From Negativibacillus massiliensis (lineage in GTDB: Bacteria > Bacillota > Clostridia > Oscillospirales > Ruminococcaceae), in assembly GCF_900148495.1 (NCBI RefSeq), contig NZ_FTRU01000007.1:372001-436000 (forward strand): a stretch of 64,000 bases of DNA, read 5' to 3'. Positions 1 through 64,000 of the stretch are shown in pieces; positions within the stretch are counted from its first letter, which is position 1, and the number at the start of each line of letters is the position of its first letter. Both the position numbers and the translations under genes were made by a program. The notes beneath the pieces are model-generated. The model was not told the origin of the DNA. It worked only from the letters and a program-made list of their open reading frames with translations, and did no database searches.

Positions 1-1233
1 TTGAAGCTGAATCGCCGCAAGCACATCGGCTTCGAGTTTGTCCTGCCGCGTATAGTGTGGCGTACAGAGATTGCCGCGCTTGACGGATGAACTGCACTCA
101 TAGAAGGCGTACCATGCGCCGTCCTTGCGCTTGTCAACGCGCTTGCGATGGAAGTAGAGCTTTTTGCCGCAGTCTGCGCAGACGATTTTGCCTTCAAAGA
201 GATTGATCAGCGTAGCGCGGATTTCTTCCGTGCGCTCCATCTTCTCAACCCTTGTCCTTGCAGCAGCGTTCCGCATTTCTCGTACCTTCTGGAAGTCCTC
301 ACGGGAGATAATCGCCTCGTGAGTATTGGGAAAAACAATCCATTCCTCACGGTCAATGTGCTGATTCTTGACGCCCTTGTAGATGGCGTTCAGCGTCCGT
401 CCGAGAACGGTATCTCCGACGTAATGGGGATTATCCAGAATGGTAGTCAGTGAAGACTTGTTCCAAATCTTCTTTGCCGTAGCATTGCCTGTGCGGACGC
501 CGACCTGATACTTCTGAAACTCCGGATTGGGCGCGTTCATTGCATCAAGCCGGTCTGCAATCGCAGGAAGGGACAGTCCTTCAATTTTCCATTGGAAAAT
601 CTTCCGGACAATCGGTGCGGTTTCTTCATCGAAAACCATATTGCTGTGTTCTTCATCCCAGCGATAACCATACGGGAGATTGCGCTTCTTGAACTCTCCA
701 CTTTCCATCTGTGCTTTGAGCGCAGTAGAAACCTTGCGGGAGATGTCCTTCGAGTAAAGGGTGTTGATCATGTTTTGCAGAGGGATAATGAGGCTTTCGC
801 CGGAGCCGTCCGTATCAAAGTTGTCGTAGTTCTCTTTGATGGCGATAAACCGAAGCCCGATCTGCGGAAAGACCCGTTCCAGATAGGTTCCAGCCTCGAT
901 GTAGTCACGCCCGAACCGGCTGAGATCACGAACTACAAGGCACTTGATCCTGCCGGTGCGGATGTCGTTCATCAGCCGGTTGAACTCCGGTCTATCAAAA
1001 ACCGTTCCTGTTCGTCCGTTGTCCACATAGGTATCTATCAGATTCAGGTAGGGCCGCTCTGCAATGTAGGACTTGCAAATCTCAATCTGATTTGCGATGA
1101 CATCCACCTTTTCGGACTTGCCGCTGTTTTCAACGGAAAGACGGGCATAGATGGCTGTTGAGAAGACCTCGGAAGAAACAGATTCGATAACCGGCTCTTC
1201 GACTGCAATTTGCTTTCTGCTTTTTCTTGCCAT
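1..1233 (-). CDS. Large serine recombinase, 3' end outside the window
   Basis: This is a site-specific DNA recombinase of the large serine family, probably one of the enzymes that excise and integrate the element. The reading frame stays open to the first base of the window, so at least 411 residues are present and the C-terminus is missing. The start is the ATG at 1233, preceded by GGAGGGA. The N-terminal resolvase domain has the IYARLS motif with the catalytic serine near residue 33, followed by VVRDLSRFGRD. The recombinase domain and the start of the zinc beta-ribbon (CADCGKK) follow. It lies 15 bp downstream of a second, paralogous recombinase and is almost certainly co-transcribed with it. 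The family assignment is secure; which of the two enzymes is catalytically responsible for excision is not known. Confidence 0.95.
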   Translation of the reverse strand, partial: MARKSRKQIAVEEPVIESVSSEVFSTAIYARLSVENSGKSEKVDVIANQIEICKSYIAERPYLNLIDTYVDNGRTGTVFDRPEFNRLMNDIRTGRIKCLVVRDLSRFGRDYIEAGTYLERVFPQIGLRFIAIKENYDNFDTDGSGESLIIPLQNMINTLYSKDISRKVSTALKAQMESGEFKKRNLPYGYRWDEEHSNMVFDEETAPIVRKIFQWKIEGLSLPAIADRLDAMNAPNPEFQKYQVGVRTGNATAKKIWNKSSLTTILDNPHYVGDTVLGRTLNAIYKGVKNQHIDREEWIVFPNTHEAIISREDFQKVREMRNAAARTRVEKMERTEEIRATLINLFEGKIVCADCGKKLYFHRKRVDKRKDGAWYAFYECSSSVKRGNLCTPHYTRQDKLEADVLAAIQLQ

Positions 1234-1248
1234 TTGCTCATCCCTCCT

Positions 1249-2883
1249 TTATACGGCAATATCCAGTTCATCGGCATAGCCGAGAACGTATTCAATCGTC
1301 TGCTGGTATTCGTCCCTGTATTTGAAGACGATTTCGATTGCATGGTTTTCGTGAATCAGAATGCGGTCAACAAGGGACATCAGCACACGGCGGTTCAGTT
1401 CTTCGACGTTTTCATACTGCTTGAAAAGCGTTACCCAGTTCCGTTCGGTCGTGCCGGTTGTCACCGTCTGCTTCATTTCTTTTTTGACCCGCAGAAGTGC
1501 CTCCTGTTTGTCCTCAATGATTTTGGTGTAGCTGCTGCGGAACTCGAAGTATTCCGATTTATCAATGACGCCGCCGATGAAGTTCTCGTAAAGCCCCAGC
1601 TTGAGCTTTTGGTACCGTTCAATCTCTTCCTCGATTTTGGCGATCTGAGCTTCGTAATTGAAAGCCTTACGGCTCTGAGACGGAAGCCGTTCTATCATCG
1701 CAAGCGCGTGTTCCAGATTGATGACAAGCTCGATCTGGTCATGAATGGCACGGAAGACCTTCTCTTCAACCTCTTTTGCGGCGATGCTGTGCGGGCTGCA
1801 CGTCCGGGTGTGCTTATTGGTGGAGCAGACGTAGTAGATATACTTTTTCGTCTTCGACGGGACGGTCTTGCGGATCATTGGCTGCTGACAGTCTCCGCAG
1901 AACAGGAAGCCGGAAAACAGATGCGCTTCGTCCTGATCGGGCGAACAGCGCATATCCCGCTGCATCATGACCTTGACTGCCATGAAGTCCTCGTAGGACA
2001 CAAGAGCTTCATGCGCATTTTCTACCTTGACCCACTCGGATTCATCCTTGCTTTTCACAACGCGGACTTTGTAGTTGGGAGTGCCGCGCTTGCCTTGCGC
2101 CAGAACGCCGATATAAACCTCGTTGGTGAGAATACGCTGGACGGCTTTGTATGTCCATTTTGCGGTATCGCCGGTTTTGAAGACGGTATCGAACTTTACA
2201 CCGGCGGAATGCTTGTATTCCATTGGGGACAGGACGCCCATCTGGTTCAGACGCTTTGCAATGCGCCCAATGGAGAAGCCGTCCTTGTACATGGAAAAGA
2301 TCATCTGCACATATTCGCTGACCGCTTCATCCACGATGAGCTGGTTTTTGTTCTCCGGCGATTTCATGTAGCCGTAAGGGGCGAACGAACCGACGAACTC
2401 ACCGCTCTTCTGCTTGACTTCCAGACTGCTTCGGATTTTCATGGAGATGTCCTTGCAGTAAGAATCGTTAATCAAGTTTTTGAACGGGATAACAAAGGAG
2501 TCGGATTGCGGATCACCGGTCAGACTGTCATACGCATCATTGATTGCGATGAAGCGTATGCCGAGCTGCGGGAATATCTTCTCAATGTAACGTCCGCCGT
2601 CGATGTAGTTTCTTGAGAAGCGGCTGAGATCCTTGACTACAATGCAGTCAAGCGCACCCTTGCGGATTGCCTCTTCCAGCTTTTCGAACTGAGGACGATT
2701 GAAGGAAACGCCGCTGTAACCGTCATCCACAAACGGCTCACAGACAAGCTCCAAATCCTCATGTCTTGCGATATAGTCCTCGCAGATGGCTCTCTGGCTG
2801 GCGATGGAGTTGCTTTCTACTTTGTCTCCATCCTCACGGGACAGACGGCAGTAGATCGCCGTGCGGTAAACCTTGTCTGGCAT
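1249..2883 (-). CDS. Large serine recombinase
   Basis: This 544-residue protein is a complete large serine recombinase. The order is a catalytic resolvase domain (IYCRLSRED, serine near residue 15; VVKDLSRFSRN near residue 85), a recombinase domain at roughly 160-270, a zinc beta-ribbon (CGDCQQPM, then Cys residues in YVCSTNKHTRTCSPH) near 320-365, and a C-terminal coiled-coil segment. These parts and the length fit Tn4451/Tn1549-type enzymes that move ICEs by serine chemistry. The gene is first in a two-gene recombinase operon, with a consensus-like promoter about 150 bp upstream. The two recombinases are clearly related but not identical, which suggests an old duplication. Confidence 0.96.
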   Translation of the reverse strand: MPDKVYRTAIYCRLSREDGDKVESNSIASQRAICEDYIARHEDLELVCEPFVDDGYSGVSFNRPQFEKLEEAIRKGALDCIVVKDLSRFSRNYIDGGRYIEKIFPQLGIRFIAINDAYDSLTGDPQSDSFVIPFKNLINDSYCKDISMKIRSSLEVKQKSGEFVGSFAPYGYMKSPENKNQLIVDEAVSEYVQMIFSMYKDGFSIGRIAKRLNQMGVLSPMEYKHSAGVKFDTVFKTGDTAKWTYKAVQRILTNEVYIGVLAQGKRGTPNYKVRVVKSKDESEWVKVENAHEALVSYEDFMAVKVMMQRDMRCSPDQDEAHLFSGFLFCGDCQQPMIRKTVPSKTKKYIYYVCSTNKHTRTCSPHSIAAKEVEEKVFRAIHDQIELVINLEHALAMIERLPSQSRKAFNYEAQIAKIEEEIERYQKLKLGLYENFIGGVIDKSEYFEFRSSYTKIIEDKQEALLRVKKEMKQTVTTGTTERNWVTLFKQYENVEELNRRVLMSLVDRILIHENHAIEIVFKYRDEYQQTIEYVLGYADELDIAV

Positions 2884-3033
2884 AAAAATAACCTCCGTTT
2901 TTCTGTTTGGTGTGGTACATCAAATCAGAAAGACGAAGGCTTGCTTCAACTCTTATGAAGAGGAACACGAAAACGCCACATGACCATCAAGGCAAGCGGC
3001 TTAATCCGTATTCTTCTTTTTTTGACCGATTAA

Positions 3034-3062
3034 ATTATACCACAGGCTCAATCGCTTGTCCA
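3034..3062 (-). promoter_or_regulatory. Sigma-70-type promoter for the recombinase operon
   Basis: On the minus strand TGGACA and TATAAT are separated by exactly 17 bp. Transcription would start near 3027 and give a leader of about 140 nt before the recombinase ATG at 2883. This is read from the sequence only; activity is inferred. Confidence 0.6.
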
Positions 3063-3097
3063 TAGAACCGGGCGAAAAGATTCAGACTGTTCATAAA

Positions 3098-3340
3098 TCA
3101 AAGACCTCTCAGATAGTGTTCCAGACAATCTTCCATTGTCGTATCCGTCTCGGTGAAGCTGATCTTCACCACAGTTTTTCCGTCCAGATAACAATAGGGA
3201 TTTCTGATCTGCTTAATGAACTCCCTCAGCCTGTCCTCTCGCGGTGCCGCAGGATCAAGCCGGATGCTGCTTCTCTGAACGAGTGTGCTTCGGTCAACCG
3301 TTTTCGGGCTGACATTTTTCATTGTTTCAATGCCCATCAT
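3098..3340 (-). CDS. Small conserved ICE protein of unknown function
   Basis: The gene encodes 80 residues, starting at the ATG at 3340 after AGGAGG with a 10-base spacing. It is charged and soluble, with no signal peptide or membrane segment. Short proteins of similar sequence occur next to serine recombinases in clostridial ICEs, and some may be filed under DUF6870, but I am recalling that and cannot check it. The position just upstream of the recombinase promoter suggests a role in regulating or assisting recombination, for example as an excision-directionality factor. No DNA-binding motif is evident, so this is only a positional guess. Confidence 0.7.
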   Translation of the reverse strand: MMGIETMKNVSPKTVDRSTLVQRSSIRLDPAAPREDRLREFIKQIRNPYCYLDGKTVVKISFTETDTTMEDCLEHYLRGL

Positions 3341-3387
3341 ATTCTAAGCACCTCCTGTTTCGTGAAAATATTCAGGACAAAAGGATA

Positions 3388-3418
3388 TGGCAGAGCATCT
3401 TGTGAAGATACCCTGCCA
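3388..3418 (-). terminator. Hairpin upstream of the small recombinase-linked gene
   Basis: TGGCAG and CTGCCA enclose a second matched pair, ATCTT/AAGAT, around a GTG loop. On the minus strand the stem is followed by a short T-rich stretch (CCTTTTG). It could be a weak terminator or attenuator for transcription arriving from the sigma-factor side, placed 48 bp before the 80-residue gene. Confidence 0.45.
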
Positions 3419-3804
3419 CATAGTTTTCATCCTGAAACTATATAGTAAGTTTCTTTTGGGTTTGTTTCATTGTCCGGCATATTTGCAGCACGCGCCCCTG
3501 CCAGAAGAACTTTGCAGTTCCGGGAATGCTGCGGACTACCAATGGTCAATCGGTATCATGGGACTCTCACCCCTCCGAGGATCGCTCCGAGCCGCCCATT
3601 CAAAGAAAAGACGGAAGTATCATTATACCCGGCATCTGCATCGTCGCAAGCAGCCGCACCACACGACTGTTATAGCTCTCCGGAGGTCGCTCACTCCCTT
3701 TCGGGAGGTCTTGGCGTCGGAAGCTGTGTTGCTTCGCAGAAGCGGAAAGATCCGCAGCACTGAACTATTCAGTTTTCAAGGAGCAGTGAAGTGGTCTGAT
3801 TGAC
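3419..3804 (-). other. Structured non-coding stretch between sigma factor and recombinase module
   Basis: No convincing protein is encoded here on either strand. The minus strand holds several short hairpins, including GCGGA/TCCGC near 3743-3757 and CTCCC-GAAA-GGGAG near 3699-3712. It also has a CTTGAAAACTGAATA motif near 3771-3785 that resembles a sequence common in rRNA spacers of Gram-positive bacteria, and a direct repeat of CTCGGAG near 3570-3588. The stretch could be a long 5' leader or a small RNA. Its function is unknown. Confidence 0.4.
3622..3649 (-). promoter_or_regulatory. Possible promoter inside the non-coding stretch
   Basis: TTGCGA and TATAAT lie 16 bp apart on the minus strand. 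The transcript would run toward the 80-residue gene through the last half of the structured region. The -10 box is perfect and the -35 box is moderate. Confidence 0.4.
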
Positions 3805-3850
3805 CCTTTCACTTTACAACGGACATCTTTTTGCCGTTTGTTGAGTACCG
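3805..3850 (-). promoter_or_regulatory. Bipartite element motif, copy 1
   Basis: On the minus strand this reads CGGTACTCAACAAACG, ten variable bases, then GTCCGTTGTAAAGTGAA. Both blocks recur exactly at 16286-16330 in front of oriT and mobC. Here the motif begins one base after the sigma-factor stop codon and points toward the recombinase genes. The two conserved blocks with a fixed spacer look like a promoter for a dedicated sigma factor or a binding site for an element regulator. Confidence 0.6.
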
Positions 3851-3851
3851 C

Positions 3852-4334
3852 TCAAAAAATTCTTTGAAATTTTTTCTGCACCGCTGCTTTGAGGTCAAAT
3901 GCAGCTCTGATGCCGATGCCTTTCCTTCGGGCAAACTCTCGAAGAGTCAGTCCTTCACGGGTCATCGCAAGATACAATTCGCGCTGCTTCTCGGTCAGAA
4001 TGGAAAGAAGCTCCTTCTCTTTGAGGGCGGTAATCAGTTCCTCCATGCAGTCGCGGGAGTCTGCCAGCCATGCAGCGGACTTCACATCGTCCTCCGGCAT
4101 AGCGTCAAGGGACAGCACGGTATCAGAAATTTTCTCTGCGCCGTCCTCATCCTCAGAGGTGTTGTCAGAGCCATACGAGCGTCTGATCCGCTTTTCCTCT
4201 GCGCGAAGGATTCTCATAACCTTGCGGTCAACCTCGGAAACTTCGCCGGTTCGTTTCACGCGCACCATGCACTTGCCGTCCTCCGTAGTCCAGAGGTCGT
4301 AATCGAACGCGATAGGGGTCTTAGGGATTTTCAT
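3852..4334 (-). CDS. Sigma-70-like RNA polymerase sigma factor of the ICE
   Basis: The 160-residue protein has a C-terminal sigma region 4-type helix-turn-helix (LTEKQRELYLAMTREGLTLREFARRKG, split here as two helices near residues 113-140) and a short basic N-terminal part that would correspond to a reduced region 2. Factors of this kind are typical of Tn916/Tn1549-like elements, where they are thought to steer transcription of transfer functions. The gene is last in a leftward series that starts at the switch promoter near 5984. It is followed at once by the bipartite motif, which makes that motif a natural candidate target. The family call rests on the HTH and the context; the cognate promoter is inferred. 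Confidence 0.8.
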   Translation of the reverse strand: MKIPKTPIAFDYDLWTTEDGKCMVRVKRTGEVSEVDRKVMRILRAEEKRIRRSYGSDNTSEDEDGAEKISDTVLSLDAMPEDDVKSAAWLADSRDCMEELITALKEKELLSILTEKQRELYLAMTREGLTLREFARRKGIGIRAAFDLKAAVQKKFQRIF

Positions 4335-4378
4335 TGTTCATCCTTTCCGCTGCGCGGGAGCAGCGGGAAGGGTGAAGA

Positions 4379-4456
4379 CAGAAAAAGAGCCGCATGACGG
4401 TGAGGTTTGAATCCCATGCCGATAAAACAGAGCAATTAAACTCTGTCTCATGCGGC
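4379..4456 (-). terminator. Branched hairpin with T-run before the sigma gene
   Basis: GCCGCATGA at 4389-4397 pairs with TCATGCGGC at 4448-4456, with an inner hairpin CAGAG/CTCTG at 4428-4445. On the minus strand the stem is followed by CTCTTTTTCT. It lies between the zinc-ribbon gene and the sigma gene. It may be an attenuator that limits read-through into the sigma factor. Confidence 0.5.
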
Positions 4457-4542
4457 ATTAGGATGACTTCACCTATCAGGCGGCTCCACAGCTCAGCTAT
4501 GACATATATTTTATTTTAGAACAGAGGCTTGTCCTCCGGTTT

Positions 4543-4785
4543 TTACTTGGTACGCGGTCGCAGTCTTCTCATATTCAGCACATCAAAGACTGTGATCCGC
4601 CCGCATTTCTTGCACTTGGATTCTACATGACCTCTCGTGTCCTCGTAGACAGCAATGGCATTATGCTGACAATAGGGACATTTCAGGTATCGGGGCTTTT
4701 GCTGGGAAATGGCAACTCTTGCCCTGCGGATTTTTTCGATCAGCTCCGGCGTCGGTTCCTGAACCCGAATGGATGCTCTCTTCAT
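4543..4785 (-). CDS. Small zinc-ribbon protein
   Basis: The gene encodes 80 residues. The start is the ATG at 4785, after GGAGG with 7-base spacing; it overlaps the stop of the preceding gene as TAATG, so the two are probably translationally coupled. The middle holds two CxxC pairs (CPYC and CKKC about 22 residues apart), which would form a zinc ribbon, and a basic C-terminus (RRLRPRTK). Proteins of this type often bind nucleic acid or RNA polymerase. The location just before the sigma factor gene fits a regulatory role, but the exact family is not recognised. Confidence 0.75.
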   Translation of the reverse strand: MKRASIRVQEPTPELIEKIRRARVAISQQKPRYLKCPYCQHNAIAVYEDTRGHVESKCKKCGRITVFDVLNMRRLRPRTK

Positions 4786-5513
4786 TACCACACCTCCAAT
4801 GGGTCAACATACTCACTGAATGGACGATCTACCATGTAGCCGAGCTGACGAAGGCGGATAGACGCCGTTGTCTTGGAGACACCGAACAACCGGCAGAAAA
4901 GGCGCAGCGTTAAGTGATCACCATACGAATACCTCCCCTCGTAATTGATCAGCGGCGTTTCTGCAAACCGACGCATTGCCAGGTCAACCTCTTTTTGAGG
5001 AAGCAGGATCGCCGCGCCCAAGACATTTGCTTGCCACTCGTTCCAGTCCTCGCGGGTTTTCAGCTCTCGCGGCGTATAGGCTGTCCGTGCGGAATATTTC
5101 ATTTCGCAGGAAGCCTTTACCTCTTCCGATTCCAGTTGGAAGAGAATCTGATGGGCGCACTCGTGGGCAAGGGTAAATCTGCGCTTGGCGCAGAGCCGCT
5201 GCACGTTGCCGGATCGAATGAAGCTCTCGTCCAAGATGACCTGATTACGCTTCAAAGCCAGTGTGCGCGTAATACCAAGTTCCGTGATCTTGTACTCAGT
5301 GTCGGCATAGGCAGTGACACCGCAGATGCTTCCATCCGGCGAGAGACGGGCGAATGATACGCGAAGACCGAGATAATTCTTTGCAAACTGATCAATGGGT
5401 GTTGGCAAAGCTGATCGGTCGGGCTTGTCCGCCTCATCCCCGAAAAAGAACCGATTGAAGTCCTTTGTTGTTGAGGCTGCAATTTCTTCAAGTTGGCGCT
5501 GGGATAAAATCAT
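4785..5513 (-). CDS. ImmA/IrrE-type (M78) metallopeptidase
   Basis: The 242-residue protein carries HECAH near residues 117-121, the zinc-binding HExxH site of ImmA/IrrE-family peptidases. Such enzymes cleave or relieve repressors of mobile elements, as ImmA does for ImmR in ICEBs1. I start at the ATG at 5513 because it follows AAAGGAGGA with good spacing; an upstream extension reads through the neighbouring gene. It overlaps the 86-residue gene upstream by ATGA and the zinc-ribbon gene downstream. The C-terminal segment (LTLRLFCRLFGVSKTTASIRLRQLG) looks like a helix-turn-helix. The peptidase call is good; the substrate is unknown. Confidence 0.85.
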   Translation of the reverse strand: MILSQRQLEEIAASTTKDFNRFFFGDEADKPDRSALPTPIDQFAKNYLGLRVSFARLSPDGSICGVTAYADTEYKITELGITRTLALKRNQVILDESFIRSGNVQRLCAKRRFTLAHECAHQILFQLESEEVKASCEMKYSARTAYTPRELKTREDWNEWQANVLGAAILLPQKEVDLAMRRFAETPLINYEGRYSYGDHLTLRLFCRLFGVSKTTASIRLRQLGYMVDRPFSEYVDPLEVW

Positions 5514-5770
5514 GAGCAGTTGTCCTCCTTTGCTTCGACAAACCACTTGTCTCCTTCGTGAAAAAGAAATGACTCCTTTCCGCGAATCTGAACTGTGTAA
5601 CGGATGCCTCCGCCCCCAACCTTCTTGGATGTGGCGCGGCATTTGTAAAGAATCTGGTCGATTTGAAAGATTACACCGTTGTCCCACCAGATAAGGCGAG
5701 GGAGGATTGCCCCCTCCTTGTCCACATCCAGCGTAACCGAGACGTATGCTTTTCTGTACTGTGTAGCCAT
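5510..5770 (-). CDS. Hypothetical 86-residue protein, first gene of the leftward regulatory operon
   Basis: I place the start at the ATG at 5770 (MATQYRKAY). The longer reading frame reaches back into the operator region and is not supported. The protein is soluble and rich in beta-type residues (VSVTLDVDKEG, RYTVQIRGKESFLF) with a glycine run KKVGGGGIRYT. No family is recognised. It overlaps the ImmA-like gene by four bases (ATGA) and is the first gene after the leftward promoter at 5956-5984. The context suggests an accessory to the repressor/peptidase control of the element. Confidence 0.7.
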   Translation of the reverse strand: MATQYRKAYVSVTLDVDKEGAILPRLIWWDNGVIFQIDQILYKCRATSKKVGGGGIRYTVQIRGKESFLFHEGDKWFVEAKEDNCS

Positions 5771-5884
5771 TTCTGTTTTTCTCACTCCTGTTCCCTCATA
5801 CCGGTGTATGCCGGTACGGATGATCTTCGGCAGCATAAATGCCTGTCCATTTGAACTGCTCAAAAGATGTAACTTTTTCGTGTA

Positions 5885-5948
5885 CAACTACTCATGCCCC
5901 TTGACAGGATGAGCAATTCAGGATATACTATGAGTAGTTGGATTGCTC
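5885..5948. promoter_or_regulatory. Operator region with two interlocked inverted repeats
   Basis: CAACTACTCAT at 5885-5895 is perfectly repeated in inverse as ATGAGTAGTTG at 5930-5940. GAGCAAT at 5911-5917 is matched by ATTGCTC at 5942-5948. Both lie across the rightward promoter, and their right arms reach the start region of the leftward promoter. The likely ligand is the Xre repressor encoded at 6040. Confidence 0.65.
5901..5929 (+). promoter_or_regulatory. Rightward promoter for the Xre repressor gene
   Basis: TTGACA and TATACT are separated by 17 bp. The transcript would start near 5936, about 100 bp before the repressor ATG. The -10 box abuts an operator arm, so autoregulation is likely. 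Confidence 0.7.
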
Positions 5949-5955
5949 AGTCATT

Positions 5956-5984
5956 ATTATACGCACTTCAAGTGCCTTTGTCAA
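5956..5984 (-). promoter_or_regulatory. Leftward consensus promoter for the ImmA/sigma operon
   Basis: TTGACA and TATAAT are separated by 17 bp on the minus strand, a perfect consensus. Transcription would start near 5949 and run through the operator arms and the opposing promoter toward the 86-residue gene. Confidence 0.72.
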
Positions 5985-6039
5985 TAGACTTGCGCAATTT
6001 GATGTCGCAAACTTTTTGTGAACAGGAGTGATTACCAAA

Positions 6040-6468
6040 ATGACGTTTGGAGAGAAATTCAAGGCTGAACGGGAGAAGCGGAAGCTGACCCAGCAGGAAG
6101 TAGCCGATGCACTAGGGATCAACAGGCGTATGATTACCCGGTACGAGAACGGCATTTCCTTTCCCCGTACCAAGGACGCTTACAGAAAAATCGCGGAATA
6201 CTTCAAGGTGGATGTGAACTATCTGCTGACCGAGGACGAAGAGTTTGTGGTTCAGGCATCCGAGCAGTACGGCTCCCGTGGCATGAAACAGGCAAAGGAC
6301 CTGATTGAAGGGATGTCCGGTTTGTTTGCGGGCGGTACGCTGTCCGAGCAGGACAAGGATGCGGTGATGAAGGCGTTGCAGGATATATATTGGGAATCCA
6401 AAGCCCGGAATGTTGAGAAATACACGCCGAAGAAATACAAGAAGACCGGTACGGACGCAGAGGAATAA
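6040..6468 (+). CDS. Xre-family repressor (ImmR-like)
   Basis: The 142-residue protein has an N-terminal Cro/CI helix-turn-helix (LTQQEVADALGINRRMITRYE, residues about 17-37) and a C-terminal half that probably mediates oligomerisation. I choose the ATG at 6040 because AGGAG sits 11 bases upstream; a GTG at 6028 overlaps that site. It would bind the inverted repeats in the adjacent switch region and hold the element quiet. An ImmA-type peptidase gene follows within 70 bp, the ImmR/ImmA arrangement known from ICEBs1. Family call is strong, operator assignment is inferred. Confidence 0.9.
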   Translation: MTFGEKFKAEREKRKLTQQEVADALGINRRMITRYENGISFPRTKDAYRKIAEYFKVDVNYLLTEDEEFVVQASEQYGSRGMKQAKDLIEGMSGLFAGGTLSEQDKDAVMKALQDIYWESKARNVEKYTPKKYKKTGTDAEE

Positions 6469-6536
6469 CTGTCTACGTCTCGGTTTCTTGACGGATTTAC
6501 TTTGACTGTTTTCAACATGAAAGGGGTGAAGGTCCC

Positions 6537-7073
6537 GTGATAATTCGCTCCGAGGAAATATACAAAAAGGCGAACAGCATTGTCAAAAGCTGTGGAACAA
6601 GAGATACCTTGAAGATTGCCCGTGAGCTGGGCATTCATCTCCATTTTCTTGACAATCTGAACGATCTGCTCGGAATGTACACCTACCGCCATAAAGAGCG
6701 GCATATTCTTCTGAACTCCAACATGGAGTATCTGATCATGCAAATGGTTTGCGGTCACGAGATCGGGCATGATACCTTTCACCGTGATCTTGCCAAAGGA
6801 AACGAACCGCTCCCGGAGTTCGTGCTGTTCGATATGCGCACAAAACACGAATATGAGGCGAATGCGTTTGCCTCACACCTGATCATTGACGATGATGAGC
6901 TGATTGACCTGATGAAGCAGGACTACGATGTGGTGCAGCTCTCGGCTGCAATGGGAACAAACATCAACCTGATGCTGATCAAGCTCAACGAACTGAACCG
7001 CATGGGCTGGCAGCTCAACTTGCCTTATGTACCGCACTCTGACTTCCTGAAAAATGTCAGACCGGAGGGCTGA
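6537..7073 (+). CDS. ImmA/IrrE-family metallopeptidase
   Basis: The 178-residue protein has the zinc motif HEIGH near residues 74-78 and the downstream acidic EYEANAFASHLI segment typical of ImmA (M78) enzymes. It probably cleaves the Xre repressor encoded just upstream, inducing the element. The start is a GTG at 6537 preceded by GGGGTGAAGG. This is the second ImmA-type peptidase in the window, the other being in the leftward operon, so the two halves of the switch each have one. Confidence 0.88.
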   Translation: MIIRSEEIYKKANSIVKSCGTRDTLKIARELGIHLHFLDNLNDLLGMYTYRHKERHILLNSNMEYLIMQMVCGHEIGHDTFHRDLAKGNEPLPEFVLFDMRTKHEYEANAFASHLIIDDDELIDLMKQDYDVVQLSAAMGTNINLMLIKLNELNRMGWQLNLPYVPHSDFLKNVRPEG

Positions 7074-7097
7074 ATGAGGATGAAGGATAGCAATTAG

Positions 7098-7922
7098 ATG
7101 AACAACAACGACTATAAAGAAGCCCTTTTCTATGCCGCTTCCATCTTTAACGAACGCTTGGGAACGGAGTTCGGAGTGGACAATCTTGTGCTGCGCTGCT
7201 TTCAGACGGAAAACCAGCAGGAAGTCTTTGAGCAGTTCTGCAAGCAGTATTTCCCGGATCGCCTGACAGATCAATATAAAGAGGACGGCTATTTTGACTT
7301 TCACGCTTCCGCTTTCGTTGGCAAAGAAGATGGCGTGGACGGGATCCTGCTGCGGACAGACATAGCGCGTCATCCGGCAGAGTTGAAGCACATTCTTCTG
7401 CATGAGCTGGCGCATATCTTCTGCACCCGCAACGAGCTTGGCGGAGACAACTTCTATGAACGATATTGCATGGACGATACCATCAGCCGCGAAGAGGACG
7501 GAACCATTAACGCCGGATATGCGGTCTGGCGGGAACTCGCGGCGGAGCTGATTGCATTTGAGCTGGATGACAACTGCGACGTAGTTCCGCTCCGACGCAA
7601 GAAAGACCTTCTCAGCTATTACGAAGGAGAACTCCTGACCGGCAACGGGAAAATGGGCGTCAGCATGATTCTCTGCGAGGCGATGACCAGTGCTGAGGGC
7701 GAGGCGTCTATGACATGGGACGCTGCCAAAAGCAAGTTTACGCGGTTCAAGCCCTTTGATGATCCACTGTACAAGGACTTGCTGGAACTGGTTTTTACAC
7801 ACGTTAGAGAATACTTTATCGTGATCGACCGCGACTTTATCTATGAAATTGGAGTTTTGTATCTAAGCATTGCCGCACAAGCGATGATTGCGTCCCTAAA
7901 GAACAGATTTCAGGAAGAATAG
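7098..7922 (+). CDS. Putative zinc metallopeptidase-like protein
   Basis: The 274-residue protein contains LLHELAHIFC near residues 99-108, an HExxH site followed by an acidic helix (WRELAAELIAFEL near 142-154), so it is a zincin-type hydrolase by appearance. It does not match the ImmA pattern as closely as its neighbour and is longer. There is no signal peptide, so it would act in the cytoplasm. It follows the ImmA gene by 24 bp and is probably co-transcribed. Substrate and family are unknown; an antirestriction or repressor-processing role is possible. Confidence 0.7.
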   Translation: MNNNDYKEALFYAASIFNERLGTEFGVDNLVLRCFQTENQQEVFEQFCKQYFPDRLTDQYKEDGYFDFHASAFVGKEDGVDGILLRTDIARHPAELKHILLHELAHIFCTRNELGGDNFYERYCMDDTISREEDGTINAGYAVWRELAAELIAFELDDNCDVVPLRRKKDLLSYYEGELLTGNGKMGVSMILCEAMTSAEGEASMTWDAAKSKFTRFKPFDDPLYKDLLELVFTHVREYFIVIDRDFIYEIGVLYLSIAAQAMIASLKNRFQEE

Positions 7923-7955
7923 ACAGAACGATAGAGAGAAAGGACGGGCAATGAT

Positions 7956-8264
7956 ATGAAATATAAGCTGTTTCGCTCCCCCGGTGATCTGGACAAGGCG
8001 GTCCGGAAGCACGAACTGGTTGCCGTGGAGACCGGCAAAAGCATTGATGATGTGGCAGATGCGCTTATCCGTGCCGTTCGGGATGATCTTGCGGAAATGC
8101 CGGAGTATGCGCACTGCGAGACTGCCGCCTATGTACCGGAACCGGTTAAGTCGTTTCGCAGGGTGAGGCGTTACCGGTATGAGATGATGGGTATTGTCTA
8201 CCCGAAGTACGCCGAAGAGAACGTCCTGATTGACTACGGAATTATCGAGGAAGAAGAGGTATGA
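7956..8264 (+). CDS. Hypothetical 102-residue protein
   Basis: The start is the ATG at 7956; an ATG six bases earlier meets a stop at once. The protein is charged, with a helical first half (SIDDVADALIRAVRDDLAEM) and a basic patch (SFRRVRRYRYEMMG) before an acidic tail. I do not recognise a family. It sits in the accessory stretch of the ICE between the zincin-like gene and a frameshifted micro-ORF. Confidence 0.6.
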   Translation: MKYKLFRSPGDLDKAVRKHELVAVETGKSIDDVADALIRAVRDDLAEMPEYAHCETAAYVPEPVKSFRRVRRYRYEMMGIVYPKYAEENVLIDYGIIEEEEV

Positions 8265-8267
8265 GCA

Positions 8268-8380
8268 ATGAGTAATATCATTGAGACCCGCAGGAATCTA
8301 AAGAACGTATCCTAAAACATCTGCAATCACGTCTGCCTAACGCGACCAAAATGCAGCTTGAGAAAATCATAAAGGGGTAA
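8268..8380 (+). pseudogene. Frameshifted micro-ORF
   Basis: A frame opens with MSNIIETRRNLK at 8268 and stops at TAA after 15 codons. The neighbouring frame then reads ESKERILKHLQSRLPNATK and ends at 8380, with amphipathic, protein-like composition. Joined by one frameshift they would give a protein of about 37 residues. Either a small gene is broken here or this is spacer sequence. Confidence 0.4.
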
Positions 8381-8384
8381 CGCA

Positions 8385-9116
8385 ATGGACGATATTATCT
8401 TTGAGAAGGATTACCGGGAAACCGAGTCTGCCGAATACGATAAATGGTGCGATGAGGTGTTTGACCGCGCAGTTAATTGTGGTATGCTGAAAGCGTACTC
8501 CGAAGCAATGGACAAGATACCAAAGATCATTGTACCGGAGGACAAGAAGAACTACGAGTATCTTCTGGAACGCTGTGATGCGTTTGTCAAGCAACACCGC
8601 GGGTATATCAAGGGAATCGTGGACTATCATCGTTGGCACGCGGAAATCAATATGTTTCTTCCGTTTGCGGAGTTCGATGACTCAGAAGACCTTGCATTTT
8701 TGAAAGAAATTGCAGAAAAATCGCAAACCGTCTGCTTCTCCCCGGACGAAGAAGGTGGCATTCGCGTTCATATTTTTATCAACTACTTTGAAGAATTGAT
8801 GTCAGCCGAACACAAGTCATACATCGAATACGATGCTATTATGCAGGACAAGAAACTATCTGAGTTACTTGGCATACCGGAGCTTTCTGACGAGGAAAAA
8901 GAACTCGCCCTGAAAATGAAGGGCATACTTGACCGCATTGATGAGGAAACAAGGATTGACCGTACCACGGCTTTTCGAGCCGTGCTTGATAAGATGACAA
9001 AAGAGCCGGAAGAAAACTGGTCGCTTCATTATATGGCAACATTGCTGGAAGCTCTGCTATACTTCATGCTGAATGAAGGAAATGAAAAGATTGATGAGGA
9101 AGAACACAATGAGTAA
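8385..9116 (+). CDS. Hypothetical acidic, helical protein
   Basis: The 243-residue protein is rich in Glu, Asp and Lys and appears all-helical, with no membrane segment or recognised motif. A segment near residues 163-190 (LSDEEKELALKMKGILDRIDE) is likely a long helix. The start ATG at 8385 follows AAAGGGGTAAC. Its last eight bases overlap the flavodoxin gene start, so the two are translationally linked. Function unknown; it belongs to the variable cargo of the element. Confidence 0.6.
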   Translation: MDDIIFEKDYRETESAEYDKWCDEVFDRAVNCGMLKAYSEAMDKIPKIIVPEDKKNYEYLLERCDAFVKQHRGYIKGIVDYHRWHAEINMFLPFAEFDDSEDLAFLKEIAEKSQTVCFSPDEEGGIRVHIFINYFEELMSAEHKSYIEYDAIMQDKKLSELLGIPELSDEEKELALKMKGILDRIDEETRIDRTTAFRAVLDKMTKEPEENWSLHYMATLLEALLYFMLNEGNEKIDEEEHNE

Positions 9117-9588
9117 TAAACTTGTAGCATATTTTTCTGCGTCCGGCGTGACTGCAAAGGTAGCCGAGACGCTGGCTGAGGCAATCGGCGCGGACATCTT
9201 TGAGATTGAGCCGAAGGTGCCTTACACGGAAGCTGATCTGAACTGGATGGAAAAGAACGCCCGCAGCACGATTGAAATGAACGATCCCGCTTCACGACCG
9301 GAAATTGCCGTGAAGCGGGACAACATGAAGGACTACGATACAATCTTTGTGGGCTTCCCAATCTGGTGGTACGTTGCGCCGACGATTATCAATACGTTCC
9401 TTGAGAGTTATGACCTGAGCGGCAAAACGATCATCCCGTTTGCAACCTCCGGAGGAAGCGGCATTGGCAAGACGAACGAACGCCTTGCGCCGAGCTGCAA
9501 AGGCGCAAAGCTGATGGACGGCAAAGTTTTCAAGGGCAACGTCGGGCATCAGGAGCTTGCGGCGTGGGTTGAAGGACTTGGACTTTAA
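9109..9588 (+). CDS. Flavodoxin
   Basis: The 159-residue protein begins MSNKLVAYFSASGVTAKVAE, the FMN phosphate-binding loop of a flavodoxin, with WKNA-type sequence later (FVGFPIWWYVAPTIINTFLE near 83-102) that lines the isoalloxazine site. It would carry one or two electrons on FMN in the cytoplasm. The start is the ATG at 9109 after GAGGA; earlier in-frame ATGs lie inside the preceding gene. Flavodoxins of this short form are frequent cargo in gut Firmicutes elements, perhaps for stress defence. Its partner is not evident here. Confidence 0.88.
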   Translation: MSNKLVAYFSASGVTAKVAETLAEAIGADIFEIEPKVPYTEADLNWMEKNARSTIEMNDPASRPEIAVKRDNMKDYDTIFVGFPIWWYVAPTIINTFLESYDLSGKTIIPFATSGGSGIGKTNERLAPSCKGAKLMDGKVFKGNVGHQELAAWVEGLGL

Positions 9589-9622
9589 GGGGCAGACAAA
9601 TCGGAAGTTGTGGAGGTGCTTT

Positions 9623-10042
9623 ATGAACGAGAGAGAAAAAATTATCCGATTATGGTTTGATATGTGGATTAAGAAAGCAGATTTAGGAATTGACAATATT
9701 TTTACAGATGATGTTGTATATACTGAGAGTTGGAGTCCTAAATATGAAAACCGCAAAACGGTAAAGCACTGGTTTGACGAATGGAATACACGCGGAAGTG
9801 TTCTTGTCTGGGAGATTAAGCAATTTTTTCATCAAGGCAATCAAACAATCGTGGAGTGGTATTTTAAAAACAAAATGAATAATGGAAATGTTGAAGAATT
9901 TGACGGAATATCTTTAATTGTATGGACACAGGATAACAAAATAAAATCATTAAAAGAGTTTGGTTGCAATCTTCATAATTACAATCCATATCGAGATAGT
10001 GATATTCCCGTATTTCGAGAAGAAAAAGCAAATTGGTTTTGA
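9623..10042 (+). CDS. SnoaL/NTF2-like protein
   Basis: The 139-residue protein has the cone-shaped-fold pattern of the NTF2-like superfamily: an N-terminal helix (EREKIIRLWFDMWIKKADLG), an acidic FTDDVVYTES strand, and central strands (QTIVEWYFKNKMNNG, GISLIVWTQDNKIKSLKEFG). Members are isomerases, hydrolases or binding proteins, so no reaction can be named. Start is the ATG at 9623 after GGAGG. The gene is strikingly AT-rich compared with both neighbours, a sign of separate acquisition together with or after the flavodoxin. Confidence 0.7.
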   Translation: MNEREKIIRLWFDMWIKKADLGIDNIFTDDVVYTESWSPKYENRKTVKHWFDEWNTRGSVLVWEIKQFFHQGNQTIVEWYFKNKMNNGNVEEFDGISLIVWTQDNKIKSLKEFGCNLHNYNPYRDSDIPVFREEKANWF

Positions 10043-10086
10043 GAGGACTATAAATTCCAGTTTAACGAACAGGAGATGATGATCGC

Positions 10087-10296
10087 ATGAAAATCCTACA
10101 TGAACTTTCTTGGCTATGGGAAACGCTGGGCATTGCGCTTGTTGCTGCGGCTGTCTGCATGGCTTGCGCTGCGCTGATTGGCAAGGCAGCGAAGAAGAAG
10201 CTCGACAAAAAGGTGTTGGCGGTCGTAGGGGCAGCGGCATTTGTGGGCGCGATTCTGGCGGTCATTCTGATCGCCCGGACACCGATGCCGCTTTGA
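10087..10296 (+). CDS. Small protein with two membrane segments
   Basis: The 69-residue protein has two hydrophobic stretches (about residues 14-33, [19 protein letters not shown], and 45-64, [18 protein letters not shown]) joined by a very basic loop [10 protein letters not shown]. It would be a helical hairpin in the cytoplasmic membrane. The ATG at 10087 follows AGGAG. No family is recognised. A toxin-like peptide or a small membrane partner of a neighbour are both possible, without direct evidence for either. Confidence 0.6.
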
Positions 10297-10315
10297 TAGG
10301 ACGGAGGATAGAATC

Positions 10316-11359
10316 ATGCCGCTTCAAATCGTCAGAAATGACATCACGAAAATGAAGGTGGACGCCATCGTCAACGCTGCCAACGAGTCGCTGCTGGGTG
10401 GCGGCGGTGTGGACGGCTGCATTCATCGTGCTGCAGGACCGGAGCTGCTGACGGAATGTGAAACGCTCCACGGCTGCAAAACCGGGAGCGCAAAAATCAC
10501 GAAGGGCTACAAGCTGCCCTGCAAATATATCATTCATGCTGTCGGTCCGCGCTGGTATGACGGACGGCATGGTGAGCGCGAACTACTGACATCCTGTTAT
10601 CGGACATCGCTCATGCTGGCGAAGGAATACGGCTGCGAATCGGCTGCGTTCCCTCTGATTTCCTCCGGCATTTTCGGCTATCCGAAGGATCAGGCTCTCA
10701 AAGTGGCGATTGACACCATTAGCAGTTTCCTTCTCGAAAATGAAATGACGGTGTACATCGTCATTTTTGACCGCAAAGCCTATCAGATCAGCGGCAAGCT
10801 GTTTGCCGATATTGCAGCGTACATAGATGACCGCTATGTGGATGAGCATACTGATAATCGTTCCGAGCGTCTGCGCAGGATGAACGCCTTCCGGATGGAA
10901 GAACCCATGCCTTGCGAGGCATCCGTTTGTGAAGAGGCAATCGAACAGCTCATGCCTCCCGTCTCTGCGGCGGCTGCCCCCAAAAAGGCGGCAACCCTTG
11001 ATGACGCGCTGGGACAGATCGACGAGAGTTTTTCCGAGATGCTTCTGCGAAAGATTGATGAGCGCGGCATGACGGACGCGCAGTGCTATAAGAAGGCGAA
11101 TATTGACCGGAAGCTCTTCTCGAAGATCCGCTCGGACAAGTCTTATAAGCCTTCCAAGCCCACGGTCATTGCGTTTGCCATTGCCCTTGAGCTGCCGCTT
11201 GTTGAAATGAAGGATATGCTCATGAAGGCTGGCTTTGCGCTCTCCCACTCCAACAAGTTTGACATCATCGTGGAGTATTTCGTGGAGCATGGGAACTATA
11301 ATGTCTTTGAGATCAACGAGGCTCTGTTTGCCTTCGACCAAAGTTTAATAGGAGCATAA
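10316..11359 (+). CDS. Macrodomain protein with C-terminal HTH-like domain
   Basis: Residues 1-175 form a macrodomain of the ADP-ribose type: [33 protein letters not shown] and [14 protein letters not shown] are the three ligand loops. Such domains bind ADP-ribose or remove it from proteins and O-acetyl-ADP-ribose. After an Ala/Pro-rich linker (about 195-230) residues 235-347 hold a helical domain with [28 protein letters not shown] and [12 protein letters not shown], which resembles a Cro/CI-type HTH fold. The fusion suggests an ADP-ribose-responsive regulator or an enzyme directed to DNA. The macrodomain is clear; the C-terminal fold is inferred. Confidence 0.85.
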
Positions 11360-11364
11360 GGTCT

Positions 11365-12897
11365 ATGGATAAAGTGTTTCAGAAATTTTTGCGAAGTGGT
11401 ATTGACCTTTCGCCCGTAGGGGTGGAGCGTCGTGAAGATAACAACCCATACTTTTGCACGCCAAAAGGTGCATCTATTTTTGGCTGGGCGGGTGTGGACG
11501 GCATCCACTTCTGCTTTGTTCGAGACTTTGGCGGTATGGTATTTTCCGTCAGTCCCATGAACTCGGCTCCGGATTTTGTTCATCCGCTGGCAAACGATTT
11601 TGAAGACTTTCTGAGGTTGCTCCTTGCTTGCAGTGATTCGGCAGCGCTGGAACAGGCGTGGATGTGGGATAAAGCCCAGTTTGAAGCCTTTTTGCAGGAC
11701 AACCCTCCAACGCAGGATCAGCAAAGAACGCTATCAGAGCTTGCTGAGAAAATGAAATTGACGCCTATGGAACAGCCGTGGGTATACATCAAAAAGCTGC
11801 AAGCATCTTTTGATTATAGTAAGATCAAGTACACCGAGGACTATTATGATGTTGATATGAACCCAGAAGCAGAACCGACCATGCCTGAGTGGAAGGTCTA
11901 CTTTGATGGAAACTTCTGGGGACATTCGGGAAAAGACCATGCCGGAACGGAAATCCGGTTGAATAAGCAATTTGACTGGGCGAGGCATCATTGGGTTATT
12001 CCTGCGGCGTATTCTTGCAGCAAGGGACTCGTCATGGACTTTTGTATGCGTACCCCGGAAGAAGACATTCGCAAGTTCATAACTAAATGGGATTTACACC
12101 CCGAAAACGACTCCTGCGAATACTTCACGCAGGAGCAGCAAATGCAGATAGATTTAGACAATCCACTTTGCCTTAACTTTATTCCTCGTTTGGAATTGAA
12201 CGGGAAAACAATGCTGACCTCCCACGGCTGTTCCGTGGTCTTTAATCCATGTTTGCCAGACGGGATGATCAATGAAGCGGAAGCAAAGTGGGCATTGGAA
12301 CACTATGATTTGGATACATCCTATGGATGGATGATTTTTCGGGCAGCTTTTCCGTGGACAAGCAAACGCCGTCCTGAAATAAAAGCCCTCTCCCTTACAA
12401 TGGAGCAGCAGTCGTGTCGTGTCCCGGGACCACATTTCAAGGCACACGCTCCCGGTGATTCGTTTTCTTTCCTCCATCCGGTCAGTGGAAAAAAATACAC
12501 ATTGACTGTACAGGAATTAGAGCAGCAGACAATTTCCGAAAAGCGTTACGGTTCTGACCGCTGGTTTTATCCTACGCATTTTACTGCTATGAGCTATACA
12601 CTTTCTCCTGAACCTGACAGCGATGTTACGATCTGTGATTGCGCTGAGGGGGACAAGCCTTTGGAAATTGCGCCATGCTCTGACCGCTATGCACCAGAGG
12701 CACGAAACGATATTGCTTGTATCGGCATTATCGGCGGAGCGGACGGTCCAATCGCAATCGTGTGTGGAGACAGCTCAAAAGAAAAACTTCATGCAGTTTG
12801 TTCCTCTCTACACTTTGAGCCGGTGGAGGGTGATATTGAATGGCGTATCGTATTCAACATTAAAAGCTCCAATGAAATGTCATTAGGGCTGATCTAA
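11365..12897 (+). CDS. Large unknown protein with a GIIGGADGP motif
   Basis: The 510-residue protein starts six bases after the macrodomain gene and is probably co-expressed. The N-terminal 90 residues (FGWAGVDGIHFCFVRDFGGMVFSVSP) resemble SMI1/KNR4-type immunity or contact domains, but the match is by eye. The centre (about 175-265) is rich in Trp, Tyr and Phe. Near residues 450-463 it contains IGIIGGADGPIAIVCG, nearly identical to the signature of the beta subunit of sodium-pumping decarboxylases, although the protein has no membrane segments and cannot be that subunit. Function unknown. Confidence 0.7.
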   Translation: MDKVFQKFLRSGIDLSPVGVERREDNNPYFCTPKGASIFGWAGVDGIHFCFVRDFGGMVFSVSPMNSAPDFVHPLANDFEDFLRLLLACSDSAALEQAWMWDKAQFEAFLQDNPPTQDQQRTLSELAEKMKLTPMEQPWVYIKKLQASFDYSKIKYTEDYYDVDMNPEAEPTMPEWKVYFDGNFWGHSGKDHAGTEIRLNKQFDWARHHWVIPAAYSCSKGLVMDFCMRTPEEDIRKFITKWDLHPENDSCEYFTQEQQMQIDLDNPLCLNFIPRLELNGKTMLTSHGCSVVFNPCLPDGMINEAEAKWALEHYDLDTSYGWMIFRAAFPWTSKRRPEIKALSLTMEQQSCRVPGPHFKAHAPGDSFSFLHPVSGKKYTLTVQELEQQTISEKRYGSDRWFYPTHFTAMSYTLSPEPDSDVTICDCAEGDKPLEIAPCSDRYAPEARNDIACIGIIGGADGPIAIVCGDSSKEKLHAVCSSLHFEPVEGDIEWRIVFNIKSSNEMSLGLI

Positions 12898-12919
12898 GAA
12901 GAAAGCGGAGGCAAAGAAG

Positions 12920-14428
12920 GTGAAACAACACACTTACATCGCAATCGACCTGAAATCCTTCTACGCCTCCGTGGAGTGCCGGGAGCGCGGCTTAGATCCT
13001 CTGGACACAAACCTTGTTGTTGCGGATGAAAGCCGTACCGATAAGACCATCTGCCTTGCCGTCACGCCCTCCCTCAAGAGCTACGGTATCTCCGGACGCG
13101 GGCGGCTGTTTGAAGTCAAGCAGCGTGTGAAGGAAGCAAATGCCGGACGGCAGCACGACGCACCGGGACGCAGACTGGACGGCACATCACACTTCTTCTC
13201 GGAGTTGCAAGCAAACCCGTCTCTGGCGATTGACTTTATCATTGCGCCGCCCCGAATGGCGTATTACATGGAGTACAGCACCCGCATCTATCAGGTCTAC
13301 CTCAAGTACATCGCGCCGGAGGACATTGTGGTCTATTCCATCGACGAGGTGTTCATGGACGTGACGGACTACCTGAACACCTACAAGCTCTCGGCACATG
13401 ACCTTGCCATGAAGATCATCCTCGACGTGCTTGAGACAACCGGCATCACGGCAACCGCTGGGATTGGGACGAATCTCTTTCTCTGCAAAGTGGCAATGGA
13501 TATTGTGGCGAAGCACATCCCCGCCGACAAGAACGGTGTCCGCATTGCAGAGCTGGATGAGATGAAGTTCCGGCGTGAGCTTTGGTCTCATCAGCCTCTC
13601 ACGGACTTCTGGCGCGTGGGTCGGGGCATTGCCAAGAAACTTGAGCAGAACGGGATGTTCACGATGGGTGATGTTGCCCTCTGTTCAGAGCGGAACGAGG
13701 ACTTGCTTTACAAGCTGTTCGGCAAGAATGCGGAATTGCTCATTGACCATGCGTGGGGATGGGAACCGACCACCATTGAAGCAATCAAAGCGTACCGTCC
13801 CAGATCCAACAGCCTCAGCTCTGGTCAGGTTTTGCACTGCCCCTATGAGCCGCAGAAGGCGAAGCTGGTTGTGCGGGAAATGACGGACTTGCTTGTGCTG
13901 GACTTGGTAGACAAGGGGCTTGTCACCGACCAGATGGTTCTCACAGTTGGCTACGACATTGAGAACCTGACTGATCCGGCGCGACGGGCAAAGTATCACG
14001 GCGCGGTGGAGACAGATCATTATGGGAGGCAGATTCCGAAACAGGCGCACGGCTCTATTAACCTCGACGGTCACACATCCTCTACTCGCAAAATAATGTG
14101 TGCTGTGTCAGAACTCTTCGACCGGATCGTGGATAAGAATCTGCTTGTCCGCCGTATGTATGTTGTTGCAAATCATGTCCTGCCGGAAGCTGATGTACCG
14201 AAGAAAAACGACGGTGCAGTCCAGCTCGACCTCTTTACCGACTATGCCGCCGAAGAGGAAAAACAGAAAGCCGAAGATGCCGCTTTGGAGCGTGAGCGGA
14301 AGATACAAGCCGCCACGCTTGCCATCAAGAAGAAGTATGGAAAGAACGCCATCCTCAAGGCAATGAATCTTGAAGAAGGTGCAACCGCGAAAGACCGCAA
14401 TGCGCAGATTGGAGGGCATAAGGCGTGA
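12920..14428 (+). CDS. Y-family DNA polymerase (UmuC/DinB-like)
   Basis: The 502-residue protein begins with the palm motif YIAIDLKSFYASVECRERG and has VVYSIDEVFMDVTDY with the paired acidic residues near 143-144, both needed for metal binding. Helix-hairpin-helix sequence (FWRVGRGIAKKLEQNGMFTMGD) and a little-finger domain follow. It performs error-prone bypass of damaged DNA. The start is a GTG at 12920 after GGAGGCAAAGAA. A YolD-like gene overlaps its stop, the pairing known from SPbeta UvrX/YolZ-like loci. On an ICE it may help second-strand synthesis or survival under SOS stress. Confidence 0.93.
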   Translation: MKQHTYIAIDLKSFYASVECRERGLDPLDTNLVVADESRTDKTICLAVTPSLKSYGISGRGRLFEVKQRVKEANAGRQHDAPGRRLDGTSHFFSELQANPSLAIDFIIAPPRMAYYMEYSTRIYQVYLKYIAPEDIVVYSIDEVFMDVTDYLNTYKLSAHDLAMKIILDVLETTGITATAGIGTNLFLCKVAMDIVAKHIPADKNGVRIAELDEMKFRRELWSHQPLTDFWRVGRGIAKKLEQNGMFTMGDVALCSERNEDLLYKLFGKNAELLIDHAWGWEPTTIEAIKAYRPRSNSLSSGQVLHCPYEPQKAKLVVREMTDLLVLDLVDKGLVTDQMVLTVGYDIENLTDPARRAKYHGAVETDHYGRQIPKQAHGSINLDGHTSSTRKIMCAVSELFDRIVDKNLLVRRMYVVANHVLPEADVPKKNDGAVQLDLFTDYAAEEEKQKAEDAALERERKIQAATLAIKKKYGKNAILKAMNLEEGATAKDRNAQIGGHKA

Positions 14429-14847
14429 ACGGAAAATACGACGAGATCATGGGACTTCCTCACCACGTTTCCAAAACGCGACCACAAATGCCGATGTCAG
14501 ATCGTGCAGCGCAGTTTGCGCCCTTTGCCGCCCTCACCGGCTATGATTCTGCAATCAAGGAAACCGGACGTCTGACCGACGAAAGGATTGAGCTTGATGA
14601 GGGAGCCTTGACCGCTTTGAACATGAGGTATCAGCTTCTCATGGATGCCCTTGATGAAGAGCCGGAGGTTGAAATAACCTACTTCAAACCTGATGAGCGC
14701 AAAGCTGGCGGTGCGTATGTAACTGCAACCGGCGCAGTCATAAAGGTTGATGACTTTGAGCGCCTGATTACCATGCAGGACGGCACGAAGATTCCGATGG
14801 ATGACATCCTAAGCATTGACGGAGAGCTGTTCTTGTCCTTAGAATAA
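14425..14847 (+). CDS. YolD-like protein
   Basis: The 140-residue protein has the YolD family pattern: SDRAAQFAPFAALTGYDSAIKE near residues 25-46 and a C-terminal beta-barrel segment (GAVIKVDDFERLITMQDGTKIPMDDILSI). It begins with GTG at 14425, overlapping the polymerase stop, and so is translationally coupled to it. YolD proteins are regular partners of Y-family polymerases in Firmicutes and may act like UmuD by regulating the polymerase. The family call is firm, the mechanism is not. Confidence 0.88.
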   Translation: MNGKYDEIMGLPHHVSKTRPQMPMSDRAAQFAPFAALTGYDSAIKETGRLTDERIELDEGALTALNMRYQLLMDALDEEPEVEITYFKPDERKAGGAYVTATGAVIKVDDFERLITMQDGTKIPMDDILSIDGELFLSLE

Positions 14848-14948
14848 TGTCGCTTGCCATGCGACCAAATGAAGTGAATACCGAAGTACAATATGACTGT
14901 AAGGTGAGACACCAAGCAGTCATATTTTTATATACGGAGGTACAAAAC

Positions 14949-15605
14949 ATGAGAAAGAACTTGACGGAGATCGTATTCATCCTTGATCGCAGCGGCTCTA
15001 TGAGCGGACTGGAAACAGACACCATCGGAGGATTCAACTCCATGATTGAAAAGCAGAAAAAAGAGAATGGCGAGGCATTGATCTCTACCGTTCTCTTTGA
15101 CAACGTGAGCGAGGTTATCCATGACCGTGTGCCGGTTCAGAAGGTGGATCCGATGACCGACAGAGACTATTCCGTTCGCGGCTGCACCGCGCTTCTGGAT
15201 GCTATCGGCGGAGCGATTCATCACATTGGGAATGTCCATAAGTACGCAAGAAAAGAGGATGTCCCTGAACACACACTGTTCGTCATCACAACGGATGGCA
15301 TGGAGAATGCAAGCCGCCGTTATGACAGCGAGAAGGTCAAGAAGATGATTGAGCGACAGAAGGAAAAGTACGGCTGGGAGTTTCTTTTCCTCGGTGCAAA
15401 CATTGATGCAGTTGAGACGGCAAAGCATTTTGGAATTGGAGCAGATCGAGCGGTCAATTACCACTCTGACCGCGAGGGAACGCAACTCAACTATGAAGTT
15501 CTGAGCGAAGCGGTTTCCGCTGTCCGATGCAGCGTACCGCTGGGTACGAATTGGAAAAAGCGTATTGATGAGGACTACAATTCCAGAAAGGACGGGAGAA
15601 AGTAA
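14949..15605 (+). CDS. VWA-domain protein
   Basis: The 218-residue protein is essentially one von Willebrand A domain. It carries a perfect MIDAS metal site: DRSGSMSG near residues 11-18, a Thr in the RGCTALLDAIGG loop near 78-89, and TTDGMENASRR near 117-127. VWA domains usually mediate metal-dependent protein binding, often with AAA ATPases. The start is the ATG at 14949 after GGAGG. It overlaps the SIMPL gene as TAATG, so the two probably form a pair. Their partner is not in the window. Confidence 0.88.
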   Translation: MRKNLTEIVFILDRSGSMSGLETDTIGGFNSMIEKQKKENGEALISTVLFDNVSEVIHDRVPVQKVDPMTDRDYSVRGCTALLDAIGGAIHHIGNVHKYARKEDVPEHTLFVITTDGMENASRRYDSEKVKKMIERQKEKYGWEFLFLGANIDAVETAKHFGIGADRAVNYHSDREGTQLNYEVLSEAVSAVRCSVPLGTNWKKRIDEDYNSRKDGRK

Positions 15606-16264
15606 TGAGAATAATCACCGTAAAAGGGACAGGCAATGTCTCCGCAAGACCGGATTACATCATCCTATCCCTGAACATTGAAGTCTTATCTGAAACCTAT
15701 GACCGCGCAATGTCGGAAGCTGCCGAGAGAATCGAAAGACTGCAAGGTGCCGCAGTCCGCGTTGGGTATCGCAAGGAAGACCTGAAAACCACGAGCTTTG
15801 ATGTCCAGACAAGGTACGAGAATGTCAAGGATCGGCAAGGAAATTACAAGCGAGAGTTTGCCGGATATGCTTGCAGCTATCGCTTGAAACTTGCCTTTGA
15901 CTTTGACAGCAAGCAGCTTGCAAAGGTCATTTCTGCGATTGCGGATTGTGGGGCGCAACCAGAACTCAGCATTGCGTTCACCGTGAAAAATCCGGCAAGA
16001 GTCAGCGAAGAGCTGCTGATCAATGCGACGGAGAACGCCAGGGCAAAGGCGGAGATTCTTTGCAAAGCATCAGGCAGTACGCTTGGGCAGTTGCTCAACA
16101 TCGACTACAACTGGGGCGAACTCAATGTTTTTTCCAGAACAAGCTACGATGTTGAAGACTGCATTCAGCCTCTCATGGCGATGAGCAAGTGCGCCGCACC
16201 TGAGATTGAGCCGGTTGATATTGATGTGACAGACACAGTGGCTTTCACATGGGAAATCCAATGA
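15605..16264 (+). CDS. SIMPL (DUF541) domain protein
   Basis: The 219-residue protein begins ITVKGTGNVSARPDYIILSLNIE, the start of a SIMPL/DUF541 domain, and continues with YENVKDRQGNYKREFAGYACSYRLKL and the typical C-terminal AKAEILCKASGSTLGQLLNI. Family members elsewhere are periplasmic or membrane-linked, such as BP26 and the IRAK-binding protein; this one has no signal peptide. It overlaps the VWA gene upstream. The next gene is mobC beyond the putative oriT. Confidence 0.85.
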   Translation: MRIITVKGTGNVSARPDYIILSLNIEVLSETYDRAMSEAAERIERLQGAAVRVGYRKEDLKTTSFDVQTRYENVKDRQGNYKREFAGYACSYRLKLAFDFDSKQLAKVISAIADCGAQPELSIAFTVKNPARVSEELLINATENARAKAEILCKASGSTLGQLLNIDYNWGELNVFSRTSYDVEDCIQPLMAMSKCAAPEIEPVDIDVTDTVAFTWEIQ

Positions 16265-16285
16265 TTTTTTGACTTTTTTGAAATC

Positions 16286-16330
16286 CGGTACTCAACAAAC
16301 GCCCTTTTTGTGTCCGTTGTAAAGTGAAGG
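16286..16330 (+). promoter_or_regulatory. Bipartite element motif, copy 2
   Basis: The sequence CGGTACTCAACAAACG, ten variable bases and GTCCGTTGTAAAGTGAA match copy 1 at 3805-3850 exactly in both blocks. It points toward oriT, mobC and the relaxase. A short hairpin GTGAA/TTCAC at 16324-16340 overlaps its right block. A promoter or activator site for the transfer genes is the likely reading. Confidence 0.6.
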
Positions 16331-16377
16331 GACATTTCACGGAGGAATCTTCGGGGAATACGATTTTGGGAGATTAG

Positions 16378-16468
16378 CAAGCAAATCCGGTGAGTACCCA
16401 CCGGAGAAAAATCAGTTAAGGGGACCCTGCCCTTAACATTAGATTTTTGCTTGTTGGGATAGTCCCAA
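16378..16468 (+). other. Putative origin of transfer (oriT)
   Basis: The gap between the SIMPL gene and mobC is packed with inverted repeats. Outer arms CAAGCAAA and TTTGCTTG (16378-16385 and 16446-16453) enclose TCCGGTG/CACCGGA (16386-16405) and GTTAAGGG/CCCTTAAC (16415-16437). TTGGGA/TCCCAA follows at 16454-16468. Repeats of this kind directly upstream of mobC and a relaxase mark oriT in mobilisable elements. The nick site cannot be placed from sequence alone. Confidence 0.7.
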
Positions 16469-16500
16469 ACCCTTCTAATCTTTACGACGGAGGGCGCAGC

Positions 16501-16830
16501 ATGGTACGAAGAACACGAGACATTCAGAAGAAGATTTGGCTGACACCACAGGAAGAACGAACGATTGCAAAGAAGATGGAAATGATCGGCACGGAGAACT
16601 TCGGTGCGTATGCAAGGAAGATGCTGATCGACGGTTACATCATTGTCGTAGACTACACAGAGCAGAAAAAGCTCGCCGCCGAAATCAACAGGATCGGCGT
16701 GAACATCAATACCGTCTGCCGCAGAATCAACTCGACGGGACGATTCTATCAGGACGATATTGACGAGCTGAAAGAAAAGATGGATGCGGTATGGCAGTTA
16801 CTAAAATCAAAGCAATCCGAGGAACTTTGA
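16501..16830 (+). CDS. mobC: MobC-family mobilisation accessory protein
   Basis: The 109-residue protein has the MobC pattern: an N-terminal DNA-binding part (KKIWLTPQEERTIAKKMEMIGTENFGAYARKMLIDG) of ribbon-helix-helix type and the C-terminal EINRIGVNINTVCRRINSTG segment. MobC binds oriT and helps the relaxase open the duplex. The start is the ATG at 16501 after GGAGGGCGCAGC. It overlaps the relaxase gene by 40 bp in another frame, so the two are made together. Confidence 0.92.
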   Translation: MVRRTRDIQKKIWLTPQEERTIAKKMEMIGTENFGAYARKMLIDGYIIVVDYTEQKKLAAEINRIGVNINTVCRRINSTGRFYQDDIDELKEKMDAVWQLLKSKQSEEL

Positions 16831-18155
16831 GCAAGGCAATCGCGTACATTCTGAATCCCGAAAAGACCGACGAGAAGCTGCTGGTCTCGTCCTACGGCTG
16901 TGCCAGCGAGACCGCAGCGCGGGAATTTGAATGGACGCGGAAAATAGCCGAGCAAAAAGGGATGAATCCGGTCAGGATCATAGCCCGTCATGTGATCCAG
17001 TCCTTTGAAATTGGAGAGGTCACACCGGAGCTTGCCCACGAGATCGGCAAGCAGTTTGCAGATGAAATCCTCGGAGGAAAATATGAGTATGTGCTGACCA
17101 CGCACATTGACAAAGACCATGTTCATAACCATCTGATTTTCAATGCGGTTGACTTTGTGAACTACCACGCATACAAGAGCTATAAGCGGATTTACTATGA
17201 TATGCGTGAGGTCAGCGACCGGCTCTGTAAGGAAAACGGTCTCTCTGTTATCCCTCCCTCTCAGAACAAGGGCATGGGCTACAAGGAGTACACCGAAGCC
17301 AAACGCGGCACGAGCTGGAAGCAGAAACTCAAGCAGACCATCGACCGGCTTGTCATTACAGCGAAGGACTACGATGACTTTCTGCGGCTCATGCAGGAAG
17401 CCGGTTATGAAATCAAGACCGGCAAATACATCTCCTTCCGCGCTAAAGGTCAGGAGCGGTTTACCCGGTCTAAAACCATCGGAGAGAACTACACCGAGGA
17501 ACGCATCAAGGAACGGATTGCCGGACGGACGCCCCGAAGAAGTCAGAGACAGACCACGCCGAAGGGCATCTCTCTCATCGGAGATATTCAGGAGCGGATC
17601 AGGCTCATCGACAGCAAGGGTTACGAATATAAAGCAAAGCTCACTATCCTCAAAGAAGCTGCACGGACACTCAACTATCTCACGGAAAACAACTTGCTCC
17701 AATACGCCGATCTTGAGAAGAAGGTCGAGGACGTTCACAGCTCCTATGACCGCACCGGCAAGGAACTGAAAGGCGTTGAAGCACGACTGCGGGAAGTCCA
17801 GCCGCTTATCAAAAACATCTCCAACTACCAGCGCCTCAAGCCCGTATATGACGCATTCCAGAAGGCAAAAGATAAGTCGGGTTTCAAAGCAAAGCACGAA
17901 GCCGAGCTTGTGATCTTTGAGGCAGCGAGAAGCACATTACTTGCCATGCAGGGCGATGAAAAACTGCCGAGCTTGAAGACACTGCAAGCGGAACAGCAGC
18001 GACTTCTTGAAGAGCAACAGCGGCTCTATGATGAACGTGCGAAGCTCAAAAAGGAAGCTCGGATGATCGACACCATGAAGGCAAATGTAGATATTTTCCT
18101 CAAGCCGAGTGTAGTCCAAGAGCCTGAGCAAATTCAAGATAATCAAAGAGAATAA
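16791..18155 (+). CDS. Relaxase/mobilisation nuclease (MOBP type)
   Basis: The 454-residue protein nicks oriT and pilots the transferred strand into the recipient. The N-terminal relaxase domain has SYGCASETAAREFEWTR, then the three-histidine metal site in HIDKDHVHNHLIFN near residues 104-117. The catalytic tyrosine is probably one of the early ones (AYILNP near 19-24). The C-terminal half, from about residue 245, is charged and coiled-coil-like. The type matches relaxases of Tn1549 and relatives. A strong terminator follows directly, closing the transfer-initiation unit. Confidence 0.94.
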   Translation: MAVTKIKAIRGTLSKAIAYILNPEKTDEKLLVSSYGCASETAAREFEWTRKIAEQKGMNPVRIIARHVIQSFEIGEVTPELAHEIGKQFADEILGGKYEYVLTTHIDKDHVHNHLIFNAVDFVNYHAYKSYKRIYYDMREVSDRLCKENGLSVIPPSQNKGMGYKEYTEAKRGTSWKQKLKQTIDRLVITAKDYDDFLRLMQEAGYEIKTGKYISFRAKGQERFTRSKTIGENYTEERIKERIAGRTPRRSQRQTTPKGISLIGDIQERIRLIDSKGYEYKAKLTILKEAARTLNYLTENNLLQYADLEKKVEDVHSSYDRTGKELKGVEARLREVQPLIKNISNYQRLKPVYDAFQKAKDKSGFKAKHEAELVIFEAARSTLLAMQGDEKLPSLKTLQAEQQRLLEEQQRLYDERAKLKKEARMIDTMKANVDIFLKPSVVQEPEQIQDNQRE

Positions 18156-18158
18156 CAG

Positions 18159-18193
18159 AAAGACTGTGCTGGTTTTTGACCAGCACAGTCTTT
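18159..18193 (+). terminator. Terminator after the relaxase gene
   Basis: AAAGACTGTGCTGG and CCAGCACAGTCTTT form a perfect 14-bp stem with a seven-base loop, four bases after the relaxase stop. The stem separates the mobilisation unit from the BREX operon. Confidence 0.85.
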
Positions 18194-18278
18194 CCCTTTA
18201 GCTGTATATCATCCAAATCGAAAATGATGAATGTCTCGTGCAAATCGGTCGTATTCACCCAAAGTTTACGAAACTCTA

Positions 18279-18307
18279 TTGAATAGCAGACCTTCTTGTG
18301 CTATAAT
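18279..18307 (+). promoter_or_regulatory. Promoter of the BREX operon
   Basis: TTGAAT and TATAAT are separated by 17 bp. Transcription would begin near 18314, some 36 bp before the HTH regulator gene. No other strong promoter is seen before the terminator at 38672, so this may drive all 13 genes. Confidence 0.7.
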
Positions 18308-18349
18308 ATAAGTTAGGTTTATTTTACATACTTTGCTGAGGTGAAAGTC

Positions 18350-18568
18350 ATGAAAGCAAGCTACAAAAAGTTGTGGAAACTGCTCGTCGATAAGGAAATG
18401 AGCAAGGGTGATCTTCATAAGGCGTCCGGTCTTTCTTCAAGCACAATGACCAAGCTCAGAAAAGGTGAAGACGTGTCAATGGAAGCTCTGAGAAAAATCT
18501 GCATTTGCCTTGACTGCAATATCGGTGACATTGTGGAGTTTGTCCCTGACAACACAACACAGTCCTAA
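18350..18568 (+). CDS. Small Cro/CI-type HTH regulator of the BREX operon
   Basis: The 72-residue protein is a single helix-turn-helix domain of the YozG/HTH_26 kind: MSKGDLHKASGLSSSTMTKLRKG followed by SMEALRKICICLDCNIGDIVEF. I start at the ATG at 18350, with GAGGTG six bases upstream. It is the first gene after the promoter and precedes brxA by about 50 bp, so it is the likely autoregulator of the defence operon. Many BREX loci use the larger WYL-type BrxR in this place; this is a different and much smaller protein. Confidence 0.85.
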   Translation: MKASYKKLWKLLVDKEMSKGDLHKASGLSSSTMTKLRKGEDVSMEALRKICICLDCNIGDIVEFVPDNTTQS

Positions 18569-18620
18569 ATATGGGACAGGAAATATGGTACAGTATGCTA
18601 TTAGGAATGGAGCAAATATA

Positions 18621-19226
18621 ATGGATCAGACGCACCCTTATAACGGCAGCTTAACTGCTGAACAGTTTCTCTTCTACGAGATAAGAATTGCTGCAAAATA
18701 CTATGTTTCTGGCTTGAAAATTGATGAGGCAATCGAGCGGATTAAGAAGAATAACCTCTTTCAATATCCAACAGAGAGACAAGTTTCCCGTTTGGCAAGA
18801 GCTTGTTATAAGCGGCTGGACGCGCTCGGCAACGATCAGCTTGTTCACGAGCTTGCCTCTGCACCAAATGAGATTGCAAAGCAGATCAATCTATACGCGG
18901 TGATGAGGTATAATCGTTTGGTCTGGGAGTTTATGATTCAGGTGATAGGCGAAAAATACCGAAATCAGGACATGAACTTCTCAAGGAAAGACATGAATGC
19001 GTTTTTTTCCAGATTGCAAGCACAGGATGATTCTGTTGCCGCTTGGAGTGATGCGACAATCACCAAAATCAAAAGTGTTCTCGTTCGGATGCTGATAGAG
19101 ACAGGGTATCTGGACGGGCTGAAAGACACCACGCTGAATCCCGTTTTTCTCTGTGAAGAACTTGAACGAGGTATCGAAGCAAACAACGATTATGATGCAC
19201 TTCCGGCATTTAATTACTTTAGATAG
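18621..19226 (+). CDS. brxA: BREX protein BrxA (DUF1819)
   Basis: The 201-residue protein matches BrxA in length, in its place as first BREX gene, and in sequence (LTAEQFLFYEIRIAAKYYVSGLKIDEAIERI at the start; FSRKDMNAFFSRLQAQD later). BrxA is a NusB-like, DNA-binding helical protein required for type 1 BREX in some systems. The start is the ATG at 18621 after GGAG; further upstream in-frame starts overlap the regulator gene. brxB follows 16 bp after its stop. Confidence 0.9.
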   Translation: MDQTHPYNGSLTAEQFLFYEIRIAAKYYVSGLKIDEAIERIKKNNLFQYPTERQVSRLARACYKRLDALGNDQLVHELASAPNEIAKQINLYAVMRYNRLVWEFMIQVIGEKYRNQDMNFSRKDMNAFFSRLQAQDDSVAAWSDATITKIKSVLVRMLIETGYLDGLKDTTLNPVFLCEELERGIEANNDYDALPAFNYFR

Positions 19227-19242
19227 GCGGGCGGACACGACC

Positions 19243-19797
19243 ATGATAAAACAGGAATTAGACAGGATCAAAGAGCGTATCTCGAATAAGGATTTCCTTG
19301 AAAACAAAGGACTGAGCAACGAAGTTGGTATCCATGTTTTCTGCTACAAAGCGGAGGATGAGTTGATCGTTCAGGATTATATTCGCAGATTAAAAAGTGA
19401 GGTGAACACGCCATATCGGATCATTGAGTGCGACCTTTATGAAGTGTTTCTCTCCCTTTTGGAGGACAAGCGCATTCTGAAATCAGTTGCAGGGTTAGAA
19501 GAAAAACGAGGCAAAAAGTATCTTCTGGATCAGTTGCAGAAGATCGCCACACCGGAAGCTCTCCTTGCCAAGATGGACTATTCACCCCATATCAAAGGGC
19601 AGGATGTTCTCTTCATGACAGGAATTGGAAAAATTCATCCGTTTATGCGTTCCCATAAGATGCTTGATAGTATGCAGCATCTCTTTGAAGACATCCCTAT
19701 TGTGATGTTCTATCCCGGAACCTTCAATGGACAGACGCTCAATCTATTCGACGAGTTCAAAGAAGGCAATTATTATCGGGCATTCAATCTGCTATAA
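19243..19797 (+). CDS. brxB: BREX protein BrxB (DUF1788)
   Basis: The 184-residue protein has the DUF1788 features: an N-terminal helix with RIKERISNKDFLENKGLSNEVGIHVFCY and a C-terminal SHKMLDSMQHLFEDIPIVMFYPGTFNGQTLNLF segment. BrxB is a core part of type 1 BREX with no known enzymatic activity and probably assembles with BrxC and PglZ. The start is the ATG at 19243. It follows brxA closely and is 13 bp from brxC. Confidence 0.92.
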   Translation: MIKQELDRIKERISNKDFLENKGLSNEVGIHVFCYKAEDELIVQDYIRRLKSEVNTPYRIIECDLYEVFLSLLEDKRILKSVAGLEEKRGKKYLLDQLQKIATPEALLAKMDYSPHIKGQDVLFMTGIGKIHPFMRSHKMLDSMQHLFEDIPIVMFYPGTFNGQTLNLFDEFKEGNYYRAFNLL

Positions 19798-19810
19798 TGG
19801 AGGTAGCAAC

Positions 19811-22800
19811 GTGAAAATACAGAATATGTTCCAGAAGGACATTGAAAGAGACATCAACGGCGTTATCAAGGTTATGCAGGATGATGACCGGAGTTTGGAA
19901 CAGGAACTCAGCGAATACATAATTACCAAGGAGCTTCGCCGTCACTTCCGCACATTCTTTGACAACTACACAAAGGCTATCGACCAGCCGACTGATAAAA
20001 TCGGCGTGTGGATTTCCGGCTTCTTTGGAAGTGGTAAATCTCATTTCCTGAAAATCCTCTCTTACCTGCTTTCCAATCAGGAAGTCTGCGGTAAAAGAGC
20101 GATTGACTACTTTGCAGACAAATTCGATGACCCGATGATGTATGCTCAGGCGGTTAAAAGTGTGTCCGTGCCTACGCAGTCTATCCTTTTCAACATTGAC
20201 ATCGAAGGTCCTCTCACGAAGGATAAGACCGCAGTGCTGCGCGTCTTTGCAAAGATGTTCTACAATCACTGCGGGTTTTACGGCGATGATCTGAAAATTG
20301 CCAAGCTGGAACGCTTCATTGAAAAGCAAGGCAAGACGCAGCAGTTCCGCGAAGCCTTTGAGAAGGTCAATGGTGCGCCTTGGACGGAGACTCGCGATTC
20401 CTTTGCGTTCTTTGAGGATGACATTGTTTCGGTTCTGCAATCTACGCTCGGCATGAGCGAACAGGCGGCGCGGAACTGGTTCAATGGTGAGGAAACGAAT
20501 GAGCTGAGCATCGCCCAGCTCGTAGCTGACATTCAGGAATATGTAGACGGCAAGGGCAAGGATTTCCGACTGCTGTTTATGGTGGATGAAGTCGGTCAGT
20601 ACATTGGTGACGATGGTGACTTGATGATCAATCTGCAATCTCTTGTAGAAGAGATTGGCATTCGCTGCCACGGCAAGGTTTGGGTCATGGTGACAAGTCA
20701 GGAGGCGATTGACTCCGTTGTCCATATCACCGGCAATGACTTTTCCAAAATTCAGGGACGCTTCAATACGCGCCTCAGCCTTTCCTCGTCCTCCGTTGAT
20801 GAAGTTATCAAAAAGCGTGTTCTGGCGAAAACAGATGCGGCAGATCAGCTTCTTCGCATGGTCTATGACAAGGAACACGCCGTACTCAAAAACCTCTATA
20901 CTTTCAACAATCCCGTTCTTGACATCAAGGGCTTTACGGATGGTGCGGAGTTTTCTGCAACTTTCCCCTTTGTGCCGTATCAGTTCATCGTGATCCAGAA
21001 GGTGCTTGCCGAGATTCGCAAGCACGGCAATTCCGGCAAGCATCTGTCCGGCGGTGAGCGTTCCATGCTCTCCGGCTTCCAAGAAGCAGCACAGGATGTG
21101 AAGGATAAGGATGAAAATGCTCTGGTTCCATTCCATCTTTTTTACAATACAGTTCACACATTCCTCGAAAGCCCCATCCGACGGGTTATCGACCGCTGCC
21201 AGACTGCGGCAGACAATCACGATGGGCTTGAGCAGCAGGATGTCAGCGTCCTGAAGCTCCTTTACCTTGTACGTTATATTGAGGACATCAAGGCGAATAT
21301 CGACAATATCTCCATCCTCATGATCGATGACATCCGCACAGATAAGATTGCGCTGCGGGCTTCGGTTTCCGCCTCGCTGGAAAGGCTTCTCTCGCAGAAC
21401 TACATTTCTCGCAATGGCGATACCTATGCCTTCCTGACGGACGAGGAACAGGACATTGCCATCGACATCAAGAACACACCGGTTGACAGCGCACAGGTCA
21501 TCACCAGCATTGCACAGACCGTTTACGGAGAAATCTATCCCTCCAAGAAATTCAAACATGACAAGTATGACTTCGCCTACGACCAATACATTGACGAGAC
21601 CCTGAACGGCTCTGCTTGCGGAGGAATGCGGCTTCGCATTGTTACCGTGGCAAGCGACTACTACGGTGCGCCGAACGAACGGCTTATTATGGATTCTCAG
21701 GTCAACAACGAAGCAATCGTTGTGCTCTCCAATGAGACGCCGTATTTTGATGAGCTGGAACAGGCGATGAAGATCCGCAAGTATGTCAAGCAGCGGAACG
21801 TATCTCAGCTTCCCGAAAGCATTCAGGACATTATCCGCAAGCGGCAGCAACAGGCGCGCATTCTGGAAGAAAGAGCGCGTAGCTATATTGAAAAAGCTAT
21901 CGTCGGTGCAAAGGTCATTGTCCACGGCGAGGTCATGGACATCAAGACTGGCAACGCGAAAGACAAGCTGGACGCCGCGATGAACGGTCTGGTTGAGAGC
22001 GTCTATTCCAAGCTCAACATGGTCAACCGGTTCGTAGAGAGCGACGCAGACATTCTTTCCATCCTGAATGGAACGGATGACGGGCAGATTGCCTTCACCG
22101 GTCAGGGCGCAAACAACGAGGATGCGCTGAACGAGATCAGCCAGTGGCTTGAGCTTCAAAATCAGAAGATGCTCAGCACCTCAATGGGCGATGTGCAGCG
22201 CCGGTATCAGGCGATTCCCTACGGCTGGCGTGAAATTGATATTGCTGCGCTGATTGCTCGTTTGATCTCTCAGCAGAAAATCTCCATCAAATACGGCGGT
22301 GCTTTGGTTGGCAAGGACGAGCGTAGACTGGTTGATTATCTGCGCAAAAAATCCGAGATCGACAAGGCAGTCGTTACCCGCAGAATTGCCCCGTCCGAGG
22401 ACCTTATGCGCAAGAGCATCGCCTTCCTCCGGGACTATCTTGGCGCGATGGATATTCCTTCTGATGAGGATGGGCTGATCCGCTTCGTGCTGGACACCTT
22501 TACCCAAAAGCAGGAGCATTATCAGGAGCTTCTTGATAAAGCCTATTCTGAGTTCCGTTACCCGGAAAAGGAAGTTGTCACAAAAGCCCACGACCTTATG
22601 AATGATGTTCTGAGTCAGCGTAGGGACAATGTTGCGCTTCTCACACGCATGGTGCAGCGTCAGGAAGACCTTCTGGATTGCTCTGAGGACATGGAGGGTG
22701 TGGAGTTCTTCTTCAAGTCGCAGCGGAGTGTGTATGATGAGGCACGGCGTCAGATGGAGCGCGTGAACAAGGAACGTGACTACTTTGCTTCTGATGCGGA

Positions 22801-23356
22801 TACATTGGAGGTCTTCCATACTATTGCGACCATCCTTGCACAGCCGAAGCCCTATGACCGCATTGGTGAGCTGCCGGAGCTGATTCAAAAGGTCAAAACG
22901 GCATACTCCGGTCTGCTGGATTTGAAGAAGGATGAGGTTGTCGAGAATATCCGTCAGTGTATGCAGGACGTTCATCAGCTTGCAACCGAGGCACGGGATG
23001 CTGGAGTTCTGCTACGTCAGGCAGACGATTACTTTGTCGGCAAGCGTGAGGCGGCGAAGAACGCATCTTCTCTCACCGAGTTGGACGCTATGATCACCCA
23101 GCTTCTCACCTACAAGGACAATATCTGCCGTCGCATGGAGGTTATGTCTGCATCTCATCAGGAACGCACTACCCCGGTCGGTACAGGTACGGCACAGCCC
23201 GCTCCGAAGATGCCGAAGATTACGACACTTCGCCGGTATGACCTCTGCTCTGTCAAGCGTCTGCAATCCAAGGAGGATATTGACCGGTACGTCGATGGAA
23301 TCCGCGAGAAGCTGCTGAAAACGTTGGAAAGCTGCGACGGCGTTCAGATCAACTAA
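19811..23356 (+). CDS. brxC: BREX protein BrxC, P-loop ATPase
   Basis: The 1181-residue protein is the large ATPase of BREX (DUF6079 type). The Walker A site GFFGSGKSH is near residues 69-77, and LLFMVDEVGQYIGD near 255-268 is the Walker B segment. Long coiled-coil regions fill the C-terminal half. The length and the brxB-brxC-pglX order fit type 1 BREX, in which BrxC forms part of the surveillance complex and is needed for both methylation and defence. The start is a GTG at 19811 with GGAGG seven bases before it. The gap to pglX is only 15 bp. Confidence 0.96.
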   Translation: MKIQNMFQKDIERDINGVIKVMQDDDRSLEQELSEYIITKELRRHFRTFFDNYTKAIDQPTDKIGVWISGFFGSGKSHFLKILSYLLSNQEVCGKRAIDYFADKFDDPMMYAQAVKSVSVPTQSILFNIDIEGPLTKDKTAVLRVFAKMFYNHCGFYGDDLKIAKLERFIEKQGKTQQFREAFEKVNGAPWTETRDSFAFFEDDIVSVLQSTLGMSEQAARNWFNGEETNELSIAQLVADIQEYVDGKGKDFRLLFMVDEVGQYIGDDGDLMINLQSLVEEIGIRCHGKVWVMVTSQEAIDSVVHITGNDFSKIQGRFNTRLSLSSSSVDEVIKKRVLAKTDAADQLLRMVYDKEHAVLKNLYTFNNPVLDIKGFTDGAEFSATFPFVPYQFIVIQKVLAEIRKHGNSGKHLSGGERSMLSGFQEAAQDVKDKDENALVPFHLFYNTVHTFLESPIRRVIDRCQTAADNHDGLEQQDVSVLKLLYLVRYIEDIKANIDNISILMIDDIRTDKIALRASVSASLERLLSQNYISRNGDTYAFLTDEEQDIAIDIKNTPVDSAQVITSIAQTVYGEIYPSKKFKHDKYDFAYDQYIDETLNGSACGGMRLRIVTVASDYYGAPNERLIMDSQVNNEAIVVLSNETPYFDELEQAMKIRKYVKQRNVSQLPESIQDIIRKRQQQARILEERARSYIEKAIVGAKVIVHGEVMDIKTGNAKDKLDAAMNGLVESVYSKLNMVNRFVESDADILSILNGTDDGQIAFTGQGANNEDALNEISQWLELQNQKMLSTSMGDVQRRYQAIPYGWREIDIAALIARLISQQKISIKYGGALVGKDERRLVDYLRKKSEIDKAVVTRRIAPSEDLMRKSIAFLRDYLGAMDIPSDEDGLIRFVLDTFTQKQEHYQELLDKAYSEFRYPEKEVVTKAHDLMNDVLSQRRDNVALLTRMVQRQEDLLDCSEDMEGVEFFFKSQRSVYDEARRQMERVNKERDYFASDADTLEVFHTIATILAQPKPYDRIGELPELIQKVKTAYSGLLDLKKDEVVENIRQCMQDVHQLATEARDAGVLLRQADDYFVGKREAAKNASSLTELDAMITQLLTYKDNICRRMEVMSASHQERTTPVGTGTAQPAPKMPKITTLRRYDLCSVKRLQSKEDIDRYVDGIREKLLKTLESCDGVQIN

Positions 23357-23371
23357 AGGAGAATTACGAGC

Positions 23372-26300
23372 ATGAATAAAGGTGCAATACAAAGATTTGC
23401 AATCTGGGCGCGGAACGAGCTGATCGCTCAGGTGTCGCAGAGAGCTTATCAGTATGGAATCACGAAGGAAGGCTGCGGCGAGGCAAACGCCGTGACGGTG
23501 GGCGGACGCGCACTGACTGGCGATGAGCAGAAGCAGCGCAAGGAGCTTGTCGATCAGATCCGCTCAAAAGGCTATACACAGGTTATGGAAGAGGTTGCCT
23601 ACACTTGGTTCAACCGTTTTATTGCCCTGCGCTTTATGGAGGTCAACAACTATCTGCCCTCCCACATTCGTGTCTTTTCCGACAGTACCGGCGCGTTCAA
23701 GCCGGAGATTTTAAGTGATGTCCTGCACCTTGACCTTCCGGGACTGAACCGGGAGAAAGTTGCGGAGTATATCGAAAGCAACGACACCGAAGGTCTCTAT
23801 CGCTATCTGCTGCTGACGCAGTGCAACGCACTGAACGACCCTCTTCCCCGTATGTTTGAGAAAATGGGCGGCTATACCGAGCTTCTGCTGCCGAACAACA
23901 TTCTGAAACAGGACAGCGTTCTCGGTCACATGGTTGCGGATATTCCCGAAAAGGACTGGACGGATCAGGTGCAGATCATCGGCTGGCTGTACCAGTATTA
24001 CAACTCCGAACTCAAGGATGACACCTTTGCTCTGCTCAAGAAGAATGTAAAGATCACCAAGGAACGCATTCCTTCTGCAACGCAGCTCTTCACCCCGGAC
24101 TGGATTGTCCGCTATATGGTTGAAAACAGCCTCGGCAGAATCTATGTAGACAAGCGCAAGAACGAGGGCATCTATGCGGACGGTCGCGGCTTGGATGAAA
24201 TGACTTGGCACGAAGCGGAATCTGAACGCATTGCAACAGAAACGCTGATTGCCGACAAAATGGGTTGGAAGTATTACTTGCCCGAAGCGGAACAGACGCA
24301 GGAAGTACGCAAGCAGCTTGACGAGATTCAGAACGAGTACGCCACGCTGGATGTCAAAGACATCAAGGTCATCGACCCCTGCATGGGCAGTGGTCATATT
24401 CTTGTCTATGCCTTTGATGTGCTGATGCAGATTTATGAGGCAAGCGGGTATAGCCAGCGGGACGCTGCGCAGAGCATTCTTGAAAACAACCTCTACGGTC
24501 TCGATATTGATGACCGTGCAGCGCAGCTTGCCTATTTTGCTGTCATGATGAAGGCACGGCAGTATGACCGCCGCGTATTCTCCCGTGGCATTCAACCTCA
24601 TGTGTATGCTATCGTCGAGAGCAATGGGCTGGACAGCAGCTCCGTTGAATACTTCACCAACAACGATCCGAAGCTCAAGAAGGACTTTGGAACTCTGATG
24701 GACGAGCTGCGAGATGCAAAGGAATATGGTTCCATTCTGAACATTTCTCAGGTGGACTTTGCCGCCCTCTATGCCAGAGTCGAGGAAGTGCGGGCTGACA
24801 TCAGTATGTTCCGCGAGATCGTGTTGAACAGCATTCTGCCGCTGATTCAGGCTGCTGAGGTTATGGCGCAGAAGTATGACGTGGTGGTCACGAATCCGCC
24901 GTATATGGGGATAAGTAACGCATCAGAAAAGCTAAATCAATATGCGAAAAAGGCTTATCCTATTTCAAGGTATGATTTAAGCACTATCTGCATGGAGAAA
25001 ACTCTTTCCATGTGCAATAAGACCGGAATGATGGCAATGATAAACATTCCTGTTTGGATGTCTAAGTCGAGTTTTGAAGACCTCAGATACTCATTGCTGA
25101 CTAAACATACATTTGTAAATATGCTGCATTGTGGAAGAGGTATTTTTGGATCGGACTTCGGTACAACTGCCTTTGTTATCAGAAAATCCTTTGAAAAAGG
25201 ATATGCTGCAACGTTCCATCAACTTTTTGATGAAATGGGAGCGGTTGATTCTGTTGAGCAAAAAGAACGGTGGTTTTTTGAAAGGAAAGGTCTCTACATT
25301 GCTGAGCAAAAGAAATTCTTGAACATTGGGAGCTATCCGATTGCTTACTCAACAAGTAAACGGCTTTTGGAGATCCTTGACACTGAAAAACCCCTGAGCG
25401 ACTTTGCGTACCCCCGTAAAGGACTAACTACGGGAGACAATGATACATTTATCCGCTTGTGGTTCGAGGTATCTGGTCAGAAATTCAGCATGACTGGTAA
25501 CGGGCGCAAATGGTTCCCGATGACCAAAGGAGGAGACTTCCGACGCTGGTATGGAAATAACGACTACGTTGTAAATTGGGAAAACAATGGATTTGCATTA
25601 AGGAACTTCAAGGATGAAGATGGAAAACTTCGATCCGTTTTGCGAAATACACAGTTTTACTTACGAGAGTGTATTTCGTGGAACGATACTACTGCAACCG
25701 GAAAGATTGCATTTAGGTATCAGCCCGAAGGGTATATTTCCAATGCGTCCGGACCGTGCGTATTCGCAGATCACGACTTGTTCTATCTGTTTGGACTTCT
25801 CAATTCTATTGTGTCGCAGAAGCTACTTGAAATTCTGGCTCCAAACATGAAGTTTGAAGTTGGTCAGATGGCATTGGTTCCGATTATAAAGAAGCAGTCT
25901 AACTATATTGATGATTTAGTCCGCAAGACAGTCGATATAGTGAAGTCTGACTGGGATTCGTTTGAAACCTCATGGGATTTCAAACTTCACCCATTGGTTG
26001 AAAACCAGCAATACGCCGCTACTTATCATTTCGATGAGCAAAACTCTCCTGCTCATCATATTAGCGCAGCCTATCAGATGTGGGTAGCAACAACTGAACG
26101 AAGATTCCAGCAATTAAAAACTAACGAGGAAGAACTCAACCGTATCTTCATTGACATCTACGGATTGCAGGGAGAACTTACGCCCGAAGTTGAGGACAAG
26201 GATGTCACTGTGCGAAAGGCTGATCTTGGAAGAGATATTCGTTCCCTCATTTCTTACGCCGTAGGATGTATGTTCGGGCGGTATTCGCTGGATAAGCCCG

Positions 26301-27058
26301 GTCTGGTTTTTGCCGGGTACAGCAAGATCGAGCAAACCACAAAGACGCTTGACGGTGAGGATCCTGAGCTTGAAAAGTTCGCAAAGCAGAACGCGGATGG
26401 TTCTGTCTCCTATGGCTCCTATTATCACGAGGTCAATCAGAATAACTATAAGTCCTTCTCGATTGACACGGACAATATCATTCCCATCTGTGATGATGAC
26501 TATTTCGACGATGACATCACCGGACGTTTTGTGAAGTGGGTCGAAACCGTTTACGGAAAGGAAACGCTGGAAGAAAACCTCAAGTTTATCGCAGATGCGC
26601 TCGGCGGCAAGGGAACACCCCGCGAGGTCATCCGAAGCTACTTCCTGAATGACTTCTATGCTGACCATTGCAGCACATACTCCGTTACTGGTTCGGGCAA
26701 GCGTCCGATCTACTGGCTCTTCGACAGTGGCAAGAAGAACGGCTTCAAGGCTCTGATCTATATGCACCGCTATCAGAGCGACCTTCTTGCCCGGATGCGA
26801 ACCGACTATGTTCACGAGCAGCAGGAGCGTTATCGCACCCAGCTTACCCATCTCGCGGACGCCATCGAACACGCCGGAGCTGCGGAGCGTGTGAAGTTGA
26901 CCAAGCAGCAGAAGAAGCTCCAAGAACAGGCACTTGAGATTCAGAAGTACGAAGAGAAAATTCATCATCTTGCCGATCAGAACATCCAGATCGACCTCGA
27001 TGACGGTGTGAAGCACAACTACGAGCTGTTTGCCGATGTGCTGGCGAAGATAAAGTGA
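23372..27058 (+). CDS. pglX: BREX adenine-specific DNA methyltransferase PglX
   Basis: The 1228-residue protein is the PglX methyltransferase that marks host DNA at a non-palindromic adenine site so that BREX spares it. The SAM motif DPCMGSGHILVYAFD is near residue 334, and the catalytic NPPYMG is at about 508. From the NPPY motif to about residue 890 the DNA is distinctly poorer in G+C than on both sides (sampled 60-base blocks about 35-38% against 50-57%). That central part should contain the target recognition domain, so the specificity module may have been exchanged. The gene itself is intact with no frameshift. RBS AAAGGAG precedes the ATG. Confidence 0.97.
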   Translation: MNKGAIQRFAIWARNELIAQVSQRAYQYGITKEGCGEANAVTVGGRALTGDEQKQRKELVDQIRSKGYTQVMEEVAYTWFNRFIALRFMEVNNYLPSHIRVFSDSTGAFKPEILSDVLHLDLPGLNREKVAEYIESNDTEGLYRYLLLTQCNALNDPLPRMFEKMGGYTELLLPNNILKQDSVLGHMVADIPEKDWTDQVQIIGWLYQYYNSELKDDTFALLKKNVKITKERIPSATQLFTPDWIVRYMVENSLGRIYVDKRKNEGIYADGRGLDEMTWHEAESERIATETLIADKMGWKYYLPEAEQTQEVRKQLDEIQNEYATLDVKDIKVIDPCMGSGHILVYAFDVLMQIYEASGYSQRDAAQSILENNLYGLDIDDRAAQLAYFAVMMKARQYDRRVFSRGIQPHVYAIVESNGLDSSSVEYFTNNDPKLKKDFGTLMDELRDAKEYGSILNISQVDFAALYARVEEVRADISMFREIVLNSILPLIQAAEVMAQKYDVVVTNPPYMGISNASEKLNQYAKKAYPISRYDLSTICMEKTLSMCNKTGMMAMINIPVWMSKSSFEDLRYSLLTKHTFVNMLHCGRGIFGSDFGTTAFVIRKSFEKGYAATFHQLFDEMGAVDSVEQKERWFFERKGLYIAEQKKFLNIGSYPIAYSTSKRLLEILDTEKPLSDFAYPRKGLTTGDNDTFIRLWFEVSGQKFSMTGNGRKWFPMTKGGDFRRWYGNNDYVVNWENNGFALRNFKDEDGKLRSVLRNTQFYLRECISWNDTTATGKIAFRYQPEGYISNASGPCVFADHDLFYLFGLLNSIVSQKLLEILAPNMKFEVGQMALVPIIKKQSNYIDDLVRKTVDIVKSDWDSFETSWDFKLHPLVENQQYAATYHFDEQNSPAHHISAAYQMWVATTERRFQQLKTNEEELNRIFIDIYGLQGELTPEVEDKDVTVRKADLGRDIRSLISYAVGCMFGRYSLDKPGLVFAGYSKIEQTTKTLDGEDPELEKFAKQNADGSVSYGSYYHEVNQNNYKSFSIDTDNIIPICDDDYFDDDITGRFVKWVETVYGKETLEENLKFIADALGGKGTPREVIRSYFLNDFYADHCSTYSVTGSGKRPIYWLFDSGKKNGFKALIYMHRYQSDLLARMRTDYVHEQQERYRTQLTHLADAIEHAGAAERVKLTKQQKKLQEQALEIQKYEEKIHHLADQNIQIDLDDGVKHNYELFADVLAKIK

Positions 27059-27074
27059 CGAAAGGAGTGTAACT

Positions 27075-28193
27075 GTGGGAACAACTAAAAAGCAGCATTA
27101 TGTGCCTCGTGTTTACCTCAAAGCGTGGGAAACATCAGTCACAACAGATCAAGAACCAAACAAGCAGATACAAGGTGTTTACAGACTTGACCACGATGAG
27201 AAACGTGGACATGGAACGCCAATAACTGCTGTACTTTGGGAATCCAGACTATATACTGTTGACTTTGCCCACAGCTACATCACACAATCTTGCCCAAAGA
27301 TACTGGCTGATTTTGTTGAGCAGATATATGAGATCCTGCGAATAAAGCGCACACCGCCTGTTTATGGAAAACTTGGTTATAGTGTAATCAAAACGAAATC
27401 AAGCATTCGCAAGCATCTCTCGGAGATTGACCAATGGGATTTCTTCTATGACACAGGAGATCGCGCCCGAAAGAACGCCATCCTGAATGATATTCATGCC
27501 ATCAACTCTTATTTGATTGAAGATGGTCTGGATTCGCATTTTGAAACACATTGGCAATCTCTATTGGAGCAGTTCATCACTGAAATGAACTCAGATGAAT
27601 CGGGAATTGATGGGAAAAGCGAGAGGCACATTTCTATGGAAACAGCAAAGGATATGCTTGCGTTTTTCTTTATGATGCTTTGTCGAAATCCCCGGTTTGA
27701 TGGGACAGGTATATATAGCTGGATTCGAGACGATATACTCGTTCCAGCTTTTCGCGGAGAACCTGATACACAGTCTGGCGAGAGCAACGGGAACGAAATT
27801 GAAGGATGGGCTGATGGCTTTATAGATGGCTTATGGTATGCAGAACTATACCGAATGCTATATAAAAACAAAGGCGGTCATTTCCATACATTCTTGGATA
27901 TTGGAAGTCAGCGGCTCCAAATGATTCTATTTGAGGCTTACGGCGATGCCGGAGACTTTATCACTTCGGATAATCCAGCGTTTCAATATCATAGCGTTCC
28001 AGAATCGAAAAACATGAACGGCTATATCTTTCCGTTGTCTCCCAAGTATCTGTTGTTCATAGGTTCTGGCAATCTTCCAATCAATATTGTCGATATGCGA
28101 TATGCTGATCGCAACACAGTTGCCTATTTCAATCAAGCCATCAGCCGAAACAAAGTCCAAACGGTCATTTCGCGTTGCAGGGACTTATCGTAA
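27075..28193 (+). CDS. DUF4238 protein inside the BREX operon
   Basis: The 372-residue protein begins GTTKKQHYVPRVYLKAWE, the signature of DUF4238, whose Gln-His-Tyr-Val-Pro start is its best-conserved feature. Later parts include TSDNPAFQYHS and YIFPLSPKYLLFIGSG, also typical. The start is a GTG at 27075 after AAGGAG, 16 bp behind pglX. DUF4238 is of unknown activity. It is not a core BREX gene, so its place between pglX and pglZ in the operon suggests an added effector or modulator. It is somewhat AT-richer than its neighbours, about 40-42% G+C in sampled blocks. Confidence 0.85.
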   Translation: MGTTKKQHYVPRVYLKAWETSVTTDQEPNKQIQGVYRLDHDEKRGHGTPITAVLWESRLYTVDFAHSYITQSCPKILADFVEQIYEILRIKRTPPVYGKLGYSVIKTKSSIRKHLSEIDQWDFFYDTGDRARKNAILNDIHAINSYLIEDGLDSHFETHWQSLLEQFITEMNSDESGIDGKSERHISMETAKDMLAFFFMMLCRNPRFDGTGIYSWIRDDILVPAFRGEPDTQSGESNGNEIEGWADGFIDGLWYAELYRMLYKNKGGHFHTFLDIGSQRLQMILFEAYGDAGDFITSDNPAFQYHSVPESKNMNGYIFPLSPKYLLFIGSGNLPINIVDMRYADRNTVAYFNQAISRNKVQTVISRCRDLS

Positions 28194-28225
28194 TGGCTGT
28201 CATTCGCAATTAAGGAGAAAGAAAA

Positions 28226-30814
28226 ATGTCCGAAGAACGCATACAATTTGATCTAATAGAACGCTTTACCGCCCCTCTACCTGAGTTCTATCAAAGACGG
28301 ATCATCTTCTGGCAGGACGAGGATCGAGAGTTCGAGTCTATGCTTGACGAGCTTTACATCCCCGATGTAACAATTCTCAAGCTCACCGGCACGAACAACT
28401 TTGCCGTGAAAAAGTTGCTTCTGCACGATGATCTAACAGACAATTATCTGATTTATAATCCCTTCTCTTATGCTGACCCAAAGGATAATTGGCTGCTGGA
28501 TATTGAAAAATTCAGTGAAGAATACCGTTCCGACCTCATCTCCACGCGCATGAATGAGCTGAATATTGAGGCAAGTCCGGCGATGCGCAAGACGGTAAAA
28601 CTGTACGCAAAATTCTTTGACAGCAAAGAGCGGATTGAAAGGCTGAAAAGAATTGGGCGAGAATACCATACACCGTTGCAGCTTCATATTGACATTATGG
28701 CTGTGCTGGCAGGACTAAACGGCGGCTCTGCGCAGGATGTATTTATTGCTGTCCTTTCTGCAGGACAGGGTGAGGAAAACAATGCCGTCCTCAGCAATAT
28801 CAAAAAGTTCGGCAACATTGACGCTTTCTGGCAGCTTGTCCGCAAGTACACGGGCTACATCCATGAGGATGAAAAAGCGCTTGACCTGTTCGCTGCCCAT
28901 GTGCTGCTGACCGCCCTTGCGCAGACGATGAATCCCAGCGTTCTCAAAGGCTTGGAGCGTTTCATCTCTGATTCCAACAAGGCGTATTGTTACAGTATTG
29001 TCCACGAATGGCGCAACCGCGAGGACAACGGTGCGCTCTGGGAATTGTGCCGCAGTGTGGAGCAGGAGTTGCATCTTGCTTCCCGATTTGAAAAGCAGGA
29101 TATTGAAACGCTGCTGACAGCAGACATTTTCCCGTCCATTCATGAGGTCATCCTGAGCCGCTTCTTCTCCGAAATTGCAGATCATGTGGTAAAGACCGAG
29201 CTGATGCTGAAAACTGCGGAAAACCGCCGCACTTCCGGATGGATTGAGCGGTTCGAGAACTATTATGACTGTCTCTACTATGTTGCAAAGATGCAGAACT
29301 TTTATCAGGAGAATGCAGCAGGCTTCCATATCGTAGAACCGAAAGTAATCTGGAAGCTCTATACGGAGAAGGCGTATGAGATGGATAGCTTCTATCGGCA
29401 CTTCCACTATGCCTTCGGATGCACTCTCAAGAACAGCAATGTGCTTCTGGAAGATAAGCTGAAACACGCAGCAGATTACGTTGAGGGGCTGTATCAGAAC
29501 TGGTTCCTCAAGGAGTTGACCGGCTGCTGGACAAAAGCAATTTCTGACAACCTTGCCGCATTGGGTTATGTGTCCGAGATCGGCAAACAAAGAGACTTCT
29601 ACTCTCACTATGTTAAGCCGCTTGCGGGGAAAAACTCCCGCGCTTTCGTGATTATATCCGACGCTCTGAGATATGAAGTTGCTGCGGAGCTATGCGATAC
29701 CATCACCCGGACAACCAAGGGAACAGCGAAGCTCGATGCTGTTCAAGCAGTTTTTCCCTCAATCACAAAATTCGGTATGGCGGCTCTTCTTCCGGGGCGA
29801 AAGCTGTCTGTCAATGACGGCATGGATGTTCTCGTGGACGAAATGCCCACCCGTTCTACTGATGAGCGTGGCAAGATACTCTGTGCTGCTAACATGAACA
29901 GCGTGGCAGTTCAATACATGGACGTTCTGAACATGAAACGCGCCGAGCGGCGTGAGCTTGTGAGCGGCAAAGAAGTCGTGTATATCTACCACAACACGAT
30001 TGATGCTATTGGTGACAAAGCTCCAACTGAGAAAAAGGTGTTTGATGCTTGCGAAGACGCTATGCAGGAGCTTTCCAATATTCTTCGTATTGTCATCAAC
30101 GATATGCAGGGAACAGACATTTTCATCACCGCAGATCACGGTTTCCTCTACACATACAGTCCTTTGACCGAAAGCGATAAGCTGGGTAAGGACGCGATCA
30201 GCGGCAAGGTCTATGAAATTGGACGGCGGTATGTGCTGGCAGAACCCTCCGCAGCAGCAGAGTACCTTGTGCCGGTTCAGCTTGACGGTGAGATCGTCGG
30301 TACTCCGGTCAAGGGCTACACGCCTTTTGATTCCACACGCATACGGGTTTCTGGTGGCGGTGAGAACTATGTCCACGGCGGTATCAGCTTGCAGGAGCTT
30401 GTTGTGCCTGTTATTAGCTTCAAGAATCTCCGCTCCACAAGCAAGAAGTATGTGGAGGTTTCCAACGCAGAATTGAAGCTGTTGAGCGAAAGCCGCAAGG
30501 TGTCCAACCTGCTATTCTCTCTGGATTTCTACCAGCGTCAGCCAGTCGGGGAGAAGATTCAGCCCTGCACCTACTACATCTATATGACGGATGATGAGGG
30601 CGTGGTCATCAGTGACCGTCAGACTGTCATTGCAGACCGCACAAGCACAAATGCTTCCGAGCGCGTCTTCCGTGTGCGCCTCAATTTGAAAGCCGGTGCC
30701 TATGACAAAAACAAGATTTACCGCCTTGTTATTGCCAACGATACAGATGTCCCGGAAGAGGCTGAGTTCCATATAGACATTGCCTTTGCGGATGACTTCG
30801 GATTTGACCTGTGA
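28226..30814 (+). CDS. pglZ: BREX alkaline phosphatase-like protein PglZ
   Basis: The 862-residue protein is PglZ of type A, the member of the alkaline phosphatase superfamily found in all BREX systems. Metal-binding sequence is seen in FVIISDALRYEVAAEL near residue 473 and in DIFITADHGFLYTYS near residue 630. The N-terminal 450 residues are helical. PglZ is required for BREX methylation and defence; its substrate is not settled. The ATG at 28226 follows AAGGAG. The length is normal for the family. Confidence 0.95.
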   Translation: MSEERIQFDLIERFTAPLPEFYQRRIIFWQDEDREFESMLDELYIPDVTILKLTGTNNFAVKKLLLHDDLTDNYLIYNPFSYADPKDNWLLDIEKFSEEYRSDLISTRMNELNIEASPAMRKTVKLYAKFFDSKERIERLKRIGREYHTPLQLHIDIMAVLAGLNGGSAQDVFIAVLSAGQGEENNAVLSNIKKFGNIDAFWQLVRKYTGYIHEDEKALDLFAAHVLLTALAQTMNPSVLKGLERFISDSNKAYCYSIVHEWRNREDNGALWELCRSVEQELHLASRFEKQDIETLLTADIFPSIHEVILSRFFSEIADHVVKTELMLKTAENRRTSGWIERFENYYDCLYYVAKMQNFYQENAAGFHIVEPKVIWKLYTEKAYEMDSFYRHFHYAFGCTLKNSNVLLEDKLKHAADYVEGLYQNWFLKELTGCWTKAISDNLAALGYVSEIGKQRDFYSHYVKPLAGKNSRAFVIISDALRYEVAAELCDTITRTTKGTAKLDAVQAVFPSITKFGMAALLPGRKLSVNDGMDVLVDEMPTRSTDERGKILCAANMNSVAVQYMDVLNMKRAERRELVSGKEVVYIYHNTIDAIGDKAPTEKKVFDACEDAMQELSNILRIVINDMQGTDIFITADHGFLYTYSPLTESDKLGKDAISGKVYEIGRRYVLAEPSAAAEYLVPVQLDGEIVGTPVKGYTPFDSTRIRVSGGGENYVHGGISLQELVVPVISFKNLRSTSKKYVEVSNAELKLLSESRKVSNLLFSLDFYQRQPVGEKIQPCTYYIYMTDDEGVVISDRQTVIADRTSTNASERVFRVRLNLKAGAYDKNKIYRLVIANDTDVPEEAEFHIDIAFADDFGFDL

Positions 30815-30828
30815 AGGAGAAGCAGAAG

Positions 30829-32898
30829 ATGAGCGAGTTTATTGAAACGGTATCACAAGAGGATGCAAATGCCGTAATCGACAGCAAACTGCGCAAGGTG
30901 TTCGACGGCAGGATTGTCCGCAAAGACCTCACAAAGAAAATCAAGGAAGGGGCAAATGTCCCCGTTTATGTCCTTGAGTTTCTTCTTGGACAGTATTGCA
31001 GTTCCGATGACGAGGATGTCATTGAAACCGGGGTTGCAAACGTCAAGCGGATTCTGGCTGAAAACTACGTCCGTCCCGACGAGGCGCAGAAGATCCTTTC
31101 TGTCCTCCGTCAGCGAGGCAGCTATACCGTGATTGACAAAATCACGGTGAATCTCAACATTAAGACGGACAGCTATGAGGCTGAGTTTTCCAATCTTGGA
31201 ATCAAAGCTATTCCTATCTCTGAGGATTACCCGACTAAATACGACCGGCTTCTCTGCGGCGGTATCTGGTGCATTGTCCAGCTTGAATATGAATATGTGG
31301 AAGAGGATAAGCGCAGATCCCCAATACTCATTCATAAGCTCACGCCTATTCAGATGCCTCATGTGGACATTGAGGAATTGAAGCAGGGGCGAAAAGCGTT
31401 TACGCAAGAAGAATGGATCAAGATCCTACTTCGCTCCATCGGTATGGAACCGGACAAGTTGAACGACCGCGAACGCTGGCTTCTGCTTGCCCGTATGCTG
31501 CCGCTTGTCGAGAACAACTTCAACCTCTGTGAGTTAGGTCCGCGAAGCACTGGTAAATCCCATATCTACAAGGAAATCTCCCCGAACAGCATCCTTGTTT
31601 CCGGCGGTCAGACCACCGTCGCGAACCTGTTTTACAACATGGGCAGAAAAACCGTGGGCTTGGTTGGCTTGTGGGACTGCGTAGCGTTTGACGAGGTTGC
31701 CGGTATCAACTTTAAGGACAAAGACGGCATCCAGATCATGAAGGACTATATGGCGTCCGGCTCCTTTGCCCGTGGCAAGGAAGAAAAAGCCGCAACCGCT
31801 TCTATGGTCTTCGTCGGCAACATCAATCAGAGCGTGGATGTGCTGCTGAAAACGTCCAGTCTCTTTGACCCATTCCCTCCCGAAATGGGAACGGACACGG
31901 CATTTCTCGACCGTATGCACTGCTACATCCCCGGCTGGGAGATACCGAAGTTCCGCCCCGAACATTTCACCAATGACTACGGATTCATCACCGACTATCT
32001 GGCAGAGTTTATCCGGGAGCTTCGCAAGGAGCAGTACGGCGATGCGCTGGACAAGTATTTCCGCCTCGGCAAAAACCTTAATCAGCGCGATACCATTGCC
32101 GTCCGCAAGATGGTCGGCGGAATGATCAAGTTGCTCTATCCGGACGGGGAGTTCACGAAAGAACAGCTTGAAGAAATCCTCAAGTTTGCGCTCGAAATGC
32201 GCCGCCGCGTCAAGGAACAGCTCAAAAAGCTGGGCGGTATGGAGTTCTATGACGTCAATTTTTCGTACATTGACAACGATACCTTTGAGGAACATTTCGT
32301 GTCTGTCCCGGAACAGGGCGGCGGAAAACTCATCCCCGAAGGAATGTGCAATCCCGGTCAGGTCTATACGGTTTCTCAGGGAAAGAGCGGTATGATCGGC
32401 GTCTTCCGTCTGGAATCGCAGATGCTTCCCGGCAACGGCAAGTTTGAGCGGACAGGACTGAACTCTGACGGAAAGTGCAAGGAAGCGGCAAATACCGCAT
32501 TCAACTATCTGAAAGCGAACGGCAACCGCATCAGCGGCACGATTAGCACAACAACAAAGGACTATATCATCAACTATCAGGATTTGCAGGGCATCGGCAT
32601 GACCGAGAAACTTGCGCTTCCCACGCTGATTGCACTCTGCTCGATTGCGCTTGGGAAACCGACCCTCAGCAGTCTGGCGGTGCTGGGCGAGATCAGCATT
32701 GCCGGAACCATGCTCAAGGTGGACGAGCTTGCAAATGCCCTTCAGGTCTGCCTCGATAGCGGTGCAAAGAAGGTGCTTCTTCCCATTACCTCTGCGGCTG
32801 ACCTCGGAACAGCTCCCGCCGATCTAATCGGCTGCTTCAACCTGATTTTCTATCAGAGTGCGGAAGACGCTGTTTATAAAGCATTGGGCGTTGAGTGA
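30829..32898 (+). CDS. brxL: BREX Lon-like AAA+ protein BrxL
   Basis: The 689-residue protein has a P-loop (GPRSTGKSH near 237-245), Walker B-like CVAFDEVAG near 284-292, and a C-terminal Lon-like domain ending in LGEISIAGTMLKVDELANAL and GAKKVLLP. BrxL is the last core gene of type 1 BREX, forms DNA-binding rings and is needed for blocking phage. Comparing with true Lon, I see neither the catalytic serine (Lon GPSAG region) nor the lysine, so proteolysis is unlikely. I use the ATG at 30829 after AAGGAG; a GTG at 30811 overlaps pglZ and is an alternative. Confidence 0.94.
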   Translation: MSEFIETVSQEDANAVIDSKLRKVFDGRIVRKDLTKKIKEGANVPVYVLEFLLGQYCSSDDEDVIETGVANVKRILAENYVRPDEAQKILSVLRQRGSYTVIDKITVNLNIKTDSYEAEFSNLGIKAIPISEDYPTKYDRLLCGGIWCIVQLEYEYVEEDKRRSPILIHKLTPIQMPHVDIEELKQGRKAFTQEEWIKILLRSIGMEPDKLNDRERWLLLARMLPLVENNFNLCELGPRSTGKSHIYKEISPNSILVSGGQTTVANLFYNMGRKTVGLVGLWDCVAFDEVAGINFKDKDGIQIMKDYMASGSFARGKEEKAATASMVFVGNINQSVDVLLKTSSLFDPFPPEMGTDTAFLDRMHCYIPGWEIPKFRPEHFTNDYGFITDYLAEFIRELRKEQYGDALDKYFRLGKNLNQRDTIAVRKMVGGMIKLLYPDGEFTKEQLEEILKFALEMRRRVKEQLKKLGGMEFYDVNFSYIDNDTFEEHFVSVPEQGGGKLIPEGMCNPGQVYTVSQGKSGMIGVFRLESQMLPGNGKFERTGLNSDGKCKEAANTAFNYLKANGNRISGTISTTTKDYIINYQDLQGIGMTEKLALPTLIALCSIALGKPTLSSLAVLGEISIAGTMLKVDELANALQVCLDSGAKKVLLPITSAADLGTAPADLIGCFNLIFYQSAEDAVYKALGVE

Positions 32899-32930
32899 CG
32901 CCAAAGCCCTGATTGGAAGGAGGCGTACCC

Positions 32931-33806
32931 GTGTCCAAGAAAAAACGTTCAAAGAAGCGTGAGCGTATTCCCGTAATAGATACCTTGATTGATCTTGCCG
33001 GAGCAATGACCTTGGATTATCTTGCAGCAAAACGTAGGCAGAAATATGGTACAAAGCACAGCAAGAAAATTGATCCATACGCTGCCACCGGTGCTGCAAT
33101 GGGCATGGGTCTAATTAAGGACACAGATGACCTCATCAAGTTTGGCGGTGTCCTTGGCGCAATGGGAGCTTTTGATTCTGATGATGATTCACCAGTCAAC
33201 AAAGTCGCATACATGGCTCCCCGTGATAACCGCTACGCTTGGCGCCTGAATTGCGAGGATGGCAGCGCATACGGTATTGATCCAAACAATTATGAGACAA
33301 GAGACGAATATAATGAGGCTCTAAGCAGGGAAAAACACGGATGGCGTGATTACTGTGAAGATGGCTCAGACTACGGGATTTCACCAGAAGACTACGAGAC
33401 TGCGGAAGAATATAGTGCAGCAATAGATTCAGCGGAGTTCAATAGCTTTAATGAAAACGAGGATGATGAATTGATCATCCCGGATGATTCCTCCGAGAAT
33501 ATTGTGGGTGAGACATCTCCCGAATGCACGTCAAAAAGTGGCAGTGACCCGATTGAAAAACATGATCCGTATGCAGCAGATGATTTCCATGTATATATTT
33601 ACTGCCTTGTAAAGCTGGATGGAACAAACACGATAAAGTTCTACCGAACGGAGGATCGTACCTTGAAGCGAGGTGAGGCGGTTTTCGTTCCAGACGAAAG
33701 CTCAGGCAGTAAATTGAGAGGAACAATATGTTCTATTGAGCATCACATGAGTTTTTCTGTTCCAAAGCCCGTAGAGGAAACTCCTGTAATCATTGGAAGG
33801 GCGTGA
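32931..33806 (+). CDS. BREX-linked protein with tandem WR..CEDGS repeats
   Basis: The 291-residue protein starts with a GTG at 32931 after GGAGG, 32 bp behind brxL. It opens with a very basic stretch (SKKKRSKKRER), then a Gly/Met-rich hydrophobic part (TGAAMGMGLIKDTDDLIKFGG). Two copies of a 28-residue repeat follow near residues 104-160: WR-x2-CEDGS-x-YGI-x-P-x2-YET-x2-EY-x2-A. The C-terminal third looks beta-rich. I recall related repeats in other gut-Clostridia proteins but know no function. Co-transcription with BREX is the main hint. Confidence 0.72.
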   Translation: MSKKKRSKKRERIPVIDTLIDLAGAMTLDYLAAKRRQKYGTKHSKKIDPYAATGAAMGMGLIKDTDDLIKFGGVLGAMGAFDSDDDSPVNKVAYMAPRDNRYAWRLNCEDGSAYGIDPNNYETRDEYNEALSREKHGWRDYCEDGSDYGISPEDYETAEEYSAAIDSAEFNSFNENEDDELIIPDDSSENIVGETSPECTSKSGSDPIEKHDPYAADDFHVYIYCLVKLDGTNTIKFYRTEDRTLKRGEAVFVPDESSGSKLRGTICSIEHHMSFSVPKPVEETPVIIGRA

Positions 33807-33813
33807 TCAATGA

Positions 33814-34446
33814 ATGGATTGGGACTCCTATTATGAGAAGTTCTACGAATGGGCAACCAGCACGCAGATCAAGAAGATGTCCTCATTGACCTCGTTTGGT
33901 GCATCCGCCGAAATCTCTGAGGTCGCGCAGGAGTATATGGATGAGAAGGCAGCATCACGACTTATAAAAAAAGCGGTTGCCTATGGTGTCCAGTTCACGC
34001 CAGATGAAATCTATGACCTTTCCGGCTGCTGCGATATATCAGCCATGAATGAACTACTGAAATCTGCAAAATGCACCTTTACGCAGGAGCAGTTGGAAGA
34101 CCTTTGGGGTGCCGTAGACGATGAAGTTCTTGAGCTTGTAGCAAGGCGCAATCATGTGACTATGTTTGCAGATGACGAGAATGAAGCCCCTTCCGTAGAA
34201 GAGGAGATCGATTTTGACGAACCGAAGCAAAAAGAGCCAAAGCTCGGGTTCTTCTCAAAGCTCGGTATGGCACTTGCGATTGGAAGTCTTTTGGATAAGA
34301 AAAGCCAGTCTCACGACGGACATTGTACTGGTGACTGCGCAAATTGCCCTCCGCATTACGGGTACCGCTATGGAAGGTGGTATTATGGGCATGATCATAC
34401 ACACGGTTGCGAGTTTGGCGGAAATAAAGGCGGAGGCGGACTGTAA
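33814..34446 (+). CDS. BREX-linked protein with His/Cys-rich tail
   Basis: The 210-residue protein begins seven bases after the previous stop. The first 110 residues are helical. A short hydrophobic stretch (FFSKLGMALAIGSLL near 149-163) follows an acidic linker. The last 45 residues carry many His, Cys, Tyr and Gly residues (GHCTGDCANCPPHYGY, then YYGHDHTHGCEFGG), which suggests metal binding. The preceding gene has a similar hydrophobic Gly-rich segment, so the two may work as a pair, perhaps at the membrane. No family is recognised. Confidence 0.68.
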   Translation: MDWDSYYEKFYEWATSTQIKKMSSLTSFGASAEISEVAQEYMDEKAASRLIKKAVAYGVQFTPDEIYDLSGCCDISAMNELLKSAKCTFTQEQLEDLWGAVDDEVLELVARRNHVTMFADDENEAPSVEEEIDFDEPKQKEPKLGFFSKLGMALAIGSLLDKKSQSHDGHCTGDCANCPPHYGYRYGRWYYGHDHTHGCEFGGNKGGGGL

Positions 34447-34502
34447 AGCACAGGATGAAAACAAACTCACTGCTTTTCGACTGAACGTGATAGGAGGCAC
34501 AC

Positions 34503-35897
34503 ATGGATAACCCTTCTCTCAATCAGAATGGTATCGAATACAACGGAGAACAGATTGCCTACAAAGACAGCACCTATGAGCTTGTGTCAAAGGTAGCCTA
34601 CCTGATCGGCGTCCCGCTCCGTATTTTTCAAAATGAACACGAGCCGCCGAAGATAGAGATATACGACCGGCTTGAACAGGATAAAAATGCCCGTATCATT
34701 CGCAATCTCTGTATCATCCGCACCGCCATTGAGCGCAACTACCGGAAAATAAATGACATCATGCGGATGGAATACCGTGGGCTTCTTTCGATGCCGGAGA
34801 TCCTTCCAACATCCAGTATGCAGCAGCTTTCAAACGACGGAATCAGCTTTATCAAAAAGTCGAGTACAAAGCTCTGCCACCACATTATCGAGATTAACCG
34901 GCTGATTTCAGACCGCATTAACAACTGCAAAAGCCTCTTTCCAATCTGGATTAACTGGACGTACATAAAAGAGCTGTTCATTATGCCAAACGGCTTGACA
35001 GAGGACGGAACGAAAGATGCTGCCGATATTTATTACGCAAGTCTCTCCTACTACCCCTATCAAATGTATATCAACTGGGTACCGATGGACGAGGGTAATG
35101 TCCTCTATAATGATAAGAAGTTTGCTACCCTGCTTTATCAATGGCATTGCGACGCCTTCACGGAATACAGTAAAGTCTCTGATGCAGGGGCTTTTGTAAA
35201 AAACAATATCTATGACTTCATTGATGACAGCGAGAAGACCGTATTGGTAGTGGACTGCGAAAACTCCGACCCGTACAAGCTGTGTGCCACGCTCAAAAAT
35301 CTTGATTATGAGGTCATGCAGAAAATTACGGCGATCATTCTCTTTGATGACGTACATACCGCTACGGCATGGCGGATTCTTGAAAACTACACCCGCATCC
35401 CCGTTGAGCATATCATGATTGAGCGGATCAAGCAGAACAAATCACTGGTAGACATCAAGCTCACCGCAAGAGCCTGTCAGGAACACTACCAGAAGCAAGT
35501 GGATTCCTTCGTCATCGTCTCAAGCGATTCCGACTACTGGGGGCTTATCTCTTCCTTGCCGGACGCCAGATTCCTTGTCATGATTGAGCGGGAAAAATGC
35601 GGACCGGATATGAAGGCGGCACTCGCAGAATCCGGGATATTCTACTGCTATCTGGATGACTTCTACTCCGGCAACAGCGAGGACATCAAGAAAAACGCAC
35701 TGTTCAAGGAGATGTACCGCTGGATTGACAACTCCGTTCACCTGAACGTCAACGATATGTTTGACGCTGCTCTGCGAAACACGAGGATCGAAATGTCTCC
35801 CGCAGAGCGGTGGCAGTTCTATGAGAAGCACATCAGACACATGACGCTGACCATCGACGAGAACGGAAACGTCAGCATTGAACTGAAACGCGGATAG
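34503..35897 (+). CDS. NYN/PIN-like nuclease domain protein
   Basis: The 464-residue protein has in its second half the acidic motifs of a NYN (PIN-like) nuclease: VLVVDCENSDPY near residue 247, SLVDIKLTARACQ near 316-328 and IVSSDSDYWGLIS near 337-349. These place four aspartates around one metal site as in RNA-cleaving NYN enzymes. The N-terminal 230 residues are an all-helical domain without recognised family. It lies in the BREX operon between the His/Cys-rich gene and the helicase. It is a candidate effector that cuts RNA or DNA; activity is inferred. Confidence 0.85.
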   Translation: MDNPSLNQNGIEYNGEQIAYKDSTYELVSKVAYLIGVPLRIFQNEHEPPKIEIYDRLEQDKNARIIRNLCIIRTAIERNYRKINDIMRMEYRGLLSMPEILPTSSMQQLSNDGISFIKKSSTKLCHHIIEINRLISDRINNCKSLFPIWINWTYIKELFIMPNGLTEDGTKDAADIYYASLSYYPYQMYINWVPMDEGNVLYNDKKFATLLYQWHCDAFTEYSKVSDAGAFVKNNIYDFIDDSEKTVLVVDCENSDPYKLCATLKNLDYEVMQKITAIILFDDVHTATAWRILENYTRIPVEHIMIERIKQNKSLVDIKLTARACQEHYQKQVDSFVIVSSDSDYWGLISSLPDARFLVMIEREKCGPDMKAALAESGIFYCYLDDFYSGNSEDIKKNALFKEMYRWIDNSVHLNVNDMFDAALRNTRIEMSPAERWQFYEKHIRHMTLTIDENGNVSIELKRG

Positions 35898-35926
35898 CAT
35901 AGGTTTCTATTCCGGGAGGAATGTGG

Positions 35927-37975
35927 ATGAACAACAGATTCTATTTTGGATTCAATACATCGGAGGAACGGAAAAAGCGCAGAAAAGCAGAGCTGTACTC
36001 CATGAGTGAGCAAGTCAGCACCTTCTTTTGGGATGAAGCCCCGCAGCATGGCTTGGAAATGCGTGAAGGACAGCAGGATATGTCCTTTGAGATTGTGGAC
36101 GCCCTCATAAACGATCAGCATTTTGCGATTGAAGCTGGCGTGGGCATTGGAAAGTCCTTTGGCTATCTTGTGCCGGTGCTGCTGTACAGCAAACGCATGA
36201 ACAAGCCGGTTATCATCGCAACCTCGACCATTGCGCTTCAAGAACAGCTCTGGCGCGATGTCCACGCGGTAATGCCCCTTCTTGGGCTGAACAGAGATGT
36301 TATCCTCGCAAAAGGACAGACCCATTATCTCTGCAACAAACGCGCAGATGAGTATATGTGTGACCCGAAAGCAGACCCACCGGACGCGATCAAAGAAGGA
36401 ATCAAGCAAGGGTATGAGGAACGCAAGGATTTCCCGGAGTTTTTGCCGCAAGGAGTCTGGGACAAGGTAAACGTGCAGCGGTTCAGCATGAAGAATTGTG
36501 GCTCCTGTGAAAAGAAGTGCAAGTATTACAAAGTCCGCGCAGCATTAAAGTTTACGGATGGAGTGGTACTGTGCAATCAGGATTTTTTAACCCAGCATCT
36601 CATGAAACTCCGGCGCGGTCAGGAAGGGCTGATTAACGCCGCCGCTGATCTGCTTGTCGTGGATGAAGCACACAACTTGGATGATAAGGTGCGGAGTGCC
36701 ACAACGGAGCGTTTCGGGCAAGGTATGCTCTTTGGAATGATTAAGAACGCATTCTATGAGCTGCGATCCTTTGACCAGAGCAGTGTGTCAGGTGAAAAGC
36801 GAGAGGCAGAGAGCGCAATCATCGCCTTCTATAACTGTCTGAAAGCACAAGTCCAAAAGCAGATCAACGAGGCAGAACAGGATATGCGCTACGCTGACCG
36901 CTTTTTCTTCGACAACAATGGCAGTGCGATTGAACTGCTTACCGAGATGAACGCCGCCATACACAACCTTTCGTCCAGCATTCAGATTTATTCCAGCATG
37001 GATTTCAGAAACAACCGTTCCTTTGCTGCCTCTGATGATCTGGATGCCGTCAGCGAGTCCCTTTCAGAGCTTCTTGACCAGATAGACGATATGCTGATCT
37101 GGATTGAGCAGCACGGCAGCAACACGGAACTCGTCTATTGCCCTAAAAACACAAAAGAAATTGTGAGCCGCCTATACTTCAATGGTGATGAAAGAACCAT
37201 CTTGACCTCTGCCACGCTGACGAACGCCACGAGCGGGTCTCTGGAAGAACAGTATTCTTACTTTATCAGCAATACCGGCTTTCCCGCTGGTGACCGCGGC
37301 TGCTTATCCGAGCCAAAGCCTTCCCCATATCCATACGATGAACACGCCATGATCTACTATTGCGACGATCTCCCGCACCCGACCAGAGAACATGAAGCCT
37401 TCATTGAAAAGGGTGTGGAGCGACTGCTTGAGATCCTGAGCATTTCCAACGGAAAGGCACTCGTGCTGTTTACGGCAAAGACCGACATGGAAGAGGTCTA
37501 CTCCATTCTCAGTGAGAAAAATCTTCCGTACAAAATCTTGATGCAGCAGCCGGGATCGTCGCAGGACAAGGTGCTGAATGAGTTTAAGGAAGATACGAAC
37601 TCCGTGCTTCTGGGGACGGGTGCATATTGGGAAGGTATCAGCATTGAAGGAAAAAGCCTTTCCAATGTCATCATTTTCCGGCTTCCGTTTCCTGTCCCCG
37701 ATCCAATTATCGAGTATAAGTGTTCCGTTGCTAAGGATGCCCTGATGGATGTTCGTGTTCCCGAAATGATTATCAAGCTCAAGCAGGGCATCGGGCGATT
37801 GATCCGTAATTTCACAGACACCGGCATTGTCTGCATCATCGACCGAAGACTGCGGGATGAGCCGCCTGAACGCTATCATGACATTACATGGGACTCCCTG
37901 CCTATCAAAAATCGGACAAGCAGTTTGGAGGAACTGAGGAAGTTTTACGAAGGGCTGCCATCAGCCAAGGAATGA
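35927..37975 (+). CDS. DinG/XPD-like superfamily 2 helicase
   Basis: The 682-residue protein has a Q-like HGLEMREGQQDM motif, Walker A AIEAGVGIGKSFGY near residue 69, DEAH box VVDEAHNLDD near 243, and motif VI QGIGRLIRN near 620. Four cysteines between motifs Ia and II (one in YLCNKR and three in NCGSCEKKCKYY) match the iron-sulfur cluster of XPD/DinG helicases. It would unwind DNA or R-loops in the 5'-3' direction. I prefer the ATG at 35927, seven bases after GGAGG. It belongs to the BREX operon but is not one of the helicases usual in type 1 systems. Confidence 0.9.
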   Translation: MNNRFYFGFNTSEERKKRRKAELYSMSEQVSTFFWDEAPQHGLEMREGQQDMSFEIVDALINDQHFAIEAGVGIGKSFGYLVPVLLYSKRMNKPVIIATSTIALQEQLWRDVHAVMPLLGLNRDVILAKGQTHYLCNKRADEYMCDPKADPPDAIKEGIKQGYEERKDFPEFLPQGVWDKVNVQRFSMKNCGSCEKKCKYYKVRAALKFTDGVVLCNQDFLTQHLMKLRRGQEGLINAAADLLVVDEAHNLDDKVRSATTERFGQGMLFGMIKNAFYELRSFDQSSVSGEKREAESAIIAFYNCLKAQVQKQINEAEQDMRYADRFFFDNNGSAIELLTEMNAAIHNLSSSIQIYSSMDFRNNRSFAASDDLDAVSESLSELLDQIDDMLIWIEQHGSNTELVYCPKNTKEIVSRLYFNGDERTILTSATLTNATSGSLEEQYSYFISNTGFPAGDRGCLSEPKPSPYPYDEHAMIYYCDDLPHPTREHEAFIEKGVERLLEILSISNGKALVLFTAKTDMEEVYSILSEKNLPYKILMQQPGSSQDKVLNEFKEDTNSVLLGTGAYWEGISIEGKSLSNVIIFRLPFPVPDPIIEYKCSVAKDALMDVRVPEMIIKLKQGIGRLIRNFTDTGIVCIIDRRLRDEPPERYHDITWDSLPIKNRTSSLEELRKFYEGLPSAKE

Positions 37976-38049
37976 TGATACAAACGGCAGTCTCTTCGGA
38001 AACATAGAGCAGCCCCCCAAAAACGAGAATCAGAAAATGGAGGTGTATC

Positions 38050-38661
38050 ATGGTGTACAATGAAAATCTGCACGAAGAAGAACAACATCTGATCCAGCAG
38101 ATCGCCGAACAAACAGAGAGAGGTAAAATCGACTGGGAACTAACAGAGTACAATCCGCTGTCCTTTCTGAATGAGGACAAGATAGACAAGAACCCAGCAG
38201 TAATCTGTCAGTCCTTCTCCTTTGAAGCGATCATCGGCGGCTCCCGTTACGAGCTTGATGTCATGGAGAATATTGATGTGCCGTCCGGTATGGGAGACTA
38301 CACCATAACCTTGACGCGGGATGAAATCGAAAATTATCTTAAAATTGAGGAAGCGCTTTCCTTTGACTGTGACCGCTATGAATGCACACCGGAGGAAGTC
38401 GCAGAGCGATTTACGGACAGCCCCATTGTCCGTCTCTGCAACGCCATCATTCCTGCCACGCTTGGGCAGGAAGATTTAGAAGAGGTCTTCACATGGGCAA
38501 GGTTTTTCAACGAGACTGGCATTTCTGCAAAGCTGATGAATCATCCGCTGACCAAGCTCTGTGAAAAGCTGTTCGACGAACACCGTCTGATGGACTTCCA
38601 TCGCTGCGTCTTGGATGTGGGCTATCGAAAGCTGCTCCTAAATGAACTGGCTCATAACTAA
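38050..38661 (+). CDS. Last gene of the BREX operon, unknown
   Basis: The 203-residue protein is acidic, soluble and probably helical in its C-terminal half (VCQSFS-like strand segment near 54-60, then AERFTDSPIVRLCNAIIPATLG and EVFTWARFFNETG). No motif or family is recognised. The ATG at 38050 follows GGAGG. A strong hairpin lies 10 bp after its stop, so it closes the operon. The context suggests a regulator or accessory of the NYN/helicase pair, but nothing in the protein itself shows this. Confidence 0.65.
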   Translation: MVYNENLHEEEQHLIQQIAEQTERGKIDWELTEYNPLSFLNEDKIDKNPAVICQSFSFEAIIGGSRYELDVMENIDVPSGMGDYTITLTRDEIENYLKIEEALSFDCDRYECTPEEVAERFTDSPIVRLCNAIIPATLGQEDLEEVFTWARFFNETGISAKLMNHPLTKLCEKLFDEHRLMDFHRCVLDVGYRKLLLNELAHN

Positions 38662-38671
38662 GACACGGAAA

Positions 38672-38714
38672 AACGCCCCCGACACTGTGCCAGACGCACA
38701 GTGCCGGGGGCGTT
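38672..38714 (+). terminator. Terminator of the BREX operon
   Basis: A 19-bp stem with one mismatch (AACGCCCCCG-A/C-CACTGTGC arms) and a five-base loop follows the last gene. It is G+C-rich, and T-rich sequence follows at 38730-38740. It ends a unit of about 20 kb. Confidence 0.75.
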
Positions 38715-38755
38715 CCCGTTTCCAGCGATTTATTTTTCTCTCGGCAAGGGACTGT

Positions 38756-38910
38756 TCATAAGGTGACACTTTCCGTTTTGCGAAGCCGTGAAAATTCGAT
38801 GTGTTCCGTGGAGATGTTCACTGGGCAGCATACGCCGTACACGTTTCCAATAATCACCGAGTAGTGCAATGTGTATTCACTATCGGGAAATACTTCACGG
38901 TTTTCGCAAC
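38756..38910 (-). pseudogene. Possible gene remnant
   Basis: On the minus strand a frame of about 50 codons reads ENREVFPDSEYTLHYSVI and GNVYGVCCPVNISTEHIEF before a stop at 38756. The composition looks like real protein, but no start codon is present and a stop precedes it. It may be the end of a small decayed gene next to the SLOG gene. The remaining bases between 38662 and 38937 hold nothing else I can support. Confidence 0.35.
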
Positions 38911-38937
38911 GCTTGATTCAGGAGTGGGATTTTTGCC

Positions 38938-39513
38938 TTATTCCCGCGTGACATCAAGGGAAACCGGATTGATGACGATGATGGTCTTGCTCTTTTGGTG
39001 GGCATATCTCACAGTATTCCCGGTACCGCTGGGGCATCCATTCCATACTGCGAGAATATAATCGGCGTGATCGACCATGTACCGATTTCTCTTGTCCATG
39101 CAGTCCGGCGTGTACTCCCGTTGCAGCATGGCCTCCTTGTCACACTTTGCCGCGATATTATAATACCGTTCCCGTGAAGCCACAGACCATTTGATCGCTT
39201 GTGTCTCACAAGGGATTGCGCTTTCCAGAGTAATGTGAGGGTATTTTGATTTCAAATCGAGTACAATTTCCGCAGCGTACATATCGACGCCAAGAGCCAT
39301 GCCGGTAATAAAATGCGTGACGCCCTCGTTCTCAATGAGTGCTACAATCTGATCCCGCATAACAGACTTCAAAGAAGTACAACGCTTATCGGATTCATCA
39401 AAGCCGAACGGAAGACTCTGCGGTCTATGACCGGTAAACGCACAAGTCATGCCTTGAACGGATTGCTTTTCAACTTTTTGAGCAGACTTTCTAAACTCAA
39501 TAATGCGCAACAT
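38938..39513 (-). CDS. SLOG-family (DUF1273/YspA-like) protein
   Basis: The 191-residue protein carries CAFTGHRPQSLPFGFDE near residues 24-40, FITGMALGVDMYAAE near 74-88 and ADYILAVWNGCPSGTGNTVRYA near 148-169. These are the nucleotide-binding loops of the SLOG (DprA-like Rossmann) fold of DUF1273. Such proteins are proposed to sense or process NAD- or ADP-ribose-derived ligands and are frequent in conflict systems. The gene has its own promoter and is divergent from an Xre regulator. A link to the nearby BREX operon is only positional. Confidence 0.85.
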   Translation of the reverse strand: MLRIIEFRKSAQKVEKQSVQGMTCAFTGHRPQSLPFGFDESDKRCTSLKSVMRDQIVALIENEGVTHFITGMALGVDMYAAEIVLDLKSKYPHITLESAIPCETQAIKWSVASRERYYNIAAKCDKEAMLQREYTPDCMDKRNRYMVDHADYILAVWNGCPSGTGNTVRYAHQKSKTIIVINPVSLDVTRE

Positions 39514-39549
39514 GACACCCCTTCTTTCACTCCTTTGGTAGGTAACTCC

Positions 39550-39578
39550 ATTCTATCACCCTCATCACGGACAGTCAA
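39550..39578 (-). promoter_or_regulatory. Promoter of the SLOG gene
   Basis: TTGACT and TAGAAT lie 17 bp apart on the minus strand, with the start near 39543, some 30 bp before the SLOG start codon. The operator-like repeat at 39585-39610 lies just upstream. Confidence 0.6.
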
Positions 39579-39584
39579 CGCATT

Positions 39585-39610
39585 GTCGTTAGCAAAATCA
39601 ACGACGTCGT
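39585..39610. promoter_or_regulatory. Operator-like repeat between SLOG and Xre genes
   Basis: GTCGTT at 39585-39590 is inverted as AACGAC at 39600-39605, and ACGACGTCGT at 39601-39610 is a perfect palindrome. The likely ligand is the adjacent Xre protein, which would control both divergent genes. A weak rightward promoter (TGGATA, 17 bp, TACACT) lies at 39615-39643. Confidence 0.45.
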
Positions 39611-39664
39611 ACCGTGGATAATGACCCCGCCGTTAGGTACACTAAATGCAAAGGTGGTGAGGCT

Positions 39665-39994
39665 ATGCGAGAGAAGAAGGACATCAATATTGAAATCGGC
39701 GGCAATATTCAAGTGGCAAGAGAACAGGCGGGCTATACGCAGGACACGCTCTCAGAAATGCTTGGCATGACGCCGAATCACCTGAGCGCTATTGAGCGTG
39801 GTGCTTCCGGTATTTCTCTTGAAGCCTTGCAGCGTCTTTGCCGTTTGCTGGGCGTCAGTGCGGACCGAATTATCTTTGGGACCGATGAGCCAGAAGCGGA
39901 AGCCCTTGCGCTTGCCAGACGTATTTCGGATATAAAGCCGGAATACCGGCAACAGGTTCAAGAGCTGCTGTCCGCTATTTTGAATATGTCATAA
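39665..39994 (+). CDS. Xre-family regulator
   Basis: The 109-residue protein has a Cro/CI helix-turn-helix at about residues 22-45 (YTQDTLSEMLGMTPNHLSAIE) and a short C-terminal helix that may dimerise. The start is the ATG at 39665 with AAAGGTGG upstream. It is divergent from the SLOG gene and probably binds the palindromes between them. Its end faces the leftward conjugation operon, with one hairpin between the two. Confidence 0.88.
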   Translation: MREKKDINIEIGGNIQVAREQAGYTQDTLSEMLGMTPNHLSAIERGASGISLEALQRLCRLLGVSADRIIFGTDEPEAEALALARRISDIKPEYRQQVQELLSAILNMS

Positions 39995-39997
39995 AAA

Positions 39998-40042
39998 AAG
40001 AGCCTCTGCCGACGCCCAAAACGGGCATCGACAGAGGCTCTT
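39998..40042 (-). terminator. Terminator of the leftward conjugation operon
   Basis: A 20-bp stem with few mismatches and an AAAAC loop is followed on the minus strand by seven T residues. Orientation of the T-run shows that it mainly stops leftward transcription from the ArdA side; it may also stop the Xre gene. Bases 40043-40137 hold nothing else I can support. Confidence 0.8.
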
Positions 40043-40137
40043 GGTTCGTTTTCCGGGCATTCAAACAAGTGCCGAAATCGACACTTATTTCCGCGCTAAA
40101 GATGAAACCACGCAGGGAATACAATCACTTAGGCTGG

Positions 40138-40359
40138 TCAATTTGCGCCGCTCTGGGGCTTGCAATCACAGGCTATTTCGCCCCTTAACTGTCTACACTG
40201 CGATGCCTTGCGGGAGAAATGCGGACAGGCGATGAGAACGGCACGGAAGCTCTGCTTGCAGCTATGGACGCAGCGGACGCAGAAGCGGTTATACTTCCGG
40301 CGTCCGCTGTCCCCGATGAAGAACGACCACTCATGCCGCCATTTCTGACTTCTGCTCAT
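40138..40359 (-). CDS. Small cysteine-rich protein, coupled to ArdA
   Basis: The 73-residue protein begins MSRSQKWRHEWSFFIGDSGR and has CVRCVHSCKQSFRA near residues 32-45, with further Cys residues later, so it may bind zinc. The ATG at 40359 overlaps the stop of the ArdA gene as ATGA, which shows translational coupling. Short proteins with the HEWSFF start and the CxxCxxxC pattern recur beside ArdA genes in my memory of related ICEs. Their role is unknown. Confidence 0.65.
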   Translation of the reverse strand: MSRSQKWRHEWSFFIGDSGRRKYNRFCVRCVHSCKQSFRAVLIACPHFSRKASQCRQLRGEIACDCKPQSGAN

Positions 40360-42128
40360 AAGTCAAGCTCTCCTTTGTGCTTTTTGGGAGGGCAGCATTC
40401 CTTCTGCTTTTCAGCCTTTGCAGACTTGAGCCTGTCCATGATGGAGGACTTCTCGCCGGTTTCGGGGGCTTTGGCATCAAGGGTCTTGTCCTCCTTCGGA
40501 CCGTTGTTGATGATCCCGTCAATCATGCCGTAGTCATCCTCCATCGACATCTCCGCTGCCTTGAGGTAGTTTTCCTTCTCAAGAGCTGCCATCCAGCTTT
40601 CCTTGCTGATACCGAGCATTCCGCCCTTTGCCGCATGGTCGGCAATCTCCTTGGCATCCACGCACAAGCCCTCGGTGTTATCGGAATAGAGACGGTAAAC
40701 CTCGCAGCCCTTCTCCAAAGCCTTTTCAGCCGCCTCCTGACCGGCGGGAAGGACGCCAGCCCATGCGTAGCCGTAGTCCTTCATATCCTGAACGGAGAGC
40801 GTGGGATCGGGCATTTCCGGCACTTCCTTGACCTCAAGGTCGAGAAGGCGGAGCGTGTCATCGTCAAAGCCGTTGTAGACATCATCAAGGACGAGCTTGC
40901 CGCGCTCATCGACGATGATGCAAGCCGCCTCATCGCCGTAGGTGTCATGCTCCATCAGGTAAAAGCTGTGACCGCCGACCTCGTGCTGGTCAATGGTGTG
41001 CCACGTCCCGATGTGACCGGCAACCGTCAGACCGGAGGTGTCGGCATTCATCTCAAAGTCCTTCTGCTCGGTAGCTTCCTGCTTCTGCTGCTCCTTCGAG
41101 ATCATGGGGATCGCCACAATCTTATCGCCCAGCTTTGCAAACTGTTCCGGCACTTTGAAGTGGTCAGAGAACTTCTGCATCTGCTCTACGGTCAGAGAAC
41201 CGAAGCTGTCATCCGTCAAGCCAACTACCAAGAATGTTCCGGCAACAACGTCGTAGATGTCACCGTCCTCATCACGCAGAGCGCGGTTCAGCGGCAGCCC
41301 TTCCAGCTTGCCTTCCTCGTTGCAGACTAAGGCAACCGGGTCTTCGTAGGGATAAATCGCCTCGATGCAGCCGCCGACCTCATGCTGCAAGGACTTGAGA
41401 TCCGAGTCAATCTCCTTCACATAAGGCTCCTTTCCCGGCTCAACGACGAGAACGGCAATGGTGCTGTCACGCTCGACGGCTTCCCCTGAGCCGGTGATCC
41501 GGTATTCGTCGGGAATGTCATCAAGCTCCCCGTTAAACTGCCTGTCCCAGCGTTCGCTTGCAACACGGACATAGCCCTCATCAGTGAAGCGTCCCTGCTC
41601 ATCCATCGCAATGTCGCGTCCATAGCGTTCATAGTCAATGTAATTTGCCAGAGGACCGAGATCCTTTTCGGAGTAAATACCGGCTTCGTGGGCGTAATAG
41701 TAGCCGAGATCGGATTCGTCGTTGATACCGGGCATGATGTCGTAGCAGTCCAGATTGAACGTCAGGTTGATGAGATCGTCGATGTCGTTGACCTCATCGC
41801 AGCCAGCCTCCATAACGGCAACGAGCTTTTCCTGATCGCTCAGGGAAAGCTCGTCAATCAAAGCGGCAAGGTAGTTGAGCTTATCAAGGCTCTCGTACTC
41901 GCCAAGCATCTTCTGAACGCCATAGATCGGGCATTCGTAGTCGGTGATAAACCACTCTTCATAGGGCTGACCGAACTCATCCTGCTTACCGATCCCGATG
42001 CGCTCAAAGACCTTCTGCATCTCTTCCTCGGTAGTGGGCAGCTTCACCCACTCACCGACCAGCATACCCTCGTTGTACTTGCCTAGGTTCGTGACGAAGG
42101 CTTCAAAATCACCGTCTAATACGGGCAT
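40356..42128 (-). CDS. ArdA antirestriction protein fused to DUF3846/DUF4316-type domains
   Basis: The 590-residue protein starts with an ArdA domain (about residues 5-215, including TDYECPIYG and the acidic surface typical of DNA mimics), which inhibits type I restriction enzymes when the element enters a new cell. A DUF3846-like domain follows at about 225-330 (AVLVVEPGKEPYVKEID, ALRDEDGDIYDVVAGTFLVVG), then a DUF4316-like tail from about 360 on. I use the ATG at 42128 with GGAGG six bases upstream. It is near the end of the leftward transfer operon. Confidence 0.9.
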   Translation of the reverse strand: MPVLDGDFEAFVTNLGKYNEGMLVGEWVKLPTTEEEMQKVFERIGIGKQDEFGQPYEEWFITDYECPIYGVQKMLGEYESLDKLNYLAALIDELSLSDQEKLVAVMEAGCDEVNDIDDLINLTFNLDCYDIMPGINDESDLGYYYAHEAGIYSEKDLGPLANYIDYERYGRDIAMDEQGRFTDEGYVRVASERWDRQFNGELDDIPDEYRITGSGEAVERDSTIAVLVVEPGKEPYVKEIDSDLKSLQHEVGGCIEAIYPYEDPVALVCNEEGKLEGLPLNRALRDEDGDIYDVVAGTFLVVGLTDDSFGSLTVEQMQKFSDHFKVPEQFAKLGDKIVAIPMISKEQQKQEATEQKDFEMNADTSGLTVAGHIGTWHTIDQHEVGGHSFYLMEHDTYGDEAACIIVDERGKLVLDDVYNGFDDDTLRLLDLEVKEVPEMPDPTLSVQDMKDYGYAWAGVLPAGQEAAEKALEKGCEVYRLYSDNTEGLCVDAKEIADHAAKGGMLGISKESWMAALEKENYLKAAEMSMEDDYGMIDGIINNGPKEDKTLDAKAPETGEKSSIMDRLKSAKAEKQKECCPPKKHKGELDL

Positions 42129-42141
42129 AGGCATCCTCCTT

Positions 42142-42357
42142 TCAGTCATCCACCATGCCGTCCGGCATGATATACAGTTCCTCAAACTCCGCGTCGGTCA
42201 TTGCTTCGAGCTTCCGGACGGTCTTATACATTAGCTCTGCGATCTCGCCGTCCATGTCGTTCAGGGTGACGCTCTTCATATCGTCAATCAGCCGCTTCCG
42301 GCTGGACGTATTGAAGCAGCACATCAGGTTGATTTCTTCCACGGTAAAGTTTTTCAT
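42142..42357 (-). CDS. Transposon-transfer assisting protein (TTRAP family)
   Basis: The 71-residue protein has the TTRAP pattern: MKNFTVEEINLMCCFNTSSR at the N-terminus and KLEAMTDAEFEEL near the C-terminus. The family is found only in conjugative elements of Firmicutes and is thought to assist transfer, with no known activity. It sits between the MutS-like-domain gene and the ArdA gene with gaps of 1 and 13 bp. Confidence 0.8.
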   Translation of the reverse strand: MKNFTVEEINLMCCFNTSSRKRLIDDMKSVTLNDMDGEIAELMYKTVRKLEAMTDAEFEELYIMPDGMVDD

Positions 42358-42358
42358 A

Positions 42359-43552
42359 TCAGAGTACCATATCCTTTCCTTTCGATTTCTGCGGCTTCGG
42401 TGTGTGGGACGGCTGGGCTTTCTGTGCGGATTTCAGCTTGTCGCGGATGGATTCACGGGCAGCGGGCTTCTTCGGGATGGTGTCGTAGATGGCAGTTCCG
42501 GCATCCTCCACATAGGCGCGGACATACTGGATGCTCTCAGAAAAGCGGATGGGGCGGTTCTTGTCCTCGATGTTGGTCAGCCGGACTTCATCAGCGGCAA
42601 AATCAACCGCGTCGATTCTGCACTTGATGCCGTCCACATTCAGTGCCGCGCCGACAGGAATGTAATCTGTGGCTTTGAGTTCCTTGAAGGTCTCGCCGTC
42701 CTTGCTGAGAAAGACATCCGCGCCGGACTGCCAGAGCTTCTTTGATGCTGCTACCCACGCGGCTTCACGGAAGCCGGTCACCGGCAAGGAGGGCTTGCCG
42801 CGTACCTTCTTCTCAAGGAGCTTTGTGCCGAGAAGCGGCGCAGCTTTTTCCGCGTCCTTGCCGTACAGCTCAAAATAGCCGTTCTGGGCAAAGCAAACCA
42901 GCGCGTCGGGATGCGCCTTTTTGACTGCCTCATACTTCCGAAGTTCTGCAACGGACAGAGGCGAAAGCACCTCTGTTTTTTCTGCATCCGGCAGTCTGTC
43001 ACGGCGGCTTTTCTGCTTGGACAGCACTTCCGCCAGAGCATCCGCGTCCTTCGGGAGCGTCTGGTAGGTTTTGACGCCGCCATGCTCACCGACCAGAGCC
43101 ATTGCCTCATCAAAGCTGCTGCGGCAGGGTGCGTCCAGCACATAGCCGTCTGCGAAGGTCAGCCGGTCATGATCCGGCGCAATCGAGTTCTGCGCCACAT
43201 TTGCCGCCTGTTCCCGGTAGTTGATCTCAAAGACGTCCCCGAACACCTTGCCGCGCTTGACGGTTTTCGGGACAATGACGCGGGCAATGCACTCGTCGTA
43301 GGTCTGTTCCGCATAGAAACGGAAGGTGTTGTGATCTCGCGTTCCCTGAATAAAGACCTGATTTTCACTCAGGCAGTGCGTTCCATGCGGACGGCAGAAC
43401 CACATCAGCGTCTTGTCTTCGGGATTCCGGCTTTCGGCAGCGCGGCGGATGATGCGCTTGTCGATGTCGAAGTCTTCCTTGTAGCTGTCCACATGACTGT
43501 CCACGAGCTTCTGCAGCTCCGCAACGATGTCAACATCTGTGTATTTCTTCAT
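42359..43552 (-). CDS. ICE protein with MutS-I-like domain
   Basis: The 397-residue protein contains CFAQNGYFELYGKDAEKAAPLLGTKLL near residues 218-244, which resembles the mismatch-recognition (MutS-I) domain, here isolated from the rest of MutS. The N-terminal 150 residues are unrecognised, and the C-terminus is basic and Lys/Pro-rich (PSHTPKPQKSKGKDMVL). A similar basic tail, KSPVKSKTHDMEL, ends the neighbouring DUF3849 fragment. Proteins of this kind are regular members of the Tn1549-like transfer region. Function unknown. Confidence 0.7.
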   Translation of the reverse strand: MKKYTDVDIVAELQKLVDSHVDSYKEDFDIDKRIIRRAAESRNPEDKTLMWFCRPHGTHCLSENQVFIQGTRDHNTFRFYAEQTYDECIARVIVPKTVKRGKVFGDVFEINYREQAANVAQNSIAPDHDRLTFADGYVLDAPCRSSFDEAMALVGEHGGVKTYQTLPKDADALAEVLSKQKSRRDRLPDAEKTEVLSPLSVAELRKYEAVKKAHPDALVCFAQNGYFELYGKDAEKAAPLLGTKLLEKKVRGKPSLPVTGFREAAWVAASKKLWQSGADVFLSKDGETFKELKATDYIPVGAALNVDGIKCRIDAVDFAADEVRLTNIEDKNRPIRFSESIQYVRAYVEDAGTAIYDTIPKKPAARESIRDKLKSAQKAQPSHTPKPQKSKGKDMVL

Positions 43553-43564
43553 GCTTCTCCTTTC

Positions 43565-44782
43565 TCACAACTCCATGTCGTGCGTTTTGGATTTGACCGG
43601 AGATTTCTTCTCTGGCTGCTGTTTTGCGGCAGTCCTGAGCTGATCGCGGATGGAGGGCTTTTCCTGCGTCTGCTCCTGCTTGATGTATTCCAGCGTCGGC
43701 ATCAGCTCACGATAGCAGCCCTGCATTTTCCGCGCCGCATGACGGCGATGGATTTTGAACAGCGGCTCACCGTTCTGCGTGACCGTGTTGCCCTCGATCC
43801 TGACGCCGTTCCGCGCCAGCAGATTGAAGGAATGATTGGAAGAGCGATAGGACGCCCGCATTCCGTCATTGTTATAGGCAATCTGCCCCTTGAGCGTGTC
43901 CATGATGGCGGCTTTGATTTCCTTCTCTTCGGCAGTCAGACGGTGCGCTTTCGGTGCTTGCGCTGCTTCCTCCGGCATGGGGGCAATGGGAGAATTGACC
44001 TCTACGGTTTTTACCTCAATCGAGGTAATCTCATCGTTCTCCCATGCAACGACCTCCGGGGCTCTTTCCTCCGTTTTCTCAGAAACAGCTTCCTTCTGGG
44101 GTTCGGTCTGCTGACGGAACGCATCCACGAAAAGTGCCGTCAGTCCGGGATTGGGTTTATCCACAAGGAAACGGGAGGCGTTCTCCGGACAGACCTCAAC
44201 GCTCTTCGCCCACTCCTTGAGGGGCTGCGGAATGCGTCCGTCAAAGTCTTTCTGCTGGATGGTGTTTGCGAGGACATACCGGACGCGCTCCGGAGAGAAC
44301 AGCTCAAGGACACTTTTCACGGCAGCATCCGCATCCAGCCGGTTATCTCCGTAGTTGGTGCTGATCGCCGCTTCAATCGCACGGCGGCATTCCACGTTTG
44401 CAGCGAGAGAAGCACGATATGAATCCAGCTCACCAGCTTCATAGGCATAATTCGCCGTCTCGCGGTAAATGGGGACTTCCGGCTTTTCCTCCGGAACAGC
44501 TTCCTTTACGGGAGCTTCGACTTCCATCTCTGCGGACTGTGCTTTCTCTGCCAGCAGCACCTTGAGCTTGGCGTCAATGCCCTCGATCATCTCAGCCGCC
44601 GTCTTCCGGATGGTGTCCAGAGAGCTTTTCAGTTCCTTGGTTTCCTTGCCGGATGACCAACCGGCTAATTCCGATGTTTTATTTATTCCGATAGAGGCGC
44701 TAAAAGCGCCCCTATTATGCCTTTGATAATCATAAATGTCGGAATAATTATTTTGTGTTTTTGTTGCTTTATTCCAATCCAT
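43565..44782 (-). pseudogene. 3' part of the ArdC-like/DUF3849 gene cut by the RIT element
   Basis: From the junction at about 44658 the sequence WSSGKETKELKSSLDTIRK continues the frame that breaks off at 48111 (SDYSFGYIAG). It contains a DUF3849 domain (PIYRETANYAYEAGELDSYR near the start) and ends KSKTHDMEL. The frame remains open into the mobile element to an ATG at 44782 that overlaps the end of the last recombinase gene. A hybrid protein with 42 element-derived residues could therefore still be made. As an ArdC-type antirestriction gene the locus is broken. Confidence 0.85.
44659..44693 (+). repeat. Left inverted repeat of the RIT element
   Basis: The repeat starts AACCGGCTAATTCCGATG and contains two copies of ATTCCGAT 17 bases apart, likely recombinase-binding cores. 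It is the exact inverse of 48057-48091. Confidence 0.93.
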
Positions 44783-45806
44783 ATAGTTTACGTATTGCCT
44801 CCTCGTCATTTTTGTAGATGAATTCCTCATCGGAAAACACCATATTGTTTGCGTCTGTTATCTTTTCAACTGCGTTCCGTTTCATTCCTGTATCCGCATA
44901 AGCATAGATCAGGGTGGTTTCCAAATGGGAATGTCCAAGCCATTCTCCAATCAGGGCTAACGGCATCCCTGCCTGATATAAATGCATTGCTCTTGTATGG
45001 CGGAACAGATGCGGGTGTAAATGTGGGATTTCCGGGTTTTGTGTTTTATATATTTTTTCGTATTTATTCAGTATCCTTGCTGCGTTGTCCGGGGACATCT
45101 GTGTTATGGCTGCCCTGTGTTTTATGTAAAAGAGCGGGGTATTGACGTCACGCCCTGCATGGAACCTCAGTATATATTGCCGGTAATTAGCAGTTACTTC
45201 TTTTGATACCGGGGTGATGCGGAACTTACGGCCTTTCCCAATCACCTTTATTTCACCGCTCCCATCTTTATGGGTCACAAAATCCCCGCGGCTCAGGCTG
45301 AGGAGTTCGTCATTCCTGCACCCGGTGTCATAAAGCAGGGCCATATAAAAATAGTCACGGAGTCCAAAATCAGTTGTAACGTCAGGTATGGATAAAAGGA
45401 TTTTTACCTGTTCTGTCGTTAACACTTCACATAACACTTTATCCACTGTTTTGGCTGGCTTTATCTCACTGATTTTTGAATATGTGTCAAAATCGGATGC
45501 ATTGTTAAAAAGATATCTGCAGAATACCCGCAGCGCAGTCAGGCGCAGGTTGCGTGTGGAAACCGCACACTTTCTTTCAGTTTCAAGCCATTGCAGGAAC
45601 TTGAGGAGGTTCTCCGCCGTGAAATCGGCCGAAAGGATCTGGGACAGTTCCTTATTGCCGTCTTCTTTTATGAACAGAAGGTAAAGGTTCAGCGCATCTT
45701 TGTATGCCTGCACTGTATTGGGGCTTAAAGCCCTGACATTGGGAAGGTATTCCGTCAGGAAAGTTTTCATTGTTTCAAACAGCCTGGCATCTTTGATCTT
45801 TTTCAT
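44769..45806 (-). CDS. Tyrosine recombinase, third of the RIT trio
   Basis: The 345-residue protein has the integrase catalytic set: Arg in YDTGCRNDELLSL, HPHLFRHTRAMHL, GHSHLETT and a Tyr in IYAYAD near residue 310. An N-terminal SAM-like DNA-binding domain precedes it. Its ATG at 45806 overlaps the stop of the second recombinase by ATGA. Its last codons (TATGGATTGGAATAA) contain the ATG from which the disrupted downstream gene could be read. Confidence 0.93.
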   Translation of the reverse strand: MKKIKDARLFETMKTFLTEYLPNVRALSPNTVQAYKDALNLYLLFIKEDGNKELSQILSADFTAENLLKFLQWLETERKCAVSTRNLRLTALRVFCRYLFNNASDFDTYSKISEIKPAKTVDKVLCEVLTTEQVKILLSIPDVTTDFGLRDYFYMALLYDTGCRNDELLSLSRGDFVTHKDGSGEIKVIGKGRKFRITPVSKEVTANYRQYILRFHAGRDVNTPLFYIKHRAAITQMSPDNAARILNKYEKIYKTQNPEIPHLHPHLFRHTRAMHLYQAGMPLALIGEWLGHSHLETTLIYAYADTGMKRNAVEKITDANNMVFSDEEFIYKNDEEAIRKLYGLE

Positions 45807-46738
45807 TGCGGCACCTCCTGATATAACGATTGAAAGCGTGACCAGTCAATCCCTCTGCTCTTAAGCAGGTTCTCCGGGACAAAATGGATATAATACAAAG
45901 TGGAATCCAGAGTGGCATGTCCGAGGTATGCGCTCAGGAAAGGCATCAGCGCATGGACATCCCTGCCCTCATCCAGCCATCTTATGATCGTCCTTGTGGA
46001 AAAGTTATGGCGGAAATCATATGGGCGTGGGTTTGCGCCCCTTTTCTCCAGGCCGCTTAAGCCCCATGCAAGGTTAAACTGACGGTCAACCCAGCAGGTA
46101 TTAAGTTTTTCACCCGGAAGCCGTTCCAGAAAATATATTTCCGTATGGACAGCCCCGGCATACTTCCGGCACAGGCTTAAAAGATCGTCTGAAATAACAA
46201 TTCGCCGGTCTCTCTGCCTTTTTGACTGGCGGATGAATATTTCGCCTGTATCCAGATCAAAATCCTCTTTCTTTATAGAAGCCGGTTCCTGTGGACGCAT
46301 TCCGCAGCAGTACATCATCCTGAATAAGACAGGGACAATGTATTCCCGCATGGGAGAATGGGAATCCGGCGGAAAACCGTCAATCGCCTTGAACAGCTGT
46401 TTCAGCTCGTCATCTGTGTATATATAGGGATAAGGTTTTACCCTGCTGACAGAATAATCATCCCCAGGGATAAAAACATCTTTCCCGGAAACAGAACGGA
46501 GATAACGGAGGAACATGCGTATCCGGGTAATGGCGTCCGCATGGCCTGCACGTGAATGGAACGCCCGCTGGTTCAGCCATGAATCGAACATCTCTTTTGT
46601 AACGATGTCTGATTCCGGGTATTTTTCCAGCAGATATCCTATAAATTCCCGCACCGGGTAATGTGGGTGCTGCGCATATCCAAGCGATACCCGCAGCTGC
46701 CGGTAATCATTAAAATACTGCTCCAGATTTTTAACCAT
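45803..46738 (-). CDS. Tyrosine recombinase, second of the RIT trio
   Basis: The 311-residue protein has Arg in CCGMRPQEPASI, RPYDFRHNFST, YLGHATLDSTLYYIH and the catalytic Tyr in that last motif. The usual first histidine of HxxRH is replaced by Tyr (YDFRH), a variant seen in some active enzymes. The start is the ATG at 46738 after GGAGG, overlapping the end of the first recombinase. An ATG further up is inside the neighbouring gene. Confidence 0.93.
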   Translation of the reverse strand: MVKNLEQYFNDYRQLRVSLGYAQHPHYPVREFIGYLLEKYPESDIVTKEMFDSWLNQRAFHSRAGHADAITRIRMFLRYLRSVSGKDVFIPGDDYSVSRVKPYPYIYTDDELKQLFKAIDGFPPDSHSPMREYIVPVLFRMMYCCGMRPQEPASIKKEDFDLDTGEIFIRQSKRQRDRRIVISDDLLSLCRKYAGAVHTEIYFLERLPGEKLNTCWVDRQFNLAWGLSGLEKRGANPRPYDFRHNFSTRTIIRWLDEGRDVHALMPFLSAYLGHATLDSTLYYIHFVPENLLKSRGIDWSRFQSLYQEVPQ

Positions 46739-47960
46739 AGTAAACACCTCCCATGACAGGGATATCTTCAAATCCCATAGCGCACATGGATACCGCTGTA
46801 TCCTGGAAAGACAGGTATGGTTTCCCGGATTCCATGTCCGTATGCCCCATCAACTGGGAAATCATAGGCAATGGCACTTCCTCGCTGGCCAGCCATGTGC
46901 CAAAAGTCCTGCGCAGGCTGTGGAACGCCCTCCCGTTTTTCTTTTCGACTCCCGCAATGGCGCTTTGCCGGTCAATGATCGTGTTCAGCCCAGGGACTGT
47001 CCCTAAAAATCGTGTAAAGGGCGCACGGCTTCTTAGGAACACATATTCCGAGCTGCTTTCTGGACGTCCATGGAGTATATAATCAGCCAGCGCATTGCAG
47101 CATTGTCCGCTTACCGGGAGCAGGATGCCATGCCGCGTCTTTGACTGGATAATGGAAATTTCCTGTTTGCGCCAGTCAATGTCGGCAAGCCTCAGGCCTT
47201 CGATGTCCCTTGCCCGAATCCCAGTGCTGATCCCCAGCAGGAGCATCGCATAGTTACGCTTACCGACAGGGGTTTCACGGTCAACGGATTCCAGTATCTG
47301 TTTTATCTCTCCTTCAGAATAACAGGGCAGGAACCTGTGGCCGGGGCTTTTCGGTGTGAGGAATTTTAAATCTATTTCATATGGGAAAATCCCTTCTTCC
47401 ACCAGATGCCGCATGACCATTTTCAGGGAACAGCATACCCAGTTCATGGAAGACGGTGTTTCCTTATGGGATTTTTCAATAAATGCCGCGATAGTTTCAG
47501 GGGTAATCTGTTTTTCATCCAGACCCTGCCCCTCAATAAAACAGAAAAATTTACGCAGGTAGGTTGACCGTGTATTTTTAGTACGTTCGCCCAGCTGCGC
47601 ATCCTTAAGTATCTTATCAATCGTTTTTAATGCCTGTTCGCTTGGGATATAGGTGCCTTTACGACGGCATCTGTCATAGTTGAGATTTATATCTCCTGTG
47701 TGGTAATAGCTTTTTAGCTGTTCTGCGCACCTCATTTTTGTATTGATCCAACCCTTATCATGACCTTCAGCCAAGAGTTTCTTGAGGGAATCAACATATT
47801 CCCCCAAAGATTCATCGCTGTAAACGCCGTTAGCGTTTTTGTTGAACCATTTACGGATGTTCCGAAATGCCTGTTGGAAATTGAGTGTGCGTGCTGCAGA
47901 ATAATTGAATTTTTCCAGTTCCTTGAGAACTTGTGCGGAAAGGAAATTTATGTCATTCAT
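46731..47960 (-). CDS. Tyrosine recombinase, first of the RIT trio
   Basis: The 409-residue protein is the longest of the three and first in the operon. Catalytic features are Arg in GISTGIRARDIEGL, FHSLRRTFGTWL, LMGHTDMESGKPYL with the Tyr. I use the ATG at 47960, seven bases after GGAGG. In RIT elements the three enzymes always keep this order and probably act as one complex. The promoter must lie in the 100 bp up to the right inverted repeat. Confidence 0.93.
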   Translation of the reverse strand: MNDINFLSAQVLKELEKFNYSAARTLNFQQAFRNIRKWFNKNANGVYSDESLGEYVDSLKKLLAEGHDKGWINTKMRCAEQLKSYYHTGDINLNYDRCRRKGTYIPSEQALKTIDKILKDAQLGERTKNTRSTYLRKFFCFIEGQGLDEKQITPETIAAFIEKSHKETPSSMNWVCCSLKMVMRHLVEEGIFPYEIDLKFLTPKSPGHRFLPCYSEGEIKQILESVDRETPVGKRNYAMLLLGISTGIRARDIEGLRLADIDWRKQEISIIQSKTRHGILLPVSGQCCNALADYILHGRPESSSEYVFLRSRAPFTRFLGTVPGLNTIIDRQSAIAGVEKKNGRAFHSLRRTFGTWLASEEVPLPMISQLMGHTDMESGKPYLSFQDTAVSMCAMGFEDIPVMGGVYYG

Positions 47961-48056
47961 TTTTAATACCTCCTTCAAAAGGAGTATATCGGAGCAAGAA
48001 AAATATTCCGATACTTTTCTTCCAGAAATGCCAGATAACCAACTGAAAACTGAAAA

Positions 48057-48091
48057 TATCGGAATAAATAAAACATCGGAATTAGCCGGTT
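48057..48091 (-). repeat. Right inverted repeat of the RIT element
   Basis: This is the perfect inverse of 44659-44693. The match stops outside at the palindrome and inside after TATCGGAAT. Confidence 0.93.
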
Positions 48092-48110
48092 AATACCGAT
48101 ATCGGTATTA
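48091..48110. repeat. 20-bp perfect palindrome at the right end of the RIT element
   Basis: TAATACCGATATCGGTATTA sits between the right inverted repeat and the split gene. There is no equivalent at the left end. Its first three bases on the minus strand supply the TAA that ends the truncated ArdC-like protein. Confidence 0.9.
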
Positions 48111-48905
48111 CCCGGCGATGTACCCGAAGGAGTAGTCCGAGGTTTCAATGCCGTACCGCTGACAGACAGTGTAGGCTACGCTTTCTGCCTCAACCTCCTT
48201 GGTATGCCGATCCTTCTTGTCTTCGGGAGCGGCTTTCTCATCCGGCTTGACGGCGTGGAGCTTGGCATGAGCAATCTCGTGAATGGCGGTTTTGACCGTC
48301 TGGATTTCACTCATGCCCTCCTGAATGGCGATGCGGCTTTCAACCGGAGAGAAGAATCCCTTTGCACCGCCCGGAATATCCTCAAAGGAAACGGGGACGG
48401 GAGATTCCTGCTTAAGCGCATCGAAGAACGCCTCGTAGTTCTCGACGGTGCCTTTCAGCTCATCGACGATAATGTCCGGAAGCTCCTTGCCGTCCGTCTG
48501 GGAAACATCAAAGACACTTACCACCTTGAAGGCAGGACGCAGGACCTCAACCGTTTCCGTGACAGCCTTCCCATCTGCGCCGATCACCGGCTTCTGCGTC
48601 AAAGGGTCAATCTTCTCACGCTCTTCCTGCGCCTTGTACGGCGCGGGTGCAAGAATCTTGATGCCCTTTTCGCCCTTCATGACCTGACGGTCAAAGTTGC
48701 GCTGCCACGAGGTATAACCGGCAACATAGGTTGCCTCCGGCTTCTGCATCGCAATGAGCAGCGTGTTGTTGAAGGAATAGTTGTAGAACTTGGACATCGT
48801 GCGGAGATATTCCTTGAACCGCTCGGATTCAAAAAGCTCCTTGATGCCCTGTTCCAGCTTGTCCGTGATTTCGCGGACTTGCTGTGCATTTTTGTTTTCA
48901 GCCAT
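48108..48905 (-). pseudogene. 5' part of the ArdC-like antirestriction gene, truncated by the RIT element
   Basis: The remaining 265 residues hold an ArdC-type single-strand DNA-binding domain (FYNYSFNNTLLIAMQKPEAT, GYTSWQRNFDRQVMKGEKG) and a zinc peptidase site AIHEIAHAKLHA near residue 210, followed by EVEAESVAYTVCQRYGI. They end at SDYSFGYIAG plus a TAA in the palindrome. Both domains are complete, so the fragment could retain ArdC function, while the DUF3849 half is cut off. The ATG at 48905 follows GGAGG. Confidence 0.85.
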
Positions 48906-48921
48906 CTCAAACCTCCATTTC

Positions 48922-49680
48922 TTATTTGCTTTTGTGCGAAGAAAACCCCGTCTGGGATTTGCTCAGTAAACGAGCCTTTACCTCAGACGGGGTTTCTCTG
49001 CGCGTCATCCGACGATGGAAGATGTTATCCTCGTTCTCCCATTCAATCAGCCGATCAAACATATCCGGGTGCTTTGTGACCATGTGCAGCAGCTCCGAGT
49101 CGCTTGCGTTGGGACAGAACCAGCAGCCGTTTCTCCGGCAGTGACCGTAAATCGGAGAAAGCAGCCCGTGTTCCTGACAGAGCTTGTAGGCGTCCGCCTC
49201 GGTCATACCGTATTTGGCAAGCAGACTGACCTTCGTTATTCCATCCAGACGAGCAAGGCGTTTTGGCTCATCCTCCGCGATGCCGACATAGCTCACAGTG
49301 TCCGGCGAGAGTGCGGCATTGTACTTGCGGACTGGCGGGATTTTGCAGTCACGATTGACTGCACACATACCAGCCCATGCAAAGCCGCGAACCTCGCCCT
49401 TGTGCGGTCCGCGGGTGATGACGTGATGGAACACATCATCGTAGGTCTTGTCTGCATGGAGAATGGCGAACTTGATGCCCAGCTCCTTTTCACAGAAGGG
49501 CTTGAGCCGGTCATAGATGAAGTCCCGATGTTCTGGGACTTCGCCGCTTGTATCCTTGTCGAACATGACCTCGCTGAAAACCGCCTCGTCCAGCGGCTCA
49601 TTGTGCTGTGCCGCCAGCAGGAGCGTCGCTACGCTGTCTTTGCCTCCGCTGCAAGAGGCAATATACTTCGGGCGGCTCAT
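48922..49680 (-). CDS. PAPS-reductase-like adenine nucleotide alpha-hydrolase
   Basis: The 252-residue protein begins with the PP-loop YIASCSGGKDSVATL and has cysteine motifs (GMCAVNRDCK and HCRRNGCWFCPNAS) suited to an iron-sulfur cluster. It belongs to the PAPS reductase/DndC-like superfamily but is the short form common in ICE transfer regions, not a sulfate-assimilation enzyme with its usual neighbours. No dnd genes are nearby. It overlaps topB by ATGA. A role in nucleic-acid modification is possible. Confidence 0.85.
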   Translation of the reverse strand: MSRPKYIASCSGGKDSVATLLLAAQHNEPLDEAVFSEVMFDKDTSGEVPEHRDFIYDRLKPFCEKELGIKFAILHADKTYDDVFHHVITRGPHKGEVRGFAWAGMCAVNRDCKIPPVRKYNAALSPDTVSYVGIAEDEPKRLARLDGITKVSLLAKYGMTEADAYKLCQEHGLLSPIYGHCRRNGCWFCPNASDSELLHMVTKHPDMFDRLIEWENEDNIFHRRMTRRETPSEVKARLLSKSQTGFSSHKSK

Positions 49681-51746
49681 CGGTCGAACTCCACCTTGAA
49701 GCTGACGTATTTGCCGCCGCTGTCATCCAGACGGATCACTGCGTCGTAGAGCTGAGGCTTCTTCGGCGTGTAAAGCCCAGTCACTCGGCACCAGCCCTTG
49801 TCCAGCAGCTCCTTTGCAATCTTCTTGGTCAGCTTCTTTTTCTTGCTGGAAAAGAACTTGTTGTCTTCCCACAGGCAGAAGGAGCATTCCTTGTTCGAGC
49901 AGTAGAAATTGCCCTTGCCGACGTAGACAGGAGAGCCGCAGCGGGGACATTTTCCGATTTCCTCTTTGCCCGTGCCGAAACGCTGGGCTTCGGCGTCGGA
50001 GAGAAACGGGTAGGCTTTTACAAGATCCCCGGTCATCCGAACAATACCGCTGAGGAAGGCGTCCGCATCCGCATTGCCGCGCTCAATCTCCATGAGCGTG
50101 TTTTCCCATTCCGCCGTCATTGCGGGAGATGTGATCTGTTCCGGCAGAACACAGACAAGGTTGCAGCCGTCCTTCGTGGGAATGAGGGATTTGCCTTTAC
50201 GCTCTGCAAAGCCGGATTTCACCAGCTTTTCAATGATACCGGCACGGGTCGCGGGAGTGCCGAGACCTTTCTTCTCGGTGTCATCGTCGAACTGATCGTT
50301 TCCGGCAGTCTCCATTGCAGACAGGAGCGTGTCTTCCGTGTACTGCTTCGGAGGCGTTGTAAAGTGTTCGGTGACACCGGCAGACACACCTTCCAGCATA
50401 TCGCCCTCATGGACTTCGGGCAGGGACTTCATGGGATCGTCCTTTTTCTTCGTCTTGAGGGAAGCCTTGAACAGTTCTTCAATGGCTTTCCATCCGTTTT
50501 GAACGACGGTCTTGCCCTTGGCTTTGAACGCATAACCCTCGCATGAGAGCGTGATCTGCGTTTCTGCGTAGGTGTGCTTCTCGCCGGTCGAACACAGAAG
50601 GCGCATCCCGACAAGATTGAGGATTTTCTGCTCCGATTGCGGAAGCGCGGAAACCTCCTGCTTTTCAAGCTGGACGGTCGGGAGAATGGCATGGTGATCC
50701 GTGACCTTGCTGTTGTCGGTTACGCGGGCAATGTCCGGCGTAATCGAAACGCCAGAGAAGAGCGGAAGTTGGCGGCAGACGATAGAAATGACCTGACGGG
50801 CGGTGTCCTCCATATCATCCGTGATGAACTGGCTGTCCGTGCGCGGATAGGTCAGGAGCTTCTTTTCGTAGAGCGTCTGAACGAGATCAAGCGTCTGCTG
50901 GGCAGTGAAGCCGTAATATCGGTTTGCCTCGCGCTGCAAGGTGGTCAGATCATAGAGCTTCGGAGGATTGACGGTTTTCGTTTCCCGCTTGAGAGAAGAA
51001 ACGACGGCTTGCTTTTTCTCGCAAGCCGCCGCAATTCTTTTTGCTTCCTCTTCGGTTTTGACCTTTTCCAGATCGGCGGTCAGATCGCCCTTGCCGACGT
51101 GGACGTTGAAATACTTTTCCTTCTGGAACGTGGAGATTTTCCCGTCACGCTCCACCAGCATTGCAAGGGTCGGCGTCTGGACGCGCCCGACCACCAGCTT
51201 CTTGTGATAGAGCGTGGTGAACAGGCGGGTGCCGTTGATACCGACAATCCAGTCCGCCTTCGAGCGGCTGAGTGCCGCTTCATAGAGACGGTCATATTCC
51301 TTGCCGTCCCGGAGATGGTTGAAGCCTTCGCGGATGGCGGAGTCCTCCAATGAGCTGATCCACAGACGCTTGAAGGGCTTGGTGCATCCGGCTTTGTTGT
51401 AGACCAGCCGGAAGATCAGCTCACCCTCGCGTCCTGCATCGGTTGCGCAGACCAGCTCGGTGACGCGCTTGTCCTTCATAAGAGAGGACAGCACCTTGAA
51501 CTGCTGGGCTTTGTCCTTTGTGACCTCGAACATCCAGCTTTCCGGGACAATGGGCAGATCGTCATACCGCCACTTGGCATACCGCTCATCGTAGGAGCTG
51601 GCGTCTGCCAGCTCCACCAGATGACCGAAGCACCACGAAACGATGTAATTGCCGCCCTCCATGTAGCCGTCCTTGCGGGATGTCGCGCCCAGCACCTTTG
51701 CGATGAACTGGGCAACGCTGGGCTTTTCAGCAATGACTAAGATCAA
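49677..51746 (-). CDS. topB: DNA topoisomerase III (type IA)
   Basis: The 689-residue protein has the TOPRIM start LVIAEKPSVAQFIAKVLG, the acidic DAGREGEL at residues 103-110, and the active tyrosine in LLTYPRTDSQFI at Tyr300. A four-cysteine zinc finger (CPRCGSP and CSNKECSFC) lies near the C-terminus. It relaxes or decatenates single-strand-containing DNA and is standard in Tn1549-like elements, probably acting on transfer intermediates. The start is a TTG at 51746, overlapping the stop of the DUF4366 gene. Confidence 0.96.
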   Translation of the reverse strand: MILVIAEKPSVAQFIAKVLGATSRKDGYMEGGNYIVSWCFGHLVELADASSYDERYAKWRYDDLPIVPESWMFEVTKDKAQQFKVLSSLMKDKRVTELVCATDAGREGELIFRLVYNKAGCTKPFKRLWISSLEDSAIREGFNHLRDGKEYDRLYEAALSRSKADWIVGINGTRLFTTLYHKKLVVGRVQTPTLAMLVERDGKISTFQKEKYFNVHVGKGDLTADLEKVKTEEEAKRIAAACEKKQAVVSSLKRETKTVNPPKLYDLTTLQREANRYYGFTAQQTLDLVQTLYEKKLLTYPRTDSQFITDDMEDTARQVISIVCRQLPLFSGVSITPDIARVTDNSKVTDHHAILPTVQLEKQEVSALPQSEQKILNLVGMRLLCSTGEKHTYAETQITLSCEGYAFKAKGKTVVQNGWKAIEELFKASLKTKKKDDPMKSLPEVHEGDMLEGVSAGVTEHFTTPPKQYTEDTLLSAMETAGNDQFDDDTEKKGLGTPATRAGIIEKLVKSGFAERKGKSLIPTKDGCNLVCVLPEQITSPAMTAEWENTLMEIERGNADADAFLSGIVRMTGDLVKAYPFLSDAEAQRFGTGKEEIGKCPRCGSPVYVGKGNFYCSNKECSFCLWEDNKFFSSKKKKLTKKIAKELLDKGWCRVTGLYTPKKPQLYDAVIRLDDSGGKYVSFKVEFDR

Positions 51747-52522
51747 TCTTCATCACCATCCGTTTCAGCATCCTCCGCAATCTGCGGCGCATCATCCTCG
51801 TTAATGTACGGCTCTTCCTCGTAGCCTTCATCGTCGAAGAAGTCCAGATCCTCGTCCTTGGGCTTTCTGCCCTTGACGAACTTGATGTAGTAATACGCCG
51901 CGCCCGCAGCTCCAACAAGGACGAAGACGATAAGAACCATACCGACATTGGATTTCTTTTCGGGTTTAGGGGCGGGGGTATCGGTTTCCGCATCCTTATC
52001 CGGCTCAGGTGTAACGGGGGCTGTGCCGGTGCATTCGCTCATGTTGGTCTTGCAGACCGGGCAGTCGGTGTTGACCTGACCGGCAGCGCATTTCTCCTTG
52101 CAGTTACAGGTGGTCAGAGCCGCCGCAGTATCATCATCCAGCAGCGCAAGCAAATCGCTTTCATCGACCATGTTGAGGAAGTATGTCTGATACTGTTCCT
52201 CATCCTCATTGATCGGCGCATCGTAGTCGATGACAATGAAGAAGGTGTTGCCGCTCTTCGTCTGGACAGTGATGAACTGTTTGTTGGTTGCCTTGTCATA
52301 GAGCAAGTCGCGGGTGTAGGCGTTGCCCTCATCATCAATCGGCTCACCCTTCGGCTTTTCCGGCGTGGGAGTGACTGCGGGCTGCTGTTCGGGCTGAGTT
52401 GCCTCCGTAACGGGAAGGTTCTGCTCGGTATCATCGGCGTAGGCAAACGCAGTCACCGAGAAGCAGGACAGCACCATGACGCAGACCGCAAGGACGGTCA
52501 GAAAACGAAACTTCTTACGCAT
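51743..52522 (-). CDS. DUF4366 membrane-anchored transfer protein
   Basis: The 259-residue protein has a signal peptide (residues 1-28, LTVLAVCVMVLSCFSVTAFA), an outer domain of about 170 residues with several Cys, and one membrane helix (VGMVLIVFVLVGAAGAAYYYI near 194-214). It ends in a very acidic tail. It matches DUF4366, a regular part of the conjugation machinery in this group, probably at the cell surface. It overlaps the DUF4315 gene by eight bases. Confidence 0.9.
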   Translation of the reverse strand: MRKKFRFLTVLAVCVMVLSCFSVTAFAYADDTEQNLPVTEATQPEQQPAVTPTPEKPKGEPIDDEGNAYTRDLLYDKATNKQFITVQTKSGNTFFIVIDYDAPINEDEEQYQTYFLNMVDESDLLALLDDDTAAALTTCNCKEKCAAGQVNTDCPVCKTNMSECTGTAPVTPEPDKDAETDTPAPKPEKKSNVGMVLIVFVLVGAAGAAYYYIKFVKGRKPKDEDLDFFDDEGYEEEPYINEDDAPQIAEDAETDGDED

Positions 52523-52751
52523 TGTCGATTACCTCCGTATTTTCAGCGGGCTTGGTGCCGCCCTTCATGGAAGACAGGAACGCCATGATCTGACCCTTGT
52601 CCATCACCATAGAGCGCACGGTATTGATGATTTCAAGGTTTTCCAGTTCTGTCTTCTTGTCGTACAGCTCCTTGAGCTGACCTTCGATTTCGGACTTCTT
52701 CTTTTCAGCCTTCTCAATGTCGGAGAGGACTTTCTGATACTTGGGATTCAT
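52515..52751 (-). CDS. DUF4315 coiled-coil protein
   Basis: The 78-residue protein is a coiled coil (SDIEKAEKKKSEIEGQLKEL) with the short C-terminal part typical of DUF4315. It is always next to DUF4366 in these elements and probably binds it or the transfer channel. Function is not established. Confidence 0.88.
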   Translation of the reverse strand: MNPKYQKVLSDIEKAEKKKSEIEGQLKELYDKKTELENLEIINTVRSMVMDKGQIMAFLSSMKGGTKPAENTEVIDNA

Positions 52752-52767
52752 GCAAAACTCCTTTCTG

Positions 52768-54972
52768 TTAATAGGCGGGTCTTCCGAAGGCGTAGAAATG
52801 CTGCTGCCAGTAGGAAGAGTTGATGGATGTGTACTGAATGGGGTCGCCGCAGTGGATCATGACTCCATCACCGACATAAATGCCGACGTGGGACACGCCG
52901 GGGGTGTCATACGTCCCGACAAAGAAGATGAGATCACCGGGCTGTGCATTCGCCTTTGAAACCGGCGTACAGACGTTGTAAAGCCCCTGTGCGCCCAGCC
53001 GTCCGGTGTTCACAAGTCCGCTGTTCGTGAGAACGTAGCTGACGAAGCCGGAGCAGTCGAAGGACGTGTCGGGATTGGAGCCGCCCCACACATACGGATA
53101 GCCGAGATACTTTTCCGCCTCGGTGATCAGTGTCGCAAACTTCTCGTCGTTCAGGTATTCCGGGTTGACATCGTAGTCGGCGGGAGGATTTGTAATGTAC
53201 TTGTCCACATAGGGAGAATCACCGAACAGATCCTCGCGGTTGCCCAGCACCGACATATACGTCGCGTACATGGTGAGCTGTTCCTGAGACATGATGTAGA
53301 CCGGGACGTGGGAGAGATTGAAGTTTTCGAGCTTCACATTGCAGATGTAGTAGTCATACGGGACGCGGTAGGTTTCCGTGTGCGTATTGCCGTCTGCATC
53401 CGTCCATGTGTCGGTCTCCGTGCGGTATCTGGTTTCGACGATGACCTCTTCTGTGAGGATATACTGCTTTTCAAACAGCATTTGGAGCGTACCCTGCACC
53501 TCATCCAGCGTGAACTCACCCTCATGGAGAGCCGAGAGAATGGAGATCAGCACATAGGGGTCATGCTCAATATCATCCAGATCGAAGTGATATTCGTCAT
53601 AGTCATGAGTGCCTTCATAGTTATCCAGATAGCTTTGCAGCTCTTGCTCCATCCGGCAATACTGCGCCTCCGCGCCAAGCATCGCGTCATCCTCACTAAG
53701 ATAAGAGGAAGCGATTACCGTCGAGCCGGTAGAAGTAAGCATCGAACACGAGCTGATTCCGGCACCGAGCAAAACGAGAAGGGCAATTCCGACGCCGATC
53801 CAGATGAAGACCTTCTTGTTTTTCTCAAAAAACTCCTTGATCTTGTCGGACGCCTTCTCACCGAGCTTCTTGCCGGTATTCTTTGTGGCAGTCCCGGCAG
53901 TCTGAGAACCGGCATTTCGAGCGGCGGCATATTCCTTCTTGATGTTCTGCTTCTGGTAGTGCTTGTTCATGTTCTGCTTCTTCATCTCAGGATGCTCCTG
54001 CTGATTTCTCTCATATTGGAGCTTTGCATCCGCAGCATCCGCCTTATGTTCCAGCTTGGAGACCTTCTCGTAGGGCTTGTTGACGCTGCTTTCCCGATGA
54101 TGACTGAAATGCCGAGCGGCAGTCTCAGCGGCGATCTCCGTTTTATGCGCCGCCTCAACCGCCGTGTTTTCCTGTTCGACCTCATGGATTTTGCCGTGAA
54201 TGCCGGAAGCGAGGGTGTCACCGACCTTGCGGACGGTTTTATCTGCCTCAAATTGCAGCTTGCCTTTGCCCTTTGGCTTTTTCAGCTCATCCTCAAAATG
54301 AAGGCGGGTTTTGCCCTTGCCGGTCTCTTCATCAAAAACGCGCTCTTTCTTGAGAACCTTGTGCGTGGGCAGCTTTTCACGGGCAGCATCCAGACGCTCA
54401 TGTGCCTTCTCAGACTTCCTTTCGAGCTTCTGCATCCGCTTCGTGGGCGGGACTGCATCGTCCGAGAGCGGCTTTGCAGAGGCAGTCTCCGCCGCTTGAG
54501 TGAGAACGGCATCTGCATCAACGGCTTCAACCGCAGAGGTCTTGCGCAGCTTGTGGGTGACAACCGTTTCGGCAATCACCGTGCCGGTATGAGAAGAAAC
54601 ACCGTGCTGCTCCAAAACAGGAGGCTTGAACGGCGTTTCCGAAGGCAGCGGTTCGGGTACATTCTGGGGTGGATTTTCTGCCCTTCTCTCTTCTGTGACG
54701 GGCGTTTCCGAGAGCGGCTGTGTGTCATTATCCTCGGCGTGTTCCGCCTGAAACTGACGCTGCTGATGGCGCATCTGCACCTTTTTCTGTTCCTCCGCAG
54801 AAAGAGCTTCGGAAGGCTCGACTGTCTCACCGGGCTTCACCAGCTCCGCATCTTCCAGCCTCTTTGACACACGCTGTTCGGTGCCAGCCGTCAGGTTTTC
54901 CTCGACCGCGCCCTCCCGCGTCATCCGCACGACTACCTTGTCGCGGGCTTTGAGTTCCGGTTCCTTGGACAT
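52768..54972 (-). CDS. NlpC/P60 cell-wall hydrolase of the transfer apparatus (CD1108-like)
   Basis: The 734-residue protein opens a local hole in peptidoglycan for DNA transfer, as VirB1 or Tn916 Orf14 do. The first 380 residues are charged and disordered or coiled. One membrane helix lies at about 391-412 (IWIGVGIALLVLLGAGI). The C-terminal NlpC/P60 domain has Cys in DTSFDCSGFVSYV near 640, His in VSHVGIYVGDG near 692, and a second His near the end. The start ATG overlaps the methyltransferase stop as TGATG. A normal member of Tn1549-type transfer modules. Confidence 0.94.
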   Translation of the reverse strand: MSKEPELKARDKVVVRMTREGAVEENLTAGTEQRVSKRLEDAELVKPGETVEPSEALSAEEQKKVQMRHQQRQFQAEHAEDNDTQPLSETPVTEERRAENPPQNVPEPLPSETPFKPPVLEQHGVSSHTGTVIAETVVTHKLRKTSAVEAVDADAVLTQAAETASAKPLSDDAVPPTKRMQKLERKSEKAHERLDAAREKLPTHKVLKKERVFDEETGKGKTRLHFEDELKKPKGKGKLQFEADKTVRKVGDTLASGIHGKIHEVEQENTAVEAAHKTEIAAETAARHFSHHRESSVNKPYEKVSKLEHKADAADAKLQYERNQQEHPEMKKQNMNKHYQKQNIKKEYAAARNAGSQTAGTATKNTGKKLGEKASDKIKEFFEKNKKVFIWIGVGIALLVLLGAGISSCSMLTSTGSTVIASSYLSEDDAMLGAEAQYCRMEQELQSYLDNYEGTHDYDEYHFDLDDIEHDPYVLISILSALHEGEFTLDEVQGTLQMLFEKQYILTEEVIVETRYRTETDTWTDADGNTHTETYRVPYDYYICNVKLENFNLSHVPVYIMSQEQLTMYATYMSVLGNREDLFGDSPYVDKYITNPPADYDVNPEYLNDEKFATLITEAEKYLGYPYVWGGSNPDTSFDCSGFVSYVLTNSGLVNTGRLGAQGLYNVCTPVSKANAQPGDLIFFVGTYDTPGVSHVGIYVGDGVMIHCGDPIQYTSINSSYWQQHFYAFGRPAY

Positions 54973-55919
54973 CAGATTTCACCTCCAATCCGCTTGTAGG
55001 CAAGCTCGGTGTATTCAGGGTTCAGCTCGATGCCGACGAAATGACACCCCATCTGCGCGGCAACCATGCCGGTTGTGCCGCTCCCCATAAAGGGGTCAAG
55101 CACAATGCCGCCTTCGGGACAACCGGCGAGAAGACAGGTTTCAACCAGCTTCGGAGGGTAGGCGGCATAATGACCGCCCTTGAAGGGGACGGTGTTGATC
55201 TTCCAGACATCGCGCTTATTGCGGAGCGGATTGATGTCTGCGTCCTTGATCTCGCCATGCTCACGGGGGCGGTTGATGGACTGCGGCTGAGGCTGACCGG
55301 GAACGGGTTTGCCGTATTTGTTGCCGCCCTTCATGCCGCGCTTGAGGCGTTCTGCCGTTGCAGGGGCAATCGGCTCTGAAATCGCTTTGTAGTCAAAGAA
55401 ATACTTCTTGGACTTTGAGAACAGGAAAATATGCTCATAGCAGCGGGCGCATCGGTCTTTGACGCTCTCCGGCATGGGGTTATCCTTCATCCAGATGATG
55501 TCGTTGCGCAGATACCAGCCGGTATCGCGGAGGGCAAAAGCAAGCATCCACGGAATACCGATCATGTCCTTCGGCTTGCAGCCCTCAACCTTGTTGTTGA
55601 GAGCCACAGCCTGACCGTTTCTGCCGTATGGGTTCTTCGGGTCAATGAAATCTCCCTGATTGCCTTTTCCGGCGTAGGTGTCCGAGATGTTCAGCCAGAG
55701 CGTTCCATCCGGACGCAAAACGCGCCTGACTTCGGTAAACACTTCCGTCAGGCGCGAGATATATTCCTTCGGCGTTGTCTCTCTGCCGATCTGAGCCTCC
55801 ATGCCGTAATCGCGGAGCGCGTAATACGGAGGGGACGTCACACAGCAATGAACGCTGTCATCGGGCAGCGTTTTCAGGATTTCAAGGCAATCGCCGGTAT
55901 GAATGATGTCAAGCTCTAT
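54972..55919 (-). CDS. DNA methyltransferase (N4/N6 type), apparent ATA start
   Basis: The roughly 315-residue protein methylates DNA amino groups. The catalytic VTSPPYYALRDYG is near residue 30 and the SAM motif DPFMGSGTTGMVAAQMG near 280, the order of beta-class enzymes. Homology clearly begins at ELDIIHTGDCLEIL, and the codon that should be ATG there is ATA at 55919, nine bases after AAGGAG. No ATG, GTG or TTG is in frame between the preceding gene and this point. It may use ATA or be poorly translated. It probably protects the element from restriction. Confidence 0.85.
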   Translation of the reverse strand: MELDIIHTGDCLEILKTLPDDSVHCCVTSPPYYALRDYGMEAQIGRETTPKEYISRLTEVFTEVRRVLRPDGTLWLNISDTYAGKGNQGDFIDPKNPYGRNGQAVALNNKVEGCKPKDMIGIPWMLAFALRDTGWYLRNDIIWMKDNPMPESVKDRCARCYEHIFLFSKSKKYFFDYKAISEPIAPATAERLKRGMKGGNKYGKPVPGQPQPQSINRPREHGEIKDADINPLRNKRDVWKINTVPFKGGHYAAYPPKLVETCLLAGCPEGGIVLDPFMGSGTTGMVAAQMGCHFVGIELNPEYTELAYKRIGGEI

Positions 55920-55953
55920 GGGTATCAGCTCCTTCCTTTGAGAGCCGGACGGC

Positions 55954-56577
55954 TCAGTCAGAGAAGAACTCGTCCGGCTCGTAGTCCTCATCGAGATCGT
56001 CAATCTCGTCCGCCCAACGGTCGAAGATTTCCTCGGCTTCCTTCGCCGCCTCACGATAGAGGCTCAGGCGGTTCTTCTCAAAGGCGGCAAAGGCGGGGAC
56101 GAACTTGCCGAACTCGCGGATTGCCTTCACATCCTGCGTGCGCATATCTGCGACGCACTGAATGATTTCGGACATCGTGAGCAGATCGTCGATCATGGTT
56201 TCGTAGTCTTCCTTGGCGATGGTGACGGTATCGGCATCGTCCTCAGCCGCTTCCTGCTTGCGGACTCGGAACGTCTCGTGGACATCCTTCATCAGCTTGA
56301 TCACACAGTCAGTGGTCTCATCGAAAATCTCCTGCATACGCTCTGCCATCTGGTCGGCGCAGTCCTCCAGTTCCTCATGAACGTGGAGGTAGGCGCGATG
56401 GTGCTTTTTCAGTTCGGTTTCCTCGTGGATGAGGGCAATGAGATCGGCGCTCATGTCGATGACCTCAAGCAGAAGGTCAATCGGCTTGGTGATGCTACCA
56501 AACGTGGTATTTACGGGAACACCGCTGGCTTCTGCGATGATGCTCTTGGCGTTCTCAAGGTTAAAGTTCTTATCCAT
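55954..56577 (-). CDS. Hypothetical helical protein of the transfer operon
   Basis: The 207-residue protein is predicted all-helical and strongly acidic (EEIFDRWADEIDDLDEDYEPDEFF at the end). It has no membrane segment or known motif. The start is the ATG at 56577, nine bases after GGAGG. It is located between the virB4-like gene and the methyltransferase in the same operon. I do not recognise its family. Confidence 0.7.
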   Translation of the reverse strand: MDKNFNLENAKSIIAEASGVPVNTTFGSITKPIDLLLEVIDMSADLIALIHEETELKKHHRAYLHVHEELEDCADQMAERMQEIFDETTDCVIKLMKDVHETFRVRKQEAAEDDADTVTIAKEDYETMIDDLLTMSEIIQCVADMRTQDVKAIREFGKFVPAFAAFEKNRLSLYREAAKEAEEIFDRWADEIDDLDEDYEPDEFFSD

Positions 56578-56591
56578 ATTCAAAATCCTCC

Positions 56592-59024
56592 TTAGTTCTG
56601 TACGGTTTCTTCGGGCTTGGTGGTCATGATGCGATAGAGCTGCGTATTCTTGGGAAAATCGTCCTTGAAAGGCACGATGGTGGAGCCGTAGAAGATCAGC
56701 CCTTCACCGGCATTGGAATTGGTGATGTAGTTCTGCTGGCTGGGCGAGATGTTCAGTGCCTTCGAGAGAATCTGCCGGTCGCCGGATGCCTGATTCAGAA
56801 GGTAGACAAAATCCGAGTTTTCAAAGATGTTCTCCACCTCACGGGACGCAAGCAGATCCTTGACGTTCTGAGTGATGCCGGTCGGGATGCCGCCCCATTT
56901 TCTGAAACGCTTCCAGATTTCCACGCTGTACGCGGCGGTCTGTTCCTCTTTCAGCAAAAGGTGGAACTCGTCCATGTAGTAGCGCGTTGCCTTGTGCTGG
57001 GCGCGGTTGATGGTGACTCTGTTCCACACCTGATCCTGCACGATCAGCATACCGAGCTTTTTGAGCTGCTTGCCGAGTTCGCGGATGTCATAGCAGACGA
57101 AGCGATTGTTGACATCCACATTCGTTCTGTGATTGAAGACGTTCAGAGAGCCGTGAACATAGATTTCAAGGGCAGTTGCGATGCGCTGTGCCTCCGGTTC
57201 CTTCTGATTTCTCAGAATGTTGTAGAGGTCTTCGAGGATCGGCATTTTCTCCGGTTTGGGATCTGCAAGGAACTCCTGATAGACCATGCGGACGCTGCGG
57301 TCAATGATGGTCTTCTCAACCGGCTGCAAGCCGTCCTTGCCGCCGACAATCAGCTCACACATGGAGAGGATGAAGTCAGATTTCAGCGTCAGCGGGTTTT
57401 CCTCTTCGGAGTAGTTCGTGTTGATGTCCAGCGGATTGATGTAATCCGTGCTGACCGGCGAGATGCGGATGACCTGACCGCCGAGCTTCTGCACAAGGGG
57501 AAAATACTCGGCTTCGGGGTCGCAGACGATGATGTCATCCTCCGTGATGAGGAAGGCGTTCGTCATTTCTCGCTTGGCGGAGAAGGACTTGCCAGAACCG
57601 GGCGTACCCAAGATCAGCCCGTTGGGGTTCTTGAGCTGCTTGCGGTCCACCATGATCATGTTGTTGGACAGCGCATTCAGCCCGTAGTAGAGAGCTTCGC
57701 CGCCCTGAAAAAGCTCCTGCGTGGTGAACGGCACGAAAACCGCTGTGCTGGAAGTGGTCAGCCCGCGCTCGATTTCCACCTGATTGACGCCGATAGGCAG
57801 AGAGGACATCAGCCCTTCCTCCTGCTGGAAGTCAAGACGCTTGAGCGCACAGTTGTACTTCTGAGCAATGGCGGCGGTCTGGAATACCGCGTTTTCGAGC
57901 TTCTGGCGATTGGTTGCCGTATTCATGATGAGGATAGTCACAAGAAACAGTCTCTCATTGCGGGTCTGGAGATCCTGCAACAGACGCTTTGCCTCACCGC
58001 CGAAGGTAGCGAGATCGGACGGAATGATGTCCATATCGTAGCCGGAGCGGACTGCCTTTTTCTGCTCTTCAATCTTCATCTTGTCGAGGTCGGTGATCTT
58101 CGACTTGATGCTCTTGATCGCCTTCGCCTGGTCAATCGTCCGGATATGAAAATTGACCGTGATGTTGCTGTCCATCTCAAGGAAGTCGGCAAGCATACGG
58201 TCATTGAGTTCCGGCGCGAGGATTTGCAGGAAGCTCACCGCGCCGATGGTTCTGCCCATCTTGAAGCACTTGCCTTCACGGAAGTCAAAGGAAGTGGGAG
58301 CGATGAAGTCCTTGCTGGAAAGTCCTGTCCGAGCAACCATATCGAAGGAAAAGCGGAACGGCTCATTGCTGTCAATATTGAACACATCATGAAGCACTTT
58401 CAGCCGTTCGTAGCCGGACAGCGGCTCGGTTCTCACGCCGAGAGTTTTGAAGTTGTTGAGGATGTCGGTTTCAATGCGTTCGAGCTTCGGCTTTGCCGTG
58501 CGGAGGGAGTCCGCCTCAATGCCGAAGGTGATGTACTTCCTCTTGACCAATCCGTTGTTGCCCTTGGTGAGCTGGCTTTGCAGCATACCGGAATACTCGG
58601 AGCGGATGTCGTTGAAGGCGTCCTCCTGTGCCGGAATGTTAATGCGCTTGCGGAACTCATTGAGGCTTGCCTTCTGATTGATGAAGGAGAGCTGGACGAA
58701 AATCGAGCTGTCGAAGTAGTTCAGAAAGTCGCACCAGTTCTCAAAGATGGCAGTTTTGTCCTCGTTCTGCGCAAGCTGGTAGTTGATGTCCTCAAAGGCG
58801 ATGGACTTCGTGTAGAGGCGGCTGTTCACCTTGCAGATACCGTCGCGGCACATTTCCACATAGGGAATGGTCTGCTGGGCGGACTTGCGGACTTTCTTTG
58901 CCTTCCTGTCCTTTTTCTTCTGCATGACGATCCGCTTCTTTTCCTGAGCGGAAAGGGCATCGCCGTAAACGACGCCGTTTTTGACGGTCATCTTAGGCTT
59001 TGCCTTTGCTGTGCTGTTGTTCAA
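56592..59024 (-). CDS. VirB4-like conjugation ATPase
   Basis: The 810-residue protein powers the type IV secretion channel. The P-loop NGLILGTPGSGKSFSAKR lies near residues 470-487, with IIVCDPEAEYFPLVQKLGG after it and YYMDEFHLLL (Walker B) near 690. The N-terminal 400 residues match the TraC/VirB4 N-domain. The start is a TTG at 59024 after GGAGGAATTGCAGC, within the end of the prgI gene. Length is typical for the Tn1549 and Tn916 group. Confidence 0.96.
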   Translation of the reverse strand: MNNSTAKAKPKMTVKNGVVYGDALSAQEKKRIVMQKKKDRKAKKVRKSAQQTIPYVEMCRDGICKVNSRLYTKSIAFEDINYQLAQNEDKTAIFENWCDFLNYFDSSIFVQLSFINQKASLNEFRKRINIPAQEDAFNDIRSEYSGMLQSQLTKGNNGLVKRKYITFGIEADSLRTAKPKLERIETDILNNFKTLGVRTEPLSGYERLKVLHDVFNIDSNEPFRFSFDMVARTGLSSKDFIAPTSFDFREGKCFKMGRTIGAVSFLQILAPELNDRMLADFLEMDSNITVNFHIRTIDQAKAIKSIKSKITDLDKMKIEEQKKAVRSGYDMDIIPSDLATFGGEAKRLLQDLQTRNERLFLVTILIMNTATNRQKLENAVFQTAAIAQKYNCALKRLDFQQEEGLMSSLPIGVNQVEIERGLTTSSTAVFVPFTTQELFQGGEALYYGLNALSNNMIMVDRKQLKNPNGLILGTPGSGKSFSAKREMTNAFLITEDDIIVCDPEAEYFPLVQKLGGQVIRISPVSTDYINPLDINTNYSEEENPLTLKSDFILSMCELIVGGKDGLQPVEKTIIDRSVRMVYQEFLADPKPEKMPILEDLYNILRNQKEPEAQRIATALEIYVHGSLNVFNHRTNVDVNNRFVCYDIRELGKQLKKLGMLIVQDQVWNRVTINRAQHKATRYYMDEFHLLLKEEQTAAYSVEIWKRFRKWGGIPTGITQNVKDLLASREVENIFENSDFVYLLNQASGDRQILSKALNISPSQQNYITNSNAGEGLIFYGSTIVPFKDDFPKNTQLYRIMTTKPEETVQN

Positions 59025-59373
59025 GCTGCAATTCCTCCTGTTCTTTGATTTTCTGCTGAATCTCAGCGTAGAGATTGTTCGTGCGATAGGGACGCACCTT
59101 GTCCCGGATGAACATGGACTGTACGATGTGGTACAGATACTTCTCGGCTGGCTGACCGTCCTTCTCGTAAAGCGCGAAGAAGATGAACGGGAGCATGATC
59201 ACCACCATCAGCATTGCCGCCGTAGACAAGTCGAGATGTGCCTTCGTCAGAAAGAAGATCGGAACGCCGACTGCCGCAGCGATGGAAAAGCAAATGAGCT
59301 GCCGCTTGGTCAGGTTGAACATGACCTTCGTTTTGACGCGGTTAAGATCCTTCGGGACCGGAACAAATGCCAT
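58993..59373 (-). CDS. PrgI-family membrane protein (VirB3-like)
   Basis: The 126-residue protein begins MAFVPVPKDLNRVKTKVMFNLTKRQ and has two membrane helices (about residues 30-46 and 52-70). It matches PrgI, the small inner-membrane partner found directly before virB4 in Gram-positive transfer systems. I start at the ATG at 59373 after GGAGGAAACAGTCA. Its 3' end overlaps the VirB4 gene by 32 bp. Confidence 0.92.
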   Translation of the reverse strand: MAFVPVPKDLNRVKTKVMFNLTKRQLICFSIAAAVGVPIFFLTKAHLDLSTAAMLMVVIMLPFIFFALYEKDGQPAEKYLYHIVQSMFIRDKVRPYRTNNLYAEIQQKIKEQEELQLEQQHSKGKA

Positions 59374-59830
59374 TGACTGTTTCCTCCTTTCTAAGCTGCT
59401 TTTCATAGCGCAGCTTCATTTGTGCGGGATATTGATCCTCCTTCGGTTGACGCTTGCCCGTCCAGCGAAGTCCACCCGCTTTGCCTTGACAGATCCAGCC
59501 GGAAGCCCGAAGGCTTGCACCGTTTTCACTTTCCAGCGTGTAGGTGATGATGCGCTTATAGCCCATAGCCGCAGTAGCTCTTGCCGCCGCGCCGTAGAGA
59601 AAGCTGCAAGCGTTCTTTGCGCCATTGGTGCATAGCCTTGTGACCTCCAATGTGAAGCCGTCATCCAGATACCGGCTGACGGGACGCCCAGCGATGATTA
59701 CACCGACCAGTTCACCGTCTGCTTCACAGCCGATGGAAAACTTGTGACCGGCAACAGGCTTGTGATGCCGGTGATGCTGCCGGACATACTCGTTGGCGTC
59801 ACGAAGAGAGATGGGTTTTAGCCGCAGCAT
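59342..59830 (-). CDS. XF1762-family (GNAT-like) protein
   Basis: The 162-residue protein carries KPISLRDANEYVRQHHRHHKP near the start, FSIGCEADGELVGVIIAGRPVSR and LEVTRLCTNGAKNACSFLYG. This is the XF1762 pattern, thought to be a GNAT-type acyltransferase fold. Its substrate is unknown. It is a frequent passenger in ICE and phage genomes. The start is the ATG at 59830, seven bases after GGAGG, inside the end of the MT-A70 gene. Confidence 0.85.
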   Translation of the reverse strand: MLRLKPISLRDANEYVRQHHRHHKPVAGHKFSIGCEADGELVGVIIAGRPVSRYLDDGFTLEVTRLCTNGAKNACSFLYGAAARATAAMGYKRIITYTLESENGASLRASGWICQGKAGGLRWTGKRQPKEDQYPAQMKLRYEKQLRKEETVNGICSGPEGS

Positions 59831-60387
59831 GGTGTTTCCTCCGTTGGAAGATGAGCCGTGCATTCGACCTCGTTGCCCCAAACATCCCAGCCTTCGGGAG
59901 ACTGACGGGCAAAAAGCTCTACGCGGGGAAGGTCTCCCATGAGCCGAACAATGCGCTCCCGCGCTTCATCCGGCTTTTTGGAATGCTCTTCAATATGACT
60001 GAGAATGACCTGACGCACACCGGCGTCAACACGCTTCGGATGTCCCTTCGTGGCAAGGATGCAGATTTCCGCGTTTGCCCTTGTCCAATACCCCATGCCG
60101 GTGAAGAGGTCATCGTTCCTGCGGTTTTGCTTCACCCATACAAAAGCCACGGTCTTATAAGAAAAGCCCCATGCCGTCAGCACTTCGAGTGCTTCACAGA
60201 GGCATGGGAACGTGATCCAGAGGAACAGAGCGCAGTCCTTCGCAGCCAGTTCGCCAACCGGAAGTGCCTTGATGTCTTCAATGCACATCGTCGGATAATG
60301 GCTTTCTGCCGACCGCCCCTGTCCCTTCTTGGAGTAAGTCCGATACGCCCAAGGGGGATCGGCGTAGATGATGCTGTACTTCTTCAT
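59818..60387 (-). CDS. MT-A70-family DNA/RNA adenine methyltransferase
   Basis: The 189-residue protein has the MT-A70 catalytic motif IIYADPPWAYRTY near residues 7-19 and a C-terminal LPRVELFARQSPEGWDVWGNE segment that binds SAM. These enzymes place a methyl group on N6 of adenine. It probably protects the element DNA against restriction during entry. The ATG at 60387 follows AAGGAGG. It is the third methyltransferase of the window after PglX and the beta-class enzyme. Confidence 0.92.
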   Translation of the reverse strand: MKKYSIIYADPPWAYRTYSKKGQGRSAESHYPTMCIEDIKALPVGELAAKDCALFLWITFPCLCEALEVLTAWGFSYKTVAFVWVKQNRRNDDLFTGMGYWTRANAEICILATKGHPKRVDAGVRQVILSHIEEHSKKPDEARERIVRLMGDLPRVELFARQSPEGWDVWGNEVECTAHLPTEETPCCG

Positions 60388-60400
60388 GCTGCCGACCTCC

Positions 60401-61270
60401 TTAGTGCGCATGGAAAATGGATTTTGCGAGGCTTCCGGTCTTGAACAGCGAGAAGCACAGAATAACCGTGTACGCTGCCACAGAGAACAGAGCCGAGTGA
60501 ATGTTGTCTGCGATAATCATGCCGTTGATCAGCACCGCATAGATGCCAACGCAGACCATGATGAGAAAGCCCTGAAATGCCAGAGCAAACAAGCCTTTCA
60601 GATAGTTCGTTCCGATGCTGCCCCATTCGCGGTTGCTCATGGTTGCGATGGGAATAGGCGCAATGCTCACGGTGCAGTAAATCTCAATCATGCGCCCGTA
60701 GAGAATGACCGTAATGAGGATCGCCATGATTTTGAGGCACAAGCTGATCAGAAGCGTTTCTATCGACAGTCCGAGCAGTTCTCCGACACCCATGTTCTCC
60801 ATGCCGGTACGCATCTGCGCAATCGTCGAATCAATATCAATGCTGGTGTTGCCGTGGATGACTCCGGCTGCACCGGAAACCACGTTCTGCCCGATGTCGA
60901 ATACTGCCATCACGATGTCAAACGTGTGTGTCACGAGGTAGATCGCCACAGCCGCCTTGAAAAACCACTTGAAGAACATCCAAGTGTCCATGTCGTGAAG
61001 GTTGTTTTTCTCGGTGATCATGGAAATCAGCTCGTAGCACAAAACGAAGGTGATGATGATACCAGCGATGGGGACTATCACGTTTTCGGATAGTCCCCGG
61101 ATCATCTGGTACACGCCGCCGTTCCAGCCGGACGGTGTTTGCCCAACTTCGGCGGCAATCGTTCCTACCTTCTCGTTGACATCGGTGAACATATTGGTCA
61201 GGTTGCTCTCGATCCATCCGATCAGCATATCCTTGAGAGCCTGTTCGATCTTTTCTAAAATGCTGCCCAA
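60401..61270 (-). CDS. VirB6/TrbL-like membrane protein of the transfer channel
   Basis: The 289-residue protein has six or so membrane helices (for example VIVPIAGIIITFVLCYELI near 64-82, and LLISLCLKIMAILITVILYG near 171-190). The pattern and the position between Maff2 and the MT-A70 gene match the VirB6/TrbL-type channel component of Tn1549-like ICEs. The start is a TTG at 61270. It would form the inner-membrane pore with VirB4 and PrgI. Confidence 0.88.
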   Translation of the reverse strand: MGSILEKIEQALKDMLIGWIESNLTNMFTDVNEKVGTIAAEVGQTPSGWNGGVYQMIRGLSENVIVPIAGIIITFVLCYELISMITEKNNLHDMDTWMFFKWFFKAAVAIYLVTHTFDIVMAVFDIGQNVVSGAAGVIHGNTSIDIDSTIAQMRTGMENMGVGELLGLSIETLLISLCLKIMAILITVILYGRMIEIYCTVSIAPIPIATMSNREWGSIGTNYLKGLFALAFQGFLIMVCVGIYAVLINGMIIADNIHSALFSVAAYTVILCFSLFKTGSLAKSIFHAH

Positions 61271-61309
61271 TATTTCACCACCCTTCGGTTAAGCTGGGCT
61301 TGCCGTGGA

Positions 61310-61410
61310 TTAGCCGAACAAACCGGAGAGCAGGGGGATAAGGGTCGTGCCGATCAGCACCACACCGCCGCCAGCCATGAGCTGCTTGATGCCCTGAGAC
61401 TTAGCGCCGG
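61310..61410 (-). CDS. Maff2-family protein, 3' exon
   Basis: The last 33 codons (GAKSQGIKQLMAGGGVVLIG, then TTLIPLLSGLFG and TAA) are the C-terminus of the small Maff2 membrane protein of these transfer operons. The sequence breaks at a group II intron boundary at 61410/61411, and the 5' exon lies beyond the window. If the intron splices, a normal Maff2 protein of about 70 residues would be made. Confidence 0.85.
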
Positions 61411-64000
61411 ATAGCGATAGGTAATCCTTTGAAGTTATCTCCAGATTTTCCCCCGCTCCACACCGTGCATGCGACTTTCACCGCACACGGCGTTCCATCG
61501 AATTCAGCCGTCCAGGGTTTTAAACACAACTTACACACTTCGTTACAGCATTAAATTCAAAGAATAATAGGTGGCATTTCTGCCATAGTACGAAGTTTGT
61601 TAAGCTTTTCTATTTGTTTATCATCAAGATTTAAGGATTTCAGGTACTTCTCAATCGTAGGTTCTGAAGAAGCATGGATAAGGATATGAACTTCTTTGCT
61701 GACAAGAATAAGATTTGTGTATTCATCCGAACCACCATTGTTTACGGGCACTTTATGGTGGCAGTGAATATCATGAGAATCCATCAGAATTCCCGTCACT
61801 GCACATTTACCATACTGTGCCGCATACAAGGAGATACGGTTATCCGCATATTCAATGGTTCTGCCCTTTACAGGATTTCTCATCAGCCATAACATTGTCG
61901 CTGTGTCGATTGCAAGATTCTTATGAATCTGTTCCCGACCTTTGACCGTATACTTATTGATGGATTTCCTTTTATGCTGGGCATTCTTCGGCTGGACATA
62001 TCCCAGTGGAATCACCGGACGTTCATGAAGGAACCTCATCTGTCTGCTTGCTCCATACTTTTCTTTAATAAACCCATTTCTGAGCTGTCCCTTTTTGGAT
62101 AAGTCACCTTTCAGTCTGTTTCTGAGTTGTTTGTTGATACTGAAGGCAAGTCTGCTGAAATCATGGGATACTTCTGTGGAAATACAATAGTATTCATGAA
62201 GTCCGGCAACTACAGCGTTATATTTCTGAAGCTGCATGAACTGAGCATTATCATCTGACGAATGAGCCAGTTTCTTTACTTCTTCCGAGACTTTTCCATG
62301 AGCCTTTTTGTATGCTTTATCGCTCATATGAGACCGAACTACATACTTCTTACCCTTTTTACGGACTTTCAGCTTGAACCCGAGAAAATCAGAATACTGT
62401 CTTTTGAGATTAACTACTTTGGATTTGTCAGGGCTGATTTCCAGCCCCAGCCTGTCCTTTAGCCATAACTCTGTTGCCTTGTATGCTCTGACAGCATCCT
62501 CATGTGATGCGCAGAAAATTTTAAAATCATCTGCGTACCGGACTGCATGCATCTCTTTTAATCTGCTCCGACGCAGAGCCCTGTAAGCGTGGCTCTTAAT
62601 CTCTGTTCCCTGCGCATTGCTCCTCTTTTTGAATTTTGTCTTTGTTGGCATCTGCTCCCATTGGGAAGCAATCCACCAGTCCAGTTCATTCAATACGATA
62701 TTTGCAAGCAATGGCGACAAAATACCGCCTTGCGGGGTACCCCGTGTGGGATATGTTTTCTCCCCATTTGGCAGAACAACAGGTGCTTTCAGCATCTCTT
62801 TTATAATGCATAACAGCTTTTTGTCCCGGATTCCCAATGCCCATATCTGACGCATCAGCTTTGTATGGCTGATATTATCAAAGAATCCTTTAATATCGAG
62901 GTCAACCACATGGTACAGATGCTGTATCTGTATCAGCCTCATGCATTGCGCAATAGCAGTCTCAGCAGAACGGTTCGGGCGGAACCCGTTTGAGTTCTCA
63001 CTGAATTTTGCTTCACATATCGGCTCCATAACCTGTAAAATACATTGCTGTACGATTCGATCAACGATAGTTGGAATTCCCAGAGGTCTGGTCTTTCCAT
63101 TGGGCTTTGGTATCTCCACTCGCCTTACGGGTCGTGGATGATAATTACTGAATTGTCTCCGTATGAGACGGACGTAAGCTTCCTCGCTTAACTTTGCAAG
63201 GTCGGCTATCGTCCTTTTATCCACTCCCGAAGTATCACTTCCTGTATTCTTCTTTATCGTCCTGTATGCAAGCTTGATATTTTCTTCACTCTCGATGATT
63301 TCCATCAGATGGTTGAAGGTTTTATTTTTCTTACTTTCTGCATACAGCCTGTCAAAAGTGCCCTCCATGTCGTAATACTCTGAGTTGCGGATTTTTCTCT
63401 GTTTACTTTTCCTTTCTTGCTGCCCCGAAGTCAACACAGGCATCCTCTCCCTTCGGTTTGGATTTTCTTTGTCATACTCGAAGCTGTGTTTGTTGTGTTT
63501 TCATTTTTATTGCTGAATTCGACTTGTGGCTATCCCTCCACCGCTTACTTATTCACGGTTTCATAGGTACTGTGCCACTACTCTCACTGGAATAAAGAAT
63601 GGTTATTGCCCTCTCGCGAGGGTATTCCCATCCACCACATCATTGGCTTGCAACCGCCTCCGTGTTCCCAGCTTTCCACGTTCCGATATTCCTATCATTA
63701 GATATCTTTAGGTTCTTCCTCTAAGCCTGTATCTGGTCATGCATAACCGCACCGCCTGTAACGATGCATGGACTTTCATAACAACCAATTTTACTCGCCC
63801 ACAGATACCACCATAAAAGGTGTACTGCCTTTCGACAGCATCAACGTTTAGACTCGTACATTCGGAATTTCGTCAGTATTTTCATACATTCTCACCATGG
63901 ATATCCGACCCCCGGCATATAGGCAACATCATCCACCTCTGGACAGCTTTCGTGTCTGGTCTGAAAACCAGTCTTACGGTTGCTCTCTGCCGACTTCACC
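61411..64000 (-). mobile_element. Group II intron, 5' end outside the window
   Basis: The 3' end has a domain V-like hairpin (CGCCGTGTGCGG, GAAA-type loop, CGCATGCACGGTG near 61458-61496) and domain VI ending in CGCTAT at 61411. The intron ORF lies upstream, and sequence from 63444 to 64000 is non-coding and corresponds to domains I-IV. The 5' GUGYG start is not in the window. It interrupts the Maff2 gene of the transfer operon in the sense orientation, as expected for a spliced intron. Confidence 0.9.
61557..63443 (-). CDS. ltrA: Group II intron reverse transcriptase/maturase with HNH domain
   Basis: The 628-residue protein splices and mobilises its intron. The reverse transcriptase domain has GIPTIVDRIVQQCILQVMEP, GFRPNRSAETAI, RGTPQGGILSPLLANIVL and the catalytic YADD near residue 300. 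A maturase (domain X) region follows, and an HNH endonuclease with CAVTGILMDSHDIHCHHKVP near residues 556-575 closes the protein. All parts are intact, so the intron may be active. The start ATG at 63443 follows GGGAGAGGATG-type sequence. Confidence 0.95.
   Translation of the reverse strand: MPVLTSGQQERKSKQRKIRNSEYYDMEGTFDRLYAESKKNKTFNHLMEIIESEENIKLAYRTIKKNTGSDTSGVDKRTIADLAKLSEEAYVRLIRRQFSNYHPRPVRRVEIPKPNGKTRPLGIPTIVDRIVQQCILQVMEPICEAKFSENSNGFRPNRSAETAIAQCMRLIQIQHLYHVVDLDIKGFFDNISHTKLMRQIWALGIRDKKLLCIIKEMLKAPVVLPNGEKTYPTRGTPQGGILSPLLANIVLNELDWWIASQWEQMPTKTKFKKRSNAQGTEIKSHAYRALRRSRLKEMHAVRYADDFKIFCASHEDAVRAYKATELWLKDRLGLEISPDKSKVVNLKRQYSDFLGFKLKVRKKGKKYVVRSHMSDKAYKKAHGKVSEEVKKLAHSSDDNAQFMQLQKYNAVVAGLHEYYCISTEVSHDFSRLAFSINKQLRNRLKGDLSKKGQLRNGFIKEKYGASRQMRFLHERPVIPLGYVQPKNAQHKRKSINKYTVKGREQIHKNLAIDTATMLWLMRNPVKGRTIEYADNRISLYAAQYGKCAVTGILMDSHDIHCHHKVPVNNGGSDEYTNLILVSKEVHILIHASSEPTIEKYLKSLNLDDKQIEKLNKLRTMAEMPPIIL

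Follow-up and report, generated by a model that had tools for sequence, protein, structure and literature searches.

The two copies of a shared motif in this element are most readily explained as promoters of one regulon, belonging to a promoter family in which a constant core is joined to a swappable box that would be read by the sigma-like activator of the ICE; related arrays in satellite elements would answer the activators of helper ICEs. We put the probability of this reading at about 0.8. In the mechanism that we propose from sequence comparison, RNA polymerase would read the constant block 2, within which TAAAGT would act as a weak -10 element, and the ICE's sigma-like protein would occupy block 1 (-46 to -30) through a region-4-like HTH, giving the -35 contact that the host sigma factor lacks. 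Copy 1 would fire an excision operon (a leader with a pemK RNA, DUF6870, recombinase) and copy 2 a transfer operon (mobC, relaxase). Ahead of their mob operon, satellites with neither the sigma gene nor a T4SS would have from one to eight promoters of this kind, each with the box of a different ICE type. Since boxes and their matching HTHs differ between ICEs, the regulons would stay separate even with several ICEs per cell, and since the boxes of a satellite would be those of different ICE types, we propose that its mob operon fires when any of several helpers is active.

In the window, by which we mean the whole 64,000-nucleotide stretch of DNA that was analysed, the motif reads CGGTACTCAACAAACG-N10-GTCCGTTGTAAAGTGAA (16 bp, 10 bp and 17 bp) and is present at 3850-3808 on the minus strand and at 16286-16328 on the plus strand, with both blocks exact in the two copies. 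A sequence-only reading of this DNA had reported identical blocks at two places, and this was confirmed: allowing up to 3 mismatches reveals no further match in the window, the motif appears in 0 of 100 dinucleotide shuffles of the window, and the whole 2.88 Mb genome contains these two copies only. The size given there, 45-46 bp, is reduced to an exact common unit of 43 bp, the surplus being G/A bases at the flanks, where the copies differ by one base. Copy 1 comprises block 1, the box CGGTACTCAACAAACG of the putative -35 region (3835-3850), which varies between elements and is common within one; a spacer, GCAAAAAGAT (3825-3834); and block 2, GTCCGTTGTAAAGTGAA (3808-3824), which is invariant across elements and contains the -10-like TAAAGT (3816-3811). 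In copy 2, upstream of the oriT region on the plus strand, the same parts lie at 16286-16301 (block 1), 16302-16311 (spacer, CCCTTTTTGT), 16312-16328 (block 2) and, inside the latter, 16320-16325 (TAAAGT). The spacer is 10 bases long and differs in sequence between the copies as described, but it is not free: copy 1, like nearly all sites, has an A-rich one.

Each copy faces its own module, as had been proposed. Downstream of copy 1 on the minus strand are a leader with a pemK RNA (RF02913; 3556-3626; 70.6 bits), the gene for a small DUF6870 protein (3098-3340; PF21757, 1.6e-28), which is the first gene, and that for the large serine recombinase of the excision module (1249-2883; PF07508/PF00239/PF13408). 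Downstream of copy 2 on the plus strand, a leader with inverted repeats (16386-16405 and 16415-16437) forms the putative oriT region between the copy and mobC (16329-16500), and is followed by the genes for a MobC/NikA-like relaxosome protein (16501-16830; PF21983/PF05713) and a MobA/VirD2-like relaxase (16791-18155; PF03432, 8.5e-37). The sigma-like gene had been placed one base before copy 1, and its stop codon at 3854-3852 indeed leaves a single base (3851) between them. With this relaxase, a TraG/VirB4-like ATPase, a CD1107-like protein, NlpC/P60 and large serine recombinases, the element has the gene set of a Tn1549-like ICE. A BREX-like cluster (BrxA, BrxC, Eco57I-type methylase, PglZ, BrxL) lies at 18510-32898, immediately 3' of the relaxase gene and in the same operon direction as copy 2. 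Near the end of the window (61557-63443, 61411-61495 and 63901-64000, minus strand) are a group II intron reverse transcriptase and intron RNA matches (RF00029, RF02004), the second of which extends past the window end.

Of the 11 other ICE loci scanned, 10 likewise have a pemK RNA downstream of the site (L030, L031, L032, L033, L034, L037, L066, L078, L188 and L199), and in the exception, L141, the locus ends just past the site. Its position in all these ICE types is ~200 nt past the putative promoter, in the excision-operon leader. RF02913 may be an ICE excision-leader element, perhaps a terminator or an antiterminator, that is not specific to pemK toxin genes.

Comparison of about 250 related sites, in a sample with many MAG contigs, showed that the two blocks differ in kind. 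The sequence-only reading had taken both as conserved, promoter-like blocks; their likeness to a promoter is upheld by the comparison, but they are not equivalent, block 2 being constant and block 1 a swappable specificity box. Genes for distant homologues of the 160-aa sigma-like protein (47-53% identity) are followed by an almost intact block 2 (AAAAATGTCCGTTGTAAAGTGAAGGGG), with block 1 swapped for other sequence. Block 2 alone (TGTCCGTTGTAAAGTGAA, 18 bp) occurs in 107 stretches of species-representative genomes, nearly all of them in Clostridia mobile elements. The matches outside Clostridia (Chryseobacterium, Pseudolabrys and Campylobacterales; L094, L099, L119 and L127) look like chance, since by our own arithmetic an 18-mer should turn up there about 7 times by accident. 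A site with no more than 1 mismatch is present in 26 of 394 order-level genomes, against 4 matches for a reversed-pattern control. The sigma-like gene is present in 13 of the 394, 12 of which have the site (in the 13th the gene is broken by a stop codon), and the site occurs in 14 of the 381 genomes that lack the gene.

Across 86 non-redundant sites, the strongest bases of block 2 lie in TGTCCGTTGTA and at the T of AGT, and six A-rich positions stand ahead of the block. TAAAGT itself is most constant at its second position (A) and its last T, as a -10 element would be. If TAAAGT is taken as the -10, the box spans about -46 to -30, the seat of a -35-binding domain. A plain sigma-70 promoter as the sole explanation was rejected, as neither window copy was reported by a consensus scan for -35/-10 hexamers. 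None of the papers that were searched contains CCGTTGTAAAGTG.

The predicted reader of block 1 is the 160-aa sigma-like activator encoded at 3852-4334 on the minus strand. Its AlphaFold2 model consists of a beta-beta-beta-alpha domain (residues 12-54), a flexible or disordered linker and an HTH (97-159; pLDDT ~91), and the top Foldseek matches are sigma region-4/-35-binding domains, with a probability of 1.0 and modest E-values of about 0.02-0.1. Apart from this HTH the protein consists of the small N-terminal domain and the linker, among which we found no region 2, the part responsible for core RNA polymerase binding and -10 recognition, and no Pfam family. Of the features of the sigma-70 family it thus has region 4 and lacks region 2, so that the earlier description of an element-encoded sigma factor is correct for the region-4-like HTH and too broad for the whole protein. 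Because no region 2 is visible, we infer rather than observe its way of working with RNA polymerase. In an alignment of 13 sigma-like proteins the N-terminal domain hardly varies, and the C-terminal part does. Searches for the gene returned nothing in phages and one record in plasmids, and no further class emerged from viral contigs when these were searched with a profile of the sigma alignment. An 82-aa zinc-ribbon-like protein, encoded at 4543-4791 (minus strand) in the window, is the neighbour of the sigma-like gene in almost every one of these ICEs and a possible partner of the activator.

The proposed link between the motif and the adjacent sigma-like gene is strongly supported by related ICEs: in almost all intact ones that we examined the gene has a site after it, and the box of this site is common within the element and co-varies with the HTH of the protein. 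We refer to the site after the sigma-like gene as S and to that before oriT as T; the two are divergent and typically lie about 11-16 kb apart (7.6 kb in one ICE and 26 kb in another). For six ICE types, which provide six independent pairs, the S and T boxes differ by a mean of 3.5 mismatches of 16, compared with 9.4 between types, and the true pairing alone scores so low among the permutations (1/720). The same comparison made with the spacers, as a control, gives a weak signal (3.7 vs 4.2, 87/720). Oscillibacter ER4 has three sigma-like genes, each followed by a different box. For 19 sigma-like proteins, the more two recognition helices differ, the more their boxes do (Mantel r=0.61, p=5e-5; 0.59 when partial on the N-domain), and the correlation is 0.49 (p=2e-4) and 0.43 (p=0.0015) after pruning of close relatives. 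The box hardly co-varies with the near-constant N-terminal domain, and that correlation is gone on pruning. The best single columns for co-variation (140, 143, 144, 148, 139 and 129) are all in the HTH. Individual proteins illustrate the pattern. The window protein and that of L066, whose overall identity is only about 60%, have AFDxKAAVQKKF-like helices and the boxes TACTCAACAAACG and CACTCAACAAACG; L149, L031, L214 and L226 have PYDYAK..SxSxVxQHI and the box TACTTAAAAA in common; and L041 and L032 have DTRDAIRKKF and the box ACCCGCTnATTC in common.

Many sites in elements without the sigma-like gene lie directly upstream of NikA/MobC genes. Among 53 non-ICE loci, classed as satellites through tblastn to a small set of mob proteins, a single site is present in 13 and a tandem array of 2-8 in 40, counting in weak array sites (3-4 mismatches) that owe their inclusion to where they lie. 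In the ICEs, the oriT loci, eight in all, always have one site each. Relative to the mob genes, 166 sites are on the same strand and 0 on the opposite one, and the spacing in most arrays is about 56-75 bp. The boxes inside one array differ, with a mean distance of 8.8 of 13. When the 32 non-redundant satellite boxes were compared with ICE boxes, 8 were within 2 mismatches (null mean 0.2, maximum 3, in 500 column permutations) and 12 within 3 mismatches (null 1.4, maximum 6). The other 20, including the common TACCAAGTTTT as well as GTGTCACCATTCG and GGGTTAAAATTTT, have no close ICE partner in this sample. Viral contigs, in which we sought an ICE bearing TACCAAGTTTT, yielded non-ICE sites only, so the helper for this box is still a prediction.

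The sigma-like gene is present in 0 of the 31 satellite loci of at least 5 kb, and when a VirB4-like protein was used to check satellite loci for a T4SS, only L102 matched, through a VirB4-like fragment; L102 may be something other than a satellite. It had been suggested that persistence of the motif in elements lacking the sigma gene would refute the promoter interpretation. Such persistence is literally what is seen, in all 31 of these loci, but the boxes there are diverse and match those of many ICE types, which argues for hijacking of helper activators and not for independence from activators. The islands have neither an activator nor a T4SS of their own (L102 with its fragment aside), and box matches to ICEs, well above the null, would place helper-type boxes in their mob promoters.

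We examined two kinds of satellite. One (L195, L193) encodes MobC, RepA_N, an IstB-like ATPase and a tyrosine integrase adjoining ychF, with no recognised relaxase; the other (L187, with 8 sites) encodes NikA/MobC, a relaxase and a serine recombinase. An example of the first kind, delimited in Faecalibacterium sp. I4-3-84 (NZ_CP094466.1, 1481649-1492760; L195 with L276), comprises 11.1 kb between 25-bp direct repeats and holds the tyrosine integrase adjoining ychF, MobC, RepA_N, the IstB-like ATPase and a type III restriction-modification system. An integrase, att repeats, a mobilization gene and the absence of a T4SS identify it as an integrative mobilizable element and, with no relaxase recognised, as a relaxase-less satellite. 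Its boxes are ACCTGCGTTTTG and ATACTCAACAAACG, and the latter is the box of an ICE in the same chromosome. Multi-site regions with the boxes GGGTTGTGATTTGC and GGGGTTAACTTTGGC are present in Oscillospiraceae/Clostridia MAGs of an isolate series named Lapin (L057, L071, L087, L088, L101, L104, L130 and L145).

Two properties of the sites count against the proposed mechanism. The most conserved stretch, TGTCCGTTG, lies upstream of the putative -10 and exceeds the needs of an ordinary promoter, and the start codon in satellites is so near block 2 (usually about 15-20 nt past it, and 4 nt in L111) that the leader would be very short. Both would suit promoters with another reader, an ECF-like holoenzyme that takes GTCCGT as its -10 and the upper half of block 1 as its -35, and in which the element protein, perhaps with a partner, wholly replaces host sigma. 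The sequence AAC, followed after about 15 nt by GTC, resembles ECF spacing, and transcription would then start upstream of the Shine-Dalgarno sequence in satellites. However, the 160-aa protein has no region 2 domain, L268, a very diverged homologue, has lost GTCC and kept TTGTAAGGTGAAGGGG, and few bases are as constant as the A and final T of TAAAGT; we regard this arrangement as unlikely. The long conserved element upstream of operons could instead be an operator for a different regulator, whether this represses or activates. The element's XRE/M78 pair is one candidate, and an M78-like gene does accompany the sigma-like gene in ICEs. It is the recognition helix of the sigma-like protein that box identity tracks, though, orientation is strict (166 to 0), and no common regulator was recognised in satellites, so that an operator seems very improbable. 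Least credible of all is that the two modules share a repeated element that serves recombination, is accessory to oriT or forms an RNA hairpin. The blocks of the window class are partly complementary (CAAACG/CGTTG), but satellite copies lie directly upstream of start codons, and a hairpin between the blocks was rejected, since block 2 has no pairing partner in the remaining box classes and shuffling the boxes does not weaken the folding (-4.1 vs -4.8 kcal/mol after shuffling).

A separate doubt concerns the arrays, which might have been left behind by repeated recombination with ICE promoters, or might titrate the activator as decoys, with no multi-helper sensing. Satellite boxes are near enough to ICE boxes for capture, and in many array sites block 2 is imperfect, with 2-4 mismatches. 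Against this, the differing boxes of each array all face the mob operon, and arrays are found in unrelated satellite families (MobC-RepA_N-Int and relaxase-serine recombinase), leaving leftovers or decoys a doubtful explanation. Under the promoter-family reading, the satellites are probably listening for several helper ICEs. We consider it likely, if with somewhat less assurance than the promoter family as such, that an array of up to eight promoters with one core and a varied box for each ICE family acts in gut Clostridia satellites as a multi-input OR-gate that widens helper range, and that natural ICE pairs provide a one-domain protein-DNA recognition code.

The targets of the sigma-like proteins of Firmicutes conjugative transposons are an open question (PMC3158075, PMC7438776), for which we offer a promoter family whose proposed key bases and residues can be put to the test. 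The way in which mobilizable elements sense helpers and set their helper range is likewise open (PMC11389934); here the boxes would name the expected helpers, making helper range readable from the array sequence. Defence genes are among the cargo, as type III and type I restriction-modification in the satellites that we examined and as the BREX-like cluster in the window ICE, so that in gut bacteria the spread of such systems would be under the same control. In Clostridia, natural box/HTH pairs could find a further use as orthogonal expression parts.

Several known systems resemble the proposed one in part. At the middle promoters of phage T4, MotA/AsiA combine the -10 of host sigma with a phage protein as the upstream contact that replaces the -35; the logic is similar, with no sequence relation claimed, and here there are many box/HTH pairs. 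In the split sigma factor SigO/RsoA of Bacillus subtilis, a region-4 protein needs a region-2 partner, whereas no partner gene was recognised here. The sigma-like proteins of Clostridioides difficile conjugative transposons are likewise ICE-borne and have a -35-binding HTH as the sole recognisable domain (PMC3158075, PMC7438776). Their target promoters were described as unknown (PMC3158075, PMC7438776), the consensus sequences being still to be identified (PMC7438776); a target promoter family is proposed here. We found no description in the literature of a sigma-like version of helper sensing, of co-diversified boxes or of mixed-box arrays. The use of a helper's activator by satellites is itself a known principle: SGI1 and MGI islands hijack AcaCD of IncC plasmids (PMC4207636, PMC4605294, PMC5704250). 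As here, these islands lack transfer machinery of their own and have promoters that answer the master activator of the helper, and some encode a relaxosome protein only, like the MobC-only satellites. The SGI1/AcaCD system, however, involves one helper activator family, which is FlhDC-like, whereas the activators considered here are sigma-region-4-like, the boxes are diversified by helper, and one satellite can carry an array of mixed boxes.

What the first reader, a model, noticed from the sequence alone, without database searches (positions are those of the whole stretch)
18279..38714. Type 1 BREX operon carried on an ICE and extended by at least six extra genes
From one promoter (18279) to one terminator (38672) 13 genes run in the same direction with gaps of 7-75 bp or overlaps. 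They hold the full type 1 core (brxA, brxB, brxC, pglX, pglZ, brxL), a small HTH gene, a DUF4238 gene and five genes after brxL. The tight spacing shows one unit. The extra genes could be a second defence layer or BREX modifiers that I do not know from described systems.
Basis: partly seen in the sequence, partly recalled or inferred. Interest (0 to 1): 0.8.

Follow-up and report, generated by a model that had tools for sequence, protein, structure and literature searches.

The report
Swappable defence slot holding BREX operon
A complete anti-phage BREX system sits in a cargo slot of a conjugative element of gut Clostridia; sister elements carry a different restriction system at exactly the same place, so the last three of the supposed extra BREX genes belong to the element and not to BREX.

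Summary
In detail: 13 co-directional, tightly spaced genes (18350-38661) encode a complete, intact type 1 BREX core plus a Cro-type HTH leader, a DUF4238 gene and five genes after brxL. The reading "one BREX operon with extra BREX genes" holds only in part. Six sister ICEs match the window at ~95-97% DNA identity up to 18057 and again from 34486/34526, in most cases on to 44665. Between these points they carry type I restriction-modification instead of BREX. So HTH-BREX-DUF4238-e1-e2 is an exchangeable cassette, while e3 (NYN nuclease), e4 (DinG-like helicase) and e5 are element-resident. None of 80 e3 relatives lies near BREX. More divergent ICEs carry type I R-M, or in one case type 3 BREX, after the same relaxase; all 14 slots inspected begin with the same kind of HTH gene. 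The DUF4238 gene fits the known pattern of a solo defence gene nested in BREX. e1 recurs behind brxL once, elsewhere not; e2 recurs only without BREX. Best comparison: hotspot 5 of SXT ICEs, where BREX, R-M and DISARM alternate. New member of a known kind, with a common HTH-led slot as the interesting part.

The parts
16791..18155 (+). ICE relaxase, left neighbour of the slot; shared with sister ICEs at 93-94% protein identity; DNA identity ends at 18057
18279..18307 (+). predicted promoter of the slot (TTGAAT-17-TGCTATAAT)
   Evidence: consensus match only
18350..18568 (+). HTH_26 Cro/C1-type leader gene (predicted controller); 88% identical to the leader of a BREX-3 cassette in the same slot of another ICE, 45-54% to leaders of type I R-M cassettes
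18621..19226 (+). brxA
   Evidence: start from profile alignment
19243..19797 (+). brxB
19811..23356 (+). brxC (Walker A intact)
23372..27058 (+). pglX, BREX-1 adenine methyltransferase
27075..28193 (+). DUF4238 gene nested between pglX and pglZ; probable independent solo defence gene
   Evidence: literature PMC9122126
28226..30814 (+). pglZ type A
30829..32898 (+). brxL (Lon-related)
32931..33806 (+). e1, unknown, two ~30-aa repeats and a C-terminal beta-rich part; one relative directly behind brxL in G013
33814..34446 (+). e2, unknown, Cys/His-rich tail; relatives elsewhere without BREX
18058..34485 (+). exchangeable cassette: the segment replaced by type I R-M in sister ICEs
34503..35897 (+). 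e3, NYN/PIN-like nuclease with helical N-terminal domain; element-resident, not BREX
35921..37975 (+). e4, DinG/YoaA-like XPD-family helicase (GVGIGKS, DEAH, CxxCxxxC); element-resident
38050..38661 (+). e5, unknown 203 aa; element-resident
38672..38717 (+). strong hairpin after e5 (no T-run)

Best explanation
The 13-gene run is a composite locus on a conjugative element. Directly behind the relaxase the element has a cargo slot that begins with a promoter and a small Cro-type HTH gene and in this branch ends with e3-e4-e5. Here the slot holds a 16.4-kb cassette: HTH, complete type 1 BREX, a nested DUF4238 gene, e1 and e2. Shown: the gene content, the exchange of this segment for type I R-M in sister elements with breakpoints at 18057 and 34486/34526, and the presence of an HTH leader in all 14 slots inspected. 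Inferred: PglX marks host DNA and the BREX proteins block unmarked phage DNA; DUF4238 is a second, independent layer; the HTH protein controls the slot promoter; e3-e5 are read as the tail of the same transcript and serve the element or act as generic companions of any restriction cassette, not as BREX parts; cassettes are exchanged by homologous recombination in the conserved flanks (relaxase/HTH on the left, e3-e5 on the right).
For: Six fetched sister slots (L204-L209: Angelakisella, Fournierella, Gemmiger, Clostridiaceae bacterium 9, Faecalibacterium, Pseudoflavonifractor) align at ~95-97% DNA identity to the window up to 18057 (18058 in one) and again from 34526 (34486 in one) to the end of the stretch fetched, which lies inside e3/e4. 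L099, L100, L101, L102, L103 and L128, and two further ICEs G638 and G488, continue the right-hand match to 44665; in Faecalibacterium L109 it stops at 36244, inside e4. In between lie HsdR/HsdM/HsdS and integrase genes. No window gene other than a 49-51% HTH is found in the replaced segment. Among sisters the identity runs through the HTH gene and restarts just before e3, with at least three different type I cassettes. Divergent ICEs: G414, G589, L104 and L118 carry HTH plus type I R-M; G533 carries an HTH 88% identical to the window's, followed by BREX-3 with a nested SIR2-HerA pair. 0 of 80 e3 relatives near BREX. A second ICE in the same genome also has relaxase-HTH-BREX-1, with other extra genes (SEFIR/TIR, GmrSD, SMC-like).
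Against: No transcript data. e1 and e2 lie inside the exchanged segment and could be BREX partners. e3 sits next to a restriction cassette in every ICE of this branch, so a functional link to restriction in general is not excluded. HTH proteins linked to BREX and to type I R-M are only 35-54% alike apart from the 88% pair, so the claim that one regulator serves all cassettes is not shown. Public assemblies give one genome per species; timing and direction of the exchange are unknown.
Confidence: 0.85

Rival explanations
1. One reading: all genes after brxL are BREX modifiers or a second defence layer that belongs to this BREX.
For: Tight spacing, same strand, no terminator-like site in between; PIN-family RNases are reported as backup effectors within or directly next to BREX loci (PMC12839542); e1 relative directly behind brxL in G013.
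Against: e3-e5 persist at 96-99% protein identity with type I R-M instead of BREX; 0 of 80 e3 relatives near BREX; the genes behind brxL differ in almost every BREX-1 locus examined.
Confidence: 0.1
2. e3 (NYN nuclease), perhaps with e4 and e5, is a guard or backup effector for whatever restriction cassette occupies the slot, in the manner of the PrrC RNase that accompanies a type I R-M system (PrrC from general knowledge).
For: In all 11 other slots of this ICE branch that carry e3, type I R-M lies directly before or after it; in Eisenbergiella L118 and Oscillibacter L104 e3 lies inside the operon (HTH-NYN-HsdR-HsdM-HsdS); catalytic Asp residues invariant and NYN fold predicted.
Against: The other 71 of 80 e3 relatives have no detectable HsdR/HsdM/HsdS within the stretch fetched and no conserved partner gene, so e3 does not depend on a restriction system.
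Confidence: 0.2
3. Chance proximity of independent genes in a defence island, without any organised slot.
For: Defence genes cluster in islands in general; the 3' neighbours of brxL are highly variable.
Against: Coincident breakpoints in six sisters, HTH leader in 14 of 14 slots inspected and always a restriction-type cassette behind the same relaxase.
Confidence: 0.05

Closest known systems
SXT/R391 ICE defence hotspot 5 (Vibrio cholerae)
   Same: One position of an ICE backbone carries BREX in some elements and R-M or DISARM in others; a regulator gene (WYL) precedes the defence systems (PMC12409358; PMC9122589).
   Different: Clostridial ICE with a different backbone; slot directly behind the relaxase; leader is a Cro-type HTH_26 protein; right border is e3-e5.
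pEFER defence island (type 1 BREX with BrxU)
   Same: Extra genes within or before a BREX-1 operon, among them a regulator (BrxR) and an independent GmrSD enzyme that adds a second layer (PMC8565348).
   Different: Here DUF4238 is nested between pglX and pglZ; a GmrSD gene occurs instead behind brxL of the second BREX in the same genome.
RptR-led type I R-M defence island (E. coli)
   Same: Small DNA-binding regulator as first gene of a restriction cassette with nested extra defence genes; also found ahead of non-R-M modules (PMC12255303).
   Different: RptR was not compared by sequence with the HTH_26 leader; here the leader also precedes BREX-1 and BREX-3.
DUF4238 single-gene anti-phage system
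   Same: Pfam DUF4238 over nearly the whole protein; a DUF4238 protein from a P2-like prophage hotspot protects against T7 (PMC9122126).
   Different: Only the domain is shared; activity of this protein is untested.

Membership tests
Type 1 BREX | six core genes brxA, brxB, brxC, pglX, pglZ (type A), brxL | tested here: met
   all six above curated or strong scores; BREX-1-specific PglX and PglZ-A models match best
Type 1 BREX | catalytic and nucleotide-binding motifs intact, no broken frames | tested here: met
Type 1 BREX | m6A marking of host DNA and exclusion of phage | not testable with these tools
   needs methylome sequencing and plaque assays
ICE defence-cargo hotspot (SXT hotspot 5 kind) | alternative defence systems at one position of an otherwise near-identical element | tested here: met
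ICE defence-cargo hotspot (SXT hotspot 5 kind) | element is a functional conjugative element | tested here: inconclusive
   relaxase, MobC/NikA-like, TraG/VirB4-type ATPase and recombinase genes present; near-identical DNA in several genera implies transfer; transfer itself not tested
BREX accessory genes | e3-e5 recur next to BREX in unrelated loci | tested here: not met
   0 of 80 e3 loci; e4 and e5 found with type I R-M
BREX accessory genes | e1 recurs next to BREX | tested here: inconclusive
   G013 directly behind brxL; G519 preceded by an unrelated reading frame
BREX accessory genes | e2 recurs next to BREX | tested here: not met
   relatives in G151, G257 and G036 without BREX genes in the stretches fetched; few cases
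NYN nuclease (e3) | NYN domain with conserved acidic residues and NYN fold | tested here: met
   Pfam 1.2e-6; D251 and D342/D344 invariant; model pLDDT 84, Foldseek hits to the NYN structure of MARF1 (5yaa) and to 2qip, target TM about 0.6

The most novel reading that the evidence does not exclude
A dedicated defence socket in Clostridial ICEs: a fixed promoter plus HTH controller behind the relaxase and, in one branch, a fixed tail (NYN nuclease, DinG-like helicase, e5) into which complete restriction systems of unrelated kinds (BREX-1, BREX-3, several type I R-M) are exchanged, so that every cassette comes under the same entry-timed control and is backed by the same tail genes.
Probability: 0.3. 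Interest if true: 0.6.

Novelty: new member of a known kind. Interest (0 to 1): 0.4.

Why it matters
It gives Clostridia a counterpart of the SXT hotspot in which BREX and R-M alternate on one spreading element, and it shows how an apparent BREX operon can include resident genes of the carrier element. Surveys that count genes adjacent to BREX as BREX effectors can be misled by such slots. The alternating cassettes behind one HTH leader are natural matched sets for testing whether one controller can run unrelated restriction systems.

Tried and rejected
e1-e5 as one conserved post-brxL module: rejected; e1 and e2 do not occur with e3-e5 in any sister. e1 and e2 in viral contigs, and e1 in plasmids: no relatives. 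The BREX cassette as near-identical DNA in plasmids: only a 357-bp brxL piece at 76%. A conserved partner of e3 outside the ICE: none found by clustering neighbours of 80 loci. Structure of e1: low confidence (pLDDT 54, pTM 0.26), not used. PDB profile search with e3: no hits; the fold search worked. e4 as type IV CRISPR DinG: PADLOC matches it, but no cas genes were noted and YoaA/DinG models score similarly, so it is filed only as DinG/YoaA-like. One Pfam call failed for wrong coordinates. A common operator in the promoters of the HTH genes: upstream sequences were only looked at by eye, nothing clear apart from a -10 box.
Full report
Observation. The window holds 13 genes in one direction from 18350 to 38661. 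Profile searches identify HTH_26, BrxA, BrxB, BrxC, PglX (BREX-1), DUF4238, PglZ type A and BrxL; then come e1 (no family), e2 (no family), e3 (NYN), e4 (DinG/YoaA-like helicase) and e5 (no family). Frames and key motifs are intact. The promoter match at 18279 is good but not beyond chance by count; the hairpin after e5 is very stable but lacks a T-run. The surrounding genes (relaxase, MobC/NikA-like, TraG/VirB4-type ATPase, topoisomerase, NlpC/P60, ArdA) confirm an ICE.

Test of the extension. In 323 genomes of the class, e3 has clear relatives in four other genomes, none with BREX genes in the DNA fetched around them; e2 has relatives in G151, G257 and G036, also without BREX nearby; e4 has one further relative at 43%. 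BrxL at 64-84% identity over its full length is found in about twenty of these genomes, and the genes that follow it differ from case to case; those identified include GmrSD plus an SMC-like protein, a CBASS-type cyclase, Cas9 and a PDC-S11 protein. Only G013 has an e1 relative directly behind brxL. A second strong e1 relative, in G519, is preceded by an unrelated reading frame.

Sister elements. A scan of 84,980 genomes with the e3 alignment gave 80 loci. In seven of them e3 is 97-98% identical; six of these keep e4 and e5 at 96-99% identity and one (L109) keeps only the first 111 residues of e4. None of the 80 has a BREX gene in the stretch fetched (the stretches vary from 3 to 21 kb). For six of the seven the DNA from relaxase to e3 was fetched. 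All six align to the window at about 95-97% up to 18057 or 18058 and again from 34526 (34486 in L209) to the end of the fetched stretch, inside e3 or e4. The right-hand match continues to 44665 in L099, L100, L101, L102, L103 and L128 and in two more ICEs, G638 and G488, but stops at 36244 in L109. Between the junctions lie type I R-M genes with a tyrosine integrase, led by an HTH gene 49-51% identical to the window's. In the seventh, L102, only HsdR is visible because the contig breaks. Comparison of sisters with each other shows identity through the HTH gene and again just before e3, with at least three different type I cassettes in between. The segment 18058-34485, that is HTH, BREX, DUF4238, e1 and e2, is therefore what is exchanged, and e3-e5 lie outside it.

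Wider slot. Relaxases 73-78% identical lead to the same picture. In L104 and L118 the order is relaxase, HTH, e3, then HsdR, HsdM, HsdS. G414 and G589 have HTH and type I R-M without e3. G533 has an HTH 88% identical to the window's, followed by a type 3 BREX (BrxF, BrxC, PglXI, BrxHI, PglZ, BrxA) with a nested SIR2-HerA pair. Counting the window, the six fetched sisters, G638, G488 and these five, 14 of 14 slots inspected start with an HTH gene and carry a restriction-type system. A second, diverged ICE in the same genome also has relaxase, HTH, BREX-1, with a SEFIR/TIR gene between brxC and pglX and GmrSD plus an SMC-like gene behind brxL.

Function. BREX is presumed to work as described for type 1 systems (established knowledge; not tested). 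DUF4238 fits the known habit of BREX operons to harbour independent defence genes: a DUF4238 protein alone protects against T7 (PMC9122126), BrxU is the classic nested second layer (PMC8565348), and removal of the accessory ATPase or DUF4435 gene of StySA leaves methylation unaffected (PMC9009780). The HTH leader resembles in position BrxR, the WYL regulator ahead of SXT defence systems (PMC9122589) and RptR (PMC12255303). e3 is a predicted NYN nuclease and e4 an intact XPD-family helicase by motifs; since they follow any cassette in this ICE, they are taken as element genes or generic companions. PIN RNases are reported as backup effectors next to BREX (PMC12839542), so a guard role for e3 remains possible, but 71 of its 80 relatives show no type I R-M genes nearby; MmeI-like and C5-methylase genes do occur near a few.

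Place among known things. The arrangement corresponds to hotspot 5 of SXT ICEs, where BREX, R-M and DISARM alternate (PMC12409358). I found no description of this Clostridial slot in the open-access library, which does not exclude one elsewhere. Limits: no expression data, one genome per species, and function inferred throughout.

Noticed in passing
G000:C2:331044 to about 345280 (-), outside the window (L067, L068): Second complete type 1 BREX in the same genome on a diverged ICE, with a SEFIR/TIR gene between brxC and pglX and GmrSD plus an SMC/AAA-like gene behind brxL.
   Followed up: partly
L218 1640-16537 (G533): Type 3 BREX with a nested SIR2-HerA pair in the same ICE slot, led by an HTH gene 88% identical to the window's.
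   Followed up: yes
window 40356-42185 (-): ArdA antirestriction domain joined to DUF3846, LPD18 and DUF4316: the same element carries restriction and antirestriction.
   Followed up: no
window 44666-48111: Segment with tyrosine recombinase genes (at least two confirmed by Pfam) that is missing in sister ICEs, whose matches run 44665 to 48112 without it.
   Followed up: no
window 61411-64000 (-): Group II intron with reverse transcriptase; the match to G638 and G488 stops at 61410.
   Followed up: no
window 3556-3626 (-): pemK RNA motif (RF02913), 70.6 bits.
   Followed up: no
window 10316-11359 and 12920-14428 (+): Macro-domain protein and Y-family (impB/mucB) polymerase ahead of the mobilisation genes, conserved in L104 and L118.
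   Followed up: no
L109 11305-12483: In the Faecalibacterium sister the match to the window ends inside e4, which is broken there.
   Followed up: no
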